This document shows positions 1 through 64,000 of a DNA stretch of 64,000 nucleotides, one piece after another; the stretch's first letter is position 1, and each line of letters starts with the position of its first letter. Under the pieces are notes generated by a model, which saw only the letters and a program-made list of their open reading frames with translations, made no database searches and was not told the DNA's origin. The DNA comes from Oidiodendron maius Zn (lineage: Eukaryota; Ascomycota; Leotiomycetes; Myxotrichaceae). Location of the stretch: assembly GCA_000827325.1 (NCBI GenBank), contig KN832878.1:1488001-1552000 (forward strand), written 5' to 3'. The position numbers and the translations under genes were made by a program.

Positions 1-264
1 AATCGCCATATCTGTGGAGGAAATGGTGGAGATGTGAGGCGGGAGGACACAAGGTCACAAGAGGCACAGGATGTATCGGAATACTCGCCACTACTCAGCA
101 CAAATAACACCGTCGAGAAGCATCATTGCCATTCTAAGAGTATTATCGATTCTGCACCAAAGTTTCCAACCTCCGCCGAGAGGGTCGACGATTCCGAATT
201 TGCTAGTTCCTTCCCGGAGCTCTTTCCTGACATGTCGAGCTCATTTCAGAGCATCGTGAGCTAA
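1..264 (+). CDS. Possible 3' end of an unidentified gene entering from the left edge
   Basis: The first frame is open from base 1 to a stop at 264 and would give about 87 residues, rich in Ser and Glu, ending FQSIVS. I do not recognise a family. The next 280 bases (281-544) carry another open frame of similar composition but no identifiable domain. This could be the C-terminal part of a gene to the left, or chance coding in decayed DNA next to a repeat. Low confidence. Confidence 0.22.
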   Translation, partial: NRHICGGNGGDVRREDTRSQEAQDVSEYSPLLSTNNTVEKHHCHSKSIIDSAPKFPTSAERVDDSEFASSFPELFPDMSSSFQSIVS

Positions 265-561
265 GTCATCAATCCCATGCTTGAGCTTCCCGCTAACGCC
301 AGCCCAGGATTGCTTATCAGCGTCAAATGTCGTGCCAGAAAACGCCATGTCTGCTTTGATCACTGTTGAAGCAAACCAATGGTGCTCTCAAGTCTCCAAC
401 TCGGCAACACAGTTCAGCGTCGAAAGCTTCCCCGGCCACTCCCTCCAGTGGATGGGATCAGATATTGGAATTTACGGTCTCCCACACTCTGAAGCAGACG
501 GTGAGACTATGGAGGGTGACGTGATGGGACTAACTTATAACTAGTATATAACTAAGTAGCT

Positions 562-589
562 AATATATATATATATATATATATATATT
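562..589. repeat. (AT)n microsatellite
   Basis: About 14 AT dinucleotide units lie directly before the LTR-like repeat that starts near 603. Confidence 0.8.
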
Positions 590-602
590 CATTTATATAT
601 TG

Positions 603-890
603 TGTTGACTGCGTCAGGGCTTCAGGCACATATATCACGATGTCTCAGGGTTAGTGGCAACATACGCAATGGCATACGACTGTATAGTCGTAAGGGCTTA
701 CGCATATTGCCACCTAAGCAGGTATATAAGTGTTGTGTTCTGTAGTCTAATCACCTTAGTTGTCTCTGCATCACTTAAGTTATCTAATGCTTTCAGCATA
801 TCAGCTATACCGAAAGCCTATAGTCAATATAACTGAGTTTCACCTTGATTCCTGACTACGACCTGTGCAATACCGAACCTCTGATCAAGA
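603..890 (-). repeat. Solo-LTR-like repeat, copy A
   Basis: It reads TGTTGACTGCGTCAGGGC at one end and has the conserved blocks AGTTGTCTCTGCATCACT, GGCATTC/TACCGAAAG-like and AACTGAGTTTCACCTTGAT in antisense. The same blocks recur in sense orientation at about 38.05, 38.30, 38.78, 48.88 and 59.53 kb. The length (~290 bp), the TGTTGAC end and the lack of an internal ORF fit a solo LTR. No paired LTR, gag or pol is visible here. Confidence 0.6.
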
Positions 891-1853
891 TATTGGAGTG
901 TATTAATATTTATTCTAAGACAGACTAGATATTTCAAGTCCTAGAAATATTAAGATTATTATAGCTTACAGTTGCTTTTACTATGGTATCTAAATATTAA
1001 CTATATATATATGCATAATAAAAAGAATTAGAATTAATTATATACACTTTTATTATATTATGCTAGATCTGTTCCATACACACCAAGTAGAAGTTAGTGG
1101 TAGCCCATCACCGAGTTGGCCACATCATGCAGTCGGACACTTTATTGGTGCGACATGGCCAAAACTTTATTTACTTATTCAACAAAAAGACTATATACAG
1201 ATATTGGGTCTTGCTATAGTTGGAAAATTGCCGCCTGGTATGTGCTATAATATGGTACTCACGATATGTTACTAGTGCCGCACATTATAAAGGTTTAGAA
1301 GTTGATGTAAAAAATCAGGCCAGGGGAAGCCAGTTTCGCGAGCGACTGTAACTGGCTCCGCTGCGGAAAAACCGTTTCCAAAATGGCTTATCATTGCCTC
1401 ATATGCCTCTGGTATGCTCACTGTGACCCGGATCCTTGCTCTCAAACTGAGAACAATCAGAGTGAGGTTTGTCAGAGCCCTAGAATGCTACCCCTCTACA
1501 TGCCTTTGCCCGTTTTCTTGTTAATTAGCCCTTTTCGAATTCGAGAAGCTTTGTCCTTAGTCCTAGAAGTAGAGGGAATTGACCCTAAAAGACCCACGTT
1601 TTCTTCTGTCTTTAAAGATGCTGGAAAGTAAGAAAATACTAGGGGGCGGGAGGACTGCATACTACTAATCTGTTACTCTAATATTCTCCCTTAGGAGAAC
1701 GGCGTGCATCTTGGAGCACTCTTAAGCCTCCTTTATACTTTAGTGCAGCCGCTATCAATATTGTCGTGGTGCAGGCCTTAATATAACGATAGGACATAGG
1801 TTAACTACAATATAAAGTACTGTACAATTAGACTAACCTATATAATATCTACG
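891..1853. other. Non-genic AT-rich stretch with short remnants
   Basis: This stretch is AT-rich with many stops and looks RIP-degraded up to about 1300. A small inverted repeat (GCCAGTT ... AACTGGC) lies near 1328-1355. An 82-codon open frame at 1383-1631 has no recognisable domain. I see no supported gene. Confidence 0.5.
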
Positions 1854-4458
1854 TTATGCAGGATTATATTTTAATACAAGACACTTGACAACCCCATGTT
1901 CTTCTTTCCCTCCCCCAGGGAGCTGGCTTATCACCTCCACTGCGTTCTCTAACTGCAGCTCTATCCTCTTCTCGCCGCCTACCCCTGTGCTCCACTTCAC
2001 TGTTGCCAGATTATCCTTCCCCAATGCCACCTTGGCCTCTATAGCCTCACTCAGCCTCACCCGTGGCTTAAATAACAGCTTCGTTGCCCCAGGCGCTATC
2101 GGCTGAACTCCCGCTAGCTCAGTGCAGTACTCGTACACAGGCACGCTCCCCCATGCATGGCAGTCTGACCGCTGTCGCACATCGTCCTCCTCCCACGTCG
2201 ACAGATTGTTCGCCAGCATTGCCCGCCACGGTGACCACACGCGCGCCCATGCCGCTTCGTACACGTCGTCGCCCGCAAGTGCAAATGCACGTAGTGCATA
2301 GAACTGCATCGCGTACGAACACTTGGAGAAGCGTGGCTCGGCGAAAGACTCCGTCAGGAGGCGCGCAGAGTCTGAGGGCGGAGAGGCACCGCAGAGTACG
2401 GCAAAGACCTGGCAGTGCTGCGAGTATGCTAGGGCATCGGCGACGTCAGCAGTGGAGTCAGTAAAGAAGCGGCCGTCGAAGCAGTGGGTGCGGATAGCTC
2501 GCAGGAGGGACGCAGAGCGCGCTTCGTACTCGTCCGCGTGTCCAGGGCGGCCGACGGCGCGCACAAGCTGGGCAGCTTTCTGGAGGACGAAGGAATAGAG
2601 CATGCTAAAGTAGGTATGGCGGTTGGATTTGCGCCCGGAGGTAGGCACACCCTTATCTGGGTGCTCGTCCGTCGCGCCCCATGTTGTCACCCAATCGACA
2701 TATTGCCACACGTCGGGGGGCAGGCCGCTGACTAGGCCAAGGGCATCGATGTATGAAGCGAAGAAGTCGAGCACGCCGTCGATGCGGGGAAGGAAGGAAC
2801 GCGCGTAAGGCGTATCGCCGAAGAAGAGGTGGTGGTCGCAGACTTGCAGGATCCAGTAGAGGGAGAAGCCGGCGATAATCTGCGGGACGTGTGATGGGAA
2901 ACGGGACTGCGTGAGGCCTTCGGGGGTTACAGAAGATGCGAAGTTAGTGATAGCCTGGCGCATCAGCAGGTCGTCACCTGAGAGGAGGTAGTGGAATAGA
3001 CCGACTGAGCGTGAGTCGCCGGAGTACCTGCCAGTTTCCAGCGCGATTAATTGCCATTTCTATCATCCTGAATAAGGAGGATATCGGTGTAGACTCACTG
3101 AAGCTGCTCGTAGAAGGGACAGTCCGAGTACCCATCGAACATGCAGTTCCGCATTGTTCTGATAGAGATGTCCCATATCTGCTCGCTATGCTGGTCTCCA
3201 GGTTCCTTCCAGCTAGCCTTGACAGCAAGAGGGTAGTTTACCTGAGTGGCCTCAAAGGACATCAGCTGGACAGGCTCCGGGCCAACAGTGATTTCGAGTC
3301 GTAGAATGCGGAATGTCCGGAACCAGAACGGTTCATACACCGCAGTCTTCGCATCTGGAAGATCCAAAGTCACTTCGTCATAAGGACCGATAAGATGCCC
3401 CTTCTCTGCATCCAGACGGTCAGCTTTGGTGCGGAAAAAGGGATAATTACGAGGCTCGAGCTCGTATCCTTCCGAGTATGTCACCTTGAGAGTGACCTGA
3501 GACTGCTTCGCTGCCGCTTTAAAGGTCCATCGCAGGAAGGCCGTTGAATGGACATCAGCCTGCAGTTCTAGCCTATGTGAAGAACCACCCGTAAGGATTA
3601 TCGCTCTACCATCTGAGAGATGGGCAGCCCAATCCTCAATGGCGGTAATTGAGTGGCAGGCACGGATGGTTCCCACGCCAACACGGCTCTCTTCAGGCAT
3701 AGGGATCGCGCGTGGGCGCAGGCGCCAGGGAAGGAGGTCACCATTCAGCGTCTTCATGCAATATGCCACAGGCGTAATTCGTGGATTCGGCTGGGTAGGA
3801 ACGATGCGCTCGCTGATCTGTCACAGAGAGGGGATATATCAGTCATGTGCTGAGAGCTCCATAGAACCGACACGGTGGCATCACGAGAGATTCCTTACGT
3901 GGAGGAACCCATCGTCGAGCAGTCCCATAGGGAACAAGATGCTGTCGCGCACCTGGGCCTGCCAGCCCGTGCAGGAATTGAGGTCTACGACAGTTGTGCC
4001 AGCCTCCACGCTGCCGACGACAGTCAAGCCTGCGTGTGTCGTCCTCTCGAATGGCATGGCACTTCGCGAGGCCGCAAAGTACCGGAGCACCTCAAACCTG
4101 ACCTCATTGTCCCCGCTGCTCAGGTACGGCGCAATGTCAAGCGTATCGTAATACCAAATTAGCAGGCTGCTTCTTGATGGTCCGACAGCGACCCGGATCC
4201 CGTTGACATAGAGCTTGTATCGAGTGTCTGCAGAGAAGTTTAAGAGAGCGCGAGTCGCGGGTGAAGAGAGGTTGAACTCGCGGCTGAACCCGACAACCCG
4301 TCCAGCCGTATTGTTCGTGGACGAGTCGATCCAGTCGGGAGTCCAGATCCAGTTTGCCTGAAGCTTGTCGATGGTCTACATGATATTGTTAATTGCATTT
4401 GGGTCTATAGGCAGGAGAGGAGATGCGCTCGTACATTTTGCTCCTGGGCCGTCACCAT
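1854..4458 (-). CDS. GH78 alpha-L-rhamnosidase, intracellular type
   Basis: It is predicted to hydrolyse terminal alpha-L-rhamnose from glycosides. The model is complement of 1854-3027, 3099-3817, 3899-4375 and 4435-4458, giving 797 aa in 4 exons with GT-AG introns of 71, 81 and 59 bp. The N-terminal beta-sandwich region contains ANWIWTPDWID, followed by the carbohydrate-binding beta domain. The (alpha/alpha)6 barrel carries DCPFYEQLQYSGDSR, the GH78 catalytic-region signature with the acidic residue in YEQLQ. The C-terminal beta domain contains CHAWGSVPVYEYC. The start codon at 4458 opens MVTAQEQN and has no signal peptide, so the enzyme is probably cytosolic. It is divergent from the sugar transporter at 5096, which suggests uptake of a rhamnosylated sugar followed by internal hydrolysis. 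The family call is secure; the exact start is less so because exon 1 has only 24 nt. Confidence 0.88.
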
Positions 4459-5095
4459 GATGGCTTCCGGCTTGACAAATTGGAGGTTACGATTCTAGAC
4501 AAGATTACTAAGTGCCTGTATTTAGAGGCCGATAAAAATACGCCACGGGGCGCTTTAGATGATTTATACCTACCAGGACCATCTGCGGTAGTACCATGGG
4601 GAGACCGAAGAGGGTTTCTAGTTTTCGGTCTATGCTACCCCGAAATACCTCCAGCCACCCCAACTCTGAACCGAGGTTGAGAGGGACGGAAAAGCTTCAG
4701 ACATGCGTAAGCTTCAATTCAGATCCCGTCACATGCCGACCGCGTGGCTCGGTCAGTCCTGTGTGCATGCCGCCCCTATGCTGCTGCTATCCACAAGCCT
4801 CAAAGTATAGGTATGAACCCCTTCACAAATGAATCGGTTTGCACTCTCCCGCACCGAGCTCGAATTGTGCGCTTTGACGCCGAGGCGGTTTTTCCACCTC
4901 TACCCATCGCCATCAGCTTCCCGTTCTGCGGGGTATGATGCCGTGCTACTTACGCGCTTAACCTTATGGCATCCCAGGCTCGGCCGGGGAAAACCCTCTC
5001 CAGGTTAGCCTATTATTGCACTATTAACGCAACAGGTCCTGGATTGCTCCCTCTCATTCACAAATACATAAATAAACAACAACGACCTGGGATTA
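4459..5095. promoter_or_regulatory. Shared divergent promoter region, rhamnosidase / sugar transporter
   Basis: These 637 bp separate the starts of two head-to-head genes with related functions, so co-regulation is likely. I see no unambiguous TATA box or regulator site that I can name. Confidence 0.45.
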
Positions 5096-7503
5096 ATGGT
5101 CAGCACTTCCTCCAGCAGCATCGCCCGATACTCCGCGCCGTCACTGTCACCTACCACCGCGATGGCGGAACACCAGGGCAAAAGCAACGCCGACATGATC
5201 GAGCGAACCACAACCACCGAAACGCAAATGCACACCTCCAAGGGCGGCGCCCCCTTGATGCGGTCCAAGGTCGATGATCTTAGTGTCTGGCAGAGTGCGC
5301 GCCTCTACAAGCGCGTGGGGTGTATCGCCATGGCTGCAGCGTTCTGCGCCGCGCTCGATGGCTACCGTGAGACCTTCTATTCCATTGCTTTTGCTGGTGA
5401 TAAGCTGCAAACCGCGCGCGTGCTGATATCGCGCCGAATAGAAATCAACCTCAATGGTGGCATCATCTCGAACGCGGGATTCATCAAGCAGTTCTCGAAC
5501 CCGGGGACGACGATCATAGACCCCAAGTATGTCTCGGCGTGGGGTGGCATTCAATCTGCAGGCCAGTTCGTTGGTCAAGTTGTGCGTAGGCCCTATGTGA
5601 CAACTTGCATGATTCGTTCGAGTCCCCAGCTGACGAAAGTCTCTCCAGCTCCTCCAATACGCCACAGAGAGACTTGGCCGCAAACCTGCACTTTGGATCA
5701 TCTGGGTTATTATCGTAGCTGTAAGCCGGATCCCATCGCATTGTATAGGCCAGCTGGGCGTTTCTTGTCAGATGAGGAATATGTACAGAAAAATTGGAAC
5801 TTTGCTAATGCCTTCTGCTTGGGCTAGAGTATCTTTACCGAAACATTCGCCAGCCACTGGGATCATTGGCTAGTCGCAAAGCTCCTCTCAGGCATGGGCG
5901 TTGGCATGTTGCAATCAACCATGCCTCTATATCTATCTGAGCTTGCTCCAACCCAGCTGAGAGGATTCTTCATCAACGCCTACAGCCTGTAAGTAGCCCC
6001 CAATCGTCACTTCTCTTGCATTGCAAGCGCGAAACGCTGCTTACCCTGGGCCGTTCAAGCTGGTTTATCTTAGGCCAACTCTTCGCTTCTGTTGCCCTTT
6101 ACCGGCTCAAGGCTGTGGATCCCTTGAACTACAAGACGCCTATTCTTACGCAGGTGAGCTAGAAAGCCCGTAGCGATTCACGCTCAACACTTGTAAGCGA
6201 CGCTGACATCTCACTTCAGTGGGCAATGGTAGGCTTAATCGGAATTATCTTCGCCTTTCTCCCGGAGTCGCCGTGGTGGCTCGCCAGCAAGGGGAAACTT
6301 GACGAGGCAACCAAGGTTCTACGACTATGCAACGGTGGCGTCGAAGGTTACGATATCGAGGAACAGATTGTCAGTCTTGACCTTGAACCGCATTTTATCA
6401 CCCTTTTGCCGTGCAACACTCTTATACTAACTCAAATATAGGAAATCATGACAGCCACTGTCATGGTCGAACGCCAAGTAGCCGAAGTAAACAAGGAGGT
6501 CGGCAGGTGGGCTGTCTTCCAAGGCCGTAACCTCATCCGATTCGTCATCTCCGGATGGCCTAAGATTGTCCAGCAGTTTGTCGGCTTAACCGTGTTTAAT
6601 ACCTTCGCCGTGTACTTCTGTACGTGGCGGTGTCCTTGCAAATTAGTTACCCCAGACTAACTCACTTAACACAGTCCAAAAAGCGGGTAACAAAAACCCC
6701 TTCCTCGTCACTGTCATACTCTCCTGCGTGCAACTACTCTCCATGTTCATCACCGTCACGCTCACTGACTCCTTCGGTCGCCGCCCACTGACCGTCTACC
6801 CCTACGCCGTGACCGTCCTGTCAGTTCTCTGCTTAGGAATCATCGGCTGCTTCGACTACACTGCCAAGGCCACAAGCTCCCTCTTGGTTCGTCCAACTTA
6901 ACTTACAATCCTCTAAATGTCACTAAATGCGTGCCCTACTGACTCCTCATATTCCAGGTGTTCTTCGCTTGCCTCGCTACCTTCTCGACAACCGGAGCCT
7001 CCGCCATCGGCTACGCCTACGCCGCCGAGATCCCAACGCAGTGCCTGCGTGCTCGCACCGCTGCCTGGGCTCTCGCGTCGTCGAATCTTATAGGCATCAT
7101 GTTCAGCTTCTGCACGCCTCTTATGATCAATGGAGCGGCTCAGTGGGGCGTCAAGACGGGTTTCTTGTAAGTCCTCGCACCTGCCTTCTTGTCTGATTCA
7201 GAGGATAAGACTCACGTGATTCTGTTTGTGCTACAGTTTCGCGGGTACTGGTTTCGTCGCCGTTGTTATATCTTGGTTTATCCTACCAGAGATGGCGCGT
7301 CGGACGCCTGGTGAGATCGACGAGTTGTAAGTTTCGACCCGTCCTTCGCTCGTATCTTGTGCATCTTGTGCGCGCCTGAGAACTGATGATATTGGGTTGA
7401 TAGGTTCGAGAAGAGGGTCAATCTTCGCAAGTTTGATAAGTACGTCACTGAGGTTCAGATTCGTGCTAATGAGCTGCACGGGGATGAAAAGCAGGCCGCT
7501 TAG
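5096..7503 (+). CDS. MFS sugar transporter (sugar porter family), 11 exons
   Basis: This is a proton-coupled sugar or glycoside importer of the plasma membrane. Exons: 5096-5366, 5442-5581, 5649-5720, 5828-5988, 6060-6153, 6220-6369, 6442-6619, 6675-6886, 6958-7166, 7237-7326 and 7404-7503, total 558 aa; all 10 introns are GT-AG. Visible family marks are DGYQINLNGGIISN in TM1, ERLGRKPALWIIW after TM2, PESPWWLASKGK at the end of TM6, FGRRPL in the second half, and the typical cytosolic N- and C-terminal tails. It most resembles the fungal alpha-glucoside/maltose permease branch. A second in-frame ATG at 5159 is an equally good start. The substrate is inferred from the neighbour to be a rhamnosyl or other plant glycoside and is not proven. 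The reading frame is intact throughout. Confidence 0.9.
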
Positions 7504-8778
7504 GTGTGTTTTGGGAGTAAAGTTTATGGGAGAGGCGAGAGGATTGAATGAATTGGCAAAGTATTTGAAACCACTACTCTACCTCTAATAAATACTCTAT
7601 CTTGGAATTATATCTTATTAATAAGAGTCATCCGAACCTAAGTATAAAGTGAAGACTTCGATATATTGTGCTAGTACTATCGGTTTATTTACTCCCGCAA
7701 CAAAAATATGTATAAATTACTGTATATAATACGAAGCAAGTATCTCAAATCTTCATCAGGAACCGGAGCTTGCCTTGAGTTCTCCGCACGCTGTTTTGGA
7801 AAGCTAGTTCTCGAACTCCTCTAGCTTAGCATTAGGCAAAAAATTCTCTCAATCCATACTACTCTCTCCAAAATACCTTTAATCATTCAGTTACAAAATC
7901 AACCACAGATCTTACTGTGTAGAGCGGGTTTACTAAATTAGGTGGAAGTTTTTGATTTCGGAGCTAGCGGAGACCACGATTTGGACGACTTCCATAATGT
8001 TTCGTTCCCTCGATCACTGAGAGCGCTGGCCCTTAAGAACCTTGATAGCAGGGGCCTACAACGGACAATCTCTGATTACCACTAGCCTCGACGATTCGTG
8101 AAAGATGCTCGCGAGATATCCCAAAAAGGAATTAAAAGGACCCCGAGACTGGCGGTCGGCGACTGGCGGCCGTCCGTAACTTGCTGATTAAATCGACATC
8201 ACCTCGTTAATGCGGGGTTCATCTCTCCGGTTTGAGCAAGTGACGATAGTATTTTGGGTGTATGTGGTTCATAGCTCCATGTTGCCAGAATTACCCCTCA
8301 CCCATGGGCATGGGAAAATTCCGTTCCATGTTGCGTCCATCCCTGTTACTGGGAAGGCATGATCAAGGATTAGGCATGTTAAGCTAATGAGGTCTGTTTG
8401 ATAGAAATCGCATAAAGCTTAAACGCTCTTGGCTGGTTGCCTTTTCGGGTTTAATCTCGGAACTGCCCAAGGAAGAACCACTGGAGCGCGGGCCTTGGTA
8501 GTGGAGAATGGAAGATCACCTCGGACAAGCATATCGCGAGACCTGCATAATACGCGTGGACACGGGTTAAATTCCATTATTTCAGGGGTAAGGCATCACT
8601 TACCCCACGGGGAAATTTCCACATGCCTCCAAGCTGCCAAACGGTCGGGAAAAAAAGGCAAACAGCCAACGAATATAAAGGGTCAGGGATGCCGCAAGAT
8701 AGTTCCTTTCTCATTAAGTTTGGTAACTAGGCAAGCAAATAAATCGGCAAAACCCTCCATAATTGGCTGCCTACACCA
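7504..8778. other. Intergenic, no gene seen
   Basis: These 1.27 kb lie between the transporter stop and the GH79 start. Open frames such as 8429-8760 are not continuous with any recognisable protein. The last few hundred bases should contain the GH79 promoter. No clear repeat or RNA gene is visible. Confidence 0.5.
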
Positions 8779-10537
8779 ATGGCGTCGCTTTTCCTCCCCT
8801 CGGCCTCGCTGTTGGGTCTCATCTCTTTGGCTTCAGGTTTGGCTTTCAATGTACCGGCAACGCCGCCATCGAACGCCAGCGCGCAGCTCTCTGCTGCTCC
8901 CGTGGGCGTTTCGTAAGTTTGTACATGCCCCTGCGGTCGGCAGGCCACGTGCTAAATTTCTCAGCCTTGAGTTTTTTACTTTTCCAGCGTACATGAACGA
9001 TGTTGCGGCAACCACTACTTGCCTGAAGAATCTGAAAGACCTGACAGGGACATGGCCACCGTTGCGAATTGGGGGAACTACTCAGTGCGTGCACTGCTCC
9101 ATATGTCTGCAGGTATCTTCTGATGTCGATTGCGGAACAGGGACCGAGCCACGTACGATCCGTCCTCCACCAGCGCCGTGACCTACACGGTCTCTAGCCC
9201 GAGCGATGCGCCATCCTCGCTCACCTTTGGGCCTCCGCTCATTTCGTTGGCGGCAAATTATGGTGGCAGTGTGATTTTGGGCCTCAATCGTCGCCTTAAC
9301 AACCAGACAAACTCCATTGCTGCTGCACAACTCGCAAAGAGTGAAATGACAAATCTGAATGCCATAGAGCTGGGAAATGAGCCCAACTGTAAGCTTGAGT
9401 ATCTGCACCTAGCATGTATAACTGGTTAACATGGGATTTTATTCCTTCAGTTTTCACCAGCAGTGATCCCATTGCAAACGGTGCTTCCTGGACAGCTTCG
9501 GCCGACTATGCATCTGAAGTATCCTGGCAGGAGGCAGTTTGCGGGAACCTGTCCGCATCGAATATCATTTCGGCCGGTGTATTTTTTGGAACCTCACCCA
9601 TGAGCATTGCAGGACTGACCTCGGTTGAGGGGAATGCGAATGACTACGTCAGGGACTATTGCTCCCACAATTATCCCCAATCTGCAAGCACAGCTAATTT
9701 GGCCACCCTGATGAGCCACAGCAGCATTGCTTCGCAGATCCAACCCTTTGCCGCAGAGGTCTCGGCCGCAAATGCTAAAGGAAAGGCGCACATTTTCGGC
9801 GAGACAAACTCAGGTATTTTTATCTTCTCTACTAGCGGTATCACTCTCTGACGGTGACTTTAGCCACTCAAGGCGGCGGAGGCATCAGCCCTACCTTTGG
9901 TGCTGGTCTGTGGATTTTGGATTATGTGATGCAGTCTCTCCTTATGGGTACAGAGGTACCACAATGCCACCTCATTGTTCAAGAGACCACGACTGACTTA
10001 TATTGCGCAAAAGGCACTCTATTTCCACCAAGGCACTATCGGTAACTGTAAGTGATCCCGCTCGTCTGCAATAGTGACCAAGCTCACTCAACAGGCCAAT
10101 ACTGCTGGTGGGGCCGTTACGACATGGGCTCTCCTTACTTCGGGGCGTACTTCGCGACTATGGCCCTGGCCGGAGCAGATCAGATCGCCCCCTTGGACGA
10201 CCATACCACCAACTACGCTGCATACGCCATCTACAAAGCTGGCAGCCCCGTCAGAGTTCTCCTGTACAATTCTGACTATTATACCAGCGGCACTCGATCC
10301 TCACAGACCTACACGCTGAGCGGCTTGGCATCCTCCAGCGTCACCGCCAAACGCCTTACGGCTCCGTATGCCACTTCCAGGATCGATCAAGGCCAGAACC
10401 CAACTGTTGCTGGTCAGACCTTCGTAAACGGGACTTGCACCATCCAAGGAACCTTAGTAGTTGAAACGGCCACCGCCTCTGCGGGAAGTGCGACATTTAC
10501 AGTTCAAGCCTCAGAGGCTTTGCTTGTGTACTTGTAA
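8779..10537 (+). CDS. GH79 beta-glucuronidase-like secreted enzyme
   Basis: It is predicted to release (4-O-methyl-)glucuronic acid from glycan side chains outside the cell. Exons: 8779-8912, 8965-9084, 9141-9388, 9451-9813, 9864-9955, 10014-10047 and 10095-10537, total 477 aa. The N-terminus MASLFLPSASLLGLISLASG is a signal peptide. Family blocks in order: EFFTFPAY, TGTWPPLRIGGTTQDRATYD, the acid/base motif ELGNEPN, the nucleophile region FGETNS, and YCWWGRYDMGSPYFGAY before a C-terminal beta domain. The exon joins restore each block exactly, including a short 34-nt exon, which supports the model. Neighbouring GH78 and GH55 genes suggest a plant- or fungal-wall polysaccharide context, but I see no sign of operon-like regulation. 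Confidence 0.87.
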
Positions 10538-11365
10538 TGGGATAAGTAGAAAGTCAAAGCTTTTGAGGCATCTAATAATGATCAACTCTATCGGCAGTGT
10601 GCTTCTAGGCGAAGGAGAGACCAGGGCAGAGTCGGAGCTGTGATTGGCCACGTAGTTACTATCTATGCAGTTCCAATTCTATACCAGTTGAAAATAGTCC
10701 TGCAACTTTTGTATTATAGCGACCGAATCAATCAACAAGATTAAACAAAGCATCGTGTTCGAGTCAGTGTCGGAAATAGTGCTAACAGTCTGGGAATTTC
10801 TTGAAGATCATCCGCATCTAAGGTTTGGTCTCCTTCCTGTATCCAACACGCGCTGCATCTATCCCATCCCGCCCAACCTATCTTCACTGCGACATCTGTC
10901 ATCGCGCTACTGGCATTGGAATAAGGAGCTTTAAGGCGTATCAAAGTTGTTGTTAGCATATCCTCATTAGAGCCATCAGTGCAGGCCTCAATGGCTAGGC
11001 CAAGGCGCTCTAATACGGATAATCGCGATGGTTGATAATTGTGGTGGTTGATAAAACAACTGTGACGGTATAGTGGGTGGCAACAGCGCGTACGAATCTA
11101 GAATTTTACATGAATACAATTGGCCAATTAGAGAGCAATATTACTCACTGCCATTCATGGTCGGTAGTGCCATGAGTTGCTTGATCTATAATTGGTCAAA
11201 TCCGAAGCAATACTACTCACTGCTACTCAATATTATCAAGCTGGTCAATGAAAGGCAACCCCTAGGGCATACCTCATCAAAACTATATATATAGCTCTTC
11301 CGTCATCGGACAGAGTACGTTCAAGAATTCCCACGCATATTTTCCTTCTGCTTCTTTGAATCAAA
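10538..11365. other. Intergenic with promoter of the PLP decarboxylase
   Basis: No gene is recognised. The right part holds a direct repeat (11111-11228) and a TATATATATA run near 11284-11292, about 75 bp before the decarboxylase ATG, which is a likely TATA element. Confidence 0.5.
11111..11228. repeat. Imperfect ~42 bp direct repeat upstream of the decarboxylase
   Basis: Two units share AATTGG..CAA and AGCAATA(T/C)TACTCACTGC, at about 11114-11155 and 11188-11229. They lie 140-250 bp upstream of the ATG at 11366 and may be duplicated regulatory sites. Confidence 0.55.
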
Positions 11366-12820
11366 ATGGACACATCATTTAATATCATGAGTCCAGAAAA
11401 CATTACCTCACCCTTCCGCAGAGTTTTGCAGCAAGCTCTCAATCACACCCTCCAATATCTTGAGAGTCTCCAGCATACTCCAGTCGCAGCCACAGCTTCA
11501 CTTGCAGATCTCCGTCTCCAGCTAGGAGGACCACTTTCTGACACAGGTATGGAAGCAACGCAAGTAATTGACGAGCTTGTAGCTTCCACGAGAGGCGGAA
11601 TCATAGGCAGTGCTGGTGGCCGCTTTTTTGGGTGGGCTATTGGCGGCTCCCTTCCAGCTGCCCTAGCCGCTGACTGGCTCACGTCTACATGGGATCAGAA
11701 TGCGGCCTTATCAGCCTGTGCACCAGCAGAAGCGTTAATTGAAGAAATCTGCGGTTCCTGGATCAAAGAACTGCTCGGGCTCCCCTCCGGCGCCAGTTTT
11801 GCGCTGGTTTCGGGCTGCCAAATGGCTCACGTCACTTGTCTTGGGGCAGCACGTCACGCCCTTTTGGATAGACTCGGTTGGAATATTGAGTACGATGGAC
11901 TCAGAGATGCGCCTCCCATTCGCGTCCTTAGTAGCAGTGAATATCACGGTTCTATCGAACGAGCGGTTCGCTTGTTAGGCTTGGGTAGCCGTTGTATCGA
12001 AGAACTACCTGTGGATAAGCACGGTTGTCTCCAGCTACAAGCTCTTAGCAGTGCACTTAGTAAACGGCCTGAAGCTCCCACGATTGTACTACTGCAAGCA
12101 GGTGATCTTAATATCGGAGCCTATGATCGATTTTCCGAGTTGATTCCACTGGCGCATCGATTTCATGCTTGGGTTCATATTGATGGAGCCTTTGGATTGT
12201 GGGCTGAAGCTTCTCCCACCTACCGTTATCTGCTTGCTGGAGTGGATCAGGCGGATTCGTGGGCAACAGATGGTCATAAATGGTTGAATGTTCCTTACGA
12301 CTGTGGTTATGCCTTCATCGCGGATCCTCAGGCCCATCGGAGTTCCATGTCGCACCGGGCCAGCTATCTGACCCATAGCGACGGGGTACGTGATGAAATA
12401 GATTGGAACCCTGAATGGTCTCGGCGCGGTCGAGGAGTTGCAACATATGCGGCTCTGCGACAATTGGGAAAAGAAGGAGTTGCCCAGCTTATTGAACGCT
12501 GTTGTCGGCATGCCCATGACCTGGTCACCCGTATCGGCGCCTTACCTGGAGCTCAACTGATGTGGGAACCCCAGATTAATCAAGGATTGGTGCGATTTCT
12601 AGACTCCAGGCCCCAGGCTACGCCGGTTGATCACAACCACCAGACCGATGCGGTCATTGCAGCCGTTATGCGATCAGGAGAAGCTTTTTTCAGCGGCACA
12701 ACCTGGCAGGGAAAGCGATGTATGCGGGTGTCAGTTTGCAACTGGCAAACGAGCGAAGGTGATGTGGCACGAGCTCTGGCGGCCATCAAGCAAGTACTCG
12801 AGGCAGAAATGAGAAAGTGA
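11366..12820 (+). CDS. Group II pyridoxal-5'-phosphate-dependent amino-acid decarboxylase
   Basis: A single exon encodes 484 aa of the aromatic-L-amino-acid/glutamate/aspartate decarboxylase fold. Residues 90-140 contain GRFFGWAIGG and WDQNAA; VSGCQMAHVTCL and SSEYHGSIERA line the cofactor pocket; VHIDGAFGLWA carries the Asp that contacts the PLP nitrogen; TDGHKWLNVPYDCGY carries the PLP-binding lysine. A second possible start is the Met at codon 8. The substrate cannot be read from the sequence; aspartate, 2,4-diaminobutyrate or an aromatic amino acid are all possible. The gene has no intron whereas its neighbours have five to ten, which could reflect bacterial origin or retroposition. The reading frame is complete and the key residues are present. 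Confidence 0.88.
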   Translation: MDTSFNIMSPENITSPFRRVLQQALNHTLQYLESLQHTPVAATASLADLRLQLGGPLSDTGMEATQVIDELVASTRGGIIGSAGGRFFGWAIGGSLPAALAADWLTSTWDQNAALSACAPAEALIEEICGSWIKELLGLPSGASFALVSGCQMAHVTCLGAARHALLDRLGWNIEYDGLRDAPPIRVLSSSEYHGSIERAVRLLGLGSRCIEELPVDKHGCLQLQALSSALSKRPEAPTIVLLQAGDLNIGAYDRFSELIPLAHRFHAWVHIDGAFGLWAEASPTYRYLLAGVDQADSWATDGHKWLNVPYDCGYAFIADPQAHRSSMSHRASYLTHSDGVRDEIDWNPEWSRRGRGVATYAALRQLGKEGVAQLIERCCRHAHDLVTRIGALPGAQLMWEPQINQGLVRFLDSRPQATPVDHNHQTDAVIAAVMRSGEAFFSGTTWQGKRCMRVSVCNWQTSEGDVARALAAIKQVLEAEMRK

Positions 12821-13358
12821 TATAATAATCTTCATGGACCGCTTGTCTCTGCAGCCCGCCATGGCAACCTAGACTGCAGCATAATGCTGTCCTGTCTATG
12901 CCTTTCGATGTGACTAGGTGCTTCGCAGATACGGCAGAGTTGCTGATTAGTAAGTTGCTCTATTATCAAGGCTAATTGCTTAATATTTTGCCCACCCTAC
13001 CAGCATAAGATGGTTTATGACTACCAATTCGTGTCAGCCTCATCAGAATACCAAAGTTAGGTTAAACGAAGATCCGAGCATTCTGAAATTTGACGATGTG
13101 TATCTCGAAGGGTATTCAGAGCCACTGAGATGCCGCACCGTCTATGTAGACGTTACTCCACTGGAAATCTATTGCAATAGCCAACTACGGTTTCATAGTG
13201 TCCATATGCACTGTGATGATAGGGAGATTCAAGTTCTACAAAGTCTTACACTACAGGATACAAGCAGGTGGGCGCAAATTGAAATAAAAAGAGACACATT
13301 AGAATATAGTTATTGGAAAGGCTATCAGCAGAATCTGTGGATAGATATAAGGTGCCAT
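12821..13358. other. Convergent 3' intergenic region
   Basis: This lies between two convergent genes. An open frame starting at 13017 runs right into the antisense of the GH55 coding sequence. Its first ~110 codons have no recognisable domain, so I do not call it. Confidence 0.45.
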
Positions 13359-15986
13359 TTACGACTGGCTCGATATGTCTGCCACCAATGTCTCCCACGA
13401 TCCACCAAACCCGTCATTACCCGCATTGCCAAACTGATTAAGGTCTGGCAACCGCATAATCTCTGCAACGTTGGGCCCAGTCGTGAATCCGTGAAGATGG
13501 GCGTTGCTTACCGTATCATGAATATAGTTCATTGTTCCTTGATTTACTCCTGTCAACGACTGGAAATTCCAACTGCCCGCGGCATAATGGTAAATAGCGC
13601 TATTGCTCCCGACATAGTACTGCGCGAGACCCATACGGCAGACATCGTCGCCGCCACCACACCACGAGAAGCTAGGGTCTGAGCTAATAGCGTTGAAAGG
13701 TTGTCCTGGAAGAGGAGCACCGTGGCTACCCTGGTTATAGTTGGTCTCACTCTGGAAGAGCGAGACAAACACGTTGGCGGCATTGTGGAAGCTCAGTTGA
13801 AACAGCCAGTTGTGCTCCGATCCAAGACCAGCAAGCCATGTTCCCGCAGTAGCCTCGACGAGCACACCGCCCTTAACGGCACTGCGGATACCTTTCCCGC
13901 TGTTGTCGGTGGCATGGTCAGCTACCCAGGACCAGAAATTATCGATATATGCCGACGAGCCGGCAGCGAGGTGGAGGCCGAGGTAGGCGGCCTGACAGTT
14001 GGCCTCACTGCTGCAGCTAAGGGACGTGTCCCGTGTTCCACCTATCGTATTGAGCGAGTTGAAGACAGCAACATCCCCCGGATTGTTGCCGGCCAGGTTT
14101 ATCCGGAGCAGAATAGCGCCTGGCAATGCTTCGTTAACTGTAAAACGAATGTCCTGAATGTGAGCAGTACCCTTCTGGCCTGGTGTGCTGCCAATTTGTA
14201 CGACCGGAGTAGGATTTGACGCCGAAGAGAAGGCGCTGCCGGACCCAGAAATAGTAGACCAAGCTTCACCGTAGAGCTCCGTGCCTGAAGGAATGGTGAT
14301 AGTCGAGGTAACCCTGTAGATGCCAAAAGGTAGGTATGCGATCTTGCCTTGGCTTGCGGCCGTGTTGAGAGCTCCTTGGAGTGCCGCCGTATCGTCCGTC
14401 GATCCGTCTCCCGCAAGAGTGAATCCACCATTCTGGTTCACATCTTTCAGGTTCACAACATTTGAAATCGTCTTGTCTGCATACTGCGGCGCCTTTATCA
14501 CTGGGTATGAACCTCCTGGAGCAAGTGCTGCAGGTCTGTTGACGGCGCTTGCAGTTGGATTGGTCTGGTAGATCGGGTTGGCGCCATAGGTATTTCCATA
14601 GATGTAAGTGCCAAGGCTCGTCACGCCGCCGACCTTTACACTGCCGCCAACTACAACCATGTTGGAGTTGGTGGTATCCTTGGAAATGTTCTCAAGCATA
14701 AAATTCGGGAATCCAACATTGCTTGTGAAGAAAGTGCCCGAGTTAATGCTCTTGCCGTCGATTACGGCCACCCAGGCATTTCCAGAGTTGAGAACAATGC
14801 AGGATCCAACCGTGTTGCAGGTTGGAGCGAAAATACTAATTGTAAATCCGCTATCAATCAGGATACCGGTAGTGCACTTGTTAAATGTCATGCCTTTTAC
14901 CTGGCCCTGTTGATGACCTGAGAAATATGTCAGATGGCGGGATTTTTAGCCACAAAATATGCCAGTGGAAATGAATATCAGGAACAGAGAGGACTTACCG
15001 TTCCAATGTAGTCCAACGGTGCCAAAATTGAACACTACGTCGGAAACCGAAATAGTAGAGCCTCCTCCCATAATAATACCTGAAGAAAAATAAAATTAGA
15101 AACTTTAAGTCGGATGCGATCCAGCAACAGGTCAAGGCAATGCGTACCTGTGTGCGCGCCCTGAGGCATTGTAATTTGCACGTTTACCTACCGCCCCAAT
15201 ATTAGCAGGGCAGCTCTAATTCCAACGAAATAAACTTAGTCGTCAACATACCAGAGCACAATTTTGAGCGATAGCCCAGCTTAGAGCAGTAAAGCTGCTG
15301 CTGGCTGAGTTTGCTGTAGTGTCTAGAATGACATTTTTTACTAAGGTATTCTGTTAGCACACATCCTCCGGAAAAGCATGAGGTAGTCAAGAGGTTAAAT
15401 CTTACTCATAACTGAGAAATGGGTTTCACCACCGGAGCCGCCGCATGGATGGGCTGATCCATCTCCCTGGCCACCCACGATAAGATAGTTACCACTGAAG
15501 CCAGAAGCTGCACGGATGGTGGGTGGATTTGCAGCATCGCCAATGATGACAGTATCCGTATCCAGGAACACCGTTGATGAGAGTGTATAGGTCCCTGGAT
15601 AGCCCTGTCAGAGTGATGACTTTCACTGAAATATGCCATGAGAACTTACCAGGGGAGAGATAGACCACACGTGGTTGGCCAGCGAGCCAGCAATTGTCTC
15701 TTGCGCCACCACTCGGGCCGTCAGAAGTTATTGCATTAATGAAACCTTGGGCATCACCAGAGTTGACCGTCTTGTAAACTGGATAAGTAAAGTTGGCCTG
15801 TCCAGCGCTATTGACAAGGTCTGGGACGAAGCCTCTAACAGCTCCCGTTGTGTGGTCGATGTTAGGCAGGAACCATGATGAACCGCTCTGTCTTGTCCCA
15901 AATTCTGAGGAATGCGACTCCACAGGAACAGCGACCGAAATGGAAGGTAGCAAGGCGAGGTAGCTCACGCAAAAAAAGAATTTCAT
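13359..15986 (-). CDS. GH55 exo-/endo-beta-1,3-glucanase, secreted
   Basis: It is predicted to cleave beta-1,3-glucan outside the cell. Exons on the complement: 15986-15650, 15594-15406, 15340-15252, 15187-15148, 15079-14999 and 14917-13359, total 764 aa with GT-AG introns. The N-terminus MKFFFCVSYLALLPSISVAV is a signal peptide. The protein is a double right-handed beta-helix: repeat 1 starts with FVPDLVNSAGQ...YPVYKTV, GFINAITSDGPSG and CGGSGGETHFSVM. The second helix has DVNQNGGFTLAGDGSTDDTAAL, the pectate-lyase-3-like block typical of GH55, followed by YLPFGIYRVTSTI and the C-terminal SWCGGGDDVCRMG. A 40-nt exon (15148-15187) is needed to keep the frame. Length and architecture match family members. 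Confidence 0.9.
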
Positions 15987-17160
15987 TATTAGGTTTGAGA
16001 AACAGCACCCTAGATATGTTCAAGAAATGTCTGAGCACAAAGCCTGGTATATTTTTAAAGCCAGCTTCGCCGTTTTAATACAAAAGAATCCAAAGGTACC
16101 TAGGCTGCGCATTCATGATATATTCTTTGCATAGACCCGGATGAGCGCCGAGAATGAGAGAAAAACGAGGAGCGACGAGCAATATCAAACGAGACTACGA
16201 AAGAGTGCCTTACTTGAGCCTTACCGGCCGCGAAAGCAAGCCAATTACTGCGACATGGCGTATCCATGTCACGTAGTATCGGCCCCCTGGTGCGGGCCAG
16301 CTGACATTAAGATCATAGATGACAGCCTAAAAGAACTCACAAAAAGGCCGAGCAAATAGCCTTCATACATCGTATGTGCTCCTCGTTGCTATAAGTAAGT
16401 GCGTCACTAGTCAAGATCTATTTGTCACAAACACTTAGAGTACTTGGTTGGAATGTGGTTGCATTGAAAATACTAGACCAAAGAGGAAAGAGGAAGAGAC
16501 AGGGTCGGGCCACTGAAATCAAACTAAATAGGGGCCGGCAGAACTTTAGTACCTGCCAAGCGACCGACCGATCGGCCCGTTTCTGGGTGTGGAGGAGGCA
16601 TTCGTAACAGGATTATGTACGAATTATTTTCATTGCCCGGGTTTGTTTAAATACATACTGGCGCGAGATTCGCGAACTGTCTTAGGACTATTTTCGAAGC
16701 TGTTTATATTTAAGCTTATATAGGTCTCCTGCATGGCTTCGTAAGGGCTCAGGATACAGCGGCACGGGTGCCAGACTTACTCAGCACCGTCTGGTGTTGC
16801 ATAATAGTGGCATTTGCACGTGGTGTAATCTCACAAAATAGGGGTAATCAGGGACAGACAACAAGATCAACTCAATCGATCGCTCAATACACATATATTG
16901 CAACCCCAGGTGGTTGCTGAGGAAGAATAACACCCGGTGCCGCTGTATCTGGGCCGCTGTGGAGCGGACTCTGGTTAGGTAAGTAGATTGGATGATCTCG
17001 TTGATCTGACAATTTTACGCTTATAATGTACTGTGCGACAAAGACTATCGAGACGTTATAGTCGGAAACCTTACGCAAAGACGCGTACCGAATCTCTAGT
17101 AGATAGACATGTACAGGGATGGCATTGTGGGATATAATACCAGCCATAATAACCTCACGT
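15987..17160. other. Intergenic, no gene seen
   Basis: These bases are upstream of the GH55 gene. Several 60-90 codon open frames on both strands lack recognisable domains. No repeat family recognised. Confidence 0.45.
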
Positions 17161-17167
17161 CAAATCC

Positions 17168-17395
17168 ATGTTCTCAGCCACCGACGTCAAAAGCTTCGGC
17201 AGGATCTTCCGATTTACATCAGAAAATGTGTTATATGAGATTTACCGCGACGCCATGCGCCTGTTTCTCGGCCTTGTCATGTTCCAATATCCAAATCTGA
17301 TGATCGCTGAGCATATTTCCTACCCCCGATCAACATATCTATACCATTTTGAAGAGCCATCGCCGTATGAAGGCCCCACATTCGGCATTCCATAA
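17168..17395 (+). pseudogene. Remnant of a type B carboxylesterase / lipase (C-terminal piece)
   Basis: A 75-codon open frame contains a pattern resembling ...YPRSTYLYHFEEPSPYEG. The YLYHFEEPxPxxGP block is typical of the C-terminal third of fungal type B carboxylesterases. No catalytic GESAG segment, start region or C-terminus is found nearby, so this is a relic rather than a working gene. The match is by eye to a short motif. Confidence 0.42.
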
Positions 17396-17789
17396 ATAGG
17401 AGACTTTCCAAGTAATAGATGTAAGATGCTTTAAACGCCAGCTACACGGTGCTCTTGGAATCACCGTCTCTTAAGCGCAGTTGCTGAAGAACCGCGATCT
17501 CATTAGCTTTTGGTTTAGGAAGACAGACTGCAGCTGACAATAATGACTGGGCTATCAAATCAGAGCCTGAGGATGCCTCGTTTGACAATGATAGAGAGAA
17601 AGCGTAAAGTGTGGTTTAGTTGATGGCTCAACCCTTCTAAACACTCGGACGGTTTTGATTGTAAATCCAAGGACAAAGAATAAAATTATAACTTGTGTGC
17701 TACTATTTTACCCCAATGTACACTATTGATACCCAGTTTACTCTCAGCTTGCACTCCAGTACAGCCTGCTCTATCTCTCATTGCTGCGC
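17396..17789. other. 3' flank of the dehydroquinase gene
   Basis: About 390 bp without a gene, containing the 3' untranslated region of the minus-strand gene at 17790. Confidence 0.4.
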
Positions 17790-18248
17790 CTAGTGCGCCT
17801 GCTTCGCCTCCAAACAAGTCGCACACCACTCGATCGCAGCCCTATACCCGAAAGTTCCCATCCCACAAATAACTGCTTGAGCTTTATCACTCAAATAACT
17901 TTTATGTCTAAACTCCTCCCTCTTATGTACGTTGCTGATATGAACTTCTACAAACGGAATATTGACACCAGTAAGAGCATCCCTCAACGCAATACTCTGG
18001 TGTGTAAACGCAGCTGGATTAATAATGATTGCATCGATACCTTCTGTGCGTGCGGCGTGGATACGGTCGATAAGCTTTCCTTCGTGGTTCGTTTGAAAAG
18101 AGACGAGAGATGCGCCGAGGGAGGTTGCTAAGGCCAAGGACGAGGCTTCGACGTCGGAGAGGGTCTCGTGCCCGTAGATGAGTGGCTCGCGGGATCCTAG
18201 GAGGTTGAGATTTGGCCCGTTGAGGAGGAGGATACTTTTGGCCCCCAT
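17790..18248 (-). CDS. qutE: Type II 3-dehydroquinate dehydratase (catabolic dehydroquinase)
   Basis: It catalyses dehydration of 3-dehydroquinate to 3-dehydroshikimate, the second step of quinate catabolism. One exon encodes 152 aa, the usual size of the dodecameric type II enzyme. Motifs in order: [15 protein letters not shown] with the catalytic Arg, IYG with the catalytic Tyr, [17 protein letters not shown] with substrate-binding Asn and a His, VEVHISN with the catalytic His, and RHKSYLS with the lid Arg. [13 protein letters not shown] near the end is also characteristic. It is the first gene of a cluster with the dehydratase, permease and dehydrogenases, which supports a catabolic (qutE/qa-2) role rather than aromatic amino-acid synthesis, carried out in fungi by the AROM complex. 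Confidence 0.93.
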
Positions 18249-19313
18249 TATAGTGTTTAGAAGAATGTTCGCGTTTTGTCAGAGATGGTTTATCATGTGG
18301 GCGTATATGGAGAAAGCCATCCAGCACTCCTAACGAAGTTAGATCAGTCAGGTGTTAGACATACGGGTGGGGCGATCGACTCGGAAAAGCACAAACGCGT
18401 GGATTCCCATTATTTCGGATCAGTGTTCAGCCACCTTACTAACGCAACGACTCCTCTCGAACAAGCCCATGAAAGTTGAGGAGCGCATCGTCCTTCGCCT
18501 CCACGTGGTGCGGTCTGGGATCTTATTCATCTTGTTCGCAGGGTTTAATAGGGTCAGGACTCCTGAGGACAGTTGGGACGATGTTGGCCAGCCAGCGCCG
18601 GGCGACAGAACAACGTGGCCACGACGAAAAGAGGACTGGCCCTTCTCCTCAACTCAAATACCTGCAGAGGCAGGATATAAGGGGTAAAGTAAGACAGAGC
18701 ACATGTGTAGGCGAGGGAGTCCGAGTCTGTAATGTTTGTTTAGCTAGCTAGAGAATACTGATCAATGCTTGCCACTCTGTAGCACCACTTCGCGAATACG
18801 GTGGAGTTTTGAACGCTATCGATCACCTCTCCACCGAGTGGCAGACGCTATAAAAGCAGTGATTCTTGCCGTATATTCACTTTAACCAACAGCAGGAACC
18901 GGCAAACGGTTGAGTAGTTTCATATGTCATCCAAGTATTTTCATTGTCTGCAAGGCATTTTCATCTCTTCGTTTCTCTGCGTCTTTGCCGCTCACCAATA
19001 TGAAATCGCGCTTCAAGACACCGTAGATCGTTTCTGTTGCAATATCCGAACTGCAATCATTGGCTTCATAACTTGAGTCAGCTAAACGACTGAGCCTGTA
19101 CCTTGTTGGCATTGTATGGGTGTTTAATGAGGCGGAGATCGAGAGGCTTGACGGTAAACTTCTCGGCTGGCTGGGACGAATGGAACCTGACTATACGTGA
19201 GTATGCGTGCTTGGTTCACCCATGCTAGTCGCAAATATCTGACCGCCTGTACTGGTACAGTATGGCTTTTAGATTTATTTCTCGGTTATACTTTAAAACT
19301 AAAATATAATCCC
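18249..19313. other. Intergenic, promoter of the dehydroquinase
   Basis: This 1 kb lies between two genes transcribed leftwards. I see no gene. A 61-codon antisense frame at 18927-19112 looks protein-like but is not recognised. I searched for the GGRTAARYRYTTAYCC activator motif known for the qa/qut system and found no convincing match. Confidence 0.4.
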
Positions 19314-20345
19314 TCACTTGTTTTTCCAGCCTTCTATCTCATTTTCAATCAACTTCCATGCCTTGCCCGCTCTCCGTGCATGCTCCGCTGGGACCATTCC
19401 CCCTGGTTCACTCATTGTCCTCGAAAAAAGCTCCATGCTAATCCATCCCTCATATCCCAAACCCTCAATAATAGCCCTAGTGACCTCCATTACAGGAAGA
19501 TATCCCCCCTCTTCCCCTGCAAATAGTCTCGCACTCCTAGACCAACTCATCCTCGCAGGTTGACCCTCCACATGAAAAGCATGACCCTCCACCAACGGAC
19601 TCCTCATCTTCTCGGCATCAACGATCTGAATGTAGAAAACCTTCGTCTTATTCACCCTCTTAACCATCTCCTCCAAGCTCTTTTTCATATCCAAATCTGC
19701 GTTCGGCGTTTTGCCATTAGGTGCGGCGGGGTCGGCATATACCCGCCCAGCGATATTAAATGTATCTAAACATATCCCAAAATTGTCGCGGTCGACCTTT
19801 TCCACTAATTCATATGCTTTGTCCCAAGTATCGAAGTACGTTGACCAGCATAAATTCTCATAGGCAAACCTAATTACAGGTGACTGCTGTGCGCCCATAT
19901 CAGCCACCTCCCGCAAATCTCTGATCACCGCATCTAGATCTCCAGTGATCTGCTCCGTTGGCAAGAAATTGCCTGGTATTTGGATGAGATCTGTACCCAA
20001 GGATTTCGCCAGCTCAAACCAAAACTTTAGTTTCTTAATTCGTTGCGCGTGCTCATTTCGGTCAAGGAGGCCCTCGTAGTGCAGGAATGGCTGCAGGCCT
20101 ATTATTTCAAGTTTTCTCTGTCCACATAATGTTTTAATTGTCTCCGCAGCGTGGGAAAGAGACTCTAAAGAAGGATACTCGGACTGAGAAAGGCCGCTCT
20201 CTTCCCGTGCAAGGTACTCGAGGTCTTCGTAGAAGATTTCGACGCCCTGGAAGTTATGGGATGCTGCTTGGTCGAGTTTGTTTGGGAGCTTATGTACCCA
20301 AGCCCGGCCAAGGGACATGGATGCTATAGCTGGTTTGTACGACAT
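19314..20345 (-). CDS. qutC: 3-dehydroshikimate dehydratase
   Basis: It converts 3-dehydroshikimate to protocatechuate, the last step of the QUT pathway. The single exon encodes 343 aa from the ATG at 20345 (opening MSYKPAIASMSLG); a further in-frame ATG at 20363 would add six residues. The fold is the sugar-phosphate isomerase/epimerase-like TIM barrel (AP endonuclease 2 family). Visible blocks: ASMSLGRAW at strand 1, GVEIFYEDLEYL, IQIPGNF, the metal-ligand segments RFAYENLCW, GICLDTFNI, YIQIVDAEKM and GWISMELFSR. Length and motifs match fungal qa-4/qutC proteins. It sits between the dehydroquinase and permease genes. Confidence 0.92.
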   Translation of the reverse strand: MSYKPAIASMSLGRAWVHKLPNKLDQAASHNFQGVEIFYEDLEYLAREESGLSQSEYPSLESLSHAAETIKTLCGQRKLEIIGLQPFLHYEGLLDRNEHAQRIKKLKFWFELAKSLGTDLIQIPGNFLPTEQITGDLDAVIRDLREVADMGAQQSPVIRFAYENLCWSTYFDTWDKAYELVEKVDRDNFGICLDTFNIAGRVYADPAAPNGKTPNADLDMKKSLEEMVKRVNKTKVFYIQIVDAEKMRSPLVEGHAFHVEGQPARMSWSRSARLFAGEEGGYLPVMEVTRAIIEGLGYEGWISMELFSRTMSEPGGMVPAEHARRAGKAWKLIENEIEGWKNK

Positions 20346-20363
20346 GCTGATGAATGATTTCAA

Positions 20364-21250
20364 TACGAGGTGTTATGGTTTAATTCGAAGAGTCAAGAGA
20401 AGAGGTGATCGGGTTATGACGAGTGTAGCCGCTTTGTCATTCTTCTCTTCCGATGAGGGGTCTTGCTCCACATTTCGGGGCTGGTGGAGGCGTGGGCAAA
20501 TCTGAAAGTTGTAAGGGGACGGAAGTTGTCTTTGCCGAGTGATTAGCTTCACGGTTGGATCGGAGTCTCGCCCAAGTAGACTAAACGACACCCCTGTGAA
20601 GCGTAGTATCATAAACAGCCCTGGGTGAATTGCAAAAGTCTCAACGGAAAGGAGTATCACTCCTTTTGTAGCTCGACTTCACTTGCCGCCCGGTGATAGT
20701 TTGAACTCGAGCCACACCAGTATTTTGATAAAGCCGAATCTATAGGTCGGATTCATGAGAAGGGCTGGAAGATATATGATGACGTTATTAGCCATATCGA
20801 TCGCACCAATTTCAGTGCAATGATACGATTCGGTGGTATCGAATGGTATGTTAGCCCGTTCGAAATGGAGAAATAAGAAATACAAAACTGCCAGCTCTGC
20901 ATTTGTGTTCGAGGGACAGAGCAGTTGATATCCAGTACAATGGACCACTAGAGGATACGTAAAATTAGCTATAAATAATTGATATTACGACTATGAGAAA
21001 AGTCCCGTGTCTAGATTATCGATGACTGGAGCACCTTTGAGATAAGATTCCTTCGCGATGCGTGTAGAAAGAAAGTCACGTAGGCTTCCGCTCTGATTTT
21101 AAACGTTGGCAATCTAAAATGAAGTCAAAGCAGGTAATGACACAACACAACATAATACCATACCTGACGAAATGCTATTATGGCGTCTACAATCTCCTCG
21201 TCTTCATATTTCCATTTAGACGTGCACTCGAAGCTCATTTTCTCGCATAG
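20364..21250. other. Intergenic, promoter of the dehydroshikimate dehydratase
   Basis: No gene is supported. Short antisense open frames (20373-20660 and 20679-20948) lack recognisable domains. Confidence 0.4.
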
Positions 21251-21289
21251 GGAATCAGCGCGAAATGAAAAATCTGGATTTCTTTCACA

Positions 21290-21535
21290 ATTTCGAGCCA
21301 GTTTCGGGACGGTTAAGATCTGGGATACAGGGAGTGGCGAGTGCCCGCAGACCCTCGACGGCCGTAGCCATTGGAGCCGCTCAGTCGCCTTATCACACGA
21401 CTCGACACGACTTGCATTGACTGACGAAGCAACGGCCAAGATCTGGGATACAAGCGGCGGTGAGTGCCTGCAGTCGCTCGAAGGCCATGGCCATTGGGTC
21501 TGTTCGGTTGCCTTCTCACACATTACATCTTCCAG
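21290..21535 (+). pseudogene. WD40-repeat fragment (NLR/HET-type repeat remnant)
   Basis: Two tandem WD40-like repeats are readable: VKIWDTGSGECPQTLDG followed about 42 residues later by AKIWDTSGGECLQSLEGHG, with SVALSHDSTRLAL between them. The 42-residue period and the (T/A)KIWD-G-C-Q-L-GH pattern are those of fungal NACHT-WD40 and related proteins. No start, NACHT domain or flanking repeats are found, so this is an isolated fragment inside the QUT cluster. The open frame spans 21180-21566. Confidence 0.6.
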
Positions 21536-21773
21536 CGTGCTCTTTCTCGGTCCGGGACAAGGCTAATTGTTATTTCGTTGCTCATGGCCGTCTTGGGTTA
21601 ATTTGGTATCCGGAAGAGATTTAGTTCACTATAATTCGATTACTCAAATGTTTGAGGTCACTATAAACTTAAATTGAAGCTAAAGTTCGATATCTACTAC
21701 CTTAATCAGGTAGCTAGTGATGGCCATGATTGAACGGAAGATGCTTCTTTCGAGGCATTAGCTGCAATAAGAA

Positions 21774-22243
21774 TTAGGGCTTGAGCTCGTTGGTTGCATC
21801 GTCGGAGAATTTGAGACCTTGCGATTTGGTCCGAATTACGAAGAGGACCCGCAAATCAGATATGGATTGTAGGACTCTAATTTGCTGATCGATATGCTCG
21901 GGCGAAGGCATATATGTTTTTCCAAGTTGAGCAGCACTTTGACTTAGCAGACCGACACACAATTCTCATGCCTCTCTCTCATATCCTATCCCCTTGATGA
22001 TATCGCTGGCAGTGATGATGTTATGGGTGTAATAAGTAGTTTGCTTTCTGCAATACAGTTGTCACTTACAACGTCCTCCTTGTGTGAAAAGTTGTGTGGG
22101 GACTGAATAAGTGTCCATATCAGAGGTAGAATTTTACTTATTAGCTCTCTGCTAATTCCAATTCGTTGTGAAGGTCGGCGGGCTACGACTTCAAATTTAC
22201 TCAACGAGACCCACTTCGAACCAAACGCATTCGTCTCCATCAA
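21774..22243 (-). pseudogene. Broken unidentified gene
   Basis: On the complement, two protein-like stretches follow each other: an N-terminal part (SQRIGISRELISKILPLIW) starting near 22240, and a part ending at 21774 (SPEHIDQQIRVLQSISDLRV). They lie in different frames and the second is interrupted by an in-frame TGA near 21967, where a CGA codon could have been. This looks like a short gene disabled by one frameshift (or an unrecognised intron) and one C-to-T change. I do not recognise the family. Confidence 0.35.
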
Positions 22244-22701
22244 TATGAGTTAAAAGACTCTGCCATAAGGAGTTTCGTCAAGCCAAAATTTGTAGCGACA
22301 TTTTCTACCGGGCCGGGCCAGGAGGTGGAGGGTAAAGACTTACGCGAAAGTAGGGAGGAATTTCCCTAAGAAACCCAGCCCCAACAATGTGACTTGTCTG
22401 TGCCCCAGATTCTTGAAATATGCAAGTGCTTATTATTACTTTCCTCCCTACCCTAGTTTCTAGCCACGTGTGGCTACTTGCCACGCGACTAGACCATGGA
22501 GATGGCCGGAAGTGCAGAGTACAGAAGCACAGAAACATATCCACCGCGCCTCTCCTCTACATAAAACTTGGCGTTTCCCCAGATTTGGCACCCTTTTTGC
22601 CGTCCTCGGAATTAGAGCCCACATACTGTACTGAGTGCTCTTACTTCTCCTTCTCTCACTGAACTTACTGGCCCATATCAGACCTCATCTTCTACAACAC
22701 G
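22244..22701. promoter_or_regulatory. Promoter region of the quinate permease
   Basis: It contains CCACGTGTGG near 22463-22472 (an E-box-like palindrome core CACGTG). No TATA box is convincing and I see no canonical qut activator site. Confidence 0.3.
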
Positions 22702-24440
22702 ATGCTTAAGATGTTCGCCGTCAATGACAACTCGGCCTATCCAGCCCCATCTTCTGTTTATAACTGGCGAGTCTATGCACTTGCTCTATCAGCATCCATG
22801 GGTTCCTCCATGTTCGGATATGACTCTGCCTTCATCGGTGGCGCGCTAACTCTCCCATCCTTTGAGACGCGATTCGGCCTTGCGACGGCATCTGGAAATA
22901 AGCTCGCAGCTCTCTCGGCCAACATCGTCAGTACTTTCCAGGCTGGATGCTTCTTTGGGGCAATACTCTGCTACCCTTTGACTGAAAGACTCGGACGCAG
23001 AATTCCCCTGTTGTTGTGCGGCTTGATATTTAATATCGGTGTCATTCTACAATTAGCTTCTAGCGGACACCTCGGTTTGATCTATGCGGGGCGGGCCTTC
23101 ACTGGTGAATTTGAATCCCATTAACAGGCATTTGCAACGAACTATAACTGAGTTATATCTTTTAGGTCTTGGTGTCGGCGCATCGTCCCTCACTGTACCG
23201 CAATATATCGCCGAGTGCTCGCCTCCGGCAATTCGTGGTCGTCTCGTCGGCCTATTCGAAATCGTCATTCAATTTTCCCAGGTTGTCGGATTCTGGGTCA
23301 ATTACGGGGTGAACAAGAATATTTCAAAGTCTTCGAACTCTCAGTGGCAGATCCCCTTCGGCCTCCAGCTCGCACCCGGCACGCTTTTGATCATTCTCAT
23401 GTTCCTACAGCCAGAATCACCAAGATGGCTGATCAAATCGGGACGAGATGAAGATGCCATCAAGAGCTTGACGAGAATACGGCAACTACCCGCTGATGAC
23501 CATTACATAATGTGGGAGGTTGAGACCGTTAAAGAGCAGCTGCAGAGGGAGTCTGACTTAGGAGCTGATAAGTCTCTCTTTCAGAAGCTTAGAGTGGTCT
23601 TCGCTCAGGGTAACCGAAGCCGGCTCTTAGTCGGGATGGCTCTCATGATGCTACAGAATCTTTCTGGCATTAATGCCCTCAACTACTACTCCCCAACAAT
23701 TTTCAAATCAATCGGATTTAAAGGGACCAGTGTTGGACTTCTAGCGACGGGCGTGTTTGGCCTAGTTAAGTCATTTTCGACCCTTATTTTCATGGTCTTC
23801 GGTATTGACCGGCTTGGCCGCCGGAAGTCCATGCTCATTGGCTCTTGCGGTGCGTTGCTCGCTATGTTTTACTTAGGCAGCTACACAAAAGTCTCTCATT
23901 CTTTCGAAGGCGGCGCTAAACAGGATGGCGGTGCGTATGTTGGGATCGTTATGATCTACCTCTTTGCAGTATTCTACGCAATGTCTTGGAATGGCATTCC
24001 GTGGATATTTTGGTAAGGCTTCATATTTCTATCAACCTGCGAAAATAATTTCCTGTTAACTAGATTGCAGCGCAGAAGTTTTCCCAACGGCAATCAGATC
24101 TGTGTGTCTCGTCTTTACAACGTGCACGCAGTGGCTAGGACAGTTCATCATCGTCTATTCTACACCATACATGATGAGAAACATTACATACGGAACCTTT
24201 CTCTTCTTTGGAAGCTCTCTTGTTGTAGGTATCCTAGCCGTCATCTTCTTCGTGCCTGAAACGATGGGGCTGTCGCTAGAGGAGATGGATATTCTGTTCA
24301 ATGTGAGCGGTTTCGCCCACGGAAAACGCCAAAAGGCGGATAAAATTATCCAAGACATGCGTGCTGCTGAGAACCTGGCGGGTTCTGATGTAAAGAACGA
24401 TGTAATTCTCGAACATACTGAGGACACTAAGGCTATCTAG
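22702..24440 (+). CDS. qutD: MFS quinate / sugar permease
   Basis: A 12-TM sugar-porter-family importer, presumably for quinate. Exons 22702-23104, 23166-24012 and 24071-24440 give 539 aa with introns of 61 and 58 bp. Marks: GSSMFGYDSAFIGGALTLP in TM1, ERLGRRIPLL after TM2, VPQYIAECSPPAIRGRLVG after TM4, PESPRWLIKSGRDEDA in the central loop, MLQNLSGINALNYYSPTIF in TM7, DRLGRRKSML, and PETMGLSLEEMD before the C-terminal tail. The second splice rebuilds the conserved IFCAEVFPTAIRS block across the join. Length and position inside the cluster match qutD/qa-y. The transport substrate is inferred from context, because sugar porters cannot be assigned by sequence alone. Confidence 0.85.
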
Positions 24441-25198
24441 AGGCAGAATGAGGTCTGCGTTTACTCTCAATTGTGAACAGGACAGCTATGCTAAGATGTT
24501 CACATATTTATTCGTGAGAAAGGTCTCTCTAATTATCTTCTTTCCTTCCTTACTCTACTCTTATATTGCGCATTTAAGAGACTTCTCTAGCATATTTCGA
24601 TCTGCAGTCCTCGTGTCCAATACCGACCATTCATGGGCAGTTTTCCATGGAAATTCCATAAATCCGTTGTATAAAATATGAAAATGGAACCATCCAGACT
24701 AAGTCAATGGAATCGATGTAATTTCTAAATGTCCACCTTTGCTTTCGCACGATATAAAACGAGTCTAGACATTCTACGAAAAAATGCATTTGACAACCCC
24801 CCCCCTTCCAAAAACAAAACCGTCCCGGAAAAAGAGCCAATAATCAAACAGCTTTGTAGAAAATGTGTCCCAGATTAACCTCTGTCGAAGAGCGTTATAT
24901 GTCGCATATCTCTTTCTGTTCATCGCCTGGATTTGAAGACGTTATTGGTAGCCTACTCCACTTTCCTGTCAAGTAGAAATTATTTGCCAGTCGAGAAATT
25001 GATCTCGGCTAAGAACTCAGCCTCCTTGTTGAAACTCAGCTCTGCCGCGTAAAGAATTTGCCTTTAATCACCACTCATGCCTCCAACAAGAAGATTAAAG
25101 ACTCAGGCAATAAACGTTCAGAGGCATGTATAATGTGCGGCAGGCGACCGGGACAGAGGAAATTTGCAACAACTCCATCCGATTTAAAAGCTGCAATC
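24441..25198. other. Intergenic, promoter of dehydrogenase paralogue 1
   Basis: No gene is recognised. An upstream in-frame extension of the next ORF reaches 25058 but is not conserved in character and is probably 5' leader. Confidence 0.4.
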
Positions 25199-26182
25199 AT
25201 GACCGGTCAAGGCGCCTATTCCGAGGACATCCTGGAAGCCTCCTATGCATATGGGGCTTCTCCTCTTACTCCCACCAGCCTAGCAGAGCCTCGCGAAACA
25301 TTTCTATTCGGGTATCCCATTGCCCATTCTATGGCACCAATTTTACACGCCACGTTGTTTAAAGGCCTCTCTATCCCATGGTCCTACAAGCTCCTCGAGA
25401 CAGCAGATACGTCTCTTTTTCTGCCTGCTCTTAAAGCACCCGCTTGTATTGGCTGCGCTGTTACAATGCCCCACAAGGTGGCCCTTGTCTCTGCTGTCGA
25501 TGCTATCACAGAGGAGGCTCGCGTTATTGGAGCCATCAACACCGTTTTCCAACGTAAAAGCCCCTCCGGCGAGATTCGCTGCATTGGAACCAACACCGAC
25601 TGCGTCGGGGTACGCGAGGCACTCTTGCGGAACTTTCCGGAAATCCTTCTTGCGAGCCAGGGAGCTGCAGGTCTTGTTATTGGCGGTGGCGGCGCATGCA
25701 GGAGCGCCATATATGCACTGTGGAAGTGGTTGGGCGTAAGGAGGATCTATATTGTGAATCGGTTAAAAGACGAAGTCGATGCAATTATTGAGGGATTCCG
25801 AAGCTCAGAATTCGGAGGCGATTTAATCTACGTAGCATCTGTGGAGCAGGTACATGCATTGGATACGCCGGTGATTGTTGTAGGAACCGTACCTGATTTC
25901 TCGCCGGTGGAAGAAGGCGAGATCTTGGCAAGGGATTTGATTAAGGCTTTCCTTGGAAAGGAGAAGAAGGGCTACTTTTTAGAGATGTGTTATCATCCGA
26001 GACTAAGAACAGCGTTATTTGAACTGGCTGAGAAGTCAGGGTGGAGAGTTCTAGCAGGAACTGAGCCGATGATCTATCAAGGCGTGGCACAGCAGGTATT
26101 GTGGACAGAAACCCCTCTTTCTCGATTTGACCTTATGGAGGCCAATCGCGTAATCATGGAAGCACTGTCGCAGAGACGATAG
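25199..26182 (+). CDS. Quinate/shikimate dehydrogenase paralogue 1 (qutB-like)
   Basis: It is predicted to oxidise quinate and/or shikimate with a nicotinamide cofactor. The single exon encodes 327 aa from the chosen ATG at 25199 (MTGQGAYSED). The open frame extends to 25058, but those residues do not look like the family. Substrate-domain marks: LFGYPIAHSMAP (second Ser of the usual SxS replaced by Ala), VTMPHK with the catalytic Lys, GAINTVF, and GTNTDCVG with the catalytic Asp. The Rossmann loop is GLVIGGGGACRSAIYAL. The strand after it reads YIVNRLKDEVD, lacking the NRTxxKAE basic motif used to bind NADP, so NAD use is likely. PMIYQGVAQQVLW carries the conserved Gln. It is one of three paralogues in 3.6 kb and shares with paralogue 2 the GTVPDF and FLGKxxKG blocks. 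Confidence 0.85.
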   Translation: MTGQGAYSEDILEASYAYGASPLTPTSLAEPRETFLFGYPIAHSMAPILHATLFKGLSIPWSYKLLETADTSLFLPALKAPACIGCAVTMPHKVALVSAVDAITEEARVIGAINTVFQRKSPSGEIRCIGTNTDCVGVREALLRNFPEILLASQGAAGLVIGGGGACRSAIYALWKWLGVRRIYIVNRLKDEVDAIIEGFRSSEFGGDLIYVASVEQVHALDTPVIVVGTVPDFSPVEEGEILARDLIKAFLGKEKKGYFLEMCYHPRLRTALFELAEKSGWRVLAGTEPMIYQGVAQQVLWTETPLSRFDLMEANRVIMEALSQRR

Positions 26183-26334
26183 TCTAGTGTATCGGAATAT
26201 CTTGTTTGTAGACCAAAATTGATCCGTATATAGTGAAAGTTTTTACCATTGTATAACACCCGAGCCTCGATAGAGAGGATCCATCAGATGTAAGCAGGAG
26301 CTCAGGTATTGACATCTGCGTACCCTGCCCCATT

Positions 26335-27315
26335 TCAAAAATTAATCGCTTGACTCTCATCCGCAGCCTTCCGTAGCACCTTCCAAGCTTCCTCCGTTGG
26401 GACCCTTTTCCTGCCTTCCTCCCCAGCCCCTGCCCATAGTCTCCACTGCTCTTCAATCTGATGCCCAATGACACCTGTCCCATCTACCACACTCCAGCTG
26501 TTCTCCCTCCCCAGCTTCAGAATACGCGTATTTCTTGGTTTGAAACACATATCCAGCAAGACACCTTTTCTTGCCTTGCCAAGAAACTTCTTCAGTATCT
26601 CTCTCGTTATTATCTCTTCCTCCGTTTTGGCCTCAAAATCTGGCACCGTGCCAACTATATAATATGGTGCTGTCAGCTCTTCTGCCTGTGCCACCGATGT
26701 AACGTGTATAAGATGTGGCTGCCGAGAAGATGAGGTTGAAGCATAAGCTTTAGCATCTTCAAACAAATCCGCAACTTCCTTCGCATCTCGATTCAAAATG
26801 TAGATTTCACTACATCCTAACTGCGCAAACAGGGCGTAAACTGCTGCGCGGCTCGCTCCCCCGGCACCGACAACCAATGCCGGTTGGCCTCTCCCTTTGT
26901 TCTCACCATCATTTGTTGCGGATAGTAAACACCCTTTGATACCTATCCAATCCGTATTTGTGCCGCGTAACTTCCCTTCTTTCGTCAAGTAGACATTATT
27001 ACATGCGCCCAATGTAATTGCCAGCGGATCTAGTTCGTCCAGGAGTGGCATGATAGTTTTCTTATAGGGCATCGTAACTACCCCGCCAGCGAACTCTGGC
27101 GCTCGGAATATAGAGAGGACATCCTGTTCGGTAGGGCATTCTTGATTGAGAAATTCCCAGGGGAGAGCGAGCGAAGATGCTATATAGTTGTGCATTGGTG
27201 GGGCAATAGAGTGCGTTACATGGACGCCGGCTAGGTAGAGGAATTTGCGTTGGTCGGTAATGGTGTTCTGGAGGGTGCCTATGGCTGGGCCGCTTTCTGT
27301 TTCGAGGCTCGCCAT
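26335..27315 (-). CDS. Quinate/shikimate dehydrogenase paralogue 2 (qutB-like)
   Basis: A single exon encodes 326 aa, complete. It has the shikimate dehydrogenase substrate domain (AGVHVTHSIAPPMHNY, VTMPYKKTIMP with the catalytic Lys, GACNNVYL, GTNTDWIG with the catalytic Asp) and a Rossmann domain (ALVVGAGGASRAAVYAL). The cofactor-selecting segment is YILNRDAKEVADL, with an Asp where NADP enzymes carry Thr/Arg, favouring NAD, as in quinate-oxidising enzymes. TGVIGHQIEEQWRLW holds the conserved Gln. It is convergent with paralogue 1 (152 bp apart) and closer to it than to paralogue 3 (shared GTVPDF and KKFLGKARKG-type blocks). Which of the two is the true catabolic quinate dehydrogenase cannot be decided here. 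Confidence 0.86.
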   Translation of the reverse strand: MASLETESGPAIGTLQNTITDQRKFLYLAGVHVTHSIAPPMHNYIASSLALPWEFLNQECPTEQDVLSIFRAPEFAGGVVTMPYKKTIMPLLDELDPLAITLGACNNVYLTKEGKLRGTNTDWIGIKGCLLSATNDGENKGRGQPALVVGAGGASRAAVYALFAQLGCSEIYILNRDAKEVADLFEDAKAYASTSSSRQPHLIHVTSVAQAEELTAPYYIVGTVPDFEAKTEEEIITREILKKFLGKARKGVLLDMCFKPRNTRILKLGRENSWSVVDGTGVIGHQIEEQWRLWAGAGEEGRKRVPTEEAWKVLRKAADESQAINF

Positions 27316-27795
27316 AAGTGGGAAACGTTCGTTGGTAAAGCTGTGGAGAAATTGGGCTATCCAAACAGATCCGAACAGCTTGTGCGGAAGAATTTAAAAT
27401 AGGAGAAAGAGCTTCAGCATGACGTTCTCAGCTTTCTTTATGTGAGGCAGTGGTACGCTTGCATTGATGCAGATTGCCGTCTCGCCCAGAAGAAGTCCTG
27501 GTCTAGGGATATTTTGGATATCCCGAACAATTTTGGGTCTAGGATGGAAGAAACGAGGTCGGTTGGTTCCCGTGACTGAGCCCGGCAAAGGGCTTTTCCA
27601 TCACGCTTCTACCTGATCCGATGTCTCACGCATGATGCAGAATGGGTCTTGGACGTCAAGTACGTACTATGAAGGGCACAAAGGGCATTGTTGGGTGCTT
27701 AACAAATGAGAACTAGGCCCCTCGGGCATCTTACTATCAACTCCGGTGCTATCTCCTGTCGATCGCGATGAATGGGATGTGGTCCCCAGCGTACT
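27316..27795. promoter_or_regulatory. Promoter region of paralogue 2 / 3' flank of paralogue 3
   Basis: 480 bp without a gene between two genes transcribed in the same leftward direction. Confidence 0.35.
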
Positions 27796-28743
27796 CTACA
27801 ATTTCCCATTAAGCTCAGCAGCTCTCTTCTCATCCTCTATCCTCAGCTCGTTTGCCATAAATTCCTTTGGAGCTGGTAAACCCAACCACAGCTGACTCTG
27901 ATCAAAAGCCTGTTCTAACAATACTTCCGCTCCCGATACAGTCGCCCACCCCTTCTGCTCCTCTGCCACTCTCAATAACGGCGTCTCCCGCGGTTTATAT
28001 GCCATATCTACACAAACTCCAATTTTCTTCCCAAATAGGGATGCCGGGAAGTAATCAGTGGTTATTTTATCCGCTGGGATTGTGCTGATAATGATATCTG
28101 GCCTCTGCATCTCAGAAAGTCGTGCCAAGGTCGGTAGAACTGTAATTTCGAAGGTCGAGGAGTAATCCGTAGCAATTTTCTCCGCTTTCGAGCGTGTCCG
28201 GTTGAAAAGGAGGATGTTCTTGATCCCCAGCTGGTAAAGGGCGTATAGAGCTGCTCTTGCTGCGCCGCCTGCTCCTATCACCAGTCCAGTTGTAGCATCC
28301 TCAAGAGCATCGGCTCCTTTTGACTTGAGGCACGCGACAAGGCCGCTCCAATCTGTGTTGTCGCCCTTGATACCCCGCTGGTCCGATATCTGAGTCGGTG
28401 GTACTGTGACGAGGGTATTAATTGCGCCGATGGTTTGGGCATGCGATGAGACGGAAGAGCAGTATTGTCTAATAGTTAGCTTATGGGGCATCGTAACACT
28501 TGCCCCGCCGAAGACAGGGGATTCAATAACCGGCAAGAGCTCGTCGACTGTTTGCGTCTGTAAAATCTCATATGTATGTGGCAAACCGTGATGCTTGAAG
28601 GCTGCACCATGAATGACAGGCGACATGCTGAAAGAGATTCCCTGGCCAAAGATGAAGAATTTCTTCGGTCGAGGGGCGCAATCCTGAGGCGATTTGGATT
28701 GCGATTCTGCCATAGCTGAAGGTCTCATGGCTCTTGATGCCAT
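27796..28743 (-). CDS. Shikimate dehydrogenase-like protein, paralogue 3 (NADP-type motif)
   Basis: A single exon encodes 315 aa. Substrate domain: FIFGQGISFSMSPVIHGAAF with the full SxS motif, VTMPHKLTIRQY with the catalytic Lys, GAINTLVTV, and KGDNTDWSGL with the catalytic Asp. Rossmann domain: GLVIGAGGAARAALYAL followed by LLFNRTRSKAEKIA, the classical NADP-binding NRTxxKAE motif, also present in the repressor-like protein at 34.1 kb. The C-terminal part, DMAYKPRETPLL and GAEVLLEQAFDQSQLW, is like the shikimate dehydrogenase domain of fungal AROM. It therefore differs from paralogues 1 and 2, and may act on shikimate (NADP) rather than quinate (NAD). That split of roles is inference. Confidence 0.85.
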   Translation of the reverse strand: MASRAMRPSAMAESQSKSPQDCAPRPKKFFIFGQGISFSMSPVIHGAAFKHHGLPHTYEILQTQTVDELLPVIESPVFGGASVTMPHKLTIRQYCSSVSSHAQTIGAINTLVTVPPTQISDQRGIKGDNTDWSGLVACLKSKGADALEDATTGLVIGAGGAARAALYALYQLGIKNILLFNRTRSKAEKIATDYSSTFEITVLPTLARLSEMQRPDIIISTIPADKITTDYFPASLFGKKIGVCVDMAYKPRETPLLRVAEEQKGWATVSGAEVLLEQAFDQSQLWLGLPAPKEFMANELRIEDEKRAAELNGKL

Positions 28744-29213
28744 ATTACTTCTTCGATGTTGGGCATCAGAAAGGGATTGGTCGTAAATTCAAGATGATGA
28801 AGTTGGAAGATATCCACTAACTTAACCACTGTCTAAGGAACTCACATAGTGTCAGATTAGGCAAGAGCTAGAGTGGCATTCATGAGCCAGTAGTTCGGGC
28901 AGCCTTCCGCGAAGGTGAGCGAGTGTGGAGTGGTGAGATTTCATCTCTTCCGACCGGGAAAAGACATTTCCACAGAAGTGGGTTCCGTCTTGGCGGCCAG
29001 AATCTTGATCGGAACCCACACGAGTACTAATTTTCTTTGGTTAATAAGCAGGTAGCGAAGCTGTAAAAGATATAGGACAACTGTAGGCGGAAAGAACGTC
29101 AACAAATATTCCGTTTAAGGTTTCTACTTGACTCATCATCCTTCTTGATCGTTATATATTTCTTCCTCGTTTCCGAACCGATCCATAACCCTCTCAAAGC
29201 GGATTCGCCGACA
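28744..29213. promoter_or_regulatory. Shared divergent promoter, paralogue 3 / SnoaL-like gene
   Basis: 470 bp between two divergently transcribed genes. The layout suggests that the SnoaL-like gene is co-regulated with the quinate genes. No specific site could be assigned. Confidence 0.4.
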
Positions 29214-29981
29214 ATGCCGGATTTGCACTCCCTCCCAGCTGGCTCAAGACCGGAAAATGCTATTCGAAATAATGGAATAGACAGTCTAACATTGGAACGA
29301 TACAAACTCCGCGAACTCGCAGAAGGATGGCCCTGTTATCGGTATGCTCTGGTCTTCTCGATTTCAATACAAGCAAGTTGACATTATGATAGCGACGCGT
29401 GCGAGTGGGAGAACCTAAAGTCTATTTTCCACCCGACAGCATACATTTATACAACTTGGACCGGCCGAACCCACTATCTAGACTTCATCGAAGGCTCACA
29501 AGCTGGTATGGACAAAGGTGCCTTTATCATGCACCGCTGTCATGGCGTAACAACGGACATTGCACCCGATGGTCTGCGTGCCGTCACAAAGATGAAAGCT
29601 ACCATCACACAAAGATTCAATCTTCAAGGATGTGAGGTTGATGCCGAATCAGACTGCCGCTTCTGCTTCTTTTGGCAAAAGGAAACAGACGGGGACTTGA
29701 AAGGCGAGTGGAGAGCCAGATACGTCCGACATTGGTACGAGAAGGATAAATTGATATGTGTGGATCCGAGGAATGTTCCGCACTTGGATGACGATAAATT
29801 GCGACGTTTCCCGACAGGTTATAGATACCTGGCTTACTGCCAAGAGGAGACGATGGGGGTTACGGTCATGTTAGACATGCCAGGCCATAGAAGGGAGTCC
29901 GATAACCCTTGTGGGAAGAAACATGATTTGTTGTATTGGCAGTGTAAGGAATGGGTAGAGGGGAGGACAATAGATATGTAG
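29214..29981 (+). CDS. SnoaL-like (NTF2-fold) protein
   Basis: Exons 29214-29341 and 29393-29981 (51-bp GT-AG intron) encode 238 aa. The fold is the cone-shaped alpha+beta barrel of SnoaL/scytalone dehydratase-like proteins: [16 protein letters not shown] in the first helices, [24 protein letters not shown], and [11 protein letters not shown] leading to [15 protein letters not shown]. Members are isomerases, dehydratases or binding proteins; a reaction cannot be assigned. It is not part of the classical QUT set known from Aspergillus nidulans or Neurospora crassa, yet sits inside it with a divergent promoter shared with dehydrogenase paralogue 3, so a role with a quinate-related metabolite is plausible. 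Confidence 0.75.
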
Positions 29982-30970
29982 CTGGTCTGTGGCGGTGTAG
30001 ATGGCAATTATTTTAGCAGGTGATATAACTAAAGGCCCCCACTCTAATATTGGCGTCAAATCACTCTCAAGAATCACCGCCAAACATGGCGGAAACTCAT
30101 TAGTCTACTCACGCCATTTCCAGTAACAGATATACTCTGGTGGGATACCGGCTTAGATGAAATACGCCAGTGGGATCACTTGACGACAGCCCATGGGCGA
30201 AAGCAAAATGAAGTTAAACAACCAATGGGCCGCAGTCCACTACATGGCCCGTAAGATGAACAAGATGGCCTCACCTGGTTATGGTGACATCATTGGCTTC
30301 ACCATCAAAACACCTTCCTAAGCTTGCGACGTACTCGCAGCTGGTCACATTTGCACCCACTTTCCAGTTTGTCATGTAGTATTTCAGCACGACATTGAAT
30401 CATCAGGTTTTAATATTCGGCTTCAATGCCTTACATAATAACCATATAGTTAGATAATATATCGTAGATCTAGAATATGGGTTTGCTTAGAGCTTGGAAC
30501 CGGAGATCTGGAATTATATTGCTCCATGGATTCACCAGGGCCAAAAAGCCCAATGTTGTTGGAGGTGTCCATGTATAGAGATAAATCTCATGTTACCTCG
30601 TCATCATACTGCACGGATAAAGTCTACGGGATGCTCGATTTGCAATCCTTTTCGGGGCTCATTGCGCAATGCGAAGACATAACCTTGTCCCGTGATGTGT
30701 GTTCGTGAATATCTCATAGCCCAAGTCATCCGTCCTTCGGCGAGGTCTGGAAGCTTGAAGGTTGCCCAAACCATTGGGACCATTCGTTTTGAATATTTGT
30801 GCTAGATTGACGGTCCCCAGAAGCTTGCAAAGAATGGTTTGATATTGTGTTCTGGCCCTGAAGATCTGAGGGGACAAGGAAACCGAGATGTCGATAAGTT
30901 TCGTTTCGGTCTCCGGTGCTGTGGGATATTAGTCCTAAAAAGCATATGAATCTTGATGATAGTAGCCTCC
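29982..30970. other. Convergent intergenic region, no gene seen
   Basis: About 1 kb between the SnoaL-like stop and the stop of the minus-strand regulator. Short frames near 30494-30708 lack recognisable domains. Confidence 0.4.
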
Positions 30971-33265
30971 TTACAAATGGTCAAGATTTGACAGTTCGAA
31001 AAAGTGATCATCCGCTGTTGTGATACTCTGAAGAACCGAGTCTGGCGTGAGTCCTCCAACTCCACTTGGCGAAGGGTTCAGAGCTGAGAAGGTTGTCGGC
31101 AGGTTTTCCACCACATCCACCTTTTCTTGGCCCGTTTGGCGCATTTCGCTACTCTGGTGCGACTGGGAAATATGGAAGGGATTTCTATGCCCCGAATAAT
31201 TATCCAGATGCTTGGCAAGACGAGCTGATTTGCTTTCGATGTTGCTCCTAGCTGACATGCAGTCGCTCGGTGACGCCACAGTAGCGACAGGTGAAAGTGG
31301 CTCACTTTGGAGATCCCAAGTTCCTGGACGGAATAAAGTCCTGGTATCGACGGACTGCAAACCACTTTCGCGCAGCCAATCTAAGCTTCCTGCCATTATC
31401 GCATCTTCACCAGAATGTGTCGTTAAGGAATTGATGCTGGAGCTAAATCCATTTTTGGCAGATCGCGTAGTAAGCATTCCATCTTCAATCGGCTTCGATC
31501 CCATTCCAGAATCTGGTGACTTCCGAAAAGTTGCATAGTTGGGATTATGCTTCGCCACTGTACCTGATGTGTCATCCCGAAAGGTGTCTACCCTGGTGGG
31601 CGCAACATTGACACCAGAATATCTTACCTGTGGAGATCTTCGCGCCGCTCGATGCATCGAGGAACTAACAGTATCGCGGCCCATGTTGTCAATGAGATGT
31701 AACGCAGGTGGAAAAACAGTCAATCCATATGCAAAGCGACTGTTGTATGCTCCCAGAAGCCGATGCAGCGCATCCACCTCCTCCGTGAGTCCTCCAGTAT
31801 TGGTATTGGACCTTTGCTCGTAAACAGCTTTACAGATCAAGAACGTAATGTTGAGGTTGAGCTGGTGAGGAGAAATTGATACTGTCTGCGGTACGCTATC
31901 AGATTCAATTTTCAACGAACAGTAATCGGGCAGCGAATCTTTCCAGTTATTCAACATAGTTGGAGTATCTTGGAGCCGTTTCTCATGGAGCTTTTCTGTG
32001 GCCTGGCTATGAGCTAGATCGTTCAAGACACAAACCAATTGAACAAGGTGGTTAAATATGCTGAGTATCCGACTAGATCCAGGACGGTCTCCGTCTTTGC
32101 GATCTACTAACTCTAAGTGTCCCCATTCTTCAAGACCATTCTCGTCCAGGAAGCCGATTCCGACCGCATCTTCTCTTGTGAGACGTGGGGCCCGTCCAAG
32201 GTACGCGGCAATGATTGTGTCAAGGTAAAAACAACCCAAGAATACATTCTTAGATCTTCCCACTGAGCTACTGAAGCCGATACTGGACGTGTTATTGATG
32301 CCGATATCAATTGCAATGTTGATGGCTTGGCCAACAAGGAGCCATGATGCTCTGAACTGGCCCATGGCCAGTTTCACCAGCGACAATACAAGTAGAGCTT
32401 GCACATGCCCGATGCGAAGATCGGAGTCCTCAGATGGTATTAAGCTTCTGGCCATGTTATAATAAGATTCAGCCTCAAGGGATTGTTGTAGATATCCCAT
32501 TCCTGTGCTATCACGTGGTGAGGATCTTTGGCATTCTGCATACGCTAAGACAGCCCATAGTGCTGCATGCTCTCCGATTCCGAGAGAAGAGGCCGAGAGC
32601 TCAAGGGCCCGGTAATATGCGGCCAGCATTTCGTCTTTCCCAATGATAGGCAGCCAGCAATGTGTATAAGTGAAATAGATCCTGAAGAGATCTTCCGCCA
32701 CCTCACACACAGGTATTTGGAGCGACAACCTTGCTGGAACATCCACGTCGTTTTTGGAGTGGATGAGGTGCGGCTCCAACCGCAGTCTTTTTACTTCTTG
32801 ACCTTTGTCTCCAGAATCGAGCAGAGGCAATAAGCGCTCAAAGCTTGTACAGAGCTTGCTGGTTCTCCATATCTCATGTAGGGTCTCTGTTGGCTCAGCT
32901 CCGTCTGAACTCCATTGCTGGATGAGATCTGATCTTGCAACCTCGTCTTGAAGGGCACGGTCGAACGTAGTAGTTACACTTCCAATGCTGTTGGGATTGG
33001 AGAACAGCAAGCCAAGCAGCTTTTCTAGTCCTCGAACATAGCCTTCTGGGAGACCGCGCTTCTTCACTGTATCACCATAGAAGCATTGCTTCTGCATCGA
33101 TTCGCAAGTGGAGCATGTTGGGCGCAAGCCATCACACTTGAGCTTCTTTTTCCGACACTGATCGCAAGCTTGGGATACTCTCTTTCGGACCCAGTCGGGG
33201 CCAAATTTTCTTTTCGTGCAACTGTTGGTGCCAGTCACTGCGGCAGTTGTCACCTGTTCTGACAT
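30971..33265 (-). CDS. qutA: Zn2Cys6 transcriptional activator of the quinate cluster
   Basis: A single exon encodes 764 aa, and the protein should act in the nucleus as activator of the neighbouring genes. Near residues 30-60 lies the zinc cluster VSQACDQCRKKKLKC then six residues to CSTCESMQKQC, i.e. C-x2-C-x6-C-x6-C-x2-C-x6-C. The basic linker KKRGLPEGYVRGLEKLLG follows, as in qutA/qa-1F proteins. The middle part is a fungal-specific transcription-factor domain (DLFRIYFTYTHCWLPIIG, ALLVLSLVKLAMGQFRASWLLVG). The C-terminal 250 residues are Ser/Thr-rich and probably disordered or activating. It is divergent from the qutR-like repressor, the arrangement known for qa-1F/qa-1S in Neurospora. 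The family is certain; identity as qutA rests largely on position and the linker. Confidence 0.78.
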   Translation of the reverse strand: MSEQVTTAAVTGTNSCTKRKFGPDWVRKRVSQACDQCRKKKLKCDGLRPTCSTCESMQKQCFYGDTVKKRGLPEGYVRGLEKLLGLLFSNPNSIGSVTTTFDRALQDEVARSDLIQQWSSDGAEPTETLHEIWRTSKLCTSFERLLPLLDSGDKGQEVKRLRLEPHLIHSKNDVDVPARLSLQIPVCEVAEDLFRIYFTYTHCWLPIIGKDEMLAAYYRALELSASSLGIGEHAALWAVLAYAECQRSSPRDSTGMGYLQQSLEAESYYNMARSLIPSEDSDLRIGHVQALLVLSLVKLAMGQFRASWLLVGQAINIAIDIGINNTSSIGFSSSVGRSKNVFLGCFYLDTIIAAYLGRAPRLTREDAVGIGFLDENGLEEWGHLELVDRKDGDRPGSSRILSIFNHLVQLVCVLNDLAHSQATEKLHEKRLQDTPTMLNNWKDSLPDYCSLKIESDSVPQTVSISPHQLNLNITFLICKAVYEQRSNTNTGGLTEEVDALHRLLGAYNSRFAYGLTVFPPALHLIDNMGRDTVSSSMHRAARRSPQVRYSGVNVAPTRVDTFRDDTSGTVAKHNPNYATFRKSPDSGMGSKPIEDGMLTTRSAKNGFSSSINSLTTHSGEDAIMAGSLDWLRESGLQSVDTRTLFRPGTWDLQSEPLSPVATVASPSDCMSARSNIESKSARLAKHLDNYSGHRNPFHISQSHQSSEMRQTGQEKVDVVENLPTTFSALNPSPSGVGGLTPDSVLQSITTADDHFFELSNLDHL

Positions 33266-34096
33266 GTTGAGAGATGTGTCTCATCGCTCGAACAGCATGT
33301 GTTTTCGCCTGAGAGCACCATGTACTTGACAATCTGGTGACCAATTTTCTGTTCCAATTGCCTTATGCTACCACATAAATTCAGTGCGGAATTCCACTCC
33401 AAGCCTACACGCCTCCAGGTCCACAAGCTCCCTACGTCAATAGTTTAGTATGATAACCGGAGCCCATTTGACCTAGCGATTTCGTGCCTTCTGCTGCACC
33501 TCCCCGTCAGGTTCAGTAGCACCATTCTTGGGGCGAAACGGCACTCACGTGGGATTAGAGACGTTTTGAATAAGAATCGTGCCCCCGCGATATGCACTGG
33601 AGCTGAAATGTCAACTTGTCGCTCCTGTGTGGAGTGCAGCGACAGAAGGTCTGCAAATTTCCGCCCTTGTCAGAAGTCTCCGAGCGTATATAAGTTACGT
33701 CGCTGCCTTTAGTTACCCTGCACTCTTAGCAGGGGTTTCTAGCGTATCCAGCAACCGCGCTTTCATAGCCTCCACCTGGTATGCTACGTATAAAGCACGA
33801 CGATTCAGATTCTTCCATGTGAGGCAAGAAGATAGACATTCTTGATGATACTTCACTATGTTGGGCAGATTCGGCCGCATTTTCTAGGCGAACAAGAATG
33901 ACTCTGGCGCAATTGTCACCTGGAATATAGCTTTAAAAGCGGCAATTACACTTGTCCTGCTTGCGACAAGCTTGAAATTTCATATTGGAGCCCCGGAAAA
34001 TGACATAGCCGAACACGGCACTATTGGCAGCGTGTACTGCGGCACACAACCAGACGTGCCGAAGGCGAAACGAGATGCGATTATGCTTGTCTCATT
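33266..34096. promoter_or_regulatory. Divergent promoter, activator / repressor pair
   Basis: About 830 bp between the two regulatory genes. The right part may be 5' leader of the repressor gene, whose start codon is not certain. No perfect copy of the known qa/qut activator palindrome was found by eye. Confidence 0.4.
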
Positions 34097-36881
34097 GTGT
34101 TCTATGGAATCAGGCATTCTCAAGTCAGGCTGCAGCCATGCGCAAGAAAACCAACACGGTCTCTGATAACGCTCTCTAAACTCAGACATATCTCCTCAGT
34201 CATCCCTGCGACTGAAACGAACGGAGGAATAGCGCCGGGGAATTCTAACAGGCATAATCATATGGAGACGAGAAATCCTTATAGCAGTCCCATATCAGGG
34301 ATAATACCGATCAAACCACTTTCTTCATCGAAGGCAGGACGACCGAGCTCGTCAGAGTCGGATCGGACTCGTAAGGAATCTTCGGTGCGAACCTCCAGGG
34401 CGTTTGCGCCGAACGCCTCAATCGTCCTCGTTGGAATTCGAGGGTGTGGCAAGACATCTCTGGGATACATAGCTGCGAGGGTCCTCGGGTGGCGCCTCGT
34501 AGAGGCTGATGATGAATTTGAAACGATGGCCGGGCTTTCCCGTGCACAATTTCTGAAGAACACAGGGCACAATGCAGAGGAATACCGGAAGCAAGAGAGG
34601 CAGGTAATGGAATCTATCCTGTCTAAAAATGAAAAGGATGCTGTTATTGTTTGCGGTATTGGAAGTATTGAGTCGCACGGCCAGATGCTCCTGAGAAAGT
34701 ACGCCATTAGCCATCCGGTCATACATATTGTCCGGGAGACGGAACGTGTCAGGGAATGGCTTCGAATACCCAAGGAAGACAACCTCGTACAGCGTCTAGA
34801 GCAGAGTGATCGCAAGAACCGTATCTGCTCCAACTTCGAATTTTACAACCTGTTCGATGGTGGGTCTGAACCTAATATACGTCATGGGAGCGACTCTCGA
34901 GACGGAGTGTCAGGCCCAGGTAGACGTTCCCCACCATATGCTGGTACCTTACAGCGAACCCAGCAGGACTTCATCAGATTTATCAATTTGATCATGGGAT
35001 TTCAAGATCTATCACGTCGGGTACTTGACTCCAAGATTTCAGCTGCAGCGGCTTCGCCTGTCGAACCCATATATACGTACGCACTATCCGTGGAATTCTC
35101 CCAGGTAGGCTGCGCAGATATAGATATCACCGAGCTTGAATGCGGCGCCGATGCGGTCGAACTTGAAATCTGCGCATCCGATGTCCTAGGGCAGTCTGTC
35201 ACTGCCGAATCAACGTGGATCACGCAGCTTAGCAAGCAGTTTGCAATTCTCAGGCGCGAAGTTGCCGCGCCAATCATCTATCACGTCAATATGAATTCCT
35301 TTCGCCAAATGCCAGATGAGAGTCGGCCATTACGAGACGAGATTTATCTAGAATTGCTCCATCTGGGTCTCCGGATGGGTGCCGAGTTTGTGACCGTGGA
35401 TATGAATGTCAAGTCCGCGGGAGAGATTCTAGGTGTGAAAGGATCAACAAAGGTAATAGGGGATTATTTGGAAATCAATCCGAATAAACAAGGTTGGGAT
35501 GACCCAGGGAGGCTTGAAATGTACCGGAGAGCAGCCCAGCTACAATTTGATCTCGTTCGCATGAGCCAATTTGCAGGTTCCGAAGAGGATAATGTTGCCA
35601 TACGACGATTTCGTCAGAAGCTGGCACTCCTACAGGGGGTTCGACCTCCACTAATTGCGTACAACTTGGGCCGATTGGGGCGAGCTTCCATGTGTTGCAA
35701 CACCATTCTTACAGCTGTAACGCATCCTTCGCTGCGGGGCCTTCACGGCCGTAAACACCATCATGCTCTTCTTACGATGCAGGAGGCATCAAAGATGACG
35801 TATGACCTAGGTTTACTTGACCCAATGCACTTCTATATCTTTGGAGCCAGCATACAGTATAGCCTTTCTCCAGCGATGCACAATGCGGGCTATCAAGTCT
35901 CTGGCCTGCCCTATCAGTACCAAATCTACCAGTCGTCTAGCATCAGGGTTCTTGATACTCTACTAAATGACCCGTCTTTTGGGGGAGGTGCGGTCAGTCT
36001 CCCTTTTAAAATCGAAGTTCTCAAGCAGCTGGCCTCCATGAGTGCCGAAGCAAAGGCTATTGGGGCTGTGAACACAATTCTTCCTATCAGGCCTGGGACA
36101 GGTGATGCTACCAGAAACCCCGACAGCCAAACCAATCGCATAACTGGCTGGTATGGTGACAACACTGACTGGATTGGCATCACAACTTGTGTTCGACGGC
36201 ACCTGTCCCCGGCAAACATTATTAGACCTTGGACATCATGCTTAGTTCTTGGGGCGGGCGGGATGGCACGAGCTGCAATCTATGCGTTGATCAGACTTGA
36301 CGTCCCCAATATATTCATATGGAATAGGACCGTGTCAAAAGCAGAACAACTTGCCGCTCATTTCAACGAGGTGGCAACAAACTTTAGGACTGCCGCGCGT
36401 CTAACCAGCGCTAGGAATGTGAGGCACCGAATCATGGTGATAAAAACTATGAGTGATCCCTGGCCTGTGGAATACGAGCAGCCCACAATTATTATCTCCT
36501 GTATTCCTGCGCACAGTATCGATGGCTCGCCCGCTGCAAATATAACACTGCCTACTGCTTGGCTGCAGAGTTTTAATGGAGGCGTCATTGTCGAGGCAAG
36601 CGTTGGGAAACTCCCCGTCAGAAATTTCCTACTGACATTTGTTGGCGTAGCTCGCGTACAAGCCGCTCATCACACCACTGATTGTACAGGTAGAGGAGTT
36701 GAGGGAAGCTGGACGACCGTGGGTTGCGGTCAACGGTCTTGAAGTTCTGCCGGAACAAGGTATTGCTCAGTTTCAACTCCTGACTAACAGGACGGCTCCA
36801 CGGCAGTGTATGAGAGCCGAGGTTCTTCGAAATTATAGAGGTGAGAAGGACCAGCACATTAAAATGTCAATCTATAGATGA
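34097..36881 (+). CDS. qutR: AROM-derived quinate repressor
   Basis: It is a catalytically decayed relative of the last three domains of the pentafunctional AROM protein that represses quinate genes by acting on the activator. Exons 34097-36595 and 36651-36881 give about 909 aa. The single intron starts GCAAGC and ends TAG (GC-AG type); the splice restores [13 protein letters not shown]-like sequence leading to [15 protein letters not shown]. Domains: shikimate-kinase-like with P-loop GIRGCGKTS (residues ~110-240), type I dehydroquinase-like (~310-570), and shikimate-dehydrogenase-like (~600-900, with [38 protein letters not shown]). In the dehydroquinase part the usual catalytic His-containing block reads [10 protein letters not shown] and the Schiff-base Lys position reads VRMSQFAG (Arg), so this domain should be dead. 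The ATG is uncertain; a later Met (METRNPYS) is an alternative. Confidence 0.88.
36596..36650 (+). other. GC-AG intron in the repressor gene
   Basis: The donor is GCAAGC directly after a GAG codon, a CTGAC branch-like block lies near 36631, and the acceptor is GTAG. Without this splice the conserved C-terminal shikimate-dehydrogenase segment is out of frame. Confidence 0.8.
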
Positions 36882-37267
36882 AATCAGATTAGGACCCCGG
36901 AAAGTAGATCGTTCCGATGTCTCAAGAGACAAATCCACGCCCTCACACTACCTCCTACGAAGATACCAGATCATCTATAATACTGTCTGTGGACTCACAA
37001 CTTGCCTATCACGGCTTATAGTACATAAATATAATAACTGAAACCTATTTTCTTGGTTGTTGGCATGGGAAATGGTATAATGCATGTCCCGAAGGCGCAA
37101 CTTCACAGCAGAGCATTATCTATACATTCAGATGGTGTCTCATTTTAAGAGCCACTCCCCAGATACATGATCATCGGTGCTATCTAGTCATTCTCATCGA
37201 CTCTTGTATATGCTCGTCAATCGTTCTTTGAGACTCTTACTCTCTTTCTCGGAATAGCGTAGAAAAT

Positions 37268-37590
37268 ATGACGGCAACGCCGCGGTCCAGAGAGCACTCG
37301 CCGTGACGTCGTTCTGCGGGGCTATCGACTCGCAGGCCCATCGTTATCACTTCATTCTAGGCTTGCTGATGACTTGCCGGATCTATCTGATGAAGTAATT
37401 GACTTTAATGGGATTTGTTTCTCAGGAGTCCAGGATGGTTTTGTCTCGACAGATGATATGCAGGGCTCGTTGTATGGGTTAATACAACCTGTATGAGATG
37501 CAGATAGGGTGACTAGGCATTAAAATGACTTCCTTTTCCTTGGTCTAAATCCCATATCTCATCTCTGATGTACTGTATCTCGTAGTCAAT
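37268..37590 (+). pseudogene. Truncated duplicate of the 3' end of the Zn2Cys6 gene at 46.2-48.8 kb
   Basis: The stretch GCCGCGGTCCAGAGAGCACT near 37287 through CATCGTTATCAC matches the start of the last exon at about 48309-48380. It then jumps over roughly 270 bp present in the intact gene and resumes at CTATCTGATGAAGTAATTGA, matching 48679 onward through the stop and into the 3' flank (CTTCCTTTTCCTTGGTC). No upstream exons are present. The intact copy carries several TpG->TpA changes relative to this fragment. Confidence 0.82.
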
Positions 37591-38046
37591 GTTATTTTCA
37601 ATATCTGCTTGATATTTAGATGAACTGGTACGTCGCAAATTATCCATATATGCCACTAATACAAATAGCTTTCGATCAACCCAGGTCTGAATTGTCTTAA
37701 ACAGTTGAATATTGTCACGTACAATGTTTCAAAGCTGATACCTGGAGGCCTTAATATCCTTCTTAATCTGCCTCATAAGCCCCCAAACGCCACGCTCTCC
37801 ACTAAGCCCTCCGCAATTTAGCTCTAAGCTATTCCCTTATATAGTATATATTAACTAAATATCTAAGACTAGCTCTAGTATAGTATAAGTATATAGGAAA
37901 TAGAAGATAATGGTCTCTATATTTATAAGACTAAATGCTACCCTTTAAGGGTTAGCTATCCCTTCTTATTTATAATTATTAGGGAATCTCTATAGCTTTA
38001 TTAACGATTATTTATAATACTAAAGTCCAATATTATTAATAGTTCT
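37591..38046. other. AT-rich flank with a decayed antisense coding remnant
   Basis: Between 37560 and 37810 the complement reads like a protein (GLMRQIKKDIKASRYQL, WVDRKLFVLVAYMDNL) but with an in-frame stop. From 37820 the DNA is very AT-rich. I cannot name the source gene. Confidence 0.35.
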
Positions 38047-38296
38047 TAATCAGAGGTTCAGTATTGCACAGGTTGCAGTTAGGAATCAAAGTGAAACTCA
38101 GTTATATTGACTATTGAGTAATACAGAGACAACTGAGGGGATTAGACTACAGAACACAACGCTTATTATATACCTGCTTATGTGGCAACATGCGTAAGTC
38201 ATTACGACTATACAGTCATATACTATTGCATATATTGCTACTAATCCTGAGACATCGTGACATATGTACTTGAAGCCCTAGTCAATAATAGTCTAA
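38047..38296 (+). repeat. Solo-LTR-like repeat, copy B
   Basis: It starts CAGAGGTTCAGTATTGCACA, continues with GGTGAAACTCAGTTATATTG and CAGAGACAACT, and ends near GAAGCCCTAGTCAATA, the reverse complement of the TGTTGAC end in copy A. Confidence 0.65.
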
Positions 38297-38302
38297 TATT
38301 TA

Positions 38303-38610
38303 TTCTTGAAGCAGAGGTTTAGTAGTGCATAGGTTGTAGTTGGATATCAAGGTGAAACTCATTTATATTATAGGCTTTTGGTATAGCAGAATGCCGAAAG
38401 CAGTAGGTAAAGTGAGTGATACAGAGACAACTTAAGGAACCTCCTTAGGAGTGCAATACAGTCCTTATATACATGCTTCCAGTCTATAGGACTTGTAAGC
38501 TCTATATGCAAGCTCAATGCAAGAGGACTAAGCACTCAATGCATAGGCTCTGTGCGTGTATCAGTGCTGTATCGCCTTTCATATGCTTGAGGCCCTAATA
38601 TCGGTCAACA
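38303..38610 (+). repeat. Solo-LTR-like repeat, copy C
   Basis: It carries the same block order (AGGTTTAGTAGTGCATAGG, GGTGAAACTCA, AGAATGCCGAAAGCAGTAGG, CAGAGACAACTT) and ends GAGGCCCTAATATCGGTCAACA. Confidence 0.7.
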
Positions 38611-38781
38611 TTTATTAAAGAATATTTAGAGGTTTATAAACAATTAATTGGATTCTAAGTTAGAGTATTAGCCTTAGTATTTAGAACTTATTATATAAGC
38701 CTGAAAAATATAGAGAATAGAGTATAAATAGAGAGAGAGAGAGGTATATAATAGGACTACTACTAGATAGAGCCTATAAAG

Positions 38782-39068
38782 AGTCTTGAGCGGAGGTTCA
38801 GGTTAATGCGCAGGTTATAGTTGGATATCAGGGTGAAACTCAGTTATATTGACTATAGGCTTACGGCATAGCAGAATGCCGAAAGTAGTAGGTAAAGAGA
38901 GTGATGCAGAGACAACTAATTAAGCACAGCTACACTGGAGTAAAGGCCCCTTTATATGGACCTATTCAACCTCTTATTAACTCACATGAATCCTCTGAAT
39001 CCTAGATCCTGAAGGATATCCTGAATCCTGAAGGATGTGTCATGCGTGATTGAGGCCCTGATCAATAG
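38782..39068 (+). repeat. Solo-LTR-like repeat, copy D
   Basis: It carries GTCTTGAGCGGAGGTTCAGG, GGTGAAACTCAGTTATATTG, AGAATGCCGAAAGTAGTAGG and CAGAGACAACT, and ends GAGGCCCTGATCAATAGAAT. Confidence 0.7.
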
Positions 39069-40060
39069 AATGTATAGACAAATATCAGGGGAAAACCCCC
39101 TGAACCCCCTCTTATAGCTAGTAGCAGAAGAAAAACGGTCTATCTATATAATAATAGTCTATATAAAAGTATTTCTTTCTATCTAATTGCTTATAGACAA
39201 AAACACAAGACTGCTATAGAGTAGTGCTCCTGCGGGGGGGTCGGGATTTAAGAGTCAAGCAAGCTTTCTAATTACCTAGGTACTCTCTTACAATTCTACA
39301 TCTATACGTATTACAGTACTAGCCATTGCCTATAATGGAATATGGGGCCATATAATTGTCATTACGCAGGATCGGGGACTTCTCCACAATGTCCCAGTCT
39401 CGAGCCGCTGTTGGACAGTGTTAGCAAGGTTTTTAGCTGGACAATGGCTGCTGGCCGATACGGGCCTGAAATCATTTTTACAGGTTTGCAAGGATCTTCC
39501 TCGGCCCTACTATTGATTCGACGTAAAAGTATGCTGTAGCTGAAGTCTTAATTATCGGCCTCGTTTTAGTGCCTTCGAATGCCGTAGATGATTGCCTCCG
39601 TATTGTATATTTAGGTGGTAAAAGCTCTAGTTCGGATTCCACCAGGCTCATCTGTACAATATTAACTTGTCTGTTCTTGATACTGCATACTTCATGGGTG
39701 TCTCTTCAGGGGTGACAATTCACACTATTGGCGCCTAAAAAGGCAAAATTGACAGTGCGATTCCCAAAACCAAGGAAGATACGTACCACGTGGCATAATA
39801 TTTCAATAATCCCAGTCCCCGCTCTGTTAAATGATGTGATTTCAGTCTAAAATACTATCCGGTTAACACCGCGCGTCCTTTCGTGCCTCCAGTGCTTCCG
39901 AACGTTCCGGAGACGTTCCGATGGACGCCAGGACCACTTTCAGATCAATATCATCACTATTAATTGACATCGATTTCTGTTGAAACCAGCTTATTCCTTC
40001 ATTAATAATTTCATATTTCTGCAGCATCCCCTTGAGAAATTTCATTCGCCACTCGTCGTC
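39069..40060. other. Repeat-island edge and promoter of SDR gene 1
   Basis: A small hairpin (CAGGGG AAAA CCCCCTG) lies near 39089-39106 and a G run near 39233. No gene is recognised. The direct pair ACGTTCCGGAGACGTTCCGA near 39901-39921 is 140 bp upstream of the next ATG and could be regulatory. Confidence 0.4.
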
Positions 40061-41081
40061 ATGTCTTCAGTTAAAGCAGCGAACCTATTCGATGTCAAAG
40101 GTCTCGTAGCCGTGGTAACTGGAGGTGGGACAGGCAAGTATATCCAAGCTTGTGGTCATAAGACACATCTGACATCAAGGACAGGTATTGGCCTCATGCT
40201 AGCCAAAGTCCTGGAAGAAAATGGAGCTAAAGTCTACATTGTGGGCCGTCGAATGGATGTTCTAGAGAAAGCTTCCAATGGACATGTGCGTGTCTCGAGA
40301 TGCATAGTGACTAGTTTTAAATGAGTCTTTACTGACGATTATATTCTGAAGCACGGAAATATCATCCCACTTCAAGGAGACGTAAGTAAAAAGGAAGATC
40401 TCCTGAAAATTGTGGATTTCATCACAAAAACGGACGGTTTTATCAATGCCCTGATTGTTAATCATGGAATTTTGGGTCCGGACCTAAATGATATCAACCC
40501 TGACCAGACACTCCTCGAAATGCAAGAAGTTCTCTGGAAGGCCAATGTTGACGACTTCACTAACACCTATCGTGTTAATACGTCGGCTGTATACTTCTCA
40601 ACGATCGCTTTCCTCGGCCTCTTGGAAGCTGGAAATAAGCAAGGTAACGTGGTACAGAAGAGCCAAGTAATCGCTACGGCTAGTATTGGTGGACTTGGTC
40701 GAGTGGCTCGACCTGGCATTGCCTACGTGACAAGCAAAGCCGCTGTCATTCATTTGATGAAGGTATTCGCTACTACTTTTGCGAACCATGACATTAGAAG
40801 TAATGTGATTGCTCCTGGACGTAAGTCATACGCTATGTGGTACAGAAAATTTGCTAATAAAGAAAGTATACCCCTCTGAAACGACAGAAAAAAAAATTAT
40901 CCCAAACTTTGCCCCCGATGGAGTGTTCCCGAGGGCATTAATCCCATTGCAACGACTAGGGTCTATTGAGGATATGGCTGGTGCTATCTTATACTTGACT
41001 TCACAGGCTGGAGCATTCGTCAATGGCAACGTGATTGTCACGGACGGCGGATCGTTGAGCATTTTGCCATCATCCTATTAG
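40061..41081 (+). CDS. Short-chain dehydrogenase/reductase, SDR 1
   Basis: An NAD(P)-dependent oxidoreductase, 285 aa. Exons 40061-40133, 40185-40285, 40352-40820 and 40867-41081. Intron 1 is GC-AG (donor GCAAGT); the others are GT-AG. Classical SDR marks: cofactor loop VVTGGGTGIGLMLA rebuilt across intron 1, PLQGDVS, LIVNHG in place of the usual NNAG, and the active site TASIGGLGRVARPGIAYVTSK with Ser and YxxxK. After it comes IRSNVIAPGLYPSE, restored by intron 3, and the C-terminal VTDGGSLSI. The substrate is unknown. It is the first gene of the second cluster and may oxidise or reduce a ring alcohol/ketone together with the BVMO. Confidence 0.87.
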
Positions 41082-41360
41082 ATAAACATCGGACGCAAGT
41101 CCTTCAGCATTTACCCCTAAACTGCATAAGAGCTTTATGTTGCCATTTGTCATTCATATTGAAGTTGTGAGCATCCGCTTCGCATCCTCCCCTTCTCCCA
41201 GGATAACCAGATCATAAATGATGAGCTTGCAGTCCAATTTACCGCATTAATTGTAAATTAAGATATAGTTCAAATATAGGACACTATTAGCTTGTAAGAT
41301 ATGGTGCTTTTGTACAAATTTTGTGTAGCAGAGTATATTATCCCATAATATACTATATTA
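41082..41360. other. 3' flank of SDR 1
   Basis: AT-rich spacer with no gene. Confidence 0.35.
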
Positions 41361-41369
41361 TAGCCATAA

Positions 41370-41930
41370 AATTATATGATCTTGATCATCCTCGTCACTC
41401 CTGTCCCAGTTCTTGTCTTCTCCACTGTTGCTATTATCCTCAGAGTCTCTGACTTTACTATCAAAGTCTCCGTCCTTGTTCTCAAGAAAATAGATGTTCT
41501 GAGATGGCGCGCTACAGAGCGTTGGAATGTCCAAGTAACTGAGATCTCTACCCGTATCTTCTTCAAGTTTGAACTTCTCATATATATATCTCCTTGAATG
41601 ACATCAGCAATTTCAAGTGCAACCTGACGATTCACTTGCTCATTCTCATCCTTCTGTGCTTGCTGCTGGATTATAGACCAGTAGTACATTTCCACAGGCG
41701 TCGCAGTCGGCTTCTTGTATCGTCAGCGTTCTCTTTCCCATTGTGGTTCATTGCATTCTCCTAATCGCTTTCATCTTTGAGCTCGCCCATGGGCTCTACT
41801 GATTCGGACAGAAGACCTCGCAGTTCTATCCGCGGCAATTCTCTCATGCTAAGCCATGCGATGGCATGCTTCAAAGGCTGTGGCTTCGCTCGGATTTCGC
41901 AAGTCATACTTAACTAATATTGACAATGTT
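41370..41930 (-). pseudogene. Degenerate gene for an acidic protein, unidentified
   Basis: On the complement, three protein-like blocks follow one another in shifting frames: KHAIAWLSMRELPRIEL, then QVNRQVALEIADVIQG, then FKLEEDTGRDLSYLDIPTL followed by an Asp/Glu-rich tail. An in-frame TAG lies near 41772, and the shift from the second to the third block falls in a TATATATA run near 41583. This is a disabled coding remnant. I do not recognise the family. Confidence 0.42.
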
Positions 41931-42663
41931 TTATACGGTTCAAATCGCTCCGCTCAGCTTTCCAGAGGTTGTATTGCGCAACTTCCAATGCAAGCTGTGG
42001 ACGGAGACAATTACTTTTTGCCCAATTTTCTGTAACGCCGGTCATGATCTTCACGAAATGGGTGTGATCACCTGTCATAAGGATGTCATTCGAAATGCCT
42101 AGTACAGACAAAGTGGGTCAGGTCTTTATCACGTACTCGCTCGAACGTCATCAGAACTAGTTCCAGCAACTGAGGCGCATCATCAAGGACCAAACGCCTC
42201 GTGAAAGGAGAAGGGAAGCTACATCGAGATTGTCAACTTGGAAAGGAGAGGCTTTCACCGAAGCTATGGACGGCTTAGGGAGACAATAGGCTTCCAGCAA
42301 TGATATTGGATCAGACACGACCGGTGAATAAGGTTATAGTACTCTTAGCCCACCGTTATATGGTTGGTGCAGGTCTGATTCTGAGCTTCTAATGTCAACT
42401 GCTTCTGTCGCGAACACAGTAGCTTTAATAGAAACAAACTTCACAGATCTATTGAATTCATACTTAAATTCGGTCTTAATCAAGAGAGGAATGCCCTGGA
42501 TTGGATTCATAATTGATATATATTGCTGTCGCTAGAAACTCATGATTCAACAAGGCGAGAAGCTGTCATGCTACGTATTGTTTTGTACATTGTTCCAAAC
42601 GCCTGCCAGTATTGAGTTATTTCGTAGATCATCCTGTTCCGTGACGTGTAAACTGGGCATAAG
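41931..42663. other. Intergenic, no gene seen
   Basis: Open frames here are short and without recognisable domains. Some of it may be the upstream part of the degenerate gene. Confidence 0.35.
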
Positions 42664-44348
42664 CTAGAGTACCGACTTCGGAAATACCTTCATTACTTGC
42701 CTGACTCCAAGATCTGCCAATATTTCTTCTGTTCCGCCAAGGATCGCATCAAACTTGTTGGTGCGATTAAACATTTCAATCACTCGACCCATTCCCGTTT
42801 CTGTCAGGCCTCTACCGCCAAATATATTGGTGGCGATACTTGATACCTCGGTCGCACTGGTAGTTGAATAGGCCTTGAGCAGCGCGATAGGGCCGCTTAG
42901 GTATTTCCCCTGCTCCTCATAATCCATCTTACACATCTGTAAAGTAATCGACTCCAGCCACGCCTGAATGGACTCTGCTAGAGAGATCATTCGAGCAAGC
43001 CTAGGACAGGTATTAGTTAAACTTATTTAAAAACCGAGGCAAGGGCGCGCAATCTTCACTACGTACTTTTGGCGTAGGACTGGCTGCTCGATGAGCTTCT
43101 TCTTAAACGAGATTCGCTGATTGCACCATTTTAGGCACTCCTCCACAACAGCAATGCACCAGCGGGCTGTGCTACACACCATAACGAATCGTTCATGATT
43201 GAAGTTACTCATAATTACCTTGGCACCTTGATCTTCTTCGCCTAGGAGATGCGACATCGGAACCCTGACATTAGAGAATTCCACATAAGCAGTCCCAGCA
43301 CTGGTTGAGTAAGCTGTTCTGATTGTTTTTGTCTCGACCCCATGCCCGCGAGGAATGAGGAGGACCGAGATACCCTTATCGGTTCGACATGCGGTGACGA
43401 AATAGTCTGAGAACATTCCATTCGTAATCCATTTTTTAGTCCCAGTGACAATGTAACACTGTCCATCTGGCGTCTTCTGAGCTATTGTCCGCAGACCATT
43501 AACGTCGCTGCCCGCGAAGGCTTCACTGATCGCCAGGCACATTTTCTTTCGGCCAGACAAGACCTCTTCCATTACTCGTTCACGAAGATCGTCGTCTCGC
43601 AGCCACTGCTTGACCGCGGTTAAGCTAATGCATACCCCGCCCATAAGCCCATCTTGGAAACCTATCAAATAATAAGTATGAAGTATCAAATAGAAGGGCC
43701 TATATTGAAAATAAGACCATAGAGGAAGTAAAACTTGCCTCTAGTATGACTACGGGAGAATTCTTGAGTGAGAATCAGGTCATGAAAGTAGTCGAACTCT
43801 CTCCCGTTGATGACGCCACCTAGTAGCCTCCGGCTGTAAAGATGTTCTCCAGGTCCTAATCGCATGGCCAAAATGTTCGTCTCAGCCAATTTATTGAGGA
43901 GCTTCTGACTGATATAGGTTCCATCAAGTTCCTTCTCCCGAGCTTCGGGGTTGACATTCTCGGCAAAAAATCTACGAACCGCTTTCTGAAACTTCCGGTG
44001 ACCTTGAGTGTAGTAGGGACTACAAAAACGTGCTCGCAGCCATAAGGGTTCCGCATAAGGAACAGAGCTTAAATCCTGGAGGTTCGTGGGGATTATCTCT
44101 TCCTTCTCACCCTGTAGAACACCGACGATCAGCTGAGGCCGATATTTGTTGAGAACTTCAGCACGGTGAAGATTGAAGAAATCGACAGTCACATCCTTTC
44201 CCGCACTCTGTGCAAGAACAACACACCCCCCAGGGTGGGCATCCAAGAAACCTGTTAAATCATAAGCACAATGGTCAATGATACACCAGCAATCCTCGGG
44301 TGTGTTATGATTGGCTACCTCATTGCGTGAGAGTGTACGGAGCGACAT
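42664..44348 (-). CDS. Acyl-CoA dehydrogenase with N-terminal cytochrome b5 domain
   Basis: A flavoprotein predicted to introduce an alpha-beta double bond in an acyl-CoA. Exons on the complement: 44348-43739, 43661-43067 and 43000-42664, total 513 aa. Intron 1 is GC-AG (donor GCAAGT) and rebuilds THTRGFQDGLMGG; intron 2 is GT-AG. Residues 1-75 are a cytochrome b5 heme domain with the axial-His motifs LDAHPGG and NLHRAEVL. Then come the acyl-CoA dehydrogenase N domain, the middle beta domain (ISEAFAGSDVNGLRT, GTKKWITNGMFSDYF) and the C-terminal helical domain (AISLAES-like region, NIFGGRGLTETG, ILGGTEEILADLG with the catalytic-base region). This fusion is known in fungi. Here it would fit beta-oxidation of a ring-opened acid. 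Confidence 0.9.
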
Positions 44349-46229
44349 ATTGATAACAACAGAGGCGCAAGAACGAAGAGAAGTGATAAAATGGGATGCG
44401 CACTCTGGCCATCAGATTATAGAATATAAAGTTGGCGAGTAGCATCTATACGGAGGCCATCGTTACTGATAAATAGGCCCCGGTGCTACTGTATCACGGA
44501 CCTCAGCACGGCCACAAATCTGCTCGGCAGCGGCTGATTCCGGGCTAATAAGTACGAAGTAGCAATGGAATAATGGAACCGCACTGTTAATGTTCTAAGG
44601 CCCAACATAGTATCGGAAATTGCCATACCGAACACAGCTGCACTATTCCCCCACACTGTTCAGCGTTGTTCTACGTTGTTCTAGCCTTTGCTTTTGGGCG
44701 ACAACGTCATCTGTCGCTCCTTCCGGCAGGGCTTATACCACACATGCATTTCTGAGATCCCTGTTTTCTAGAGGCGGATGCGGGTGCAGGGGACGGATGA
44801 AAGAGAGTCACGATCGTCGGTCTTGATCTGCTGCCCCTATTCCGAAAGTATCCGAGAGTTGTGACTTTTCTTGCTCTTAGTCTGTGTTCGATAGAATCGC
44901 GGTGTTGATTTAAACTGTCGGACCTAAGCTAGCTCGCGTACCGGGCCCTGTCAGGGCGTATTCAAAAGGTTAAGTTAATAATATCAGCAGAGGTGCGATT
45001 CCAAACTTCTGATATAAGCTAAAGAAAGTGCGGTGTAGCGTAGACAACTGGCTTCCGCCTATGCATGTATATCGGTAAACTAATTTTTGAACAGCAATAT
45101 CATGTTTAGAACGTGAGGTAGCGACACTCCTATAACCATAATGCGGACGTCGTGGCAATTTACTCGCACAACGGGCGACGGTAATCCCGGAGAAATATTT
45201 CACACTGGAAGATCCGCTCAAGAATGTATCAATGGGTCATTCTGTAGATCACTCTCTTCAGAGGGAGCTCGGAGGGAGCCATTAGTTATTAACTAGCCAC
45301 GGTCACCTTTTAGTAGATGTGTATAGTATTATCTATACAGCAATGGTAAGAATTAACGATCATCTGCATTCTATATCAGTTATACCAAGGGTAGGTCTGG
45401 CTAATCAATAACCGATCGTTCTCCCAGAGCTCTCTTCTACTACTGTTCTTGCGGACTCGCTCTCTTCACGAAGCGCGGTCTATAGACAGGGCTGCGCTTC
45501 AGGCCCCTCCAGCTCTCCAGAACGCCATCTGCATAGAACGGTTGCTTCTGTGGCCTGAAGTCGTACTTTATTTCAAGTGGTTGCATCTGTATCACTAGCA
45601 ATATTTTCTATAAGCATAACAGGAAACCTCTATATAGCTGAAGAAAATTAGCTAATCAGATATAAAGTGATTATTTTGCTCTAGGTGATTTTTTTCTTCT
45701 TGAAAGGAGCGGTCGTGGTCTGGTAATGAGGATATTATAAAAATCTATAATATCGTAGATTGCTAGATCAATTCATTACTGAAGAGGCAATGGACACAGT
45801 GGTAGTAGTAATAATGACGACTAATTAATAACGTGAATTGCACGTTGACATGAAAGTGATTTGCAATCACTAAGAGATTGATTGTCAGTCCCGAAGTTCC
45901 TCACCCGACATCTGCACGAACGACTCGTGGCAATGGTGGGCTCGCATACAGGCCTCCTACGCTATGTAGGAGCGAATAGGGCGTAGGAGGCTTCTACGTG
46001 AGCCGTCAATTATAGAGATGACACACGCGGTGCTACAATCATTGCTTTATAAGCGATTTGGGCGACACACGGCGTTCTCCTCGAAACCTATCGGATGCTG
46101 GGCCTAACATAACTGGTTGAGTGCCAGGAAATGTGGGAAAGCTTGCCCCGCGTCTTCTCTTCCCCGCAATGTAAATTGCGTATTCCCTCCTCCTTGATTT
46201 TCCTTCACGCATTTCCGTTATACTACACA
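44349..46229. other. Long intergenic region between the acyl-CoA dehydrogenase and regulator genes
   Basis: This 1.9 kb is the divergent promoter space. No gene is recognised. The block AATCG(C/T)(G/A)GTGTTGATTTAA near 44894-44916 recurs near 54847-54869, beside the GATCCGC array of the SDR 2/GST promoter. A single GATCCGCTC lies near 45210. Confidence 0.45.
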
Positions 46230-48792
46230 ATGTGGACACCAGAGAAACGACAGCGAGTTCCTCGCGCCTGTGACGAATGCAAGAGAAAAAAGAAACAGGT
46301 ACGTGAATATATTCAGCATTAGCAGAGAGTGCAAGGCCTCTAGATATATACAGCATCTAACTCTTTGCCCTGCCTTTGTAGTGTAGTGGAAAGTATCCTT
46401 GTACTACTTGTACCAGAAGATCACTCACATGCATCTTTTCCAATACTGCGCCTTCAGAGAACTTGCACCGCAATCCCGTTGAATTTAATGCCAAGGCATC
46501 AATGAGGAAGTTTAAATCAACCAAAGTTTTGCAAGCTGGGAGGCGCGACAGCATCAGCCTCTCTACTGCGGCTAACTTTCCTAATGGTCTTATTCCTGAA
46601 GATGAAGCACCGATTGAAAATCCAGGCAGGCTCTTGCAAGATAACATGGGACGAATGTGTAATTATATCAAGGCTTAGACTGTCCATGTTTTAGCTGCTG
46701 ACGTGGGGGAAAAGTATATCTAGGAGATTCTGCAACGTTATCCTTCCTTCACAGCATAAGAAGACTCGTAGCAAACAGTTTAGGGCCTTCGCCATTCACT
46801 ATGGATTCTAGCCGCTACAAAATTTTGGAAGCTGCAATATCAATACCCCCTTCGTGCCAACTTAATTACGCTCTGCCGGACCCGGAAGCTGCGCAATATC
46901 TTGTTGGGTCATTTTTCGCAAGTGTGAGTTGCAGGCTTGGGCTAAGCTCTATTGATAATGGGCCGTAACTAATATGTTGCTCAGATTGCTGGTCTCTTCG
47001 AAATCTTCGACAAGTCAGAATTTACCGCAAAGGTCCTGGACACTTATAGTCGCCCATTGGATGCAAGTCCGCAGTGGCTATGTCATCTTAATCTTGTCTT
47101 CGCTATAGGCTTGCAAATTTGTAAAGATATTACTACTCTAACTGCCGTAGAGACTTGCATCATGCAGAGGCTAGAAGGCAAAACTGTCAATAGGGCGGAA
47201 ATATTCTATATTACTGCCAAGGAGTTCAAAGACCCTGTACTAGCTATCGAAGGTGGTGAGATTTCGGACATCCAGTCTCTCTTATTAACGACAATATATA
47301 TGCTGGCTTCCTCGAAGAGAAATGCCGCCTGGGGATATCTAGGCAAGTCTTATTCCACATTTCCCGGAATCGAATTGTTTATATAAGCTTTGGTAAACTT
47401 GGTGACTCTAGACTGGTGGAGCTAATCTAGCGAGACGGCAGGAATGGCAGTAAATCTTGCTCACGCACTTGGACTTCAGAAGGAGGAGGCATTAATGTTA
47501 TTCAACCCAGCAGAAAGAGTAGAAAGGTGAAGAGTCGCTTCTTAAAATATTCCATCTGAACATATGAGACAATACTAATGATATTTGTAGAAGAAAGCTA
47601 TGGCAATCGCTATATATTATGGATAGCTTTTTAGCTACCAGTTTAGGCCGACCTAGTTCAATTAACGCTATCTCCGACTCTGATCTCTACGCCTCCTTGT
47701 CCTCTAGCGAAATTGCCTCGGATAGCAATGAGCTGCTCTTCTCCGTGAAGGCCTCAAAAATAGCAAGCGATATCCTCAGTCGCATATACCGCAATCGAAA
47801 GGCATCGCGCTCTATCGCATATACTCTCTCGCTACAACTTGGCGACTGGATGAAAGAGCTACCGGAGGAGCTACACTGGCGGAGAATCTCTGTTCTGAGC
47901 GAAGACCAGCACATGACGTTAAAGCGACTCCACATCAACTTGATCTACTTCCATGGAATCCAACTACTAACGCGGCCTTTTCTATTACACAAGATCAGCA
48001 AGCAATTGGGAGGGGAGATGAGAAGTGAGCAGCAGAATCTACCTTCGCGTGTTGACATTGGCCGGCCCGAACAAATTTTTTGCTTTCACGGTGCCTGTGT
48101 TAGATCCGCGATGCACACTATAAACGGGGTTTATGCCACATATAACGTGTCCGCTCTGCCCCGTCGGGATCCTTTCGTAATGTAGCCTCCCTCCCTCTTT
48201 ATCCTCCTCTTAAGCTAATTGTCCGACCTGTAGTTACTGGCTCTTCAGTGCCGCGCTGGTCATCCTCGCCAACATATTCAGCCCCGTGCATACTGAGGCT
48301 GACGGTAATGCCGCGGTCCAGAAAGCACTCGCTGTGATGTCGTTCTGCGGCGCTATCGACTCACAGGCCCATCGTTATCATGTTATACTAAAGTCGTTCC
48401 ATGATGTTCTCACTGCCGACGCCGCTAAGAAGAGCAATGGGCAAGGGCCACGCAGCGCACATGAAGATCGCAATGTCTTCGATGCTTTATTCGGGGCTGA
48501 GGATGCAAGCGTAGCACCTACATGGGGAACCAGTCTACCACTGGCCAGCCAAGCGGCTGGGATTATGAGGGGTCAAGGAGGGGGGACCCAACAAGCAGGT
48601 TCAAGCAGAATGGATGAGTTATACTCTACGGGATTGGATGCTAAGGAAAATTCTAGGCTTGCTGGTGACTTGACGGGTCTATCTGATGAAGCAATTGACT
48701 TTAATGGAGTTTGGTTATCAGGAGTCCAGGATAGTTTTGCTTTGACAGATGATATGCAGGACTCGTTATATAGGTTAATAGAGCTTGTATAA
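46230..48792 (+). CDS. Zn2Cys6 transcription factor of the second cluster
   Basis: Exons 46230-46298, 46382-46658, 46715-46923, 46985-47342, 47442-47526, 47591-48181 and 48234-48792 give 715 aa. The zinc cluster is split by intron 1: RACDECKRKKKQ | CSGKYPCTTCTRRSLTC, i.e. C-x2-C-x6-C-x5-C-x2-C-x6-C. A fungal-specific transcription-factor domain follows, with FLHSIRRLVANSLGPSPFT, IYMLASSKRNAAWGYLG | MAVNLAHALGLQKE and LATSLGRPSSINAI. Intron 4 is GC-AG (donor GCAAGT, branch GCTAATC); its splice restores GYLGMAVNLAHAL. The middle introns were placed by family resemblance, and intron 2 is the least certain. A truncated copy of the last exon lies at 37.3 kb. It probably controls the surrounding oxidoreductase genes. 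Confidence 0.82.
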
Positions 48793-48880
48793 GATACAGA
48801 TAGGGTAACTAGGTATTAAAATAACTTCCTTTTCCTTGGTCTAAATCCTATAGCTTATATCTAATATACTATATCTTATC
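48793..48880 (+). other. 3' flank of the regulator with RIP-like transitions
   Basis: This sequence is homologous to 37500-37590 but richer in TpA where the other copy has TpG or CpA. Confidence 0.6.
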
Positions 48881-49221
48881 TTGATGTAGAGGTTCGGTAG
48901 TACACAGGTTATAATCAAGAATCAAAGTGAAACTCAGTTATGTTAACTATAAGCTTTCGGTATAGCAGAATGCCGAAAGGGCTTTTAGTATAGCTGATAT
49001 ACTAAAAGCAGTAGATAACTTAAGTAATATAGAGACAACTAAAGTAAGAAGAGATTTAGAAGAACTAGAGCCTTTTATACTTAATACTATATACTTAATT
49101 AAGTCACTAAATAGACTCCTACTTAGTTACCTTATTATAGGCACTAGTAGATAGCCTAATAGGCAGCTGTATTATATGTATAGATATACTTAAAGCCTTA
49201 GAACTTAATCAATAAGTATTA
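48881..49221 (+). repeat. Solo-LTR-like repeat, copy E
   Basis: It starts TGTAGAGGTTCGGTAGTACA, carries GGTGAAACTCAGTTATGTTA, AGAATGCCGAAAGG and AGAGACAACTAAAG, and ends GAACTTAATCAATAAG. It is more AT-rich than copies C and D. It lies directly after the regulator's 3' flank. Confidence 0.65.
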
Positions 49222-50575
49222 TAGACTTCATGATATTATATCAATCACATTTTGAGTTCATATCTTGCACTGTTAGGTTAGGTTTGGAAGTCGTTAAAAT
49301 TAAGACATATTGCGGGAGGAATAGGGGATAAGGCCCTTGAAATTGTTCATAAGATGATATATAAAAGAAATACAGGATGGTTAAAACCAGAGGTGCATGC
49401 CAAAACGACTCCTTCTGTTGCAGGGGTTATAGCGATATGCTCTACACCCTAGATGTTGTCTTATGGTACTGTCTGGAGTGATGCTATAAACGGAGTGGAG
49501 TATCCCAATAAGGATTTTAGACCCTGTCGCGGATATCCATGTGAAATTGACGCTTGCTGTTTCTGCCTACGGTACGACATCTCTGTCTACTCATCTGACC
49601 CGCCCTCCGCCATCCGCCATCCGCGCCCTCCGCCTTCCGTCATCAGCCATCAGCCATCCGCCATCCGCCATCAGACGCGACCCGGCATATGACCTTGACC
49701 GTAAAACCTGGGACAAATGCGATCAAATTAGTCGATCAGCAAAATGGTAAGGACCGCATCTTGACATTTACCATTTTCGGCATCCACCTCATGAGACGCA
49801 GGCGAGATCAGGTAACTCCCTATACTGGTCACCCCATATTCTTACCGAACATGGATTCTCCTCTGAATTAAGAACTGCTTCATATCTACACGAATCCTCA
49901 CCTTCACTCAATTGCTAGTCACAGGACAGCTCAATGGTGCATATGTATTCCCCGGTTCAGAAGGCCTGGCGAATCTTCCAACTACTGTACAAGCGGGGCA
50001 GCCGTTTGAGCCAATCCGAAGCTGTGTTTGCGAGGGTACAGTATCGCACAAGGTTTGTCGCATGGCGAATATTTCTGGATCGTATTAGGAGCCTACTGTG
50101 TGACAAGTGGGTATGTGTTGTATTGCTGGTGGTTGTGATTTTTTGGTCCTCGAGGCGGGAAGGGGTTGACCTAACGTTGTGGCCTTCGTTTTTCCTAGAA
50201 GCCTGATCAGTACAACATCTTCCGTGAATAACTTTGCGTAATCTTTGTGTGCGTCTGGGGTGTCTGATATTTGGTAGAAACTTTAGAGGTAACTGATGAT
50301 GCCCTCGTTAGATGCCCTCGTTAAGGGTGTGTTGGGGGCTTGAATTGTTGTTATAACTTATTAGGCTTGTGTAATTTTGTAAATATGACTCGAGCATGGC
50401 ACCCATGCAGTTACATCCACGGCGGATCATGAAAGCGCGGAAGATACTACCGCACCCATAGTTGGATGTATGGCAATCTTGATGTCTGACTATAACCTGC
50501 GCAAGAGTCACCCCTGTGCTCAAGCTACATTATAGTATTGTGGCAGGATTATATTATTAGTTTAAGGCAGAGCAG
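49222..50575. other. Intergenic with unassigned open frames
   Basis: Frames at 49453-49692 and 49689-50206 could join through a GT-AG intron near 49813-49923, but the resulting peptides (for example AGQPFEPIRSCVCEGTVSHK) match nothing I know. No supported gene. Confidence 0.35.
49604..49676 (+). repeat. CCGCCAT-type minisatellite
   Basis: About ten imperfect 7-bp units (CCGCCAT, CAGCCAT, CCGCCCT, CCGCCTT) stand in tandem. Confidence 0.8.
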
Positions 50576-50591
50576 GTATATCATAGCGACA

Positions 50592-50775
50592 CTAATATTA
50601 TATTGACTCTATAAAACTCACGTGGGAAGGTATAATACTATAATTATGCTAATTTCTTATTCAAGGATAGTTTATCATACTAGTTGTATCCCAGAGCCTA
50701 TTAACAACTGAATATAACTCAACGAGAGGTATAATTAATTTGCGGCAGTAACTAGTCTGAGAACCGTTATTCGTC
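50592..50775 (+). repeat. Inverted-repeat partner, left copy
   Basis: It begins TAATATTATATTGACTCTAT and ends AGTCTGAGAACCGTTAT. The same sequence occurs in reverse complement at about 59346-59500, with gaps. Confidence 0.7.
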
Positions 50776-50865
50776 TGGGGAGGGGGTCATTTACGAGTTC
50801 TTGTGTAGCCGTTCCGAATGTGCCCCGAAAACGGACCTACTTTGAAGATAGAGAGAAGTGATCCG

Positions 50866-50935
50866 CAGGTGTGAGGGATCCGCTCGCTGGACTGACCCGC
50901 TTCCTGGACTGAGATCCGCTCGGTTATGGAAGTTC
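50866..50935 (+). repeat. GATCCGC-type short repeat array, copy 1
   Basis: Four spaced units, AGTGATCCGC, GGGATCCGCTCG, CTGACCCGCTTC and GAGATCCGCTCGG, are followed by TTATGGAA. The array lies about 210-280 bp upstream of the MDR gene. Confidence 0.75.
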
Positions 50936-51143
50936 ATCGGCGAACTTTCTTCAGCCGTCATCTAGCTTGATATTTTGAGAAATCTGATCGGCTGCCAAAT
51001 ATATAACAGGGCTACCCATTATGCACAGTATTGCATTTTTACGATCTTTCCTAGTAGAAAGCCAGGTATACATCTATTTCGTTAATTCCTTGAGCTAATT
51101 CAACCGCAGAGGGAGAGACATTAACCAGACAATTGTGATCATC

Positions 51144-52265
51144 ATGGCAACTCATAAAGCACTCATTCTTCACTCTGTCGACAAACCGTTGGTCCTCGAG
51201 ACCACCCCACGTCCAGTAGCTAAGGCCGGAGAAGCAGTGGTGCGCATTCTGGCAGCGGATATTGTGCCGTACATGTCTCAGATTTTGGACGGCTCTCGAC
51301 TACATATCCCTCCCCTGATACTTCCAATGACACCAGGGAATGCTGCAATTGGTAGAGTGTTTGAGACTGGCCCCGATGCTGTTAAGCTATCCCCGGGCCA
51401 ACTTGTCTTCTGTGACATTACCGTTCGTGGCCGGGATAATCCTGATGTGGCACTTTTATATGGAATACACGGAGACGGGAGCCCAGCCGCGCAGAAACTT
51501 CTGGATGGAGAGTGGCGGAACTCAACTTATGCAGAATACACCAAGTTCCCATTGGAAAATCTCTACCCGCTAAATGAAGACGTCCTAATCAACAAGATGG
51601 GATACACGTTCTCTGATCTTTGTTTGATGTCAGTGTGCCTAGTCCCCTTTGGTGGATTGTCGGACGTGGACGTTAAACCTGGAGAGGTGGTGATTGTGGC
51701 GCCTGCTACAGGTCGATACGGGGGAGCTGCAGTTGCGACGGCGCTCGCCATGGGTGCGATAGTGGTGGCAGCTGGTCGGAATAAATGTGCACTGGACGCA
51801 CTTTCCAAGACACATGCATCTACGGGTCGTCTAAGGACAGTGACCGTCACCAGTGACGTGTCAGATAATACAGCTGCATTTAAGAATGCAGCAAACAGAC
51901 CAGGCGGAGCCGATGTATACATTGACTTCTCGCCTCCTGCAATCGACGATAGCGTGCTCTTGACGTCTGCAATGGGAGCTTTACGTCATTTTGGACGATG
52001 TGTTATTATGGGCGGTAGGAACGGAAATATTGACGTGCCTTATCTGCCTATCATGCTCAAAAGCCTCCGGCTACAAGGACGGTTCATGTACTCCCGGCAA
52101 CATGTATTACAACTGATCCAAATGTTAGAATCGGGGTTACTGCAAGTCGGAGAAGGAATCGGGGTCAAGCACACGGAGTCATACGGACTGGAATCCATTG
52201 GTGAGGCACTTCAAGACGCAGGGAAGTGGTCGGGATGGGGTAACCAGACTGTGTTGAAGCCTTGA
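51144..52265 (+). CDS. Medium-chain dehydrogenase/reductase (zinc-less alcohol dehydrogenase-like)
   Basis: A single exon encodes 373 aa from the ATG at 51144 (an in-frame ATG nine bases upstream is possible). The N-terminal GroES-like domain has PRPVAKAGEAVVRILAADIV, PMTPGNAAIGRVFETG and KLSPGQLVF. The Cys/His zinc ligands of ordinary alcohol dehydrogenases (the usual GxCxxD and GHE motifs) are missing. The Rossmann domain has VAPATGRYGGAAVATAL, ADVYIDFSPP and RCVIMGGRNGNID. It therefore belongs to the MDR superfamily and acts as an NAD(P)-dependent reductase or dehydrogenase without a catalytic zinc. It lies downstream of a GATCCGC array and a TATATAA near 50999. The substrate is unknown. 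Confidence 0.86.
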   Translation: MATHKALILHSVDKPLVLETTPRPVAKAGEAVVRILAADIVPYMSQILDGSRLHIPPLILPMTPGNAAIGRVFETGPDAVKLSPGQLVFCDITVRGRDNPDVALLYGIHGDGSPAAQKLLDGEWRNSTYAEYTKFPLENLYPLNEDVLINKMGYTFSDLCLMSVCLVPFGGLSDVDVKPGEVVIVAPATGRYGGAAVATALAMGAIVVAAGRNKCALDALSKTHASTGRLRTVTVTSDVSDNTAAFKNAANRPGGADVYIDFSPPAIDDSVLLTSAMGALRHFGRCVIMGGRNGNIDVPYLPIMLKSLRLQGRFMYSRQHVLQLIQMLESGLLQVGEGIGVKHTESYGLESIGEALQDAGKWSGWGNQTVLKP

Positions 52266-53694
52266 GCAATTTGATATTTCATAAAATTTAAGAGGCATTT
52301 GAAGTCCACTAACTTTGAGGTGATAATGATTAAAGGCATCTAGCCATTGGATCAATGGCTCTAATTGACCCGAAAACTCGCTCTAATTGAACAAGCGATT
52401 CTCACACACGAGTCCCCATTAGTAAGGCAAAGTTAGCGGAAGGCAACTATTTCTTTATATAAATATTGAATAATTCATAGACTGCACTCTAAATGTGTAA
52501 GTGAGAGAGTGATTAGATGTCGAGAAATTTATGAGGGCATGGATTTCCTCAAAAACCTATCGGGATTCTGTCTGAGATTCCTTGATCTGGAGGCTTGCCA
52601 GCGCATTGAAGCAAATAGTTCTCATCGATGCCGTAAGATGCAACAGCGCATCGAATATTATCAAAGGACGTAAGATATTACTATTTGAGGACAGATAGAA
52701 CAGTTGTGTTCTACTTCGCGGGTTGCGATTAGGTGTGGCCTCTTTAATTTTGACATCTATACCACGTCTGCAATAACGACAGGAGTTATGGAAGCCAAGG
52801 GCGGTGACATCAGCGTCAATTTCAACAACAACAATGCAGGTGGACTATTCACTCGCCATGTCATTTCCTAGCATTACGCTATCCATTGACGTTATTGACG
52901 GCGCATGGATACCGTCATTCGGTGCAGGAGAGGCTAGCTCCGCTATTATGTCGATTCATCAACTAAGAAATAATCTGACTGAGCTCTTTCTGTGAGTGAA
53001 TATTGGTTCAATGCCTCACCTTATGCAGGATACGTGCCACCGCAGACACATCAATACCATGTCCGGGGCTGGACCGGCTGTCGAAGATTAGGTCATCTGT
53101 ACACACTGGAATATCTCACTGGATTGTCTCACTGGAACATTGGAGTATTTCATTAGGATATCCCAGACGTCTTTCTCTTCGTGTATCTCACTCGTATATA
53201 TCAGTTTGAACTTGTCTCTTCGAGCGTCTCAACTTGCGTATGCCAATAAACCTAACGGGTTCGAGAACTCTGAATTATGTAGGAGTGAACAGCCTTCTTC
53301 TAATATGATTCAAATTTGTTCATCAAGTCTAAATATGGTTGCAAAGCTAATCCTTGAGCATTATAAAGTAATGATTATTTCGTCGACCAGTGTACAATCG
53401 TCGTTATTTATATTGGCATGAAATTGGTAAAGCACGTCGAACGGCGCACAGCAGACGCGTTATTTAATTTCGACAATTGTAAAGCGCATCAATAACCTTC
53501 TTGATACGTTTTCCAACATTAGAATAGGACCGAGGCACCACGTTGAGTGAAGAGTGAAAACTTGAGACCTCACCGAGTTTATACGAGAGACTGCTTCACT
53601 ACTAGCTACGCTTCATTTTGTAGGATACACTGTAAGCTACACTGTTTGAGGTCAACATGAGCCGGACATTCCATCCTACAAAATCGAACAAGTT
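52266..53694. other. Convergent intergenic region, no gene seen
   Basis: 1.4 kb between convergent genes. Frames of 60-90 codons near 52804-53421 have no recognisable domain. The stretch near 53120-53260 contains a degenerate run of short related words (ATCTCACTGGA, GTCTCACTGGA). Confidence 0.4.
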
Positions 53695-54597
53695 TCAGAA
53701 TCTGGCTGCTAAGAGACCACCATCACATATAATATTAGCACCAGTTATAAAGGTACTTCCGTCGCTGAGCAACCAGTTCACTGTGTCAGCGACTTCCTCA
53801 GGATAAGCCTGTCTCCGCAATGGTGTTGAACTAGTGGTCCCCTCGATAAACTTTACTATCTCTGGCGACTGCGTCTCTAGCCAGCGAGAGAATCCATCGT
53901 GTGCGATGGGTCCTGGAGAAACAACATTGACACGGACGTCATAGGGCCCGTAGAACTGTGCACCAGTACGGGCGAGCGACAGAATGGCGGCTTTTGCGGC
54001 AGAATAACCAGGTAATCCTGCACCAGTGTTTCCATTGACGGACGAGATAGTGACAACCGCTCCTCGCTGCATTACTGTCCGAGAGGATGGAAATAATGTC
54101 ACTGGGCGAGGCTCCTGAGATCGCATTTGTATACACTCATACTTCTGACAGAGCCAATTTCCTCGTTGATTAACAGCATACATCCTAGACCAAGTTCAAT
54201 TTAATCAGTACTATCGATCAAATAAATCACAGTCGTCTCACTTGGTCAGTCCATGGTCAGCTTACCGGTCGAACTGTTCAGTCGTGACGTTGTCCTCATC
54301 CAGAGCCATAGCTTCTACTACACAGGCATTATTGCACGCCCAGTCAAGCCTTCCCCATCTATCCACGACTGTCTGAACCATGTTCCGCACATCTTCTTCG
54401 ATGCTGATGTCAGTTTTGACGAATACGGCATCGACACCGAAATCGTCCTTTAGTTCCTGAACGACCTTCTGGGACGTTGTCTCATTCACATCTGCAACGA
54501 GAATGTTGATGCCTCTGGATGCAAGCTTTCGGGCAATCACAGTCCCGGCTCCCTGGCCAGCACCAGTAACGATGGCAGTCTGATTAGTGGAAGTCAT
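53695..54597 (-). CDS. Short-chain dehydrogenase/reductase, SDR 2
   Basis: An NAD(P)-dependent oxidoreductase, 273 aa. Exons on the complement 54597-54266 and 54184-53695, with an 81-bp GT-AG intron. It is a classical SDR: AIVTGAGQGAGTVIARKLA at the N-terminus, VADVN at the end of the second strand (an Asp favouring NAD), DISIEEDV, WACNNACV, TISSVNGNTGAGLPGYSAAK with the catalytic Ser, Tyr and Lys, VRVNVVSPGPI, and the C-terminal ITGANIICDGG. It resembles bacterial-type glucose/cyclohexanol dehydrogenases, consistent with oxidation of a ring alcohol ahead of the BVMO, but this is inference. It shares its promoter space with the divergent GST gene. Confidence 0.9.
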
Positions 54598-54871
54598 TTT
54601 CAGTTTCTGTCCAAAAGAGATAATATATATATGTGTATGTCCTTCTTTCCTTTGCGAGATAAAGATCCAATGGATGCCAGAAAACGATGAACCAGGTATG
54701 TTTTGGTCTCTAATCGATGGGTGATACTTCAGCCATCTATAAGACAAAAGTACCGCCTGTCAGCTTGTAAATCATCGCTGTCGAAGTAAACCAGTTTCAG
54801 ACGAGATGCGAGAAGTTCTAATGCTCATTTGCTCGTTGGCTCTGGAATCGTAGTGTTGATTTAACATTACG

Positions 54872-54932
54872 ACAGAGTGATCCGAAGGCTGAAGTGATCC
54901 GCTGGTTGGAGTTATCCGATCCGCTCGCTTAT
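54872..54932 (+). repeat. GATCCGC-type short repeat array, copy 2
   Basis: Units AGTGATCCGAAGG, AGTGATCCGCTGGTTGG and AGTTATCCGATCCGCTCG are followed by CTTATGGAAACTAAC. It is homologous to copy 1 beyond the repeats (TTATGGAA, then a TTTC...CAGC.TCATC-like stretch). Confidence 0.75.
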
Positions 54933-55110
54933 GGAAACTAACAGGAGATTTCCACGGCAGCATCTCTTCTTTAGGCTAAAATAATACAGACGGCTCAGTA
55001 CCTTCGTTTTCTTCAAGATAGTAGTTGATGTGATATTTCCCAACATGTGCTTTCGGATATGCGAGCCGCACCACTGGTTACCAAACCATCCTCACCACCT
55101 CTTACTCCAT

Positions 55111-55175
55111 CCGACCCGATTTAAGGGTCGTATCCGACCCGATGTGAGGGGTGCTCTAGCTACCTTTCTGCAGTT
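55111..55175 (+). repeat. ~60 bp GACCCGAT element, copy 1
   Basis: Two CCGACCCGAT words flank AAGGGTC and are followed by GAGGGGTGCTCTAGCTACC. It is nearly identical to 60107-60172. It ends about 165 bp before the GST ATG. Confidence 0.8.
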
Positions 55176-55338
55176 GCTTTTATCAGGGATCTTGGACGTC
55201 AACATTAACCGGGAAAAGGAATGTAATTTGCAGGGACGTGATTTGCAATTTTTTCGGCGCAAGTACTTCTTCGGTATCTCTCCAACTCCATTGAGCCCAA
55301 CATCAGAAATATCCTTTTGCTTCAAAGGCGAACGTAAA

Positions 55339-56079
55339 ATGATATCACAAACCAAACCGATCAGGATCTGGGGTCAAGTCGGTCCCAATCCTCTCAAAAT
55401 TGCTATCATCTTGAAAGAACTCGACCTTCTCTACGAGGTAGTCCCTGTTCCCCTCTCGGATATCAAACAGCCCGAGTACCTCGCCATTAACCCCAACGGT
55501 CGATTACCAGCCATCCACGACCTCAATACTGGCATCATTCTGTGGGAGACGGGTGCCATTATCGAGTATTTGATCGAGAACTACGACACGCATCATAGAT
55601 TGAGTTTTGCTGCAGGTACGCCCGAGTCGTATCATGCTAAGCAGTGGTTGTTCTTCCAGGCGACCGGACAAGGCCCATACTACGGACAGTTAGTCTGGTT
55701 CAAGAAATTTCACATTGAGCAGGTTCCAAGTGCCATTGAGCGCTATATCAATGAATTAAACCGGGTAACAGGCGTCTTGGATGGGTATTTGTCGCTGCAA
55801 AAACAGGAACATGGTGACAGAACAGATGGTGATGGGCCATGGCTCGTGGGCAACAAATTTTCCTATGCTGATATCGCATTCATCGCACACCAGAGAATGC
55901 CAAGTATGTACTTTGATAAGGATGAATTCGACGAGGACAAGTTCCCACATGTCAAAGAGTGGCTAGGCAAGATGACTTCGCGTGAGACGATTAAAGCTGT
56001 GGTCGAATCTTACGATCATGCAATGGGGCAGACTGATTTCAGTACGATCCAGGACAGAAAGATGTTTGAAGCTCGATAG
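55339..56079 (+). CDS. Glutathione S-transferase (Ure2/theta-like)
   Basis: Single exon, 246 aa from the ATG at 55339, chosen because the thioredoxin fold begins right after it (IRIWGQVGPNPLKIAIILKE). The N-terminal domain has the glutathione-site marks NPNGRLPAIHD (cis-Pro) and LWETGAIIEYL (Glu-Ser/Thr-like glutathione contact). The helical C-terminal domain has WLFFQATGQGPYYGQ and SYADIAFIAHQR with the N-capping Asp. The usual catalytic Ser/Tyr near the N-terminus is not obvious, as in Ure2-type proteins. Its likely job is conjugation or reduction of electrophilic intermediates (enones, epoxides) made by the cluster; that is inference. Confidence 0.9.
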   Translation: MISQTKPIRIWGQVGPNPLKIAIILKELDLLYEVVPVPLSDIKQPEYLAINPNGRLPAIHDLNTGIILWETGAIIEYLIENYDTHHRLSFAAGTPESYHAKQWLFFQATGQGPYYGQLVWFKKFHIEQVPSAIERYINELNRVTGVLDGYLSLQKQEHGDRTDGDGPWLVGNKFSYADIAFIAHQRMPSMYFDKDEFDEDKFPHVKEWLGKMTSRETIKAVVESYDHAMGQTDFSTIQDRKMFEAR

Positions 56080-56538
56080 TTATTATCACATGATTAACAA
56101 AAGGTTGAGAACCTACCCTGAGTCTGAGTGAGCATCTAATACAGTGACAATTTGCAGAAACCAGTAGCGATATCAAGGGAGATATATTCCGACCAAGTCC
56201 GGATCTGGCCCGTCCTCCAAGTAGAGTGTGACGTAATATATCTCCGAGCAGCATATCCAAACCTGGTACTTCTAAAGGTCCCATTCTCTCGACTGATAGT
56301 TCTGGAAGAGACTTATAAGGATTGATTCTGATAGTACCAGTTATCAGAATTGGCGATAGAGTAACAAAACAGCTTCTAGTTGTAAGGTACACGGGCATAT
56401 AGCATTACCAGGTATACGAATATAGAAATACATTCGTAGTTTTCGCCATTCCATTATCGGTGCTATTAGCCGCACCATTAGTAGTTGTAAATTCAATTTA
56501 AATCAGTTAGAGATAGTAAATAATTCTGCCTAGCAAAA
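56080..56538. other. Convergent intergenic region
   Basis: 460 bp between the GST stop and the BVMO stop; no gene seen. Confidence 0.4.
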
Positions 56539-58644
56539 TTACTTGTATACGTAAAACGCCAAATCTTCACCACGTTCTTCAAGACTCGTCATCCCATTAC
56601 CCATGAATCTAAAACTATTTTTTGAGCAATACTCGATGTCGAAGTCTTCTCCTCTGATTTGATCGAGAATTTCTATATATATTACATGAGATTCGAGGCT
56701 ACCAAGTGGGAGGGGAGTGAGGACTAACCTTTGTAGTGCAACATAGACCCGGCATACATGGCGGTGACCTTACCGTCAATCTTTCCATTTTTATACCAAC
56801 TGCGACAGCCACTAGTCCATACAGTACGCTTCAAGAATTCTTGACTGTAGACGTTGTAATCATTAACGGATTTTTGCTTGACAGCCACATGACTGAGAGA
56901 AAGAGGACACATGATCAGTTTTCTAAGTCAATGGAAGGATTTCTTAATGTTGAATACCTGATGTCCTCTGTCGCAATCTTTTTAACCCATTTCAGGATGT
57001 ATTGGGCTGTCCATTCCATGACGGAAAGCAAAGAACCGTGGCCCACAGGGCTGTTCGGCCCATTGAAGATAAAGTAATTAGGCACGTCTGGAGCGCAGAT
57101 GCCAAAGTACGCCTCCGGATCGTCTGCCCAGTCTTTTTCTAGGCACTTGCCGTTGGCACCAATCAACTTCCAATTAGGCTTGAAGGAAACGTCGAAGCCG
57201 GTCGCTGCAATGATAATATCAAACTCTTCCAGTCCATTCGAGGTCTCAATGCCGCTTTCAGTAATGCGGATGATGGGATCGAAATCGCATCTCGCATTAG
57301 GTTCTTGAATAGCCTCAAGGTAGCCATCACCTGGAGTTAGTCTTCGACATCCAACCTTCCAATGCGGAACCAGCTTATCAATGAGCTCCCTGTTGTTGTT
57401 GAGTCGCTCGGTCATCAATTTTAGGAGAACTTCGTGAACAGCTATTTGTTGAGGCGAATCTTTGAACATCGCATAGAAAAACTGATTAAAACTGTATTCT
57501 TGTCGTCAAAACCAGATATCTTTAATTATCTTTGAACTGAGAATCAATTGAGGTAGGTGTGTATCACTTACCTATTTTCAATTTCATGCCGTATCTTAAA
57601 TAGAACGTCCGGGTGGTCGCGAAACTCTTGCTTCTCTTTCTCGGTATAGTTAAAATTCTTCCCATTTTTGGCATATTGGCTTGCGATATTCGTACTGATC
57701 CAGGTTGCAGATCTCACGTAGTTAACGAGTTTCGCAGCGGCGGGTTGCATTTGTGGCACAATTTGAATAGCAGAGGAGCCATTACCGATGATTGCAACTC
57801 GTTTACCTGCCCACTGGCAACTCTCATCCCTTTGGAAGTTAGTTAGTAAATTGGTAATTGCGTAATGCCTAATGGTATCAATCACCATTTAGCGCTGTGG
57901 ACCAACTGTCCTTTAAAGCTGTTCAGTCCACTAATTTCCGGCCACACCCATTTGCTGATTGTTTGTATTAGACACTGTTACAAAGAATGGATCAGGGGTA
58001 CAGACTTGAGAAATCCAGATCCATTAACCAAGATGTCAGCTTCATCATTCGCGATAACACCCTTGTTATTCACTTTAATCTTCCACTTTCTAGTCGACTC
58101 ATCCCAGACTGATTCGGTGACCACCGTGTTGAATTGAACATCTCGGTCTAGATTATACTTGAGAGTAGTCCGCTTAATATACTCCCATATTTCAGGTCCT
58201 TTGGCATAGAAGCTAGTCCAATCCGGATTTGGTTCGAAAGAGAAGGTGTAGATATCTGTGAAGTCTCAGCTAGAAAGATTTCCGTAAGAGCCATATTAAA
58301 CCCACGTGCTGGAACATCACTTAGAAGGCATTAGCAAAAGAGGATTAGTTGAGTGGAAAGGTCCATGTTGCCTACCATGCCACTCCTGGGTAACGGTTCT
58401 CTAGCCAAGTTCCGCCAACATCATGATTCTTCTCATAGATACGCAAGCCCACATAGTCTTCCATCTTCATCTCTCGAAGATAATAGGCCAGCATAAGGCC
58501 GGAGTATCCCGCACCAATGCACACAACTCTCAACCTTTTGGGTGCATATACAGCACTTTCGAGTATGGGAGCCCAATTGGACGAATGGCCGTCACTGGCA
58601 CCATTGGTGTCGTTGGGTAGATGGATATCTGAAACTAAATGCAT
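56539..58644 (-). CDS. Type I Baeyer-Villiger flavin monooxygenase
   Basis: An FAD/NADPH enzyme that inserts oxygen next to a ketone, giving an ester or lactone. Exons on the complement: 58644-58376, 58319-58306 (14 nt), 58255-58006, 57954-57886, 57829-57572, 57491-56958, 56892-56729 and 56672-56539, total 563 aa. FAD Rossmann loop CIGAGYSGLMLAYYL, then GGTWLENRYPGVACDVPAH rebuilt over the 14-nt exon. The BVMO fingerprint FxGxxxHxxxW(P/D) reads FKGQLVHSAKWD across intron 4. The NADPH loop is IIGNGSSAIQIVP. ATGFDVSF and FIFNGPNSPVGHGS follow in the C-terminal half. All seven introns are GT-AG and the frame closes exactly. The substrate is unknown; it is the signature enzyme of the second cluster. 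Confidence 0.92.
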
Positions 58645-59206
58645 CTTGTTTGGGAAAGCTTCAAGTTGCCTATAACAAAAGATCTTCCTTAAGAAATCTT
58701 CGAGCTTAAAAAGCATAAATAAAATGAAACAAGCCTGGAGGCAAGGCAATATTTTTCTGAATGAAGCGAGATATGCTGTATCTCCAGTGCAGTGTACTGT
58801 CAATGGCTTACGAATGACACGGCAGAATTAATATATAATTTATTACCTGCTATACTCCACTCATGGCCCACAAATCAATCAAAAGCTGGGTTAGCAGCTG
58901 TAACGCCATAACTGGGTCTTGACTGATGGCCATAATGCGAGCAAGAAGTCGTCGGGATGAACCCAGCGGATGTACTGTACCCGCGATCTATACCTTAGCA
59001 GCTCATCTTCCGACATGGCGCTACGCTAAATCTGCGCACTGCAGTGGAAATCCTTCCAGCGTGTCATCTTTTAGATTTCTAGAGGTTCAAGTGACATGGA
59101 ACAGTTGTAGGGCTGAGAGGGGTAGTGTGGGAAAATATGCCAAGATTTAGACTAGTGCTTGTATGAACTACCTATACTTCCCAAGTGGTTCTTGGCTGTC
59201 CTTACG

Positions 59207-59265
59207 GCGGAGTGATCCGCCCACTGATCCGCTGGTTGAAGTGATCCGCTCGCTGATGAAATATG
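59207..59265 (+). repeat. GATCCGC-type short repeat array, copy 3
   Basis: Units AGTGATCCGCCCA, CTGATCCGCTGGTTGA and AGTGATCCGCTCGCTGATGA. It is about 560-620 bp upstream of the BVMO start and in the same orientation as copies 1 and 2. Confidence 0.75.
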
Positions 59266-59345
59266 TTAGTTACAGTAAGCTGACGAATTCCACCTCACCA
59301 ATCAATCAGAGTACGAATATACGGATCATTCGGATTCTTAATCGA

Positions 59346-59500
59346 TAACGGTTCTCAGACAAGTGACACCCCTTATTAGTGATATCCCTCATTCGTATTC
59401 AGTAGTTAATAAGCTATTGAATAAAAAATTATAGTATGATTATAGTATAATATCTTCCTACCTGAGCTTTATAGAGTCAATATAATATTACTAGAGTTAC
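59346..59500 (-). repeat. Inverted-repeat partner, right copy
   Basis: In reverse complement it reads TAATATTATATTGACTCTAT ... GTCTGAGAACCGTTAT, matching 50592-50775 with some gaps. Confidence 0.7.
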
Positions 59501-59526
59501 AATATGCTCTTTATAGGAGGTCATTC

Positions 59527-59770
59527 GCGGTCGCTATCAAGGTGAAACTCGGTTTTATTGACTATTGAGTGATGCAGAGACAGCAAAAGGGGCCTAGATT
59601 TCTGGGCATAATGCCGGTATATATAGACGCTCAGGCAGTAATATATGTTTACTCTTACTTATGGGTTTACGTAGACCCGTAGTACGATATTGCCAGAGAC
59701 GCTGAAACATCATGATATATACCTGAGACACAATGCCCAAGTACCCCTCGTGCCGGCCAAAAAGTAAAAC
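59527..59770 (+). repeat. Solo-LTR-like repeat, copy F (partial)
   Basis: It contains ATCAAGGTGAAACTCGGTTT, GACTATTGAGTGATGCAGAG and a downstream region like that of copy B. The first ~30 bp of the family are missing. Confidence 0.55.
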
Positions 59771-60106
59771 CCCTTGTCAAGCAACACGCTGAGCCTCTTC
59801 AGATCTTTTCATAATAATACGGAGTTCAACGAGAATTTCGGTTGGCTCATAAATTGCTGCATTGGCGTGTATATTTTATGTTGGATTTTACTTGGGCATT
59901 ATAAGTATACCTACTATGCTTAAACTAATAATATCATTTCATGGTTCTATAGTATATTTATCTAGTAGGGCTTTTATAAACCTAGAACTCTAATATTTTA
60001 GTAAGCAGTTGTTAAACCTTAAACTAACAGTATAGTTCCGACCTAGTCTCTTTTCTATTAAGTTGTATTAACAGTTACTAAGCTATCCTCAATACTTCTT
60101 AATGTA

Positions 60107-60172
60107 CCCGACCCGATACAAGGGTCTACATCCGACCCGATATGAGGGGTACTCTAGCTACCTTTCGGCCGT
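60107..60172 (+). repeat. ~60 bp GACCCGAT element, copy 2
   Basis: CCCGACCCGATACAAGGGTC, then ATCCGACCCGATATGAGGGG and TACTCTAGCTACCTTTC. It ends about 130 bp before the hydrolase ATG, the same arrangement as copy 1 before the GST. Confidence 0.8.
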
Positions 60173-60299
60173 GGTCTCTGTTATGTACTGCTTTACCTCC
60201 AATTTCCGGTCTCGAGTTGCTATATTTACCCCTAGAAGTCCTACCTGCAGATTCCTACCAATTTCTTATTACATGTTGAGTTTAATTTTATTCAGCAGA

Positions 60300-61245
60300 A
60301 TGGCTGTAACTCGTCGCAACATTTCATTTTCCACTGTCGATGGAATCACGCTCAGAGGTTGGTTCTACAGCGCTGGTGGCAGTGCCAAGCGTCCGTGCAT
60401 TATTATGGCTCATGGAGTTTGGTTTCCCTTCAATTTTTGGGGGGCATACGCTAATTTCAACAAAGCTAGCTGGTCTGAAGGAGCAATTCCTTCCAAGTTT
60501 TGCTGAGAGATTCCAAGCCGCCGGTTACGCAGTCCTTGTGTACGATCACCGCAATTGGGGCTCAAGTGACGGTCTTCCGCGAAGCGAGACAGATCCTATC
60601 CAACAAGCGCGCGACTTTTCGGATGCTTTCGATTTTGTCGCCTCTTTAGAAGAGGTCGACAATGCCAAGATTGTCTACTGGGGTAGTAGCATGAGTGGAG
60701 GGGCCGTACTTTACGCAGCGGCTCTTGACAAACGAATTCGAGCTGTGATATCCCAAGTCCCTTTTGTGTCTGGCGAATCGATCAGTCCGCTCTTTGCTAA
60801 GATGGGCCCTTCTATCTACGCTAGCCGACAACATGTCAAAGCTGGTAGTGCTCCGGCATTGATGAAAATGTTCCCAGAGACCTCCGAGGACACGGACCCA
60901 AGCACAATTATGCATGATCCCAATCTTATACCAAGTTTGAAAGCCCTGGAAGCACAGAATCTATCGTTCTCCTCAAGCGTTACACCGCAGACGCTTCTCC
61001 ACCTCTTCGGATTTGAACCTCTGGCATTTGTCCATCGTATTGCCCCAACAGCACTCTTTATCGTTGTCGCAGACACCGATAACACGGCAGGGACCTCAGG
61101 ACAGCTCAAGGCGTACGCGTCTGCATATGAACCAAAAAGGATGGTTCTCTTGGAGGAGAGCGGCCACTTTGATGTTTATTACGGTGAAGGGTTTGAAAAG
61201 AACATCAAAGCGCAGCTGAACTTTCTCAAAGAGTTCTGTATCTAG
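60300..61245 (+). CDS. Alpha/beta hydrolase (S15/DltD-like branch)
   Basis: A serine hydrolase, 298 aa. Exons 60300-60416 and 60466-61245, with a 49-bp intron with donor GTTTGG, branch GCTAAT and acceptor AAAG. The splice restores IIMAHGLAGLKEQFLPSFAE. The core has LVYDHRNWGSSDG, the nucleophile elbow YWGSSMSGG (GxSxG as GSSMSG), PTALFIVVADTD with the Asp and EESGHFDVYYGE with the His. The N-terminal RNISFSTVDGITLRGWFY strand pair is typical of the branch. It could open the lactone formed by the BVMO; the family also includes other esterases. It is preceded by the GACCCGAT element. Confidence 0.86.
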
Positions 61246-62750
61246 ATACTCTCTGCCAGACAGTTTGATACTTATGGACTGGTTTGCCAACTGGGTGCAA
61301 TAATGTGATGTCATGAAGAGCCGATAGTTGACCGAACTATTAAATCCTTGTATAATTGTTGGGGAATAGTACGTGCATCCCCTTCCTGCAACATCTATCT
61401 AGTTATGCCTCTTTATATAGCTGTTTGGGTGTGTTTTATGTGCACGTTACGGTTGCTGCTCACCAGCATGTGCTTGTGTGCAGCTGTCGGAGTTGATGGA
61501 TAGACTGTACCGTGCCAGTTGACCTCCGCGTGCCTCTATATATTACAGCACCAATTTCTCTCGGCACTTCTGTCCCAGAAATTGAAGGCAAGTTAAGTTC
61601 AAATTGCAAATTTGTAAGTTCTGCGTTCAGTCCTGATATTTACCAGGGTTTCCTGTAGTGCACAATGGAGTGTGAAATAAACCTGCAGAACTTTATGCAG
61701 TGTGGAATTGGACTTCTCTCCCATACAAATTTGTAATGTTGCCAATATAGTGTGGCATAATATCGTGGTTGGCAAATCTTAGCAGTACAAACTAGAATCT
61801 AGCATACTACTGAAGACACTCGTCCTGATCATCATCTGCCAGAAGCTATCGCCACTTAGGTTTTGTGATAGGTCGTATCCATATCCCGATTGCCGCATGC
61901 CTAATCCAGCGCTCCTGTATTGTTGGTTCTGCTCTGTCAAGCGGCGTGCTTGAACAGTCCAATCACATATATGCCATACACGAAGATATATCTTCCTAGC
62001 CCATGGGACGGGAATGGAAGTTTGCCTAAGGGTTCCCCTTTTTCATTGGATATGCGATAGAAAGCTTCTTTTTACCTTAACTAGGCTGTTATATACTGCC
62101 GCCTGCAACAGTTAAAAGCGCCTCTAGGACCAGTCACAGTTCTTAGAAAGGCCAGATTCTGGGTAATGCATTATATATGCATCATACTTGGCATAGTTAC
62201 CTGGGTGGCTGTAGCTAACAATCAAGTGCTGTCTAATATCTAGAGATGTAGATACACTGACTCTCAAATCACCAGTATAAGCATTTACTATGAGCTATCT
62301 GGCTAAGTACCTTGATAGTCCTGATGTGTGATATGTAGAGGCAATTTTGAGCCGGTATTAGATGAATAAAATAGAGTTATCATGAGATTGGCGTTGTGGC
62401 TTTAAATCTTCGAAATTTCCTTGCGATGTAAATACCGATTGCGTCCGAGCTTAATCAAGCAAATTATCCGGTACTTGAATACAGTCTTTTATAGCTAAAC
62501 CTATAATGTAACGGATGACTCTGTTGTAATGCGATTCGTGGTTGAATCAGCTTTATTGGATGCATATCCATCCAAATATACCCCATGCGGTGAAACACAT
62601 GAGCTTTAAACTATCAGCCTGAGGAAGTCGTCCCAAATAACAAGTCTATGAAAAGAGAAATGTCGAACAAATATTAATAAAAATCAGACACTACTCTTCA
62701 ACATCATTTCACCTGTCACTGCGCGTGACTCTAAAGACGAACAGTGTTCA
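61246..62750. other. Intergenic, no gene seen
   Basis: 1.5 kb between converging genes. A short word pair (CAAATTTGTAA) recurs near 61607 and 61726. No ORF with a recognisable domain. Confidence 0.4.
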
Positions 62751-64000
62751 TCAACGTTTTGGAAGAAAGTTCAGCTCTTGCGCCGTCTTCATGACTTCCA
62801 AAAAGTCTGCTACTGAGTTGACAGTGGCGTGGAATCCGAACCGTCGTGCCTTACTCATGTCTAAGACGATCTCATGCTGGATGCTCACCATCCCGTCAGC
62901 GAACCCCCAGCTGGCCTCGTAGAACACCGCTCGATCTAGATCTTCGCGCGCTACGAGTCTGTCCCACGCGGCCCGGACATGCTCCTGTTTGGCCCATTGT
63001 TCCAGGCTGAGCCGCAGCTCGAACACCCCGTGTTCGAGTGGATCCCGGGGTGACGGGAGGTCGCTGATGGACCGGACGGGAAATTCCCCTGGCCGGCTGA
63101 GTACCGCGTTGCTCGCTACCGGCGTCGAGAAGTACGCGGCCACGGCTGGCAGGATGCGCGACCAGCTTGTCAGATCGCCGTTGGCTGCGTTGAATGCTTC
63201 ATTGGCACAGGCGGGTGTGAGCGCACAGTATTCTGCGAGCGCAGCATTGAGCGTCGCCGACGATAAGGTGTCAATCCCAAAGTACTTCGAGCGGGTGCCA
63301 TGAAACACCACCGACTCTCCCAGCTCGCGGCAGATGACGGTGTACAGGCCGATGGCAATTCTTTCATACCATGGGAATTAGAATTGATTCAGTTTTATGC
63401 TTTACGGGGATATTTATATTTTCTTACGCGATATTCATGAAATTTCCCTTAACAGCTCCGACGACAGACGAGGGTCGTATCACTGACCAGTCGAAATGCT
63501 GTTGTGGTCCCAGCTCTTTCAAGATATCTTCCTGGCTAAGCAAAAATGGTCAATATTATGACGCATCAATGGAACGGAATGAGTAGGTCTTACTTGTAGT
63601 AAAAGTTGGGTAGAGTGAGGACGCGCGGATCGTCCTCTTGACACGGGGACACCGCTGGACCTATATGGAGCCCATAGTGCTATTGGCCTCAAGCTGTCAG
63701 CATCGGCTTCTCTCCTCTGATCTCATTAAGAGAGGTAGGGCGAGGGAAGGCAGGAGGGAAGTCAGGAAGGAAGAAAATGAAAAGAAGGAGGTCCTATATC
63801 GGCTTACCTTGCCTCCTGTCTGCAGGACCAGTCGTTTGAACGGTCGGCCTTTCAGAGCTAGAATGAAATCGCGGAGCATTTGACCTGCAGGAAACCCATC
63901 AGGGCTGCTACAAGGGGTGGAGATGGAGAGACAGACTATTTTCGACTACCATCTGGTCCTGTCCTCCCCACAGCTTCCCGTCGTCGCCGGAGGACTCCTT
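62751..64000 (-). CDS. PRISE-like NAD(P)-dependent reductase (progesterone 5-beta-reductase/iridoid synthase-like), partial
   Basis: Extended-SDR fold. Readable exons on the complement: 63884-63808, 63679-63594, 63535-63428 and 63360-62751; at least one more upstream exon crosses the right edge. The joins give LRDFILALKGRPFKRLVLQTGGK | HYGLHIGPAVSPCQEDDP, then NFYYNQEDIL, DWSVIRPSSVVGAVKGNFMNIA and the C-terminal NEAFNAANGDLTSWSRILP. These are the marks of the fungal SirQ/PRISE-type family: QTGGKHYG..GP, FYY.QED, and the active-site Tyr within FYY. Family members reduce enone C=C bonds in steroids or iridoids. Here it could act on an unsaturated ketone in the same pathway as the BVMO. The start lies outside the window. 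Confidence 0.82.

Follow-up and report, generated by a model that had tools for sequence, protein, structure and literature searches.

The window analysed here, a stretch of 64,000 nucleotides from Oidiodendron maius Zn (contig KN832878.1), raises the question of whether neighbouring oxidoreductase genes in its last third act together on a ring ketone under their own regulator, or merely lie side by side. A sequence-only reading had proposed nine genes of named families within 24 kb. The families are borne out by intron models and Pfam matches: nine intact genes of the expected families, modelled with introns and encoding uninterrupted proteins, lie at 40061-64315 (Table 1), each protein scores above the curated cut-off of its expected Pfam family, and the active-site motifs searched for are present in the set. 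The extent needs correction, since g9 begins 315 bases past the window. A P450 gene follows just beyond g9 (a 226-aa piece scores p450 with an E value of 7e-19), so the edge of the window is not the edge of a cluster.

Table 1. Genes and intergenic features of the locus, in positions of the window
Feature	Position	Strand	Description
g1	40061..41081	+	Classical SDR; 278 aa, 3 introns (first GC-AG)
g2	42664..44348	-	Cytochrome b5 domain + acyl-CoA dehydrogenase fusion; 513 aa, 2 introns (first GC-AG)
g3	46230..48792	+	Zn2Cys6 + Fungal_trans transcription factor; 715 aa, 6 introns (one GC-AG)
Block A	50593..50770	.	Upstream of g4; inverted copy at 59345..59490
T array	50859..50931	+	17-bp direct repeats around TGATCCGCT, upstream of g4
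g4	51144..52265	+	Zinc-less MDR; 373 aa, single exon; GHE zinc motif absent
g5	53695..54597	-	Classical SDR; 273 aa, 1 intron
T array	54878..54936	+	Between divergent g5 and g6
Block E	55077..55174	+	98 bp, about 165 bp before g6
g6	55339..56079	+	Predicted glutathione transferase (GST); 246 aa, single exon
g7	56539..58644	-	Type I Baeyer-Villiger monooxygenase (BVMO; FMO-like); 563 aa, 7 introns
T array	59211..59261	+	Between divergent g7 and g8
Block E, second copy	60074..60172	+	81% match, about 128 bp before g8
g8	60300..61245	+	Alpha/beta hydrolase; 298 aa, 1 intron
g9	62751..64000	-	PRISE-type reductase; start codon at 64315, beyond the window; 419 aa, 4 introns

The SDR g1 carries the motifs TGGGTGIG and YVTSK, with a GRR after beta-2 that is presumably NADP-type; g5 carries TGAGQGAG and YSAAK, with an Asp after beta-2 that is presumably NAD-type. 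In g2 the N-terminal, middle, and C-terminal acyl-CoA dehydrogenase domains all exceed their Pfam cut-offs, and alignment with isovaleryl-CoA dehydrogenase (PDB ID 1ivh) places the Glu of NHER at LDLER. We assume this Glu to be the catalytic one, and with the three domains it identifies g2 as a predicted acyl-CoA dehydrogenase. The nearest solved chains for g6 are fungal Ure2p-type transferases (PcUre2p4). The PRISE match of g9 reaches 68.7 bits against a cut-off of 27, and its motifs GGKHY and NFYYN, presumably holding the catalytic Lys and Tyr, complete the signature of a putative PRISE reductase. All six zinc cysteines are present in g3. The claim that the genes have their own regulator stands insofar as this Zn2Cys6 factor is adjacent, adjacency being its sole tie to the others.

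The BVMO fingerprint FxGxxxHxxxW(P/D) is found in g7 as FKGQLVHSAKWD at residues 191-202. Of the two Rossmann GxGxxG motifs on either side of it, GAGYSG at residue 44 fits and the second, GNGSSA, has Ala in the last place, which is common in the BVMO family. The nearest solved chains are phenylacetone, steroid, and cyclohexanone monooxygenases. By its fingerprint g7 is a predicted type I BVMO, which would make an ester or lactone from a ketone.

In the alignment of the hydrolase g8, the nucleophile position is taken by the Ser of GSSMS, and the His lies within ESGHFD; GSSMS, VVADTD, and ESGHFD align with the corresponding regions of 6lzh and 7d78, and these residues are presumably catalytic. 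The Ser-acid-His triad points to a lactonase-like Ser-Asp-His hydrolase. The best NCBIfam match is the UilS lactonase (NF047920, E value of 8e-38), at 130.7 bits versus a curated cut-off of 400, which leaves g8 outside that family; UilS is described in the available part of its source as an acyl-homoserine lactonase, which opens lactones (PMC11633161). None of 13 bacterial loci with g8 relatives carries relatives of the other eight proteins (E value of 1e-4; 4.6-16.9 kb per locus), which speaks against the nine acting together, and guilt by association from bacteria was dropped.

The reading we lean towards, though we hold it at somewhat less than even strength, is that the neighbourhood breaks down or detoxifies an alicyclic or terpenoid compound supplied from outside. 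The presumably NAD-type SDR g5 would oxidise a ring alcohol to the ketone, and the zinc-less MDR g4, or the PRISE enzyme g9 if it is a member, would reduce a conjugated double bond. Oxygen inserted by the BVMO g7 would turn the ketone into a lactone, which g8 would open to a hydroxy acid. The transferase g6 may scavenge electrophilic enone or epoxide intermediates, and g3 may turn the genes on when the substrate is present. We infer the substrates, the order of reactions, the membership of g1, g2, g3, and g9, and any regulation; the dehydrogenase g5, the BVMO, and the lactone-type hydrolase are co-located within 7.6 kb. The proposed course from alcohol to ketone, lactone, and open acid is chemically coherent and has published precedents, but its continuation into beta-oxidation lacks partners. 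That ending is weak because CoA ligase, enoyl-CoA hydratase, and thiolase are all absent among the nine genes, where the acyl-CoA dehydrogenase is the sole enzyme of the set; a transporter is likewise absent among the nine.

Induced gene clusters were reportedly described in Grosmannia clavigera by Wang et al. in 2014. According to the available part of a 2021 review, no fungal enzymes other than those of this species have been characterised in the detoxification of terpenoids, and its limonene BVMOs, implicated in monoterpene detoxification, are listed as peroxisomal (PMC8120277), whereas g7 ends in VYK and has no PTS1. The same order of reactions as proposed here is found in the carveol/dihydrocarvone route of Rhodococcus erythropolis DCL14, which in the sections consulted comprises carveol dehydrogenase, carvone reductase, monocyclic monoterpene ketone monooxygenase, lactone hydrolase, CoA activation, and beta-oxidation (PMC4097962). 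As presented in those sections, that route is bacterial and its substrate is known, whereas no CoA ligase occurs among the nine genes here, and the likeness drawn is one of reaction order. Given these two precedents, as far as the available text of each source goes, calling the locus undescribed was too strong as a statement of kind (PMC4097962, PMC8120277). A literature search on the combined families gave no matching cluster; the one described in the accessible portion of PMC4117958 is different and biosynthetic. BVMO physiological substrates and roles are widely unknown, according to the abstract of PMC4498894. After Grosmannia clavigera, another locus, compact and with a regulator next to a BVMO and a lactonase-like hydrolase, would offer a convenient starting point for identifying a substrate.

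The nine neighbouring genes are a candidate cluster, but the intergenic blocks are common to g4-g8 only and are partly transposon-like. Three intergenic regions are alike, namely those before g4 (MDR), between g5 and g6 (SDR/GST), and between g7 and g8 (BVMO/hydrolase): all three pairs among these regions are similar, and none of the other 42 among the 45 pairs compared. No T array, block A, or block E was detected ahead of g1, g2, g3, g9, or the P450 gene. The common sequence most likely singles out g4-g8 as a five-gene core, judged from these comparisons. Block A is made of pieces, the best of 74 bp at 86% and the second of 76 bp at 74%. Its genome search covered 40 scored candidates out of 202 (40 out of 269 for the region upstream of g4), and we no longer claim that it is private to the locus. 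Block E has two genome matches, both at this locus (both candidates scored).

The motif TGATCCGCTSGYTG has three exact genome matches, all at this locus. The spaced pattern KGATCCG-N10-KGATCCG gives 18 exact genome rows, 15 of them elsewhere. Among these, a single copy in some cases accounts for more than one row, through both its ends or through overlapping units, and several rows form inverted pairs 0.4-1.9 kb apart. Ten such sites that we read belong to a transposon- or MITE-like family with inverted ends of about 47 bp built of 17-bp repeats. Two of the three arrays at the cluster match transposon ends directly: the one upstream of g4 over 29-44 bp at 77-84% (best E value of 0.002), and the one between g7 and g8 at 59224-59272 (80%, E value of 1e-6 in a small database). 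Direct comparison of the array between g5 and g6 with the transposon ends that we read gave nothing significant, the best match being 18 bp (E value of 0.44). The T arrays thus look like ends of a dispersed DNA transposon, so the intergenic similarity need not mean co-regulation, and the motif was withdrawn as proof of it.

These dispersed arrays, and the direct matches of two of them, favour a view that we consider possible but doubtful, in which independent oxidoreductases and a regulator have come together by chance in an AT-richer, transposon-scarred stretch, the intergenic similarity being transposon debris and local duplication. Further dispersed repeats at 48850-49226 and 59535-59612 fit it as well, as does a relic of the last exon of g3 at 37269-37580, a sign of local rearrangement. 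No second cluster was seen in the 15 stretches read after genome searches with g4, g7, and g8. On C25, paralogues of the BVMO and the hydrolase are separated by about 22 kb; on C13, an MDR and a BVMO are separated by about 6 kb, and on C17, a hydrolase and an SDR by about 4 kb. SDR and BVMO relatives are neighbours at C9:1430001-1440000 and also on C20. Relatives of three of the families do not occur together at any of these places, which were rejected as second copies. Some SDR/BVMO adjacency is expected, because both kinds of gene are numerous in this genome. Chance accords poorly, however, with block E matching nowhere but here, with neither A nor E matching the ten transposon-site stretches read, and with five contiguous genes, all intact, in a coherent reaction order.

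An unlikely alternative to a catabolic neighbourhood is the tailoring arm of a secondary-metabolite pathway with its synthase at another locus, in which the BVMO would expand a terpenoid or polyketide ring and the hydrolase would be of an acyl-transfer or chain-release type. Split biosynthetic pathways occur in fungi, and among solved structures g8 comes nearest to GrgF (PDB ID 6lzh; close alignment, E value of 2.7e-36), which we take to be an enzyme of gregatin biosynthesis; the nucleophile is Cys in GrgF, however, and Ser in g8. For g7 the top NCBIfam match is the pentalenolactone D synthase model, at a score far under the cut-off. The BVMO ATR8 of the fungal core atranone cluster of Stachybotrys carries FXGXXXHXXXWD, like g7, but that cluster, as set out in the available part of the source, is biosynthetic and includes a PKS as well as a terpene cyclase (PMC4117958); genes of these two kinds were not found at this locus. 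The absence of a scaffold synthase, already claimed from the sequence, is upheld across 122 kb by open-frame length, with no open frame above 912 aa; NR-PKS, NRPS, DMATS, and UbiA were judged in this way, by which small or intron-rich genes can escape. The two families tested genome-wide, PS-DH and Terpene_syn_C_2, are absent within about 390 kb: PS-DH has no match within ~390 kb leftward nor rightward to the contig end (253 kb), the nearest DH-type PKS being ~390 kb away, and the nearest Terpene_syn_C_2 match is 544 kb away. A secondary-metabolite cluster would have its synthase within or beside it; none was detected by these searches. A supposed lactonase at 78-79 kb in the joined stretch was rejected, its open frame having no Pfam match at 1e-5.

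The boldest form of the catabolic reading, in which g4-g8 would be a fungal lactone-route regulon whose control regions arose by local duplication and captured transposon-end arrays supplying a shared switch, strikes us as quite improbable. If the arrays prove functional, mobile DNA would in this instance have wired a metabolic cluster.

Each 17-bp TGATCCGCT repeat carries a CCG/CGG triplet, which could be a candidate Zn2Cys6 binding site. The 20-bp repeat GAATCG..GTGTTGATTTAA before g2 and g5 was dropped as dispersed; it resembles sequence at 70361 and, via 70361, at 77428. A single GATCCGCT occurs at 45211, between g2 and g3. The locus is AT-richer and adjoins a quinate cluster.

The nine genes g1 to g9 all yield uninterrupted proteins, with 24 introns altogether, in gene models built by hand as well as by a small codon-based gene finder on the 45.9-Mb assembly of 58 contigs, in which the window corresponds to bases 1488001 to 1552000 of contig C9. 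The presence of introns and Zn2Cys6 genes suggests that the source is a filamentous fungus. For every one of them, Pfam gives the family named in the sequence-only reading: short-chain dehydrogenases (SDRs; g1 and g5), a cytochrome b5-acyl-CoA dehydrogenase (g2), a Zn2Cys6 factor (g3), a zinc-less MDR (g4), a GST (g6), a type I BVMO (g7), an alpha/beta hydrolase (g8), and a PRISE reductase (g9). That reading had placed all nine within 40061 to 64000; g9 starts at 64315, beyond the window. Three of the 24 introns, one each in g1, g2, and g3, were modelled as GC-AG introns with the donor GCAAGT, and each is required for the frame or a conserved motif; this share exceeds the usual fungal level of about 1%. 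The next gene after g9, on the opposite strand, is a cytochrome P450, which could widen the neighbourhood rightward.

The proposed chain would start with g5 oxidizing an alcohol to a ketone, with enone reduction by g4, perhaps by g9, conversion of the ketone to a lactone by g7, and lactone opening by g8, while g6 would deal with reactive intermediates. Part of the account in PMC4097962 describes the same reaction chain for carveol degradation in Rhodococcus erythropolis DCL14. Fungal cases include two Grosmannia clavigera BVMOs that PMC8120277 implicates in detoxifying limonene, and ATR8 (PMC4117958), an example of a biosynthetic BVMO. The kind of system is already known, and the joint function of the nine genes is a proposal.

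The comparison with solved structures took in g2, g4, g6, g7, g8, and g9 (six of the nine proteins), and that with NCBIfam took in g1, g4, g5, g7, and g8 (five of nine). The BVMO g7 contains FKGQLVHSAKWD; among solved structures, the phenylacetone, steroid, and cyclohexanone monooxygenases stand closest to it. Alignments of the hydrolase g8 to GrgF and 7d78 run the length of the protein; at the nucleophile place g8 reads GSSMS, whereas GrgF reads GLCFG, so that the nucleophile position of g8 is a serine. Of the NCBIfam models, that of the UilS lactonase scores g8 highest, at 130.7 bits and below the cut-off of 400, a lead pointing toward lactone hydrolysis without family membership.

In the SDR g5, TGAGQGAG and YSAAK are present and an Asp follows the second strand; g1 carries TGGGTGIG, GRR, and YVTSK. 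Under the usual SDR rules, g5 would take NAD and g1 would take NADP, in keeping with an oxidizing role for g5 and a reducing one for g1. A search of the g4 protein for GHE found none. The closest solved relatives of g6 are fungal Ure2p-type GSTs, and g9, which retains GGKHY and NFYYN, aligns with the solved plant progesterone 5-beta-reductases and iridoid synthases. In g2, NHER aligns with LDLER of human isovaleryl-CoA dehydrogenase, and the medium-chain-type base position reads GGT in the same alignment; the catalytic meaning of both positions is presumed. The beta-oxidation that had been proposed to end the chain is weak, since no CoA ligase, hydratase, or thiolase is among the nine and no modelled C-terminus (SSY, SVL, ELV, LKP, ARF, EAR, VYK, FCI, and PKR for g1 to g9) is a canonical PTS1 under the usual rule.

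The absence of a scaffold synthase is borne out: the longest open frame in the window and the 58 kb to its right encodes 912 amino acids and is a QUT-type repressor-like protein. The genome-wide synthase search covered two families. The PS-DH domain of reducing PKSs gives 41 genome matches; the closest lies on the left, about 390 kb from the window, and there is none on the right as far as the contig end, 253 kb off. Terpene_syn_C_2 gives 8, the nearest 544 kb away.

Ten intergenic regions were compared in 45 pairs, each scored against 40 dinucleotide shuffles, excluding the dispersed repeat at 48793 to 49229 and all sequence left of 39000. Three pairs, those among the regions before g4, at g5/g6, and at g7/g8, are clearly above their shuffles (scores of 102, 101, and 44 versus shuffle maxima of 29, 37, and 30), and none of the remaining 42 exceeds its own shuffle maximum. 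The similarity is made up of three blocks, E, A, and T. The 98-bp block E precedes g6 and g8 and matches the genome at exactly these two places (both candidates scored). Block A consists of two pieces spanning about 150 to 180 bp (best 74 bp, 86%); one copy precedes g4, and another, in inverse orientation, sits between g7 and g8. In a genome search with the latter copy, the g4 partner is the sole A match among the 40 of 202 candidates scored, the others being matches to a short dispersed repeat. Block T is an array of a 17-bp repeat around TGATCCGCT, present in all three regions, at 50859 to 50931, 54878 to 54936, and 59211 to 59261. Apart from these blocks, a self-comparison of the joined 122 kb (E 1e-4) gives only tandem or inverted copies lying close together, the g3 relic, dispersed repeats, and a single 73% match 28 kb apart. 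The other dispersed repeats in the window, listed in the table, have dozens of copies, with 40 candidates scored out of 269 in one search and out of 202 in another.

The exact T 14-mer has three genome matches, all inside the neighbourhood, and 56 at up to one mismatch versus 25 for the reversed pattern. The spacing pattern gives 56 rows at up to one mismatch versus 30 when reversed; 15 of its 18 exact rows lie elsewhere in the genome, and T as a block private to the cluster was rejected. The ten sites read include two copies with a length of about 1.86 kb, 83.5% identical to each other, and several shorter ones of about 0.4 to 0.95 kb. In these dispersed copies (L035 to L043), 17-bp units stand at either end and are inverted relative to each other; one site, L044, has no unit, and L040 and L043 have units in one orientation only. 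The 59.2-kb array matches the transposon ends at 71 to 80% over 44 to 49 bp (best E 1e-6, small database), and the 50.9-kb array at 77 to 84% over 29 to 44 bp (best E 0.002, small database). The 54.9-kb array has no significant match to the ends at the sites read (18 bp, E 0.44) and is tied to them solely via its likeness to the other two. Given the rows elsewhere and the matches to the inverted ends, the T arrays are best read, from sequence, as old ends of a dispersed DNA transposon or MITE family. Their local concentration, three in 8.4 kb, may have arisen by insertion or by local duplication, or the arrays may have been retained here; the data favour none of the three. Neither block A nor block E was found in the transposon copies at the sites read.

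Only its position makes g3 a candidate regulator of the neighbourhood; the intergenic test detected none of A, E, and T in its control region, where a lone GATCCGCT lies. The g3 last exon has just one further match in the genome (both candidates scored), a truncated, frame-broken copy whose pieces are 87% and 91% identical to it. As g1 and g2 lie between this relic and g3, flanked by two copies of the exon, local duplication is suggested for the left part of the neighbourhood.

Features in and around the neighbourhood (window coordinates unless a contig is named)
Feature	Position	Remark
GC-AG intron, g1	40134-40184	
GC-AG intron, g2	43662-43738	
GC-AG intron, g3	47343-47441	
Cytochrome P450	~64700-66870 (L001 ~2700-4870)	divergent from g9; one piece scored
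g3 last-exon relic	37269-37580	
GATCCGCT	45211	
Dispersed repeat	48850-49226; 37.5-38.9 kb	
Another dispersed repeat	59535-59612	
QUT-type cluster	17793-36739	borders studied region on left
BVMO and hydrolase paralogues	C25:315001-355000 (L020-L023)	~22 kb apart
MDR and BVMO paralogues	C13:1425001-1445000 (L026-L027)	~6 kb apart
g7 BVMO relative	C9:1433176-1434852 (L033)	~38-47% identical by pieces; SDR relative adjoins
g7 BVMO relative	C9:1453683-1455250 (L034)	~33-44% identical by pieces
FAD monooxygenase	joined stretch 82575-83925 (C9 ~1570575-1571925)	intact

The left-hand cluster, which we take to be of the QUT (quinate-utilisation) type, includes a type II dehydroquinase, a TIM-barrel dehydratase-like protein, two quinate/shikimate dehydrogenase-like genes, a sugar-type transporter, a Zn2Cys6 factor, and a repressor-like SKI/DHquinase_I/Shikimate_DH protein. 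Paralogues of the neighbourhood's enzymes are also paired on two other contigs, and both C9 relatives of g7 lie 33 to 55 kb left of the window. The FAD monooxygenase to the right is, by eye, salicylate-hydroxylase-type in appearance.
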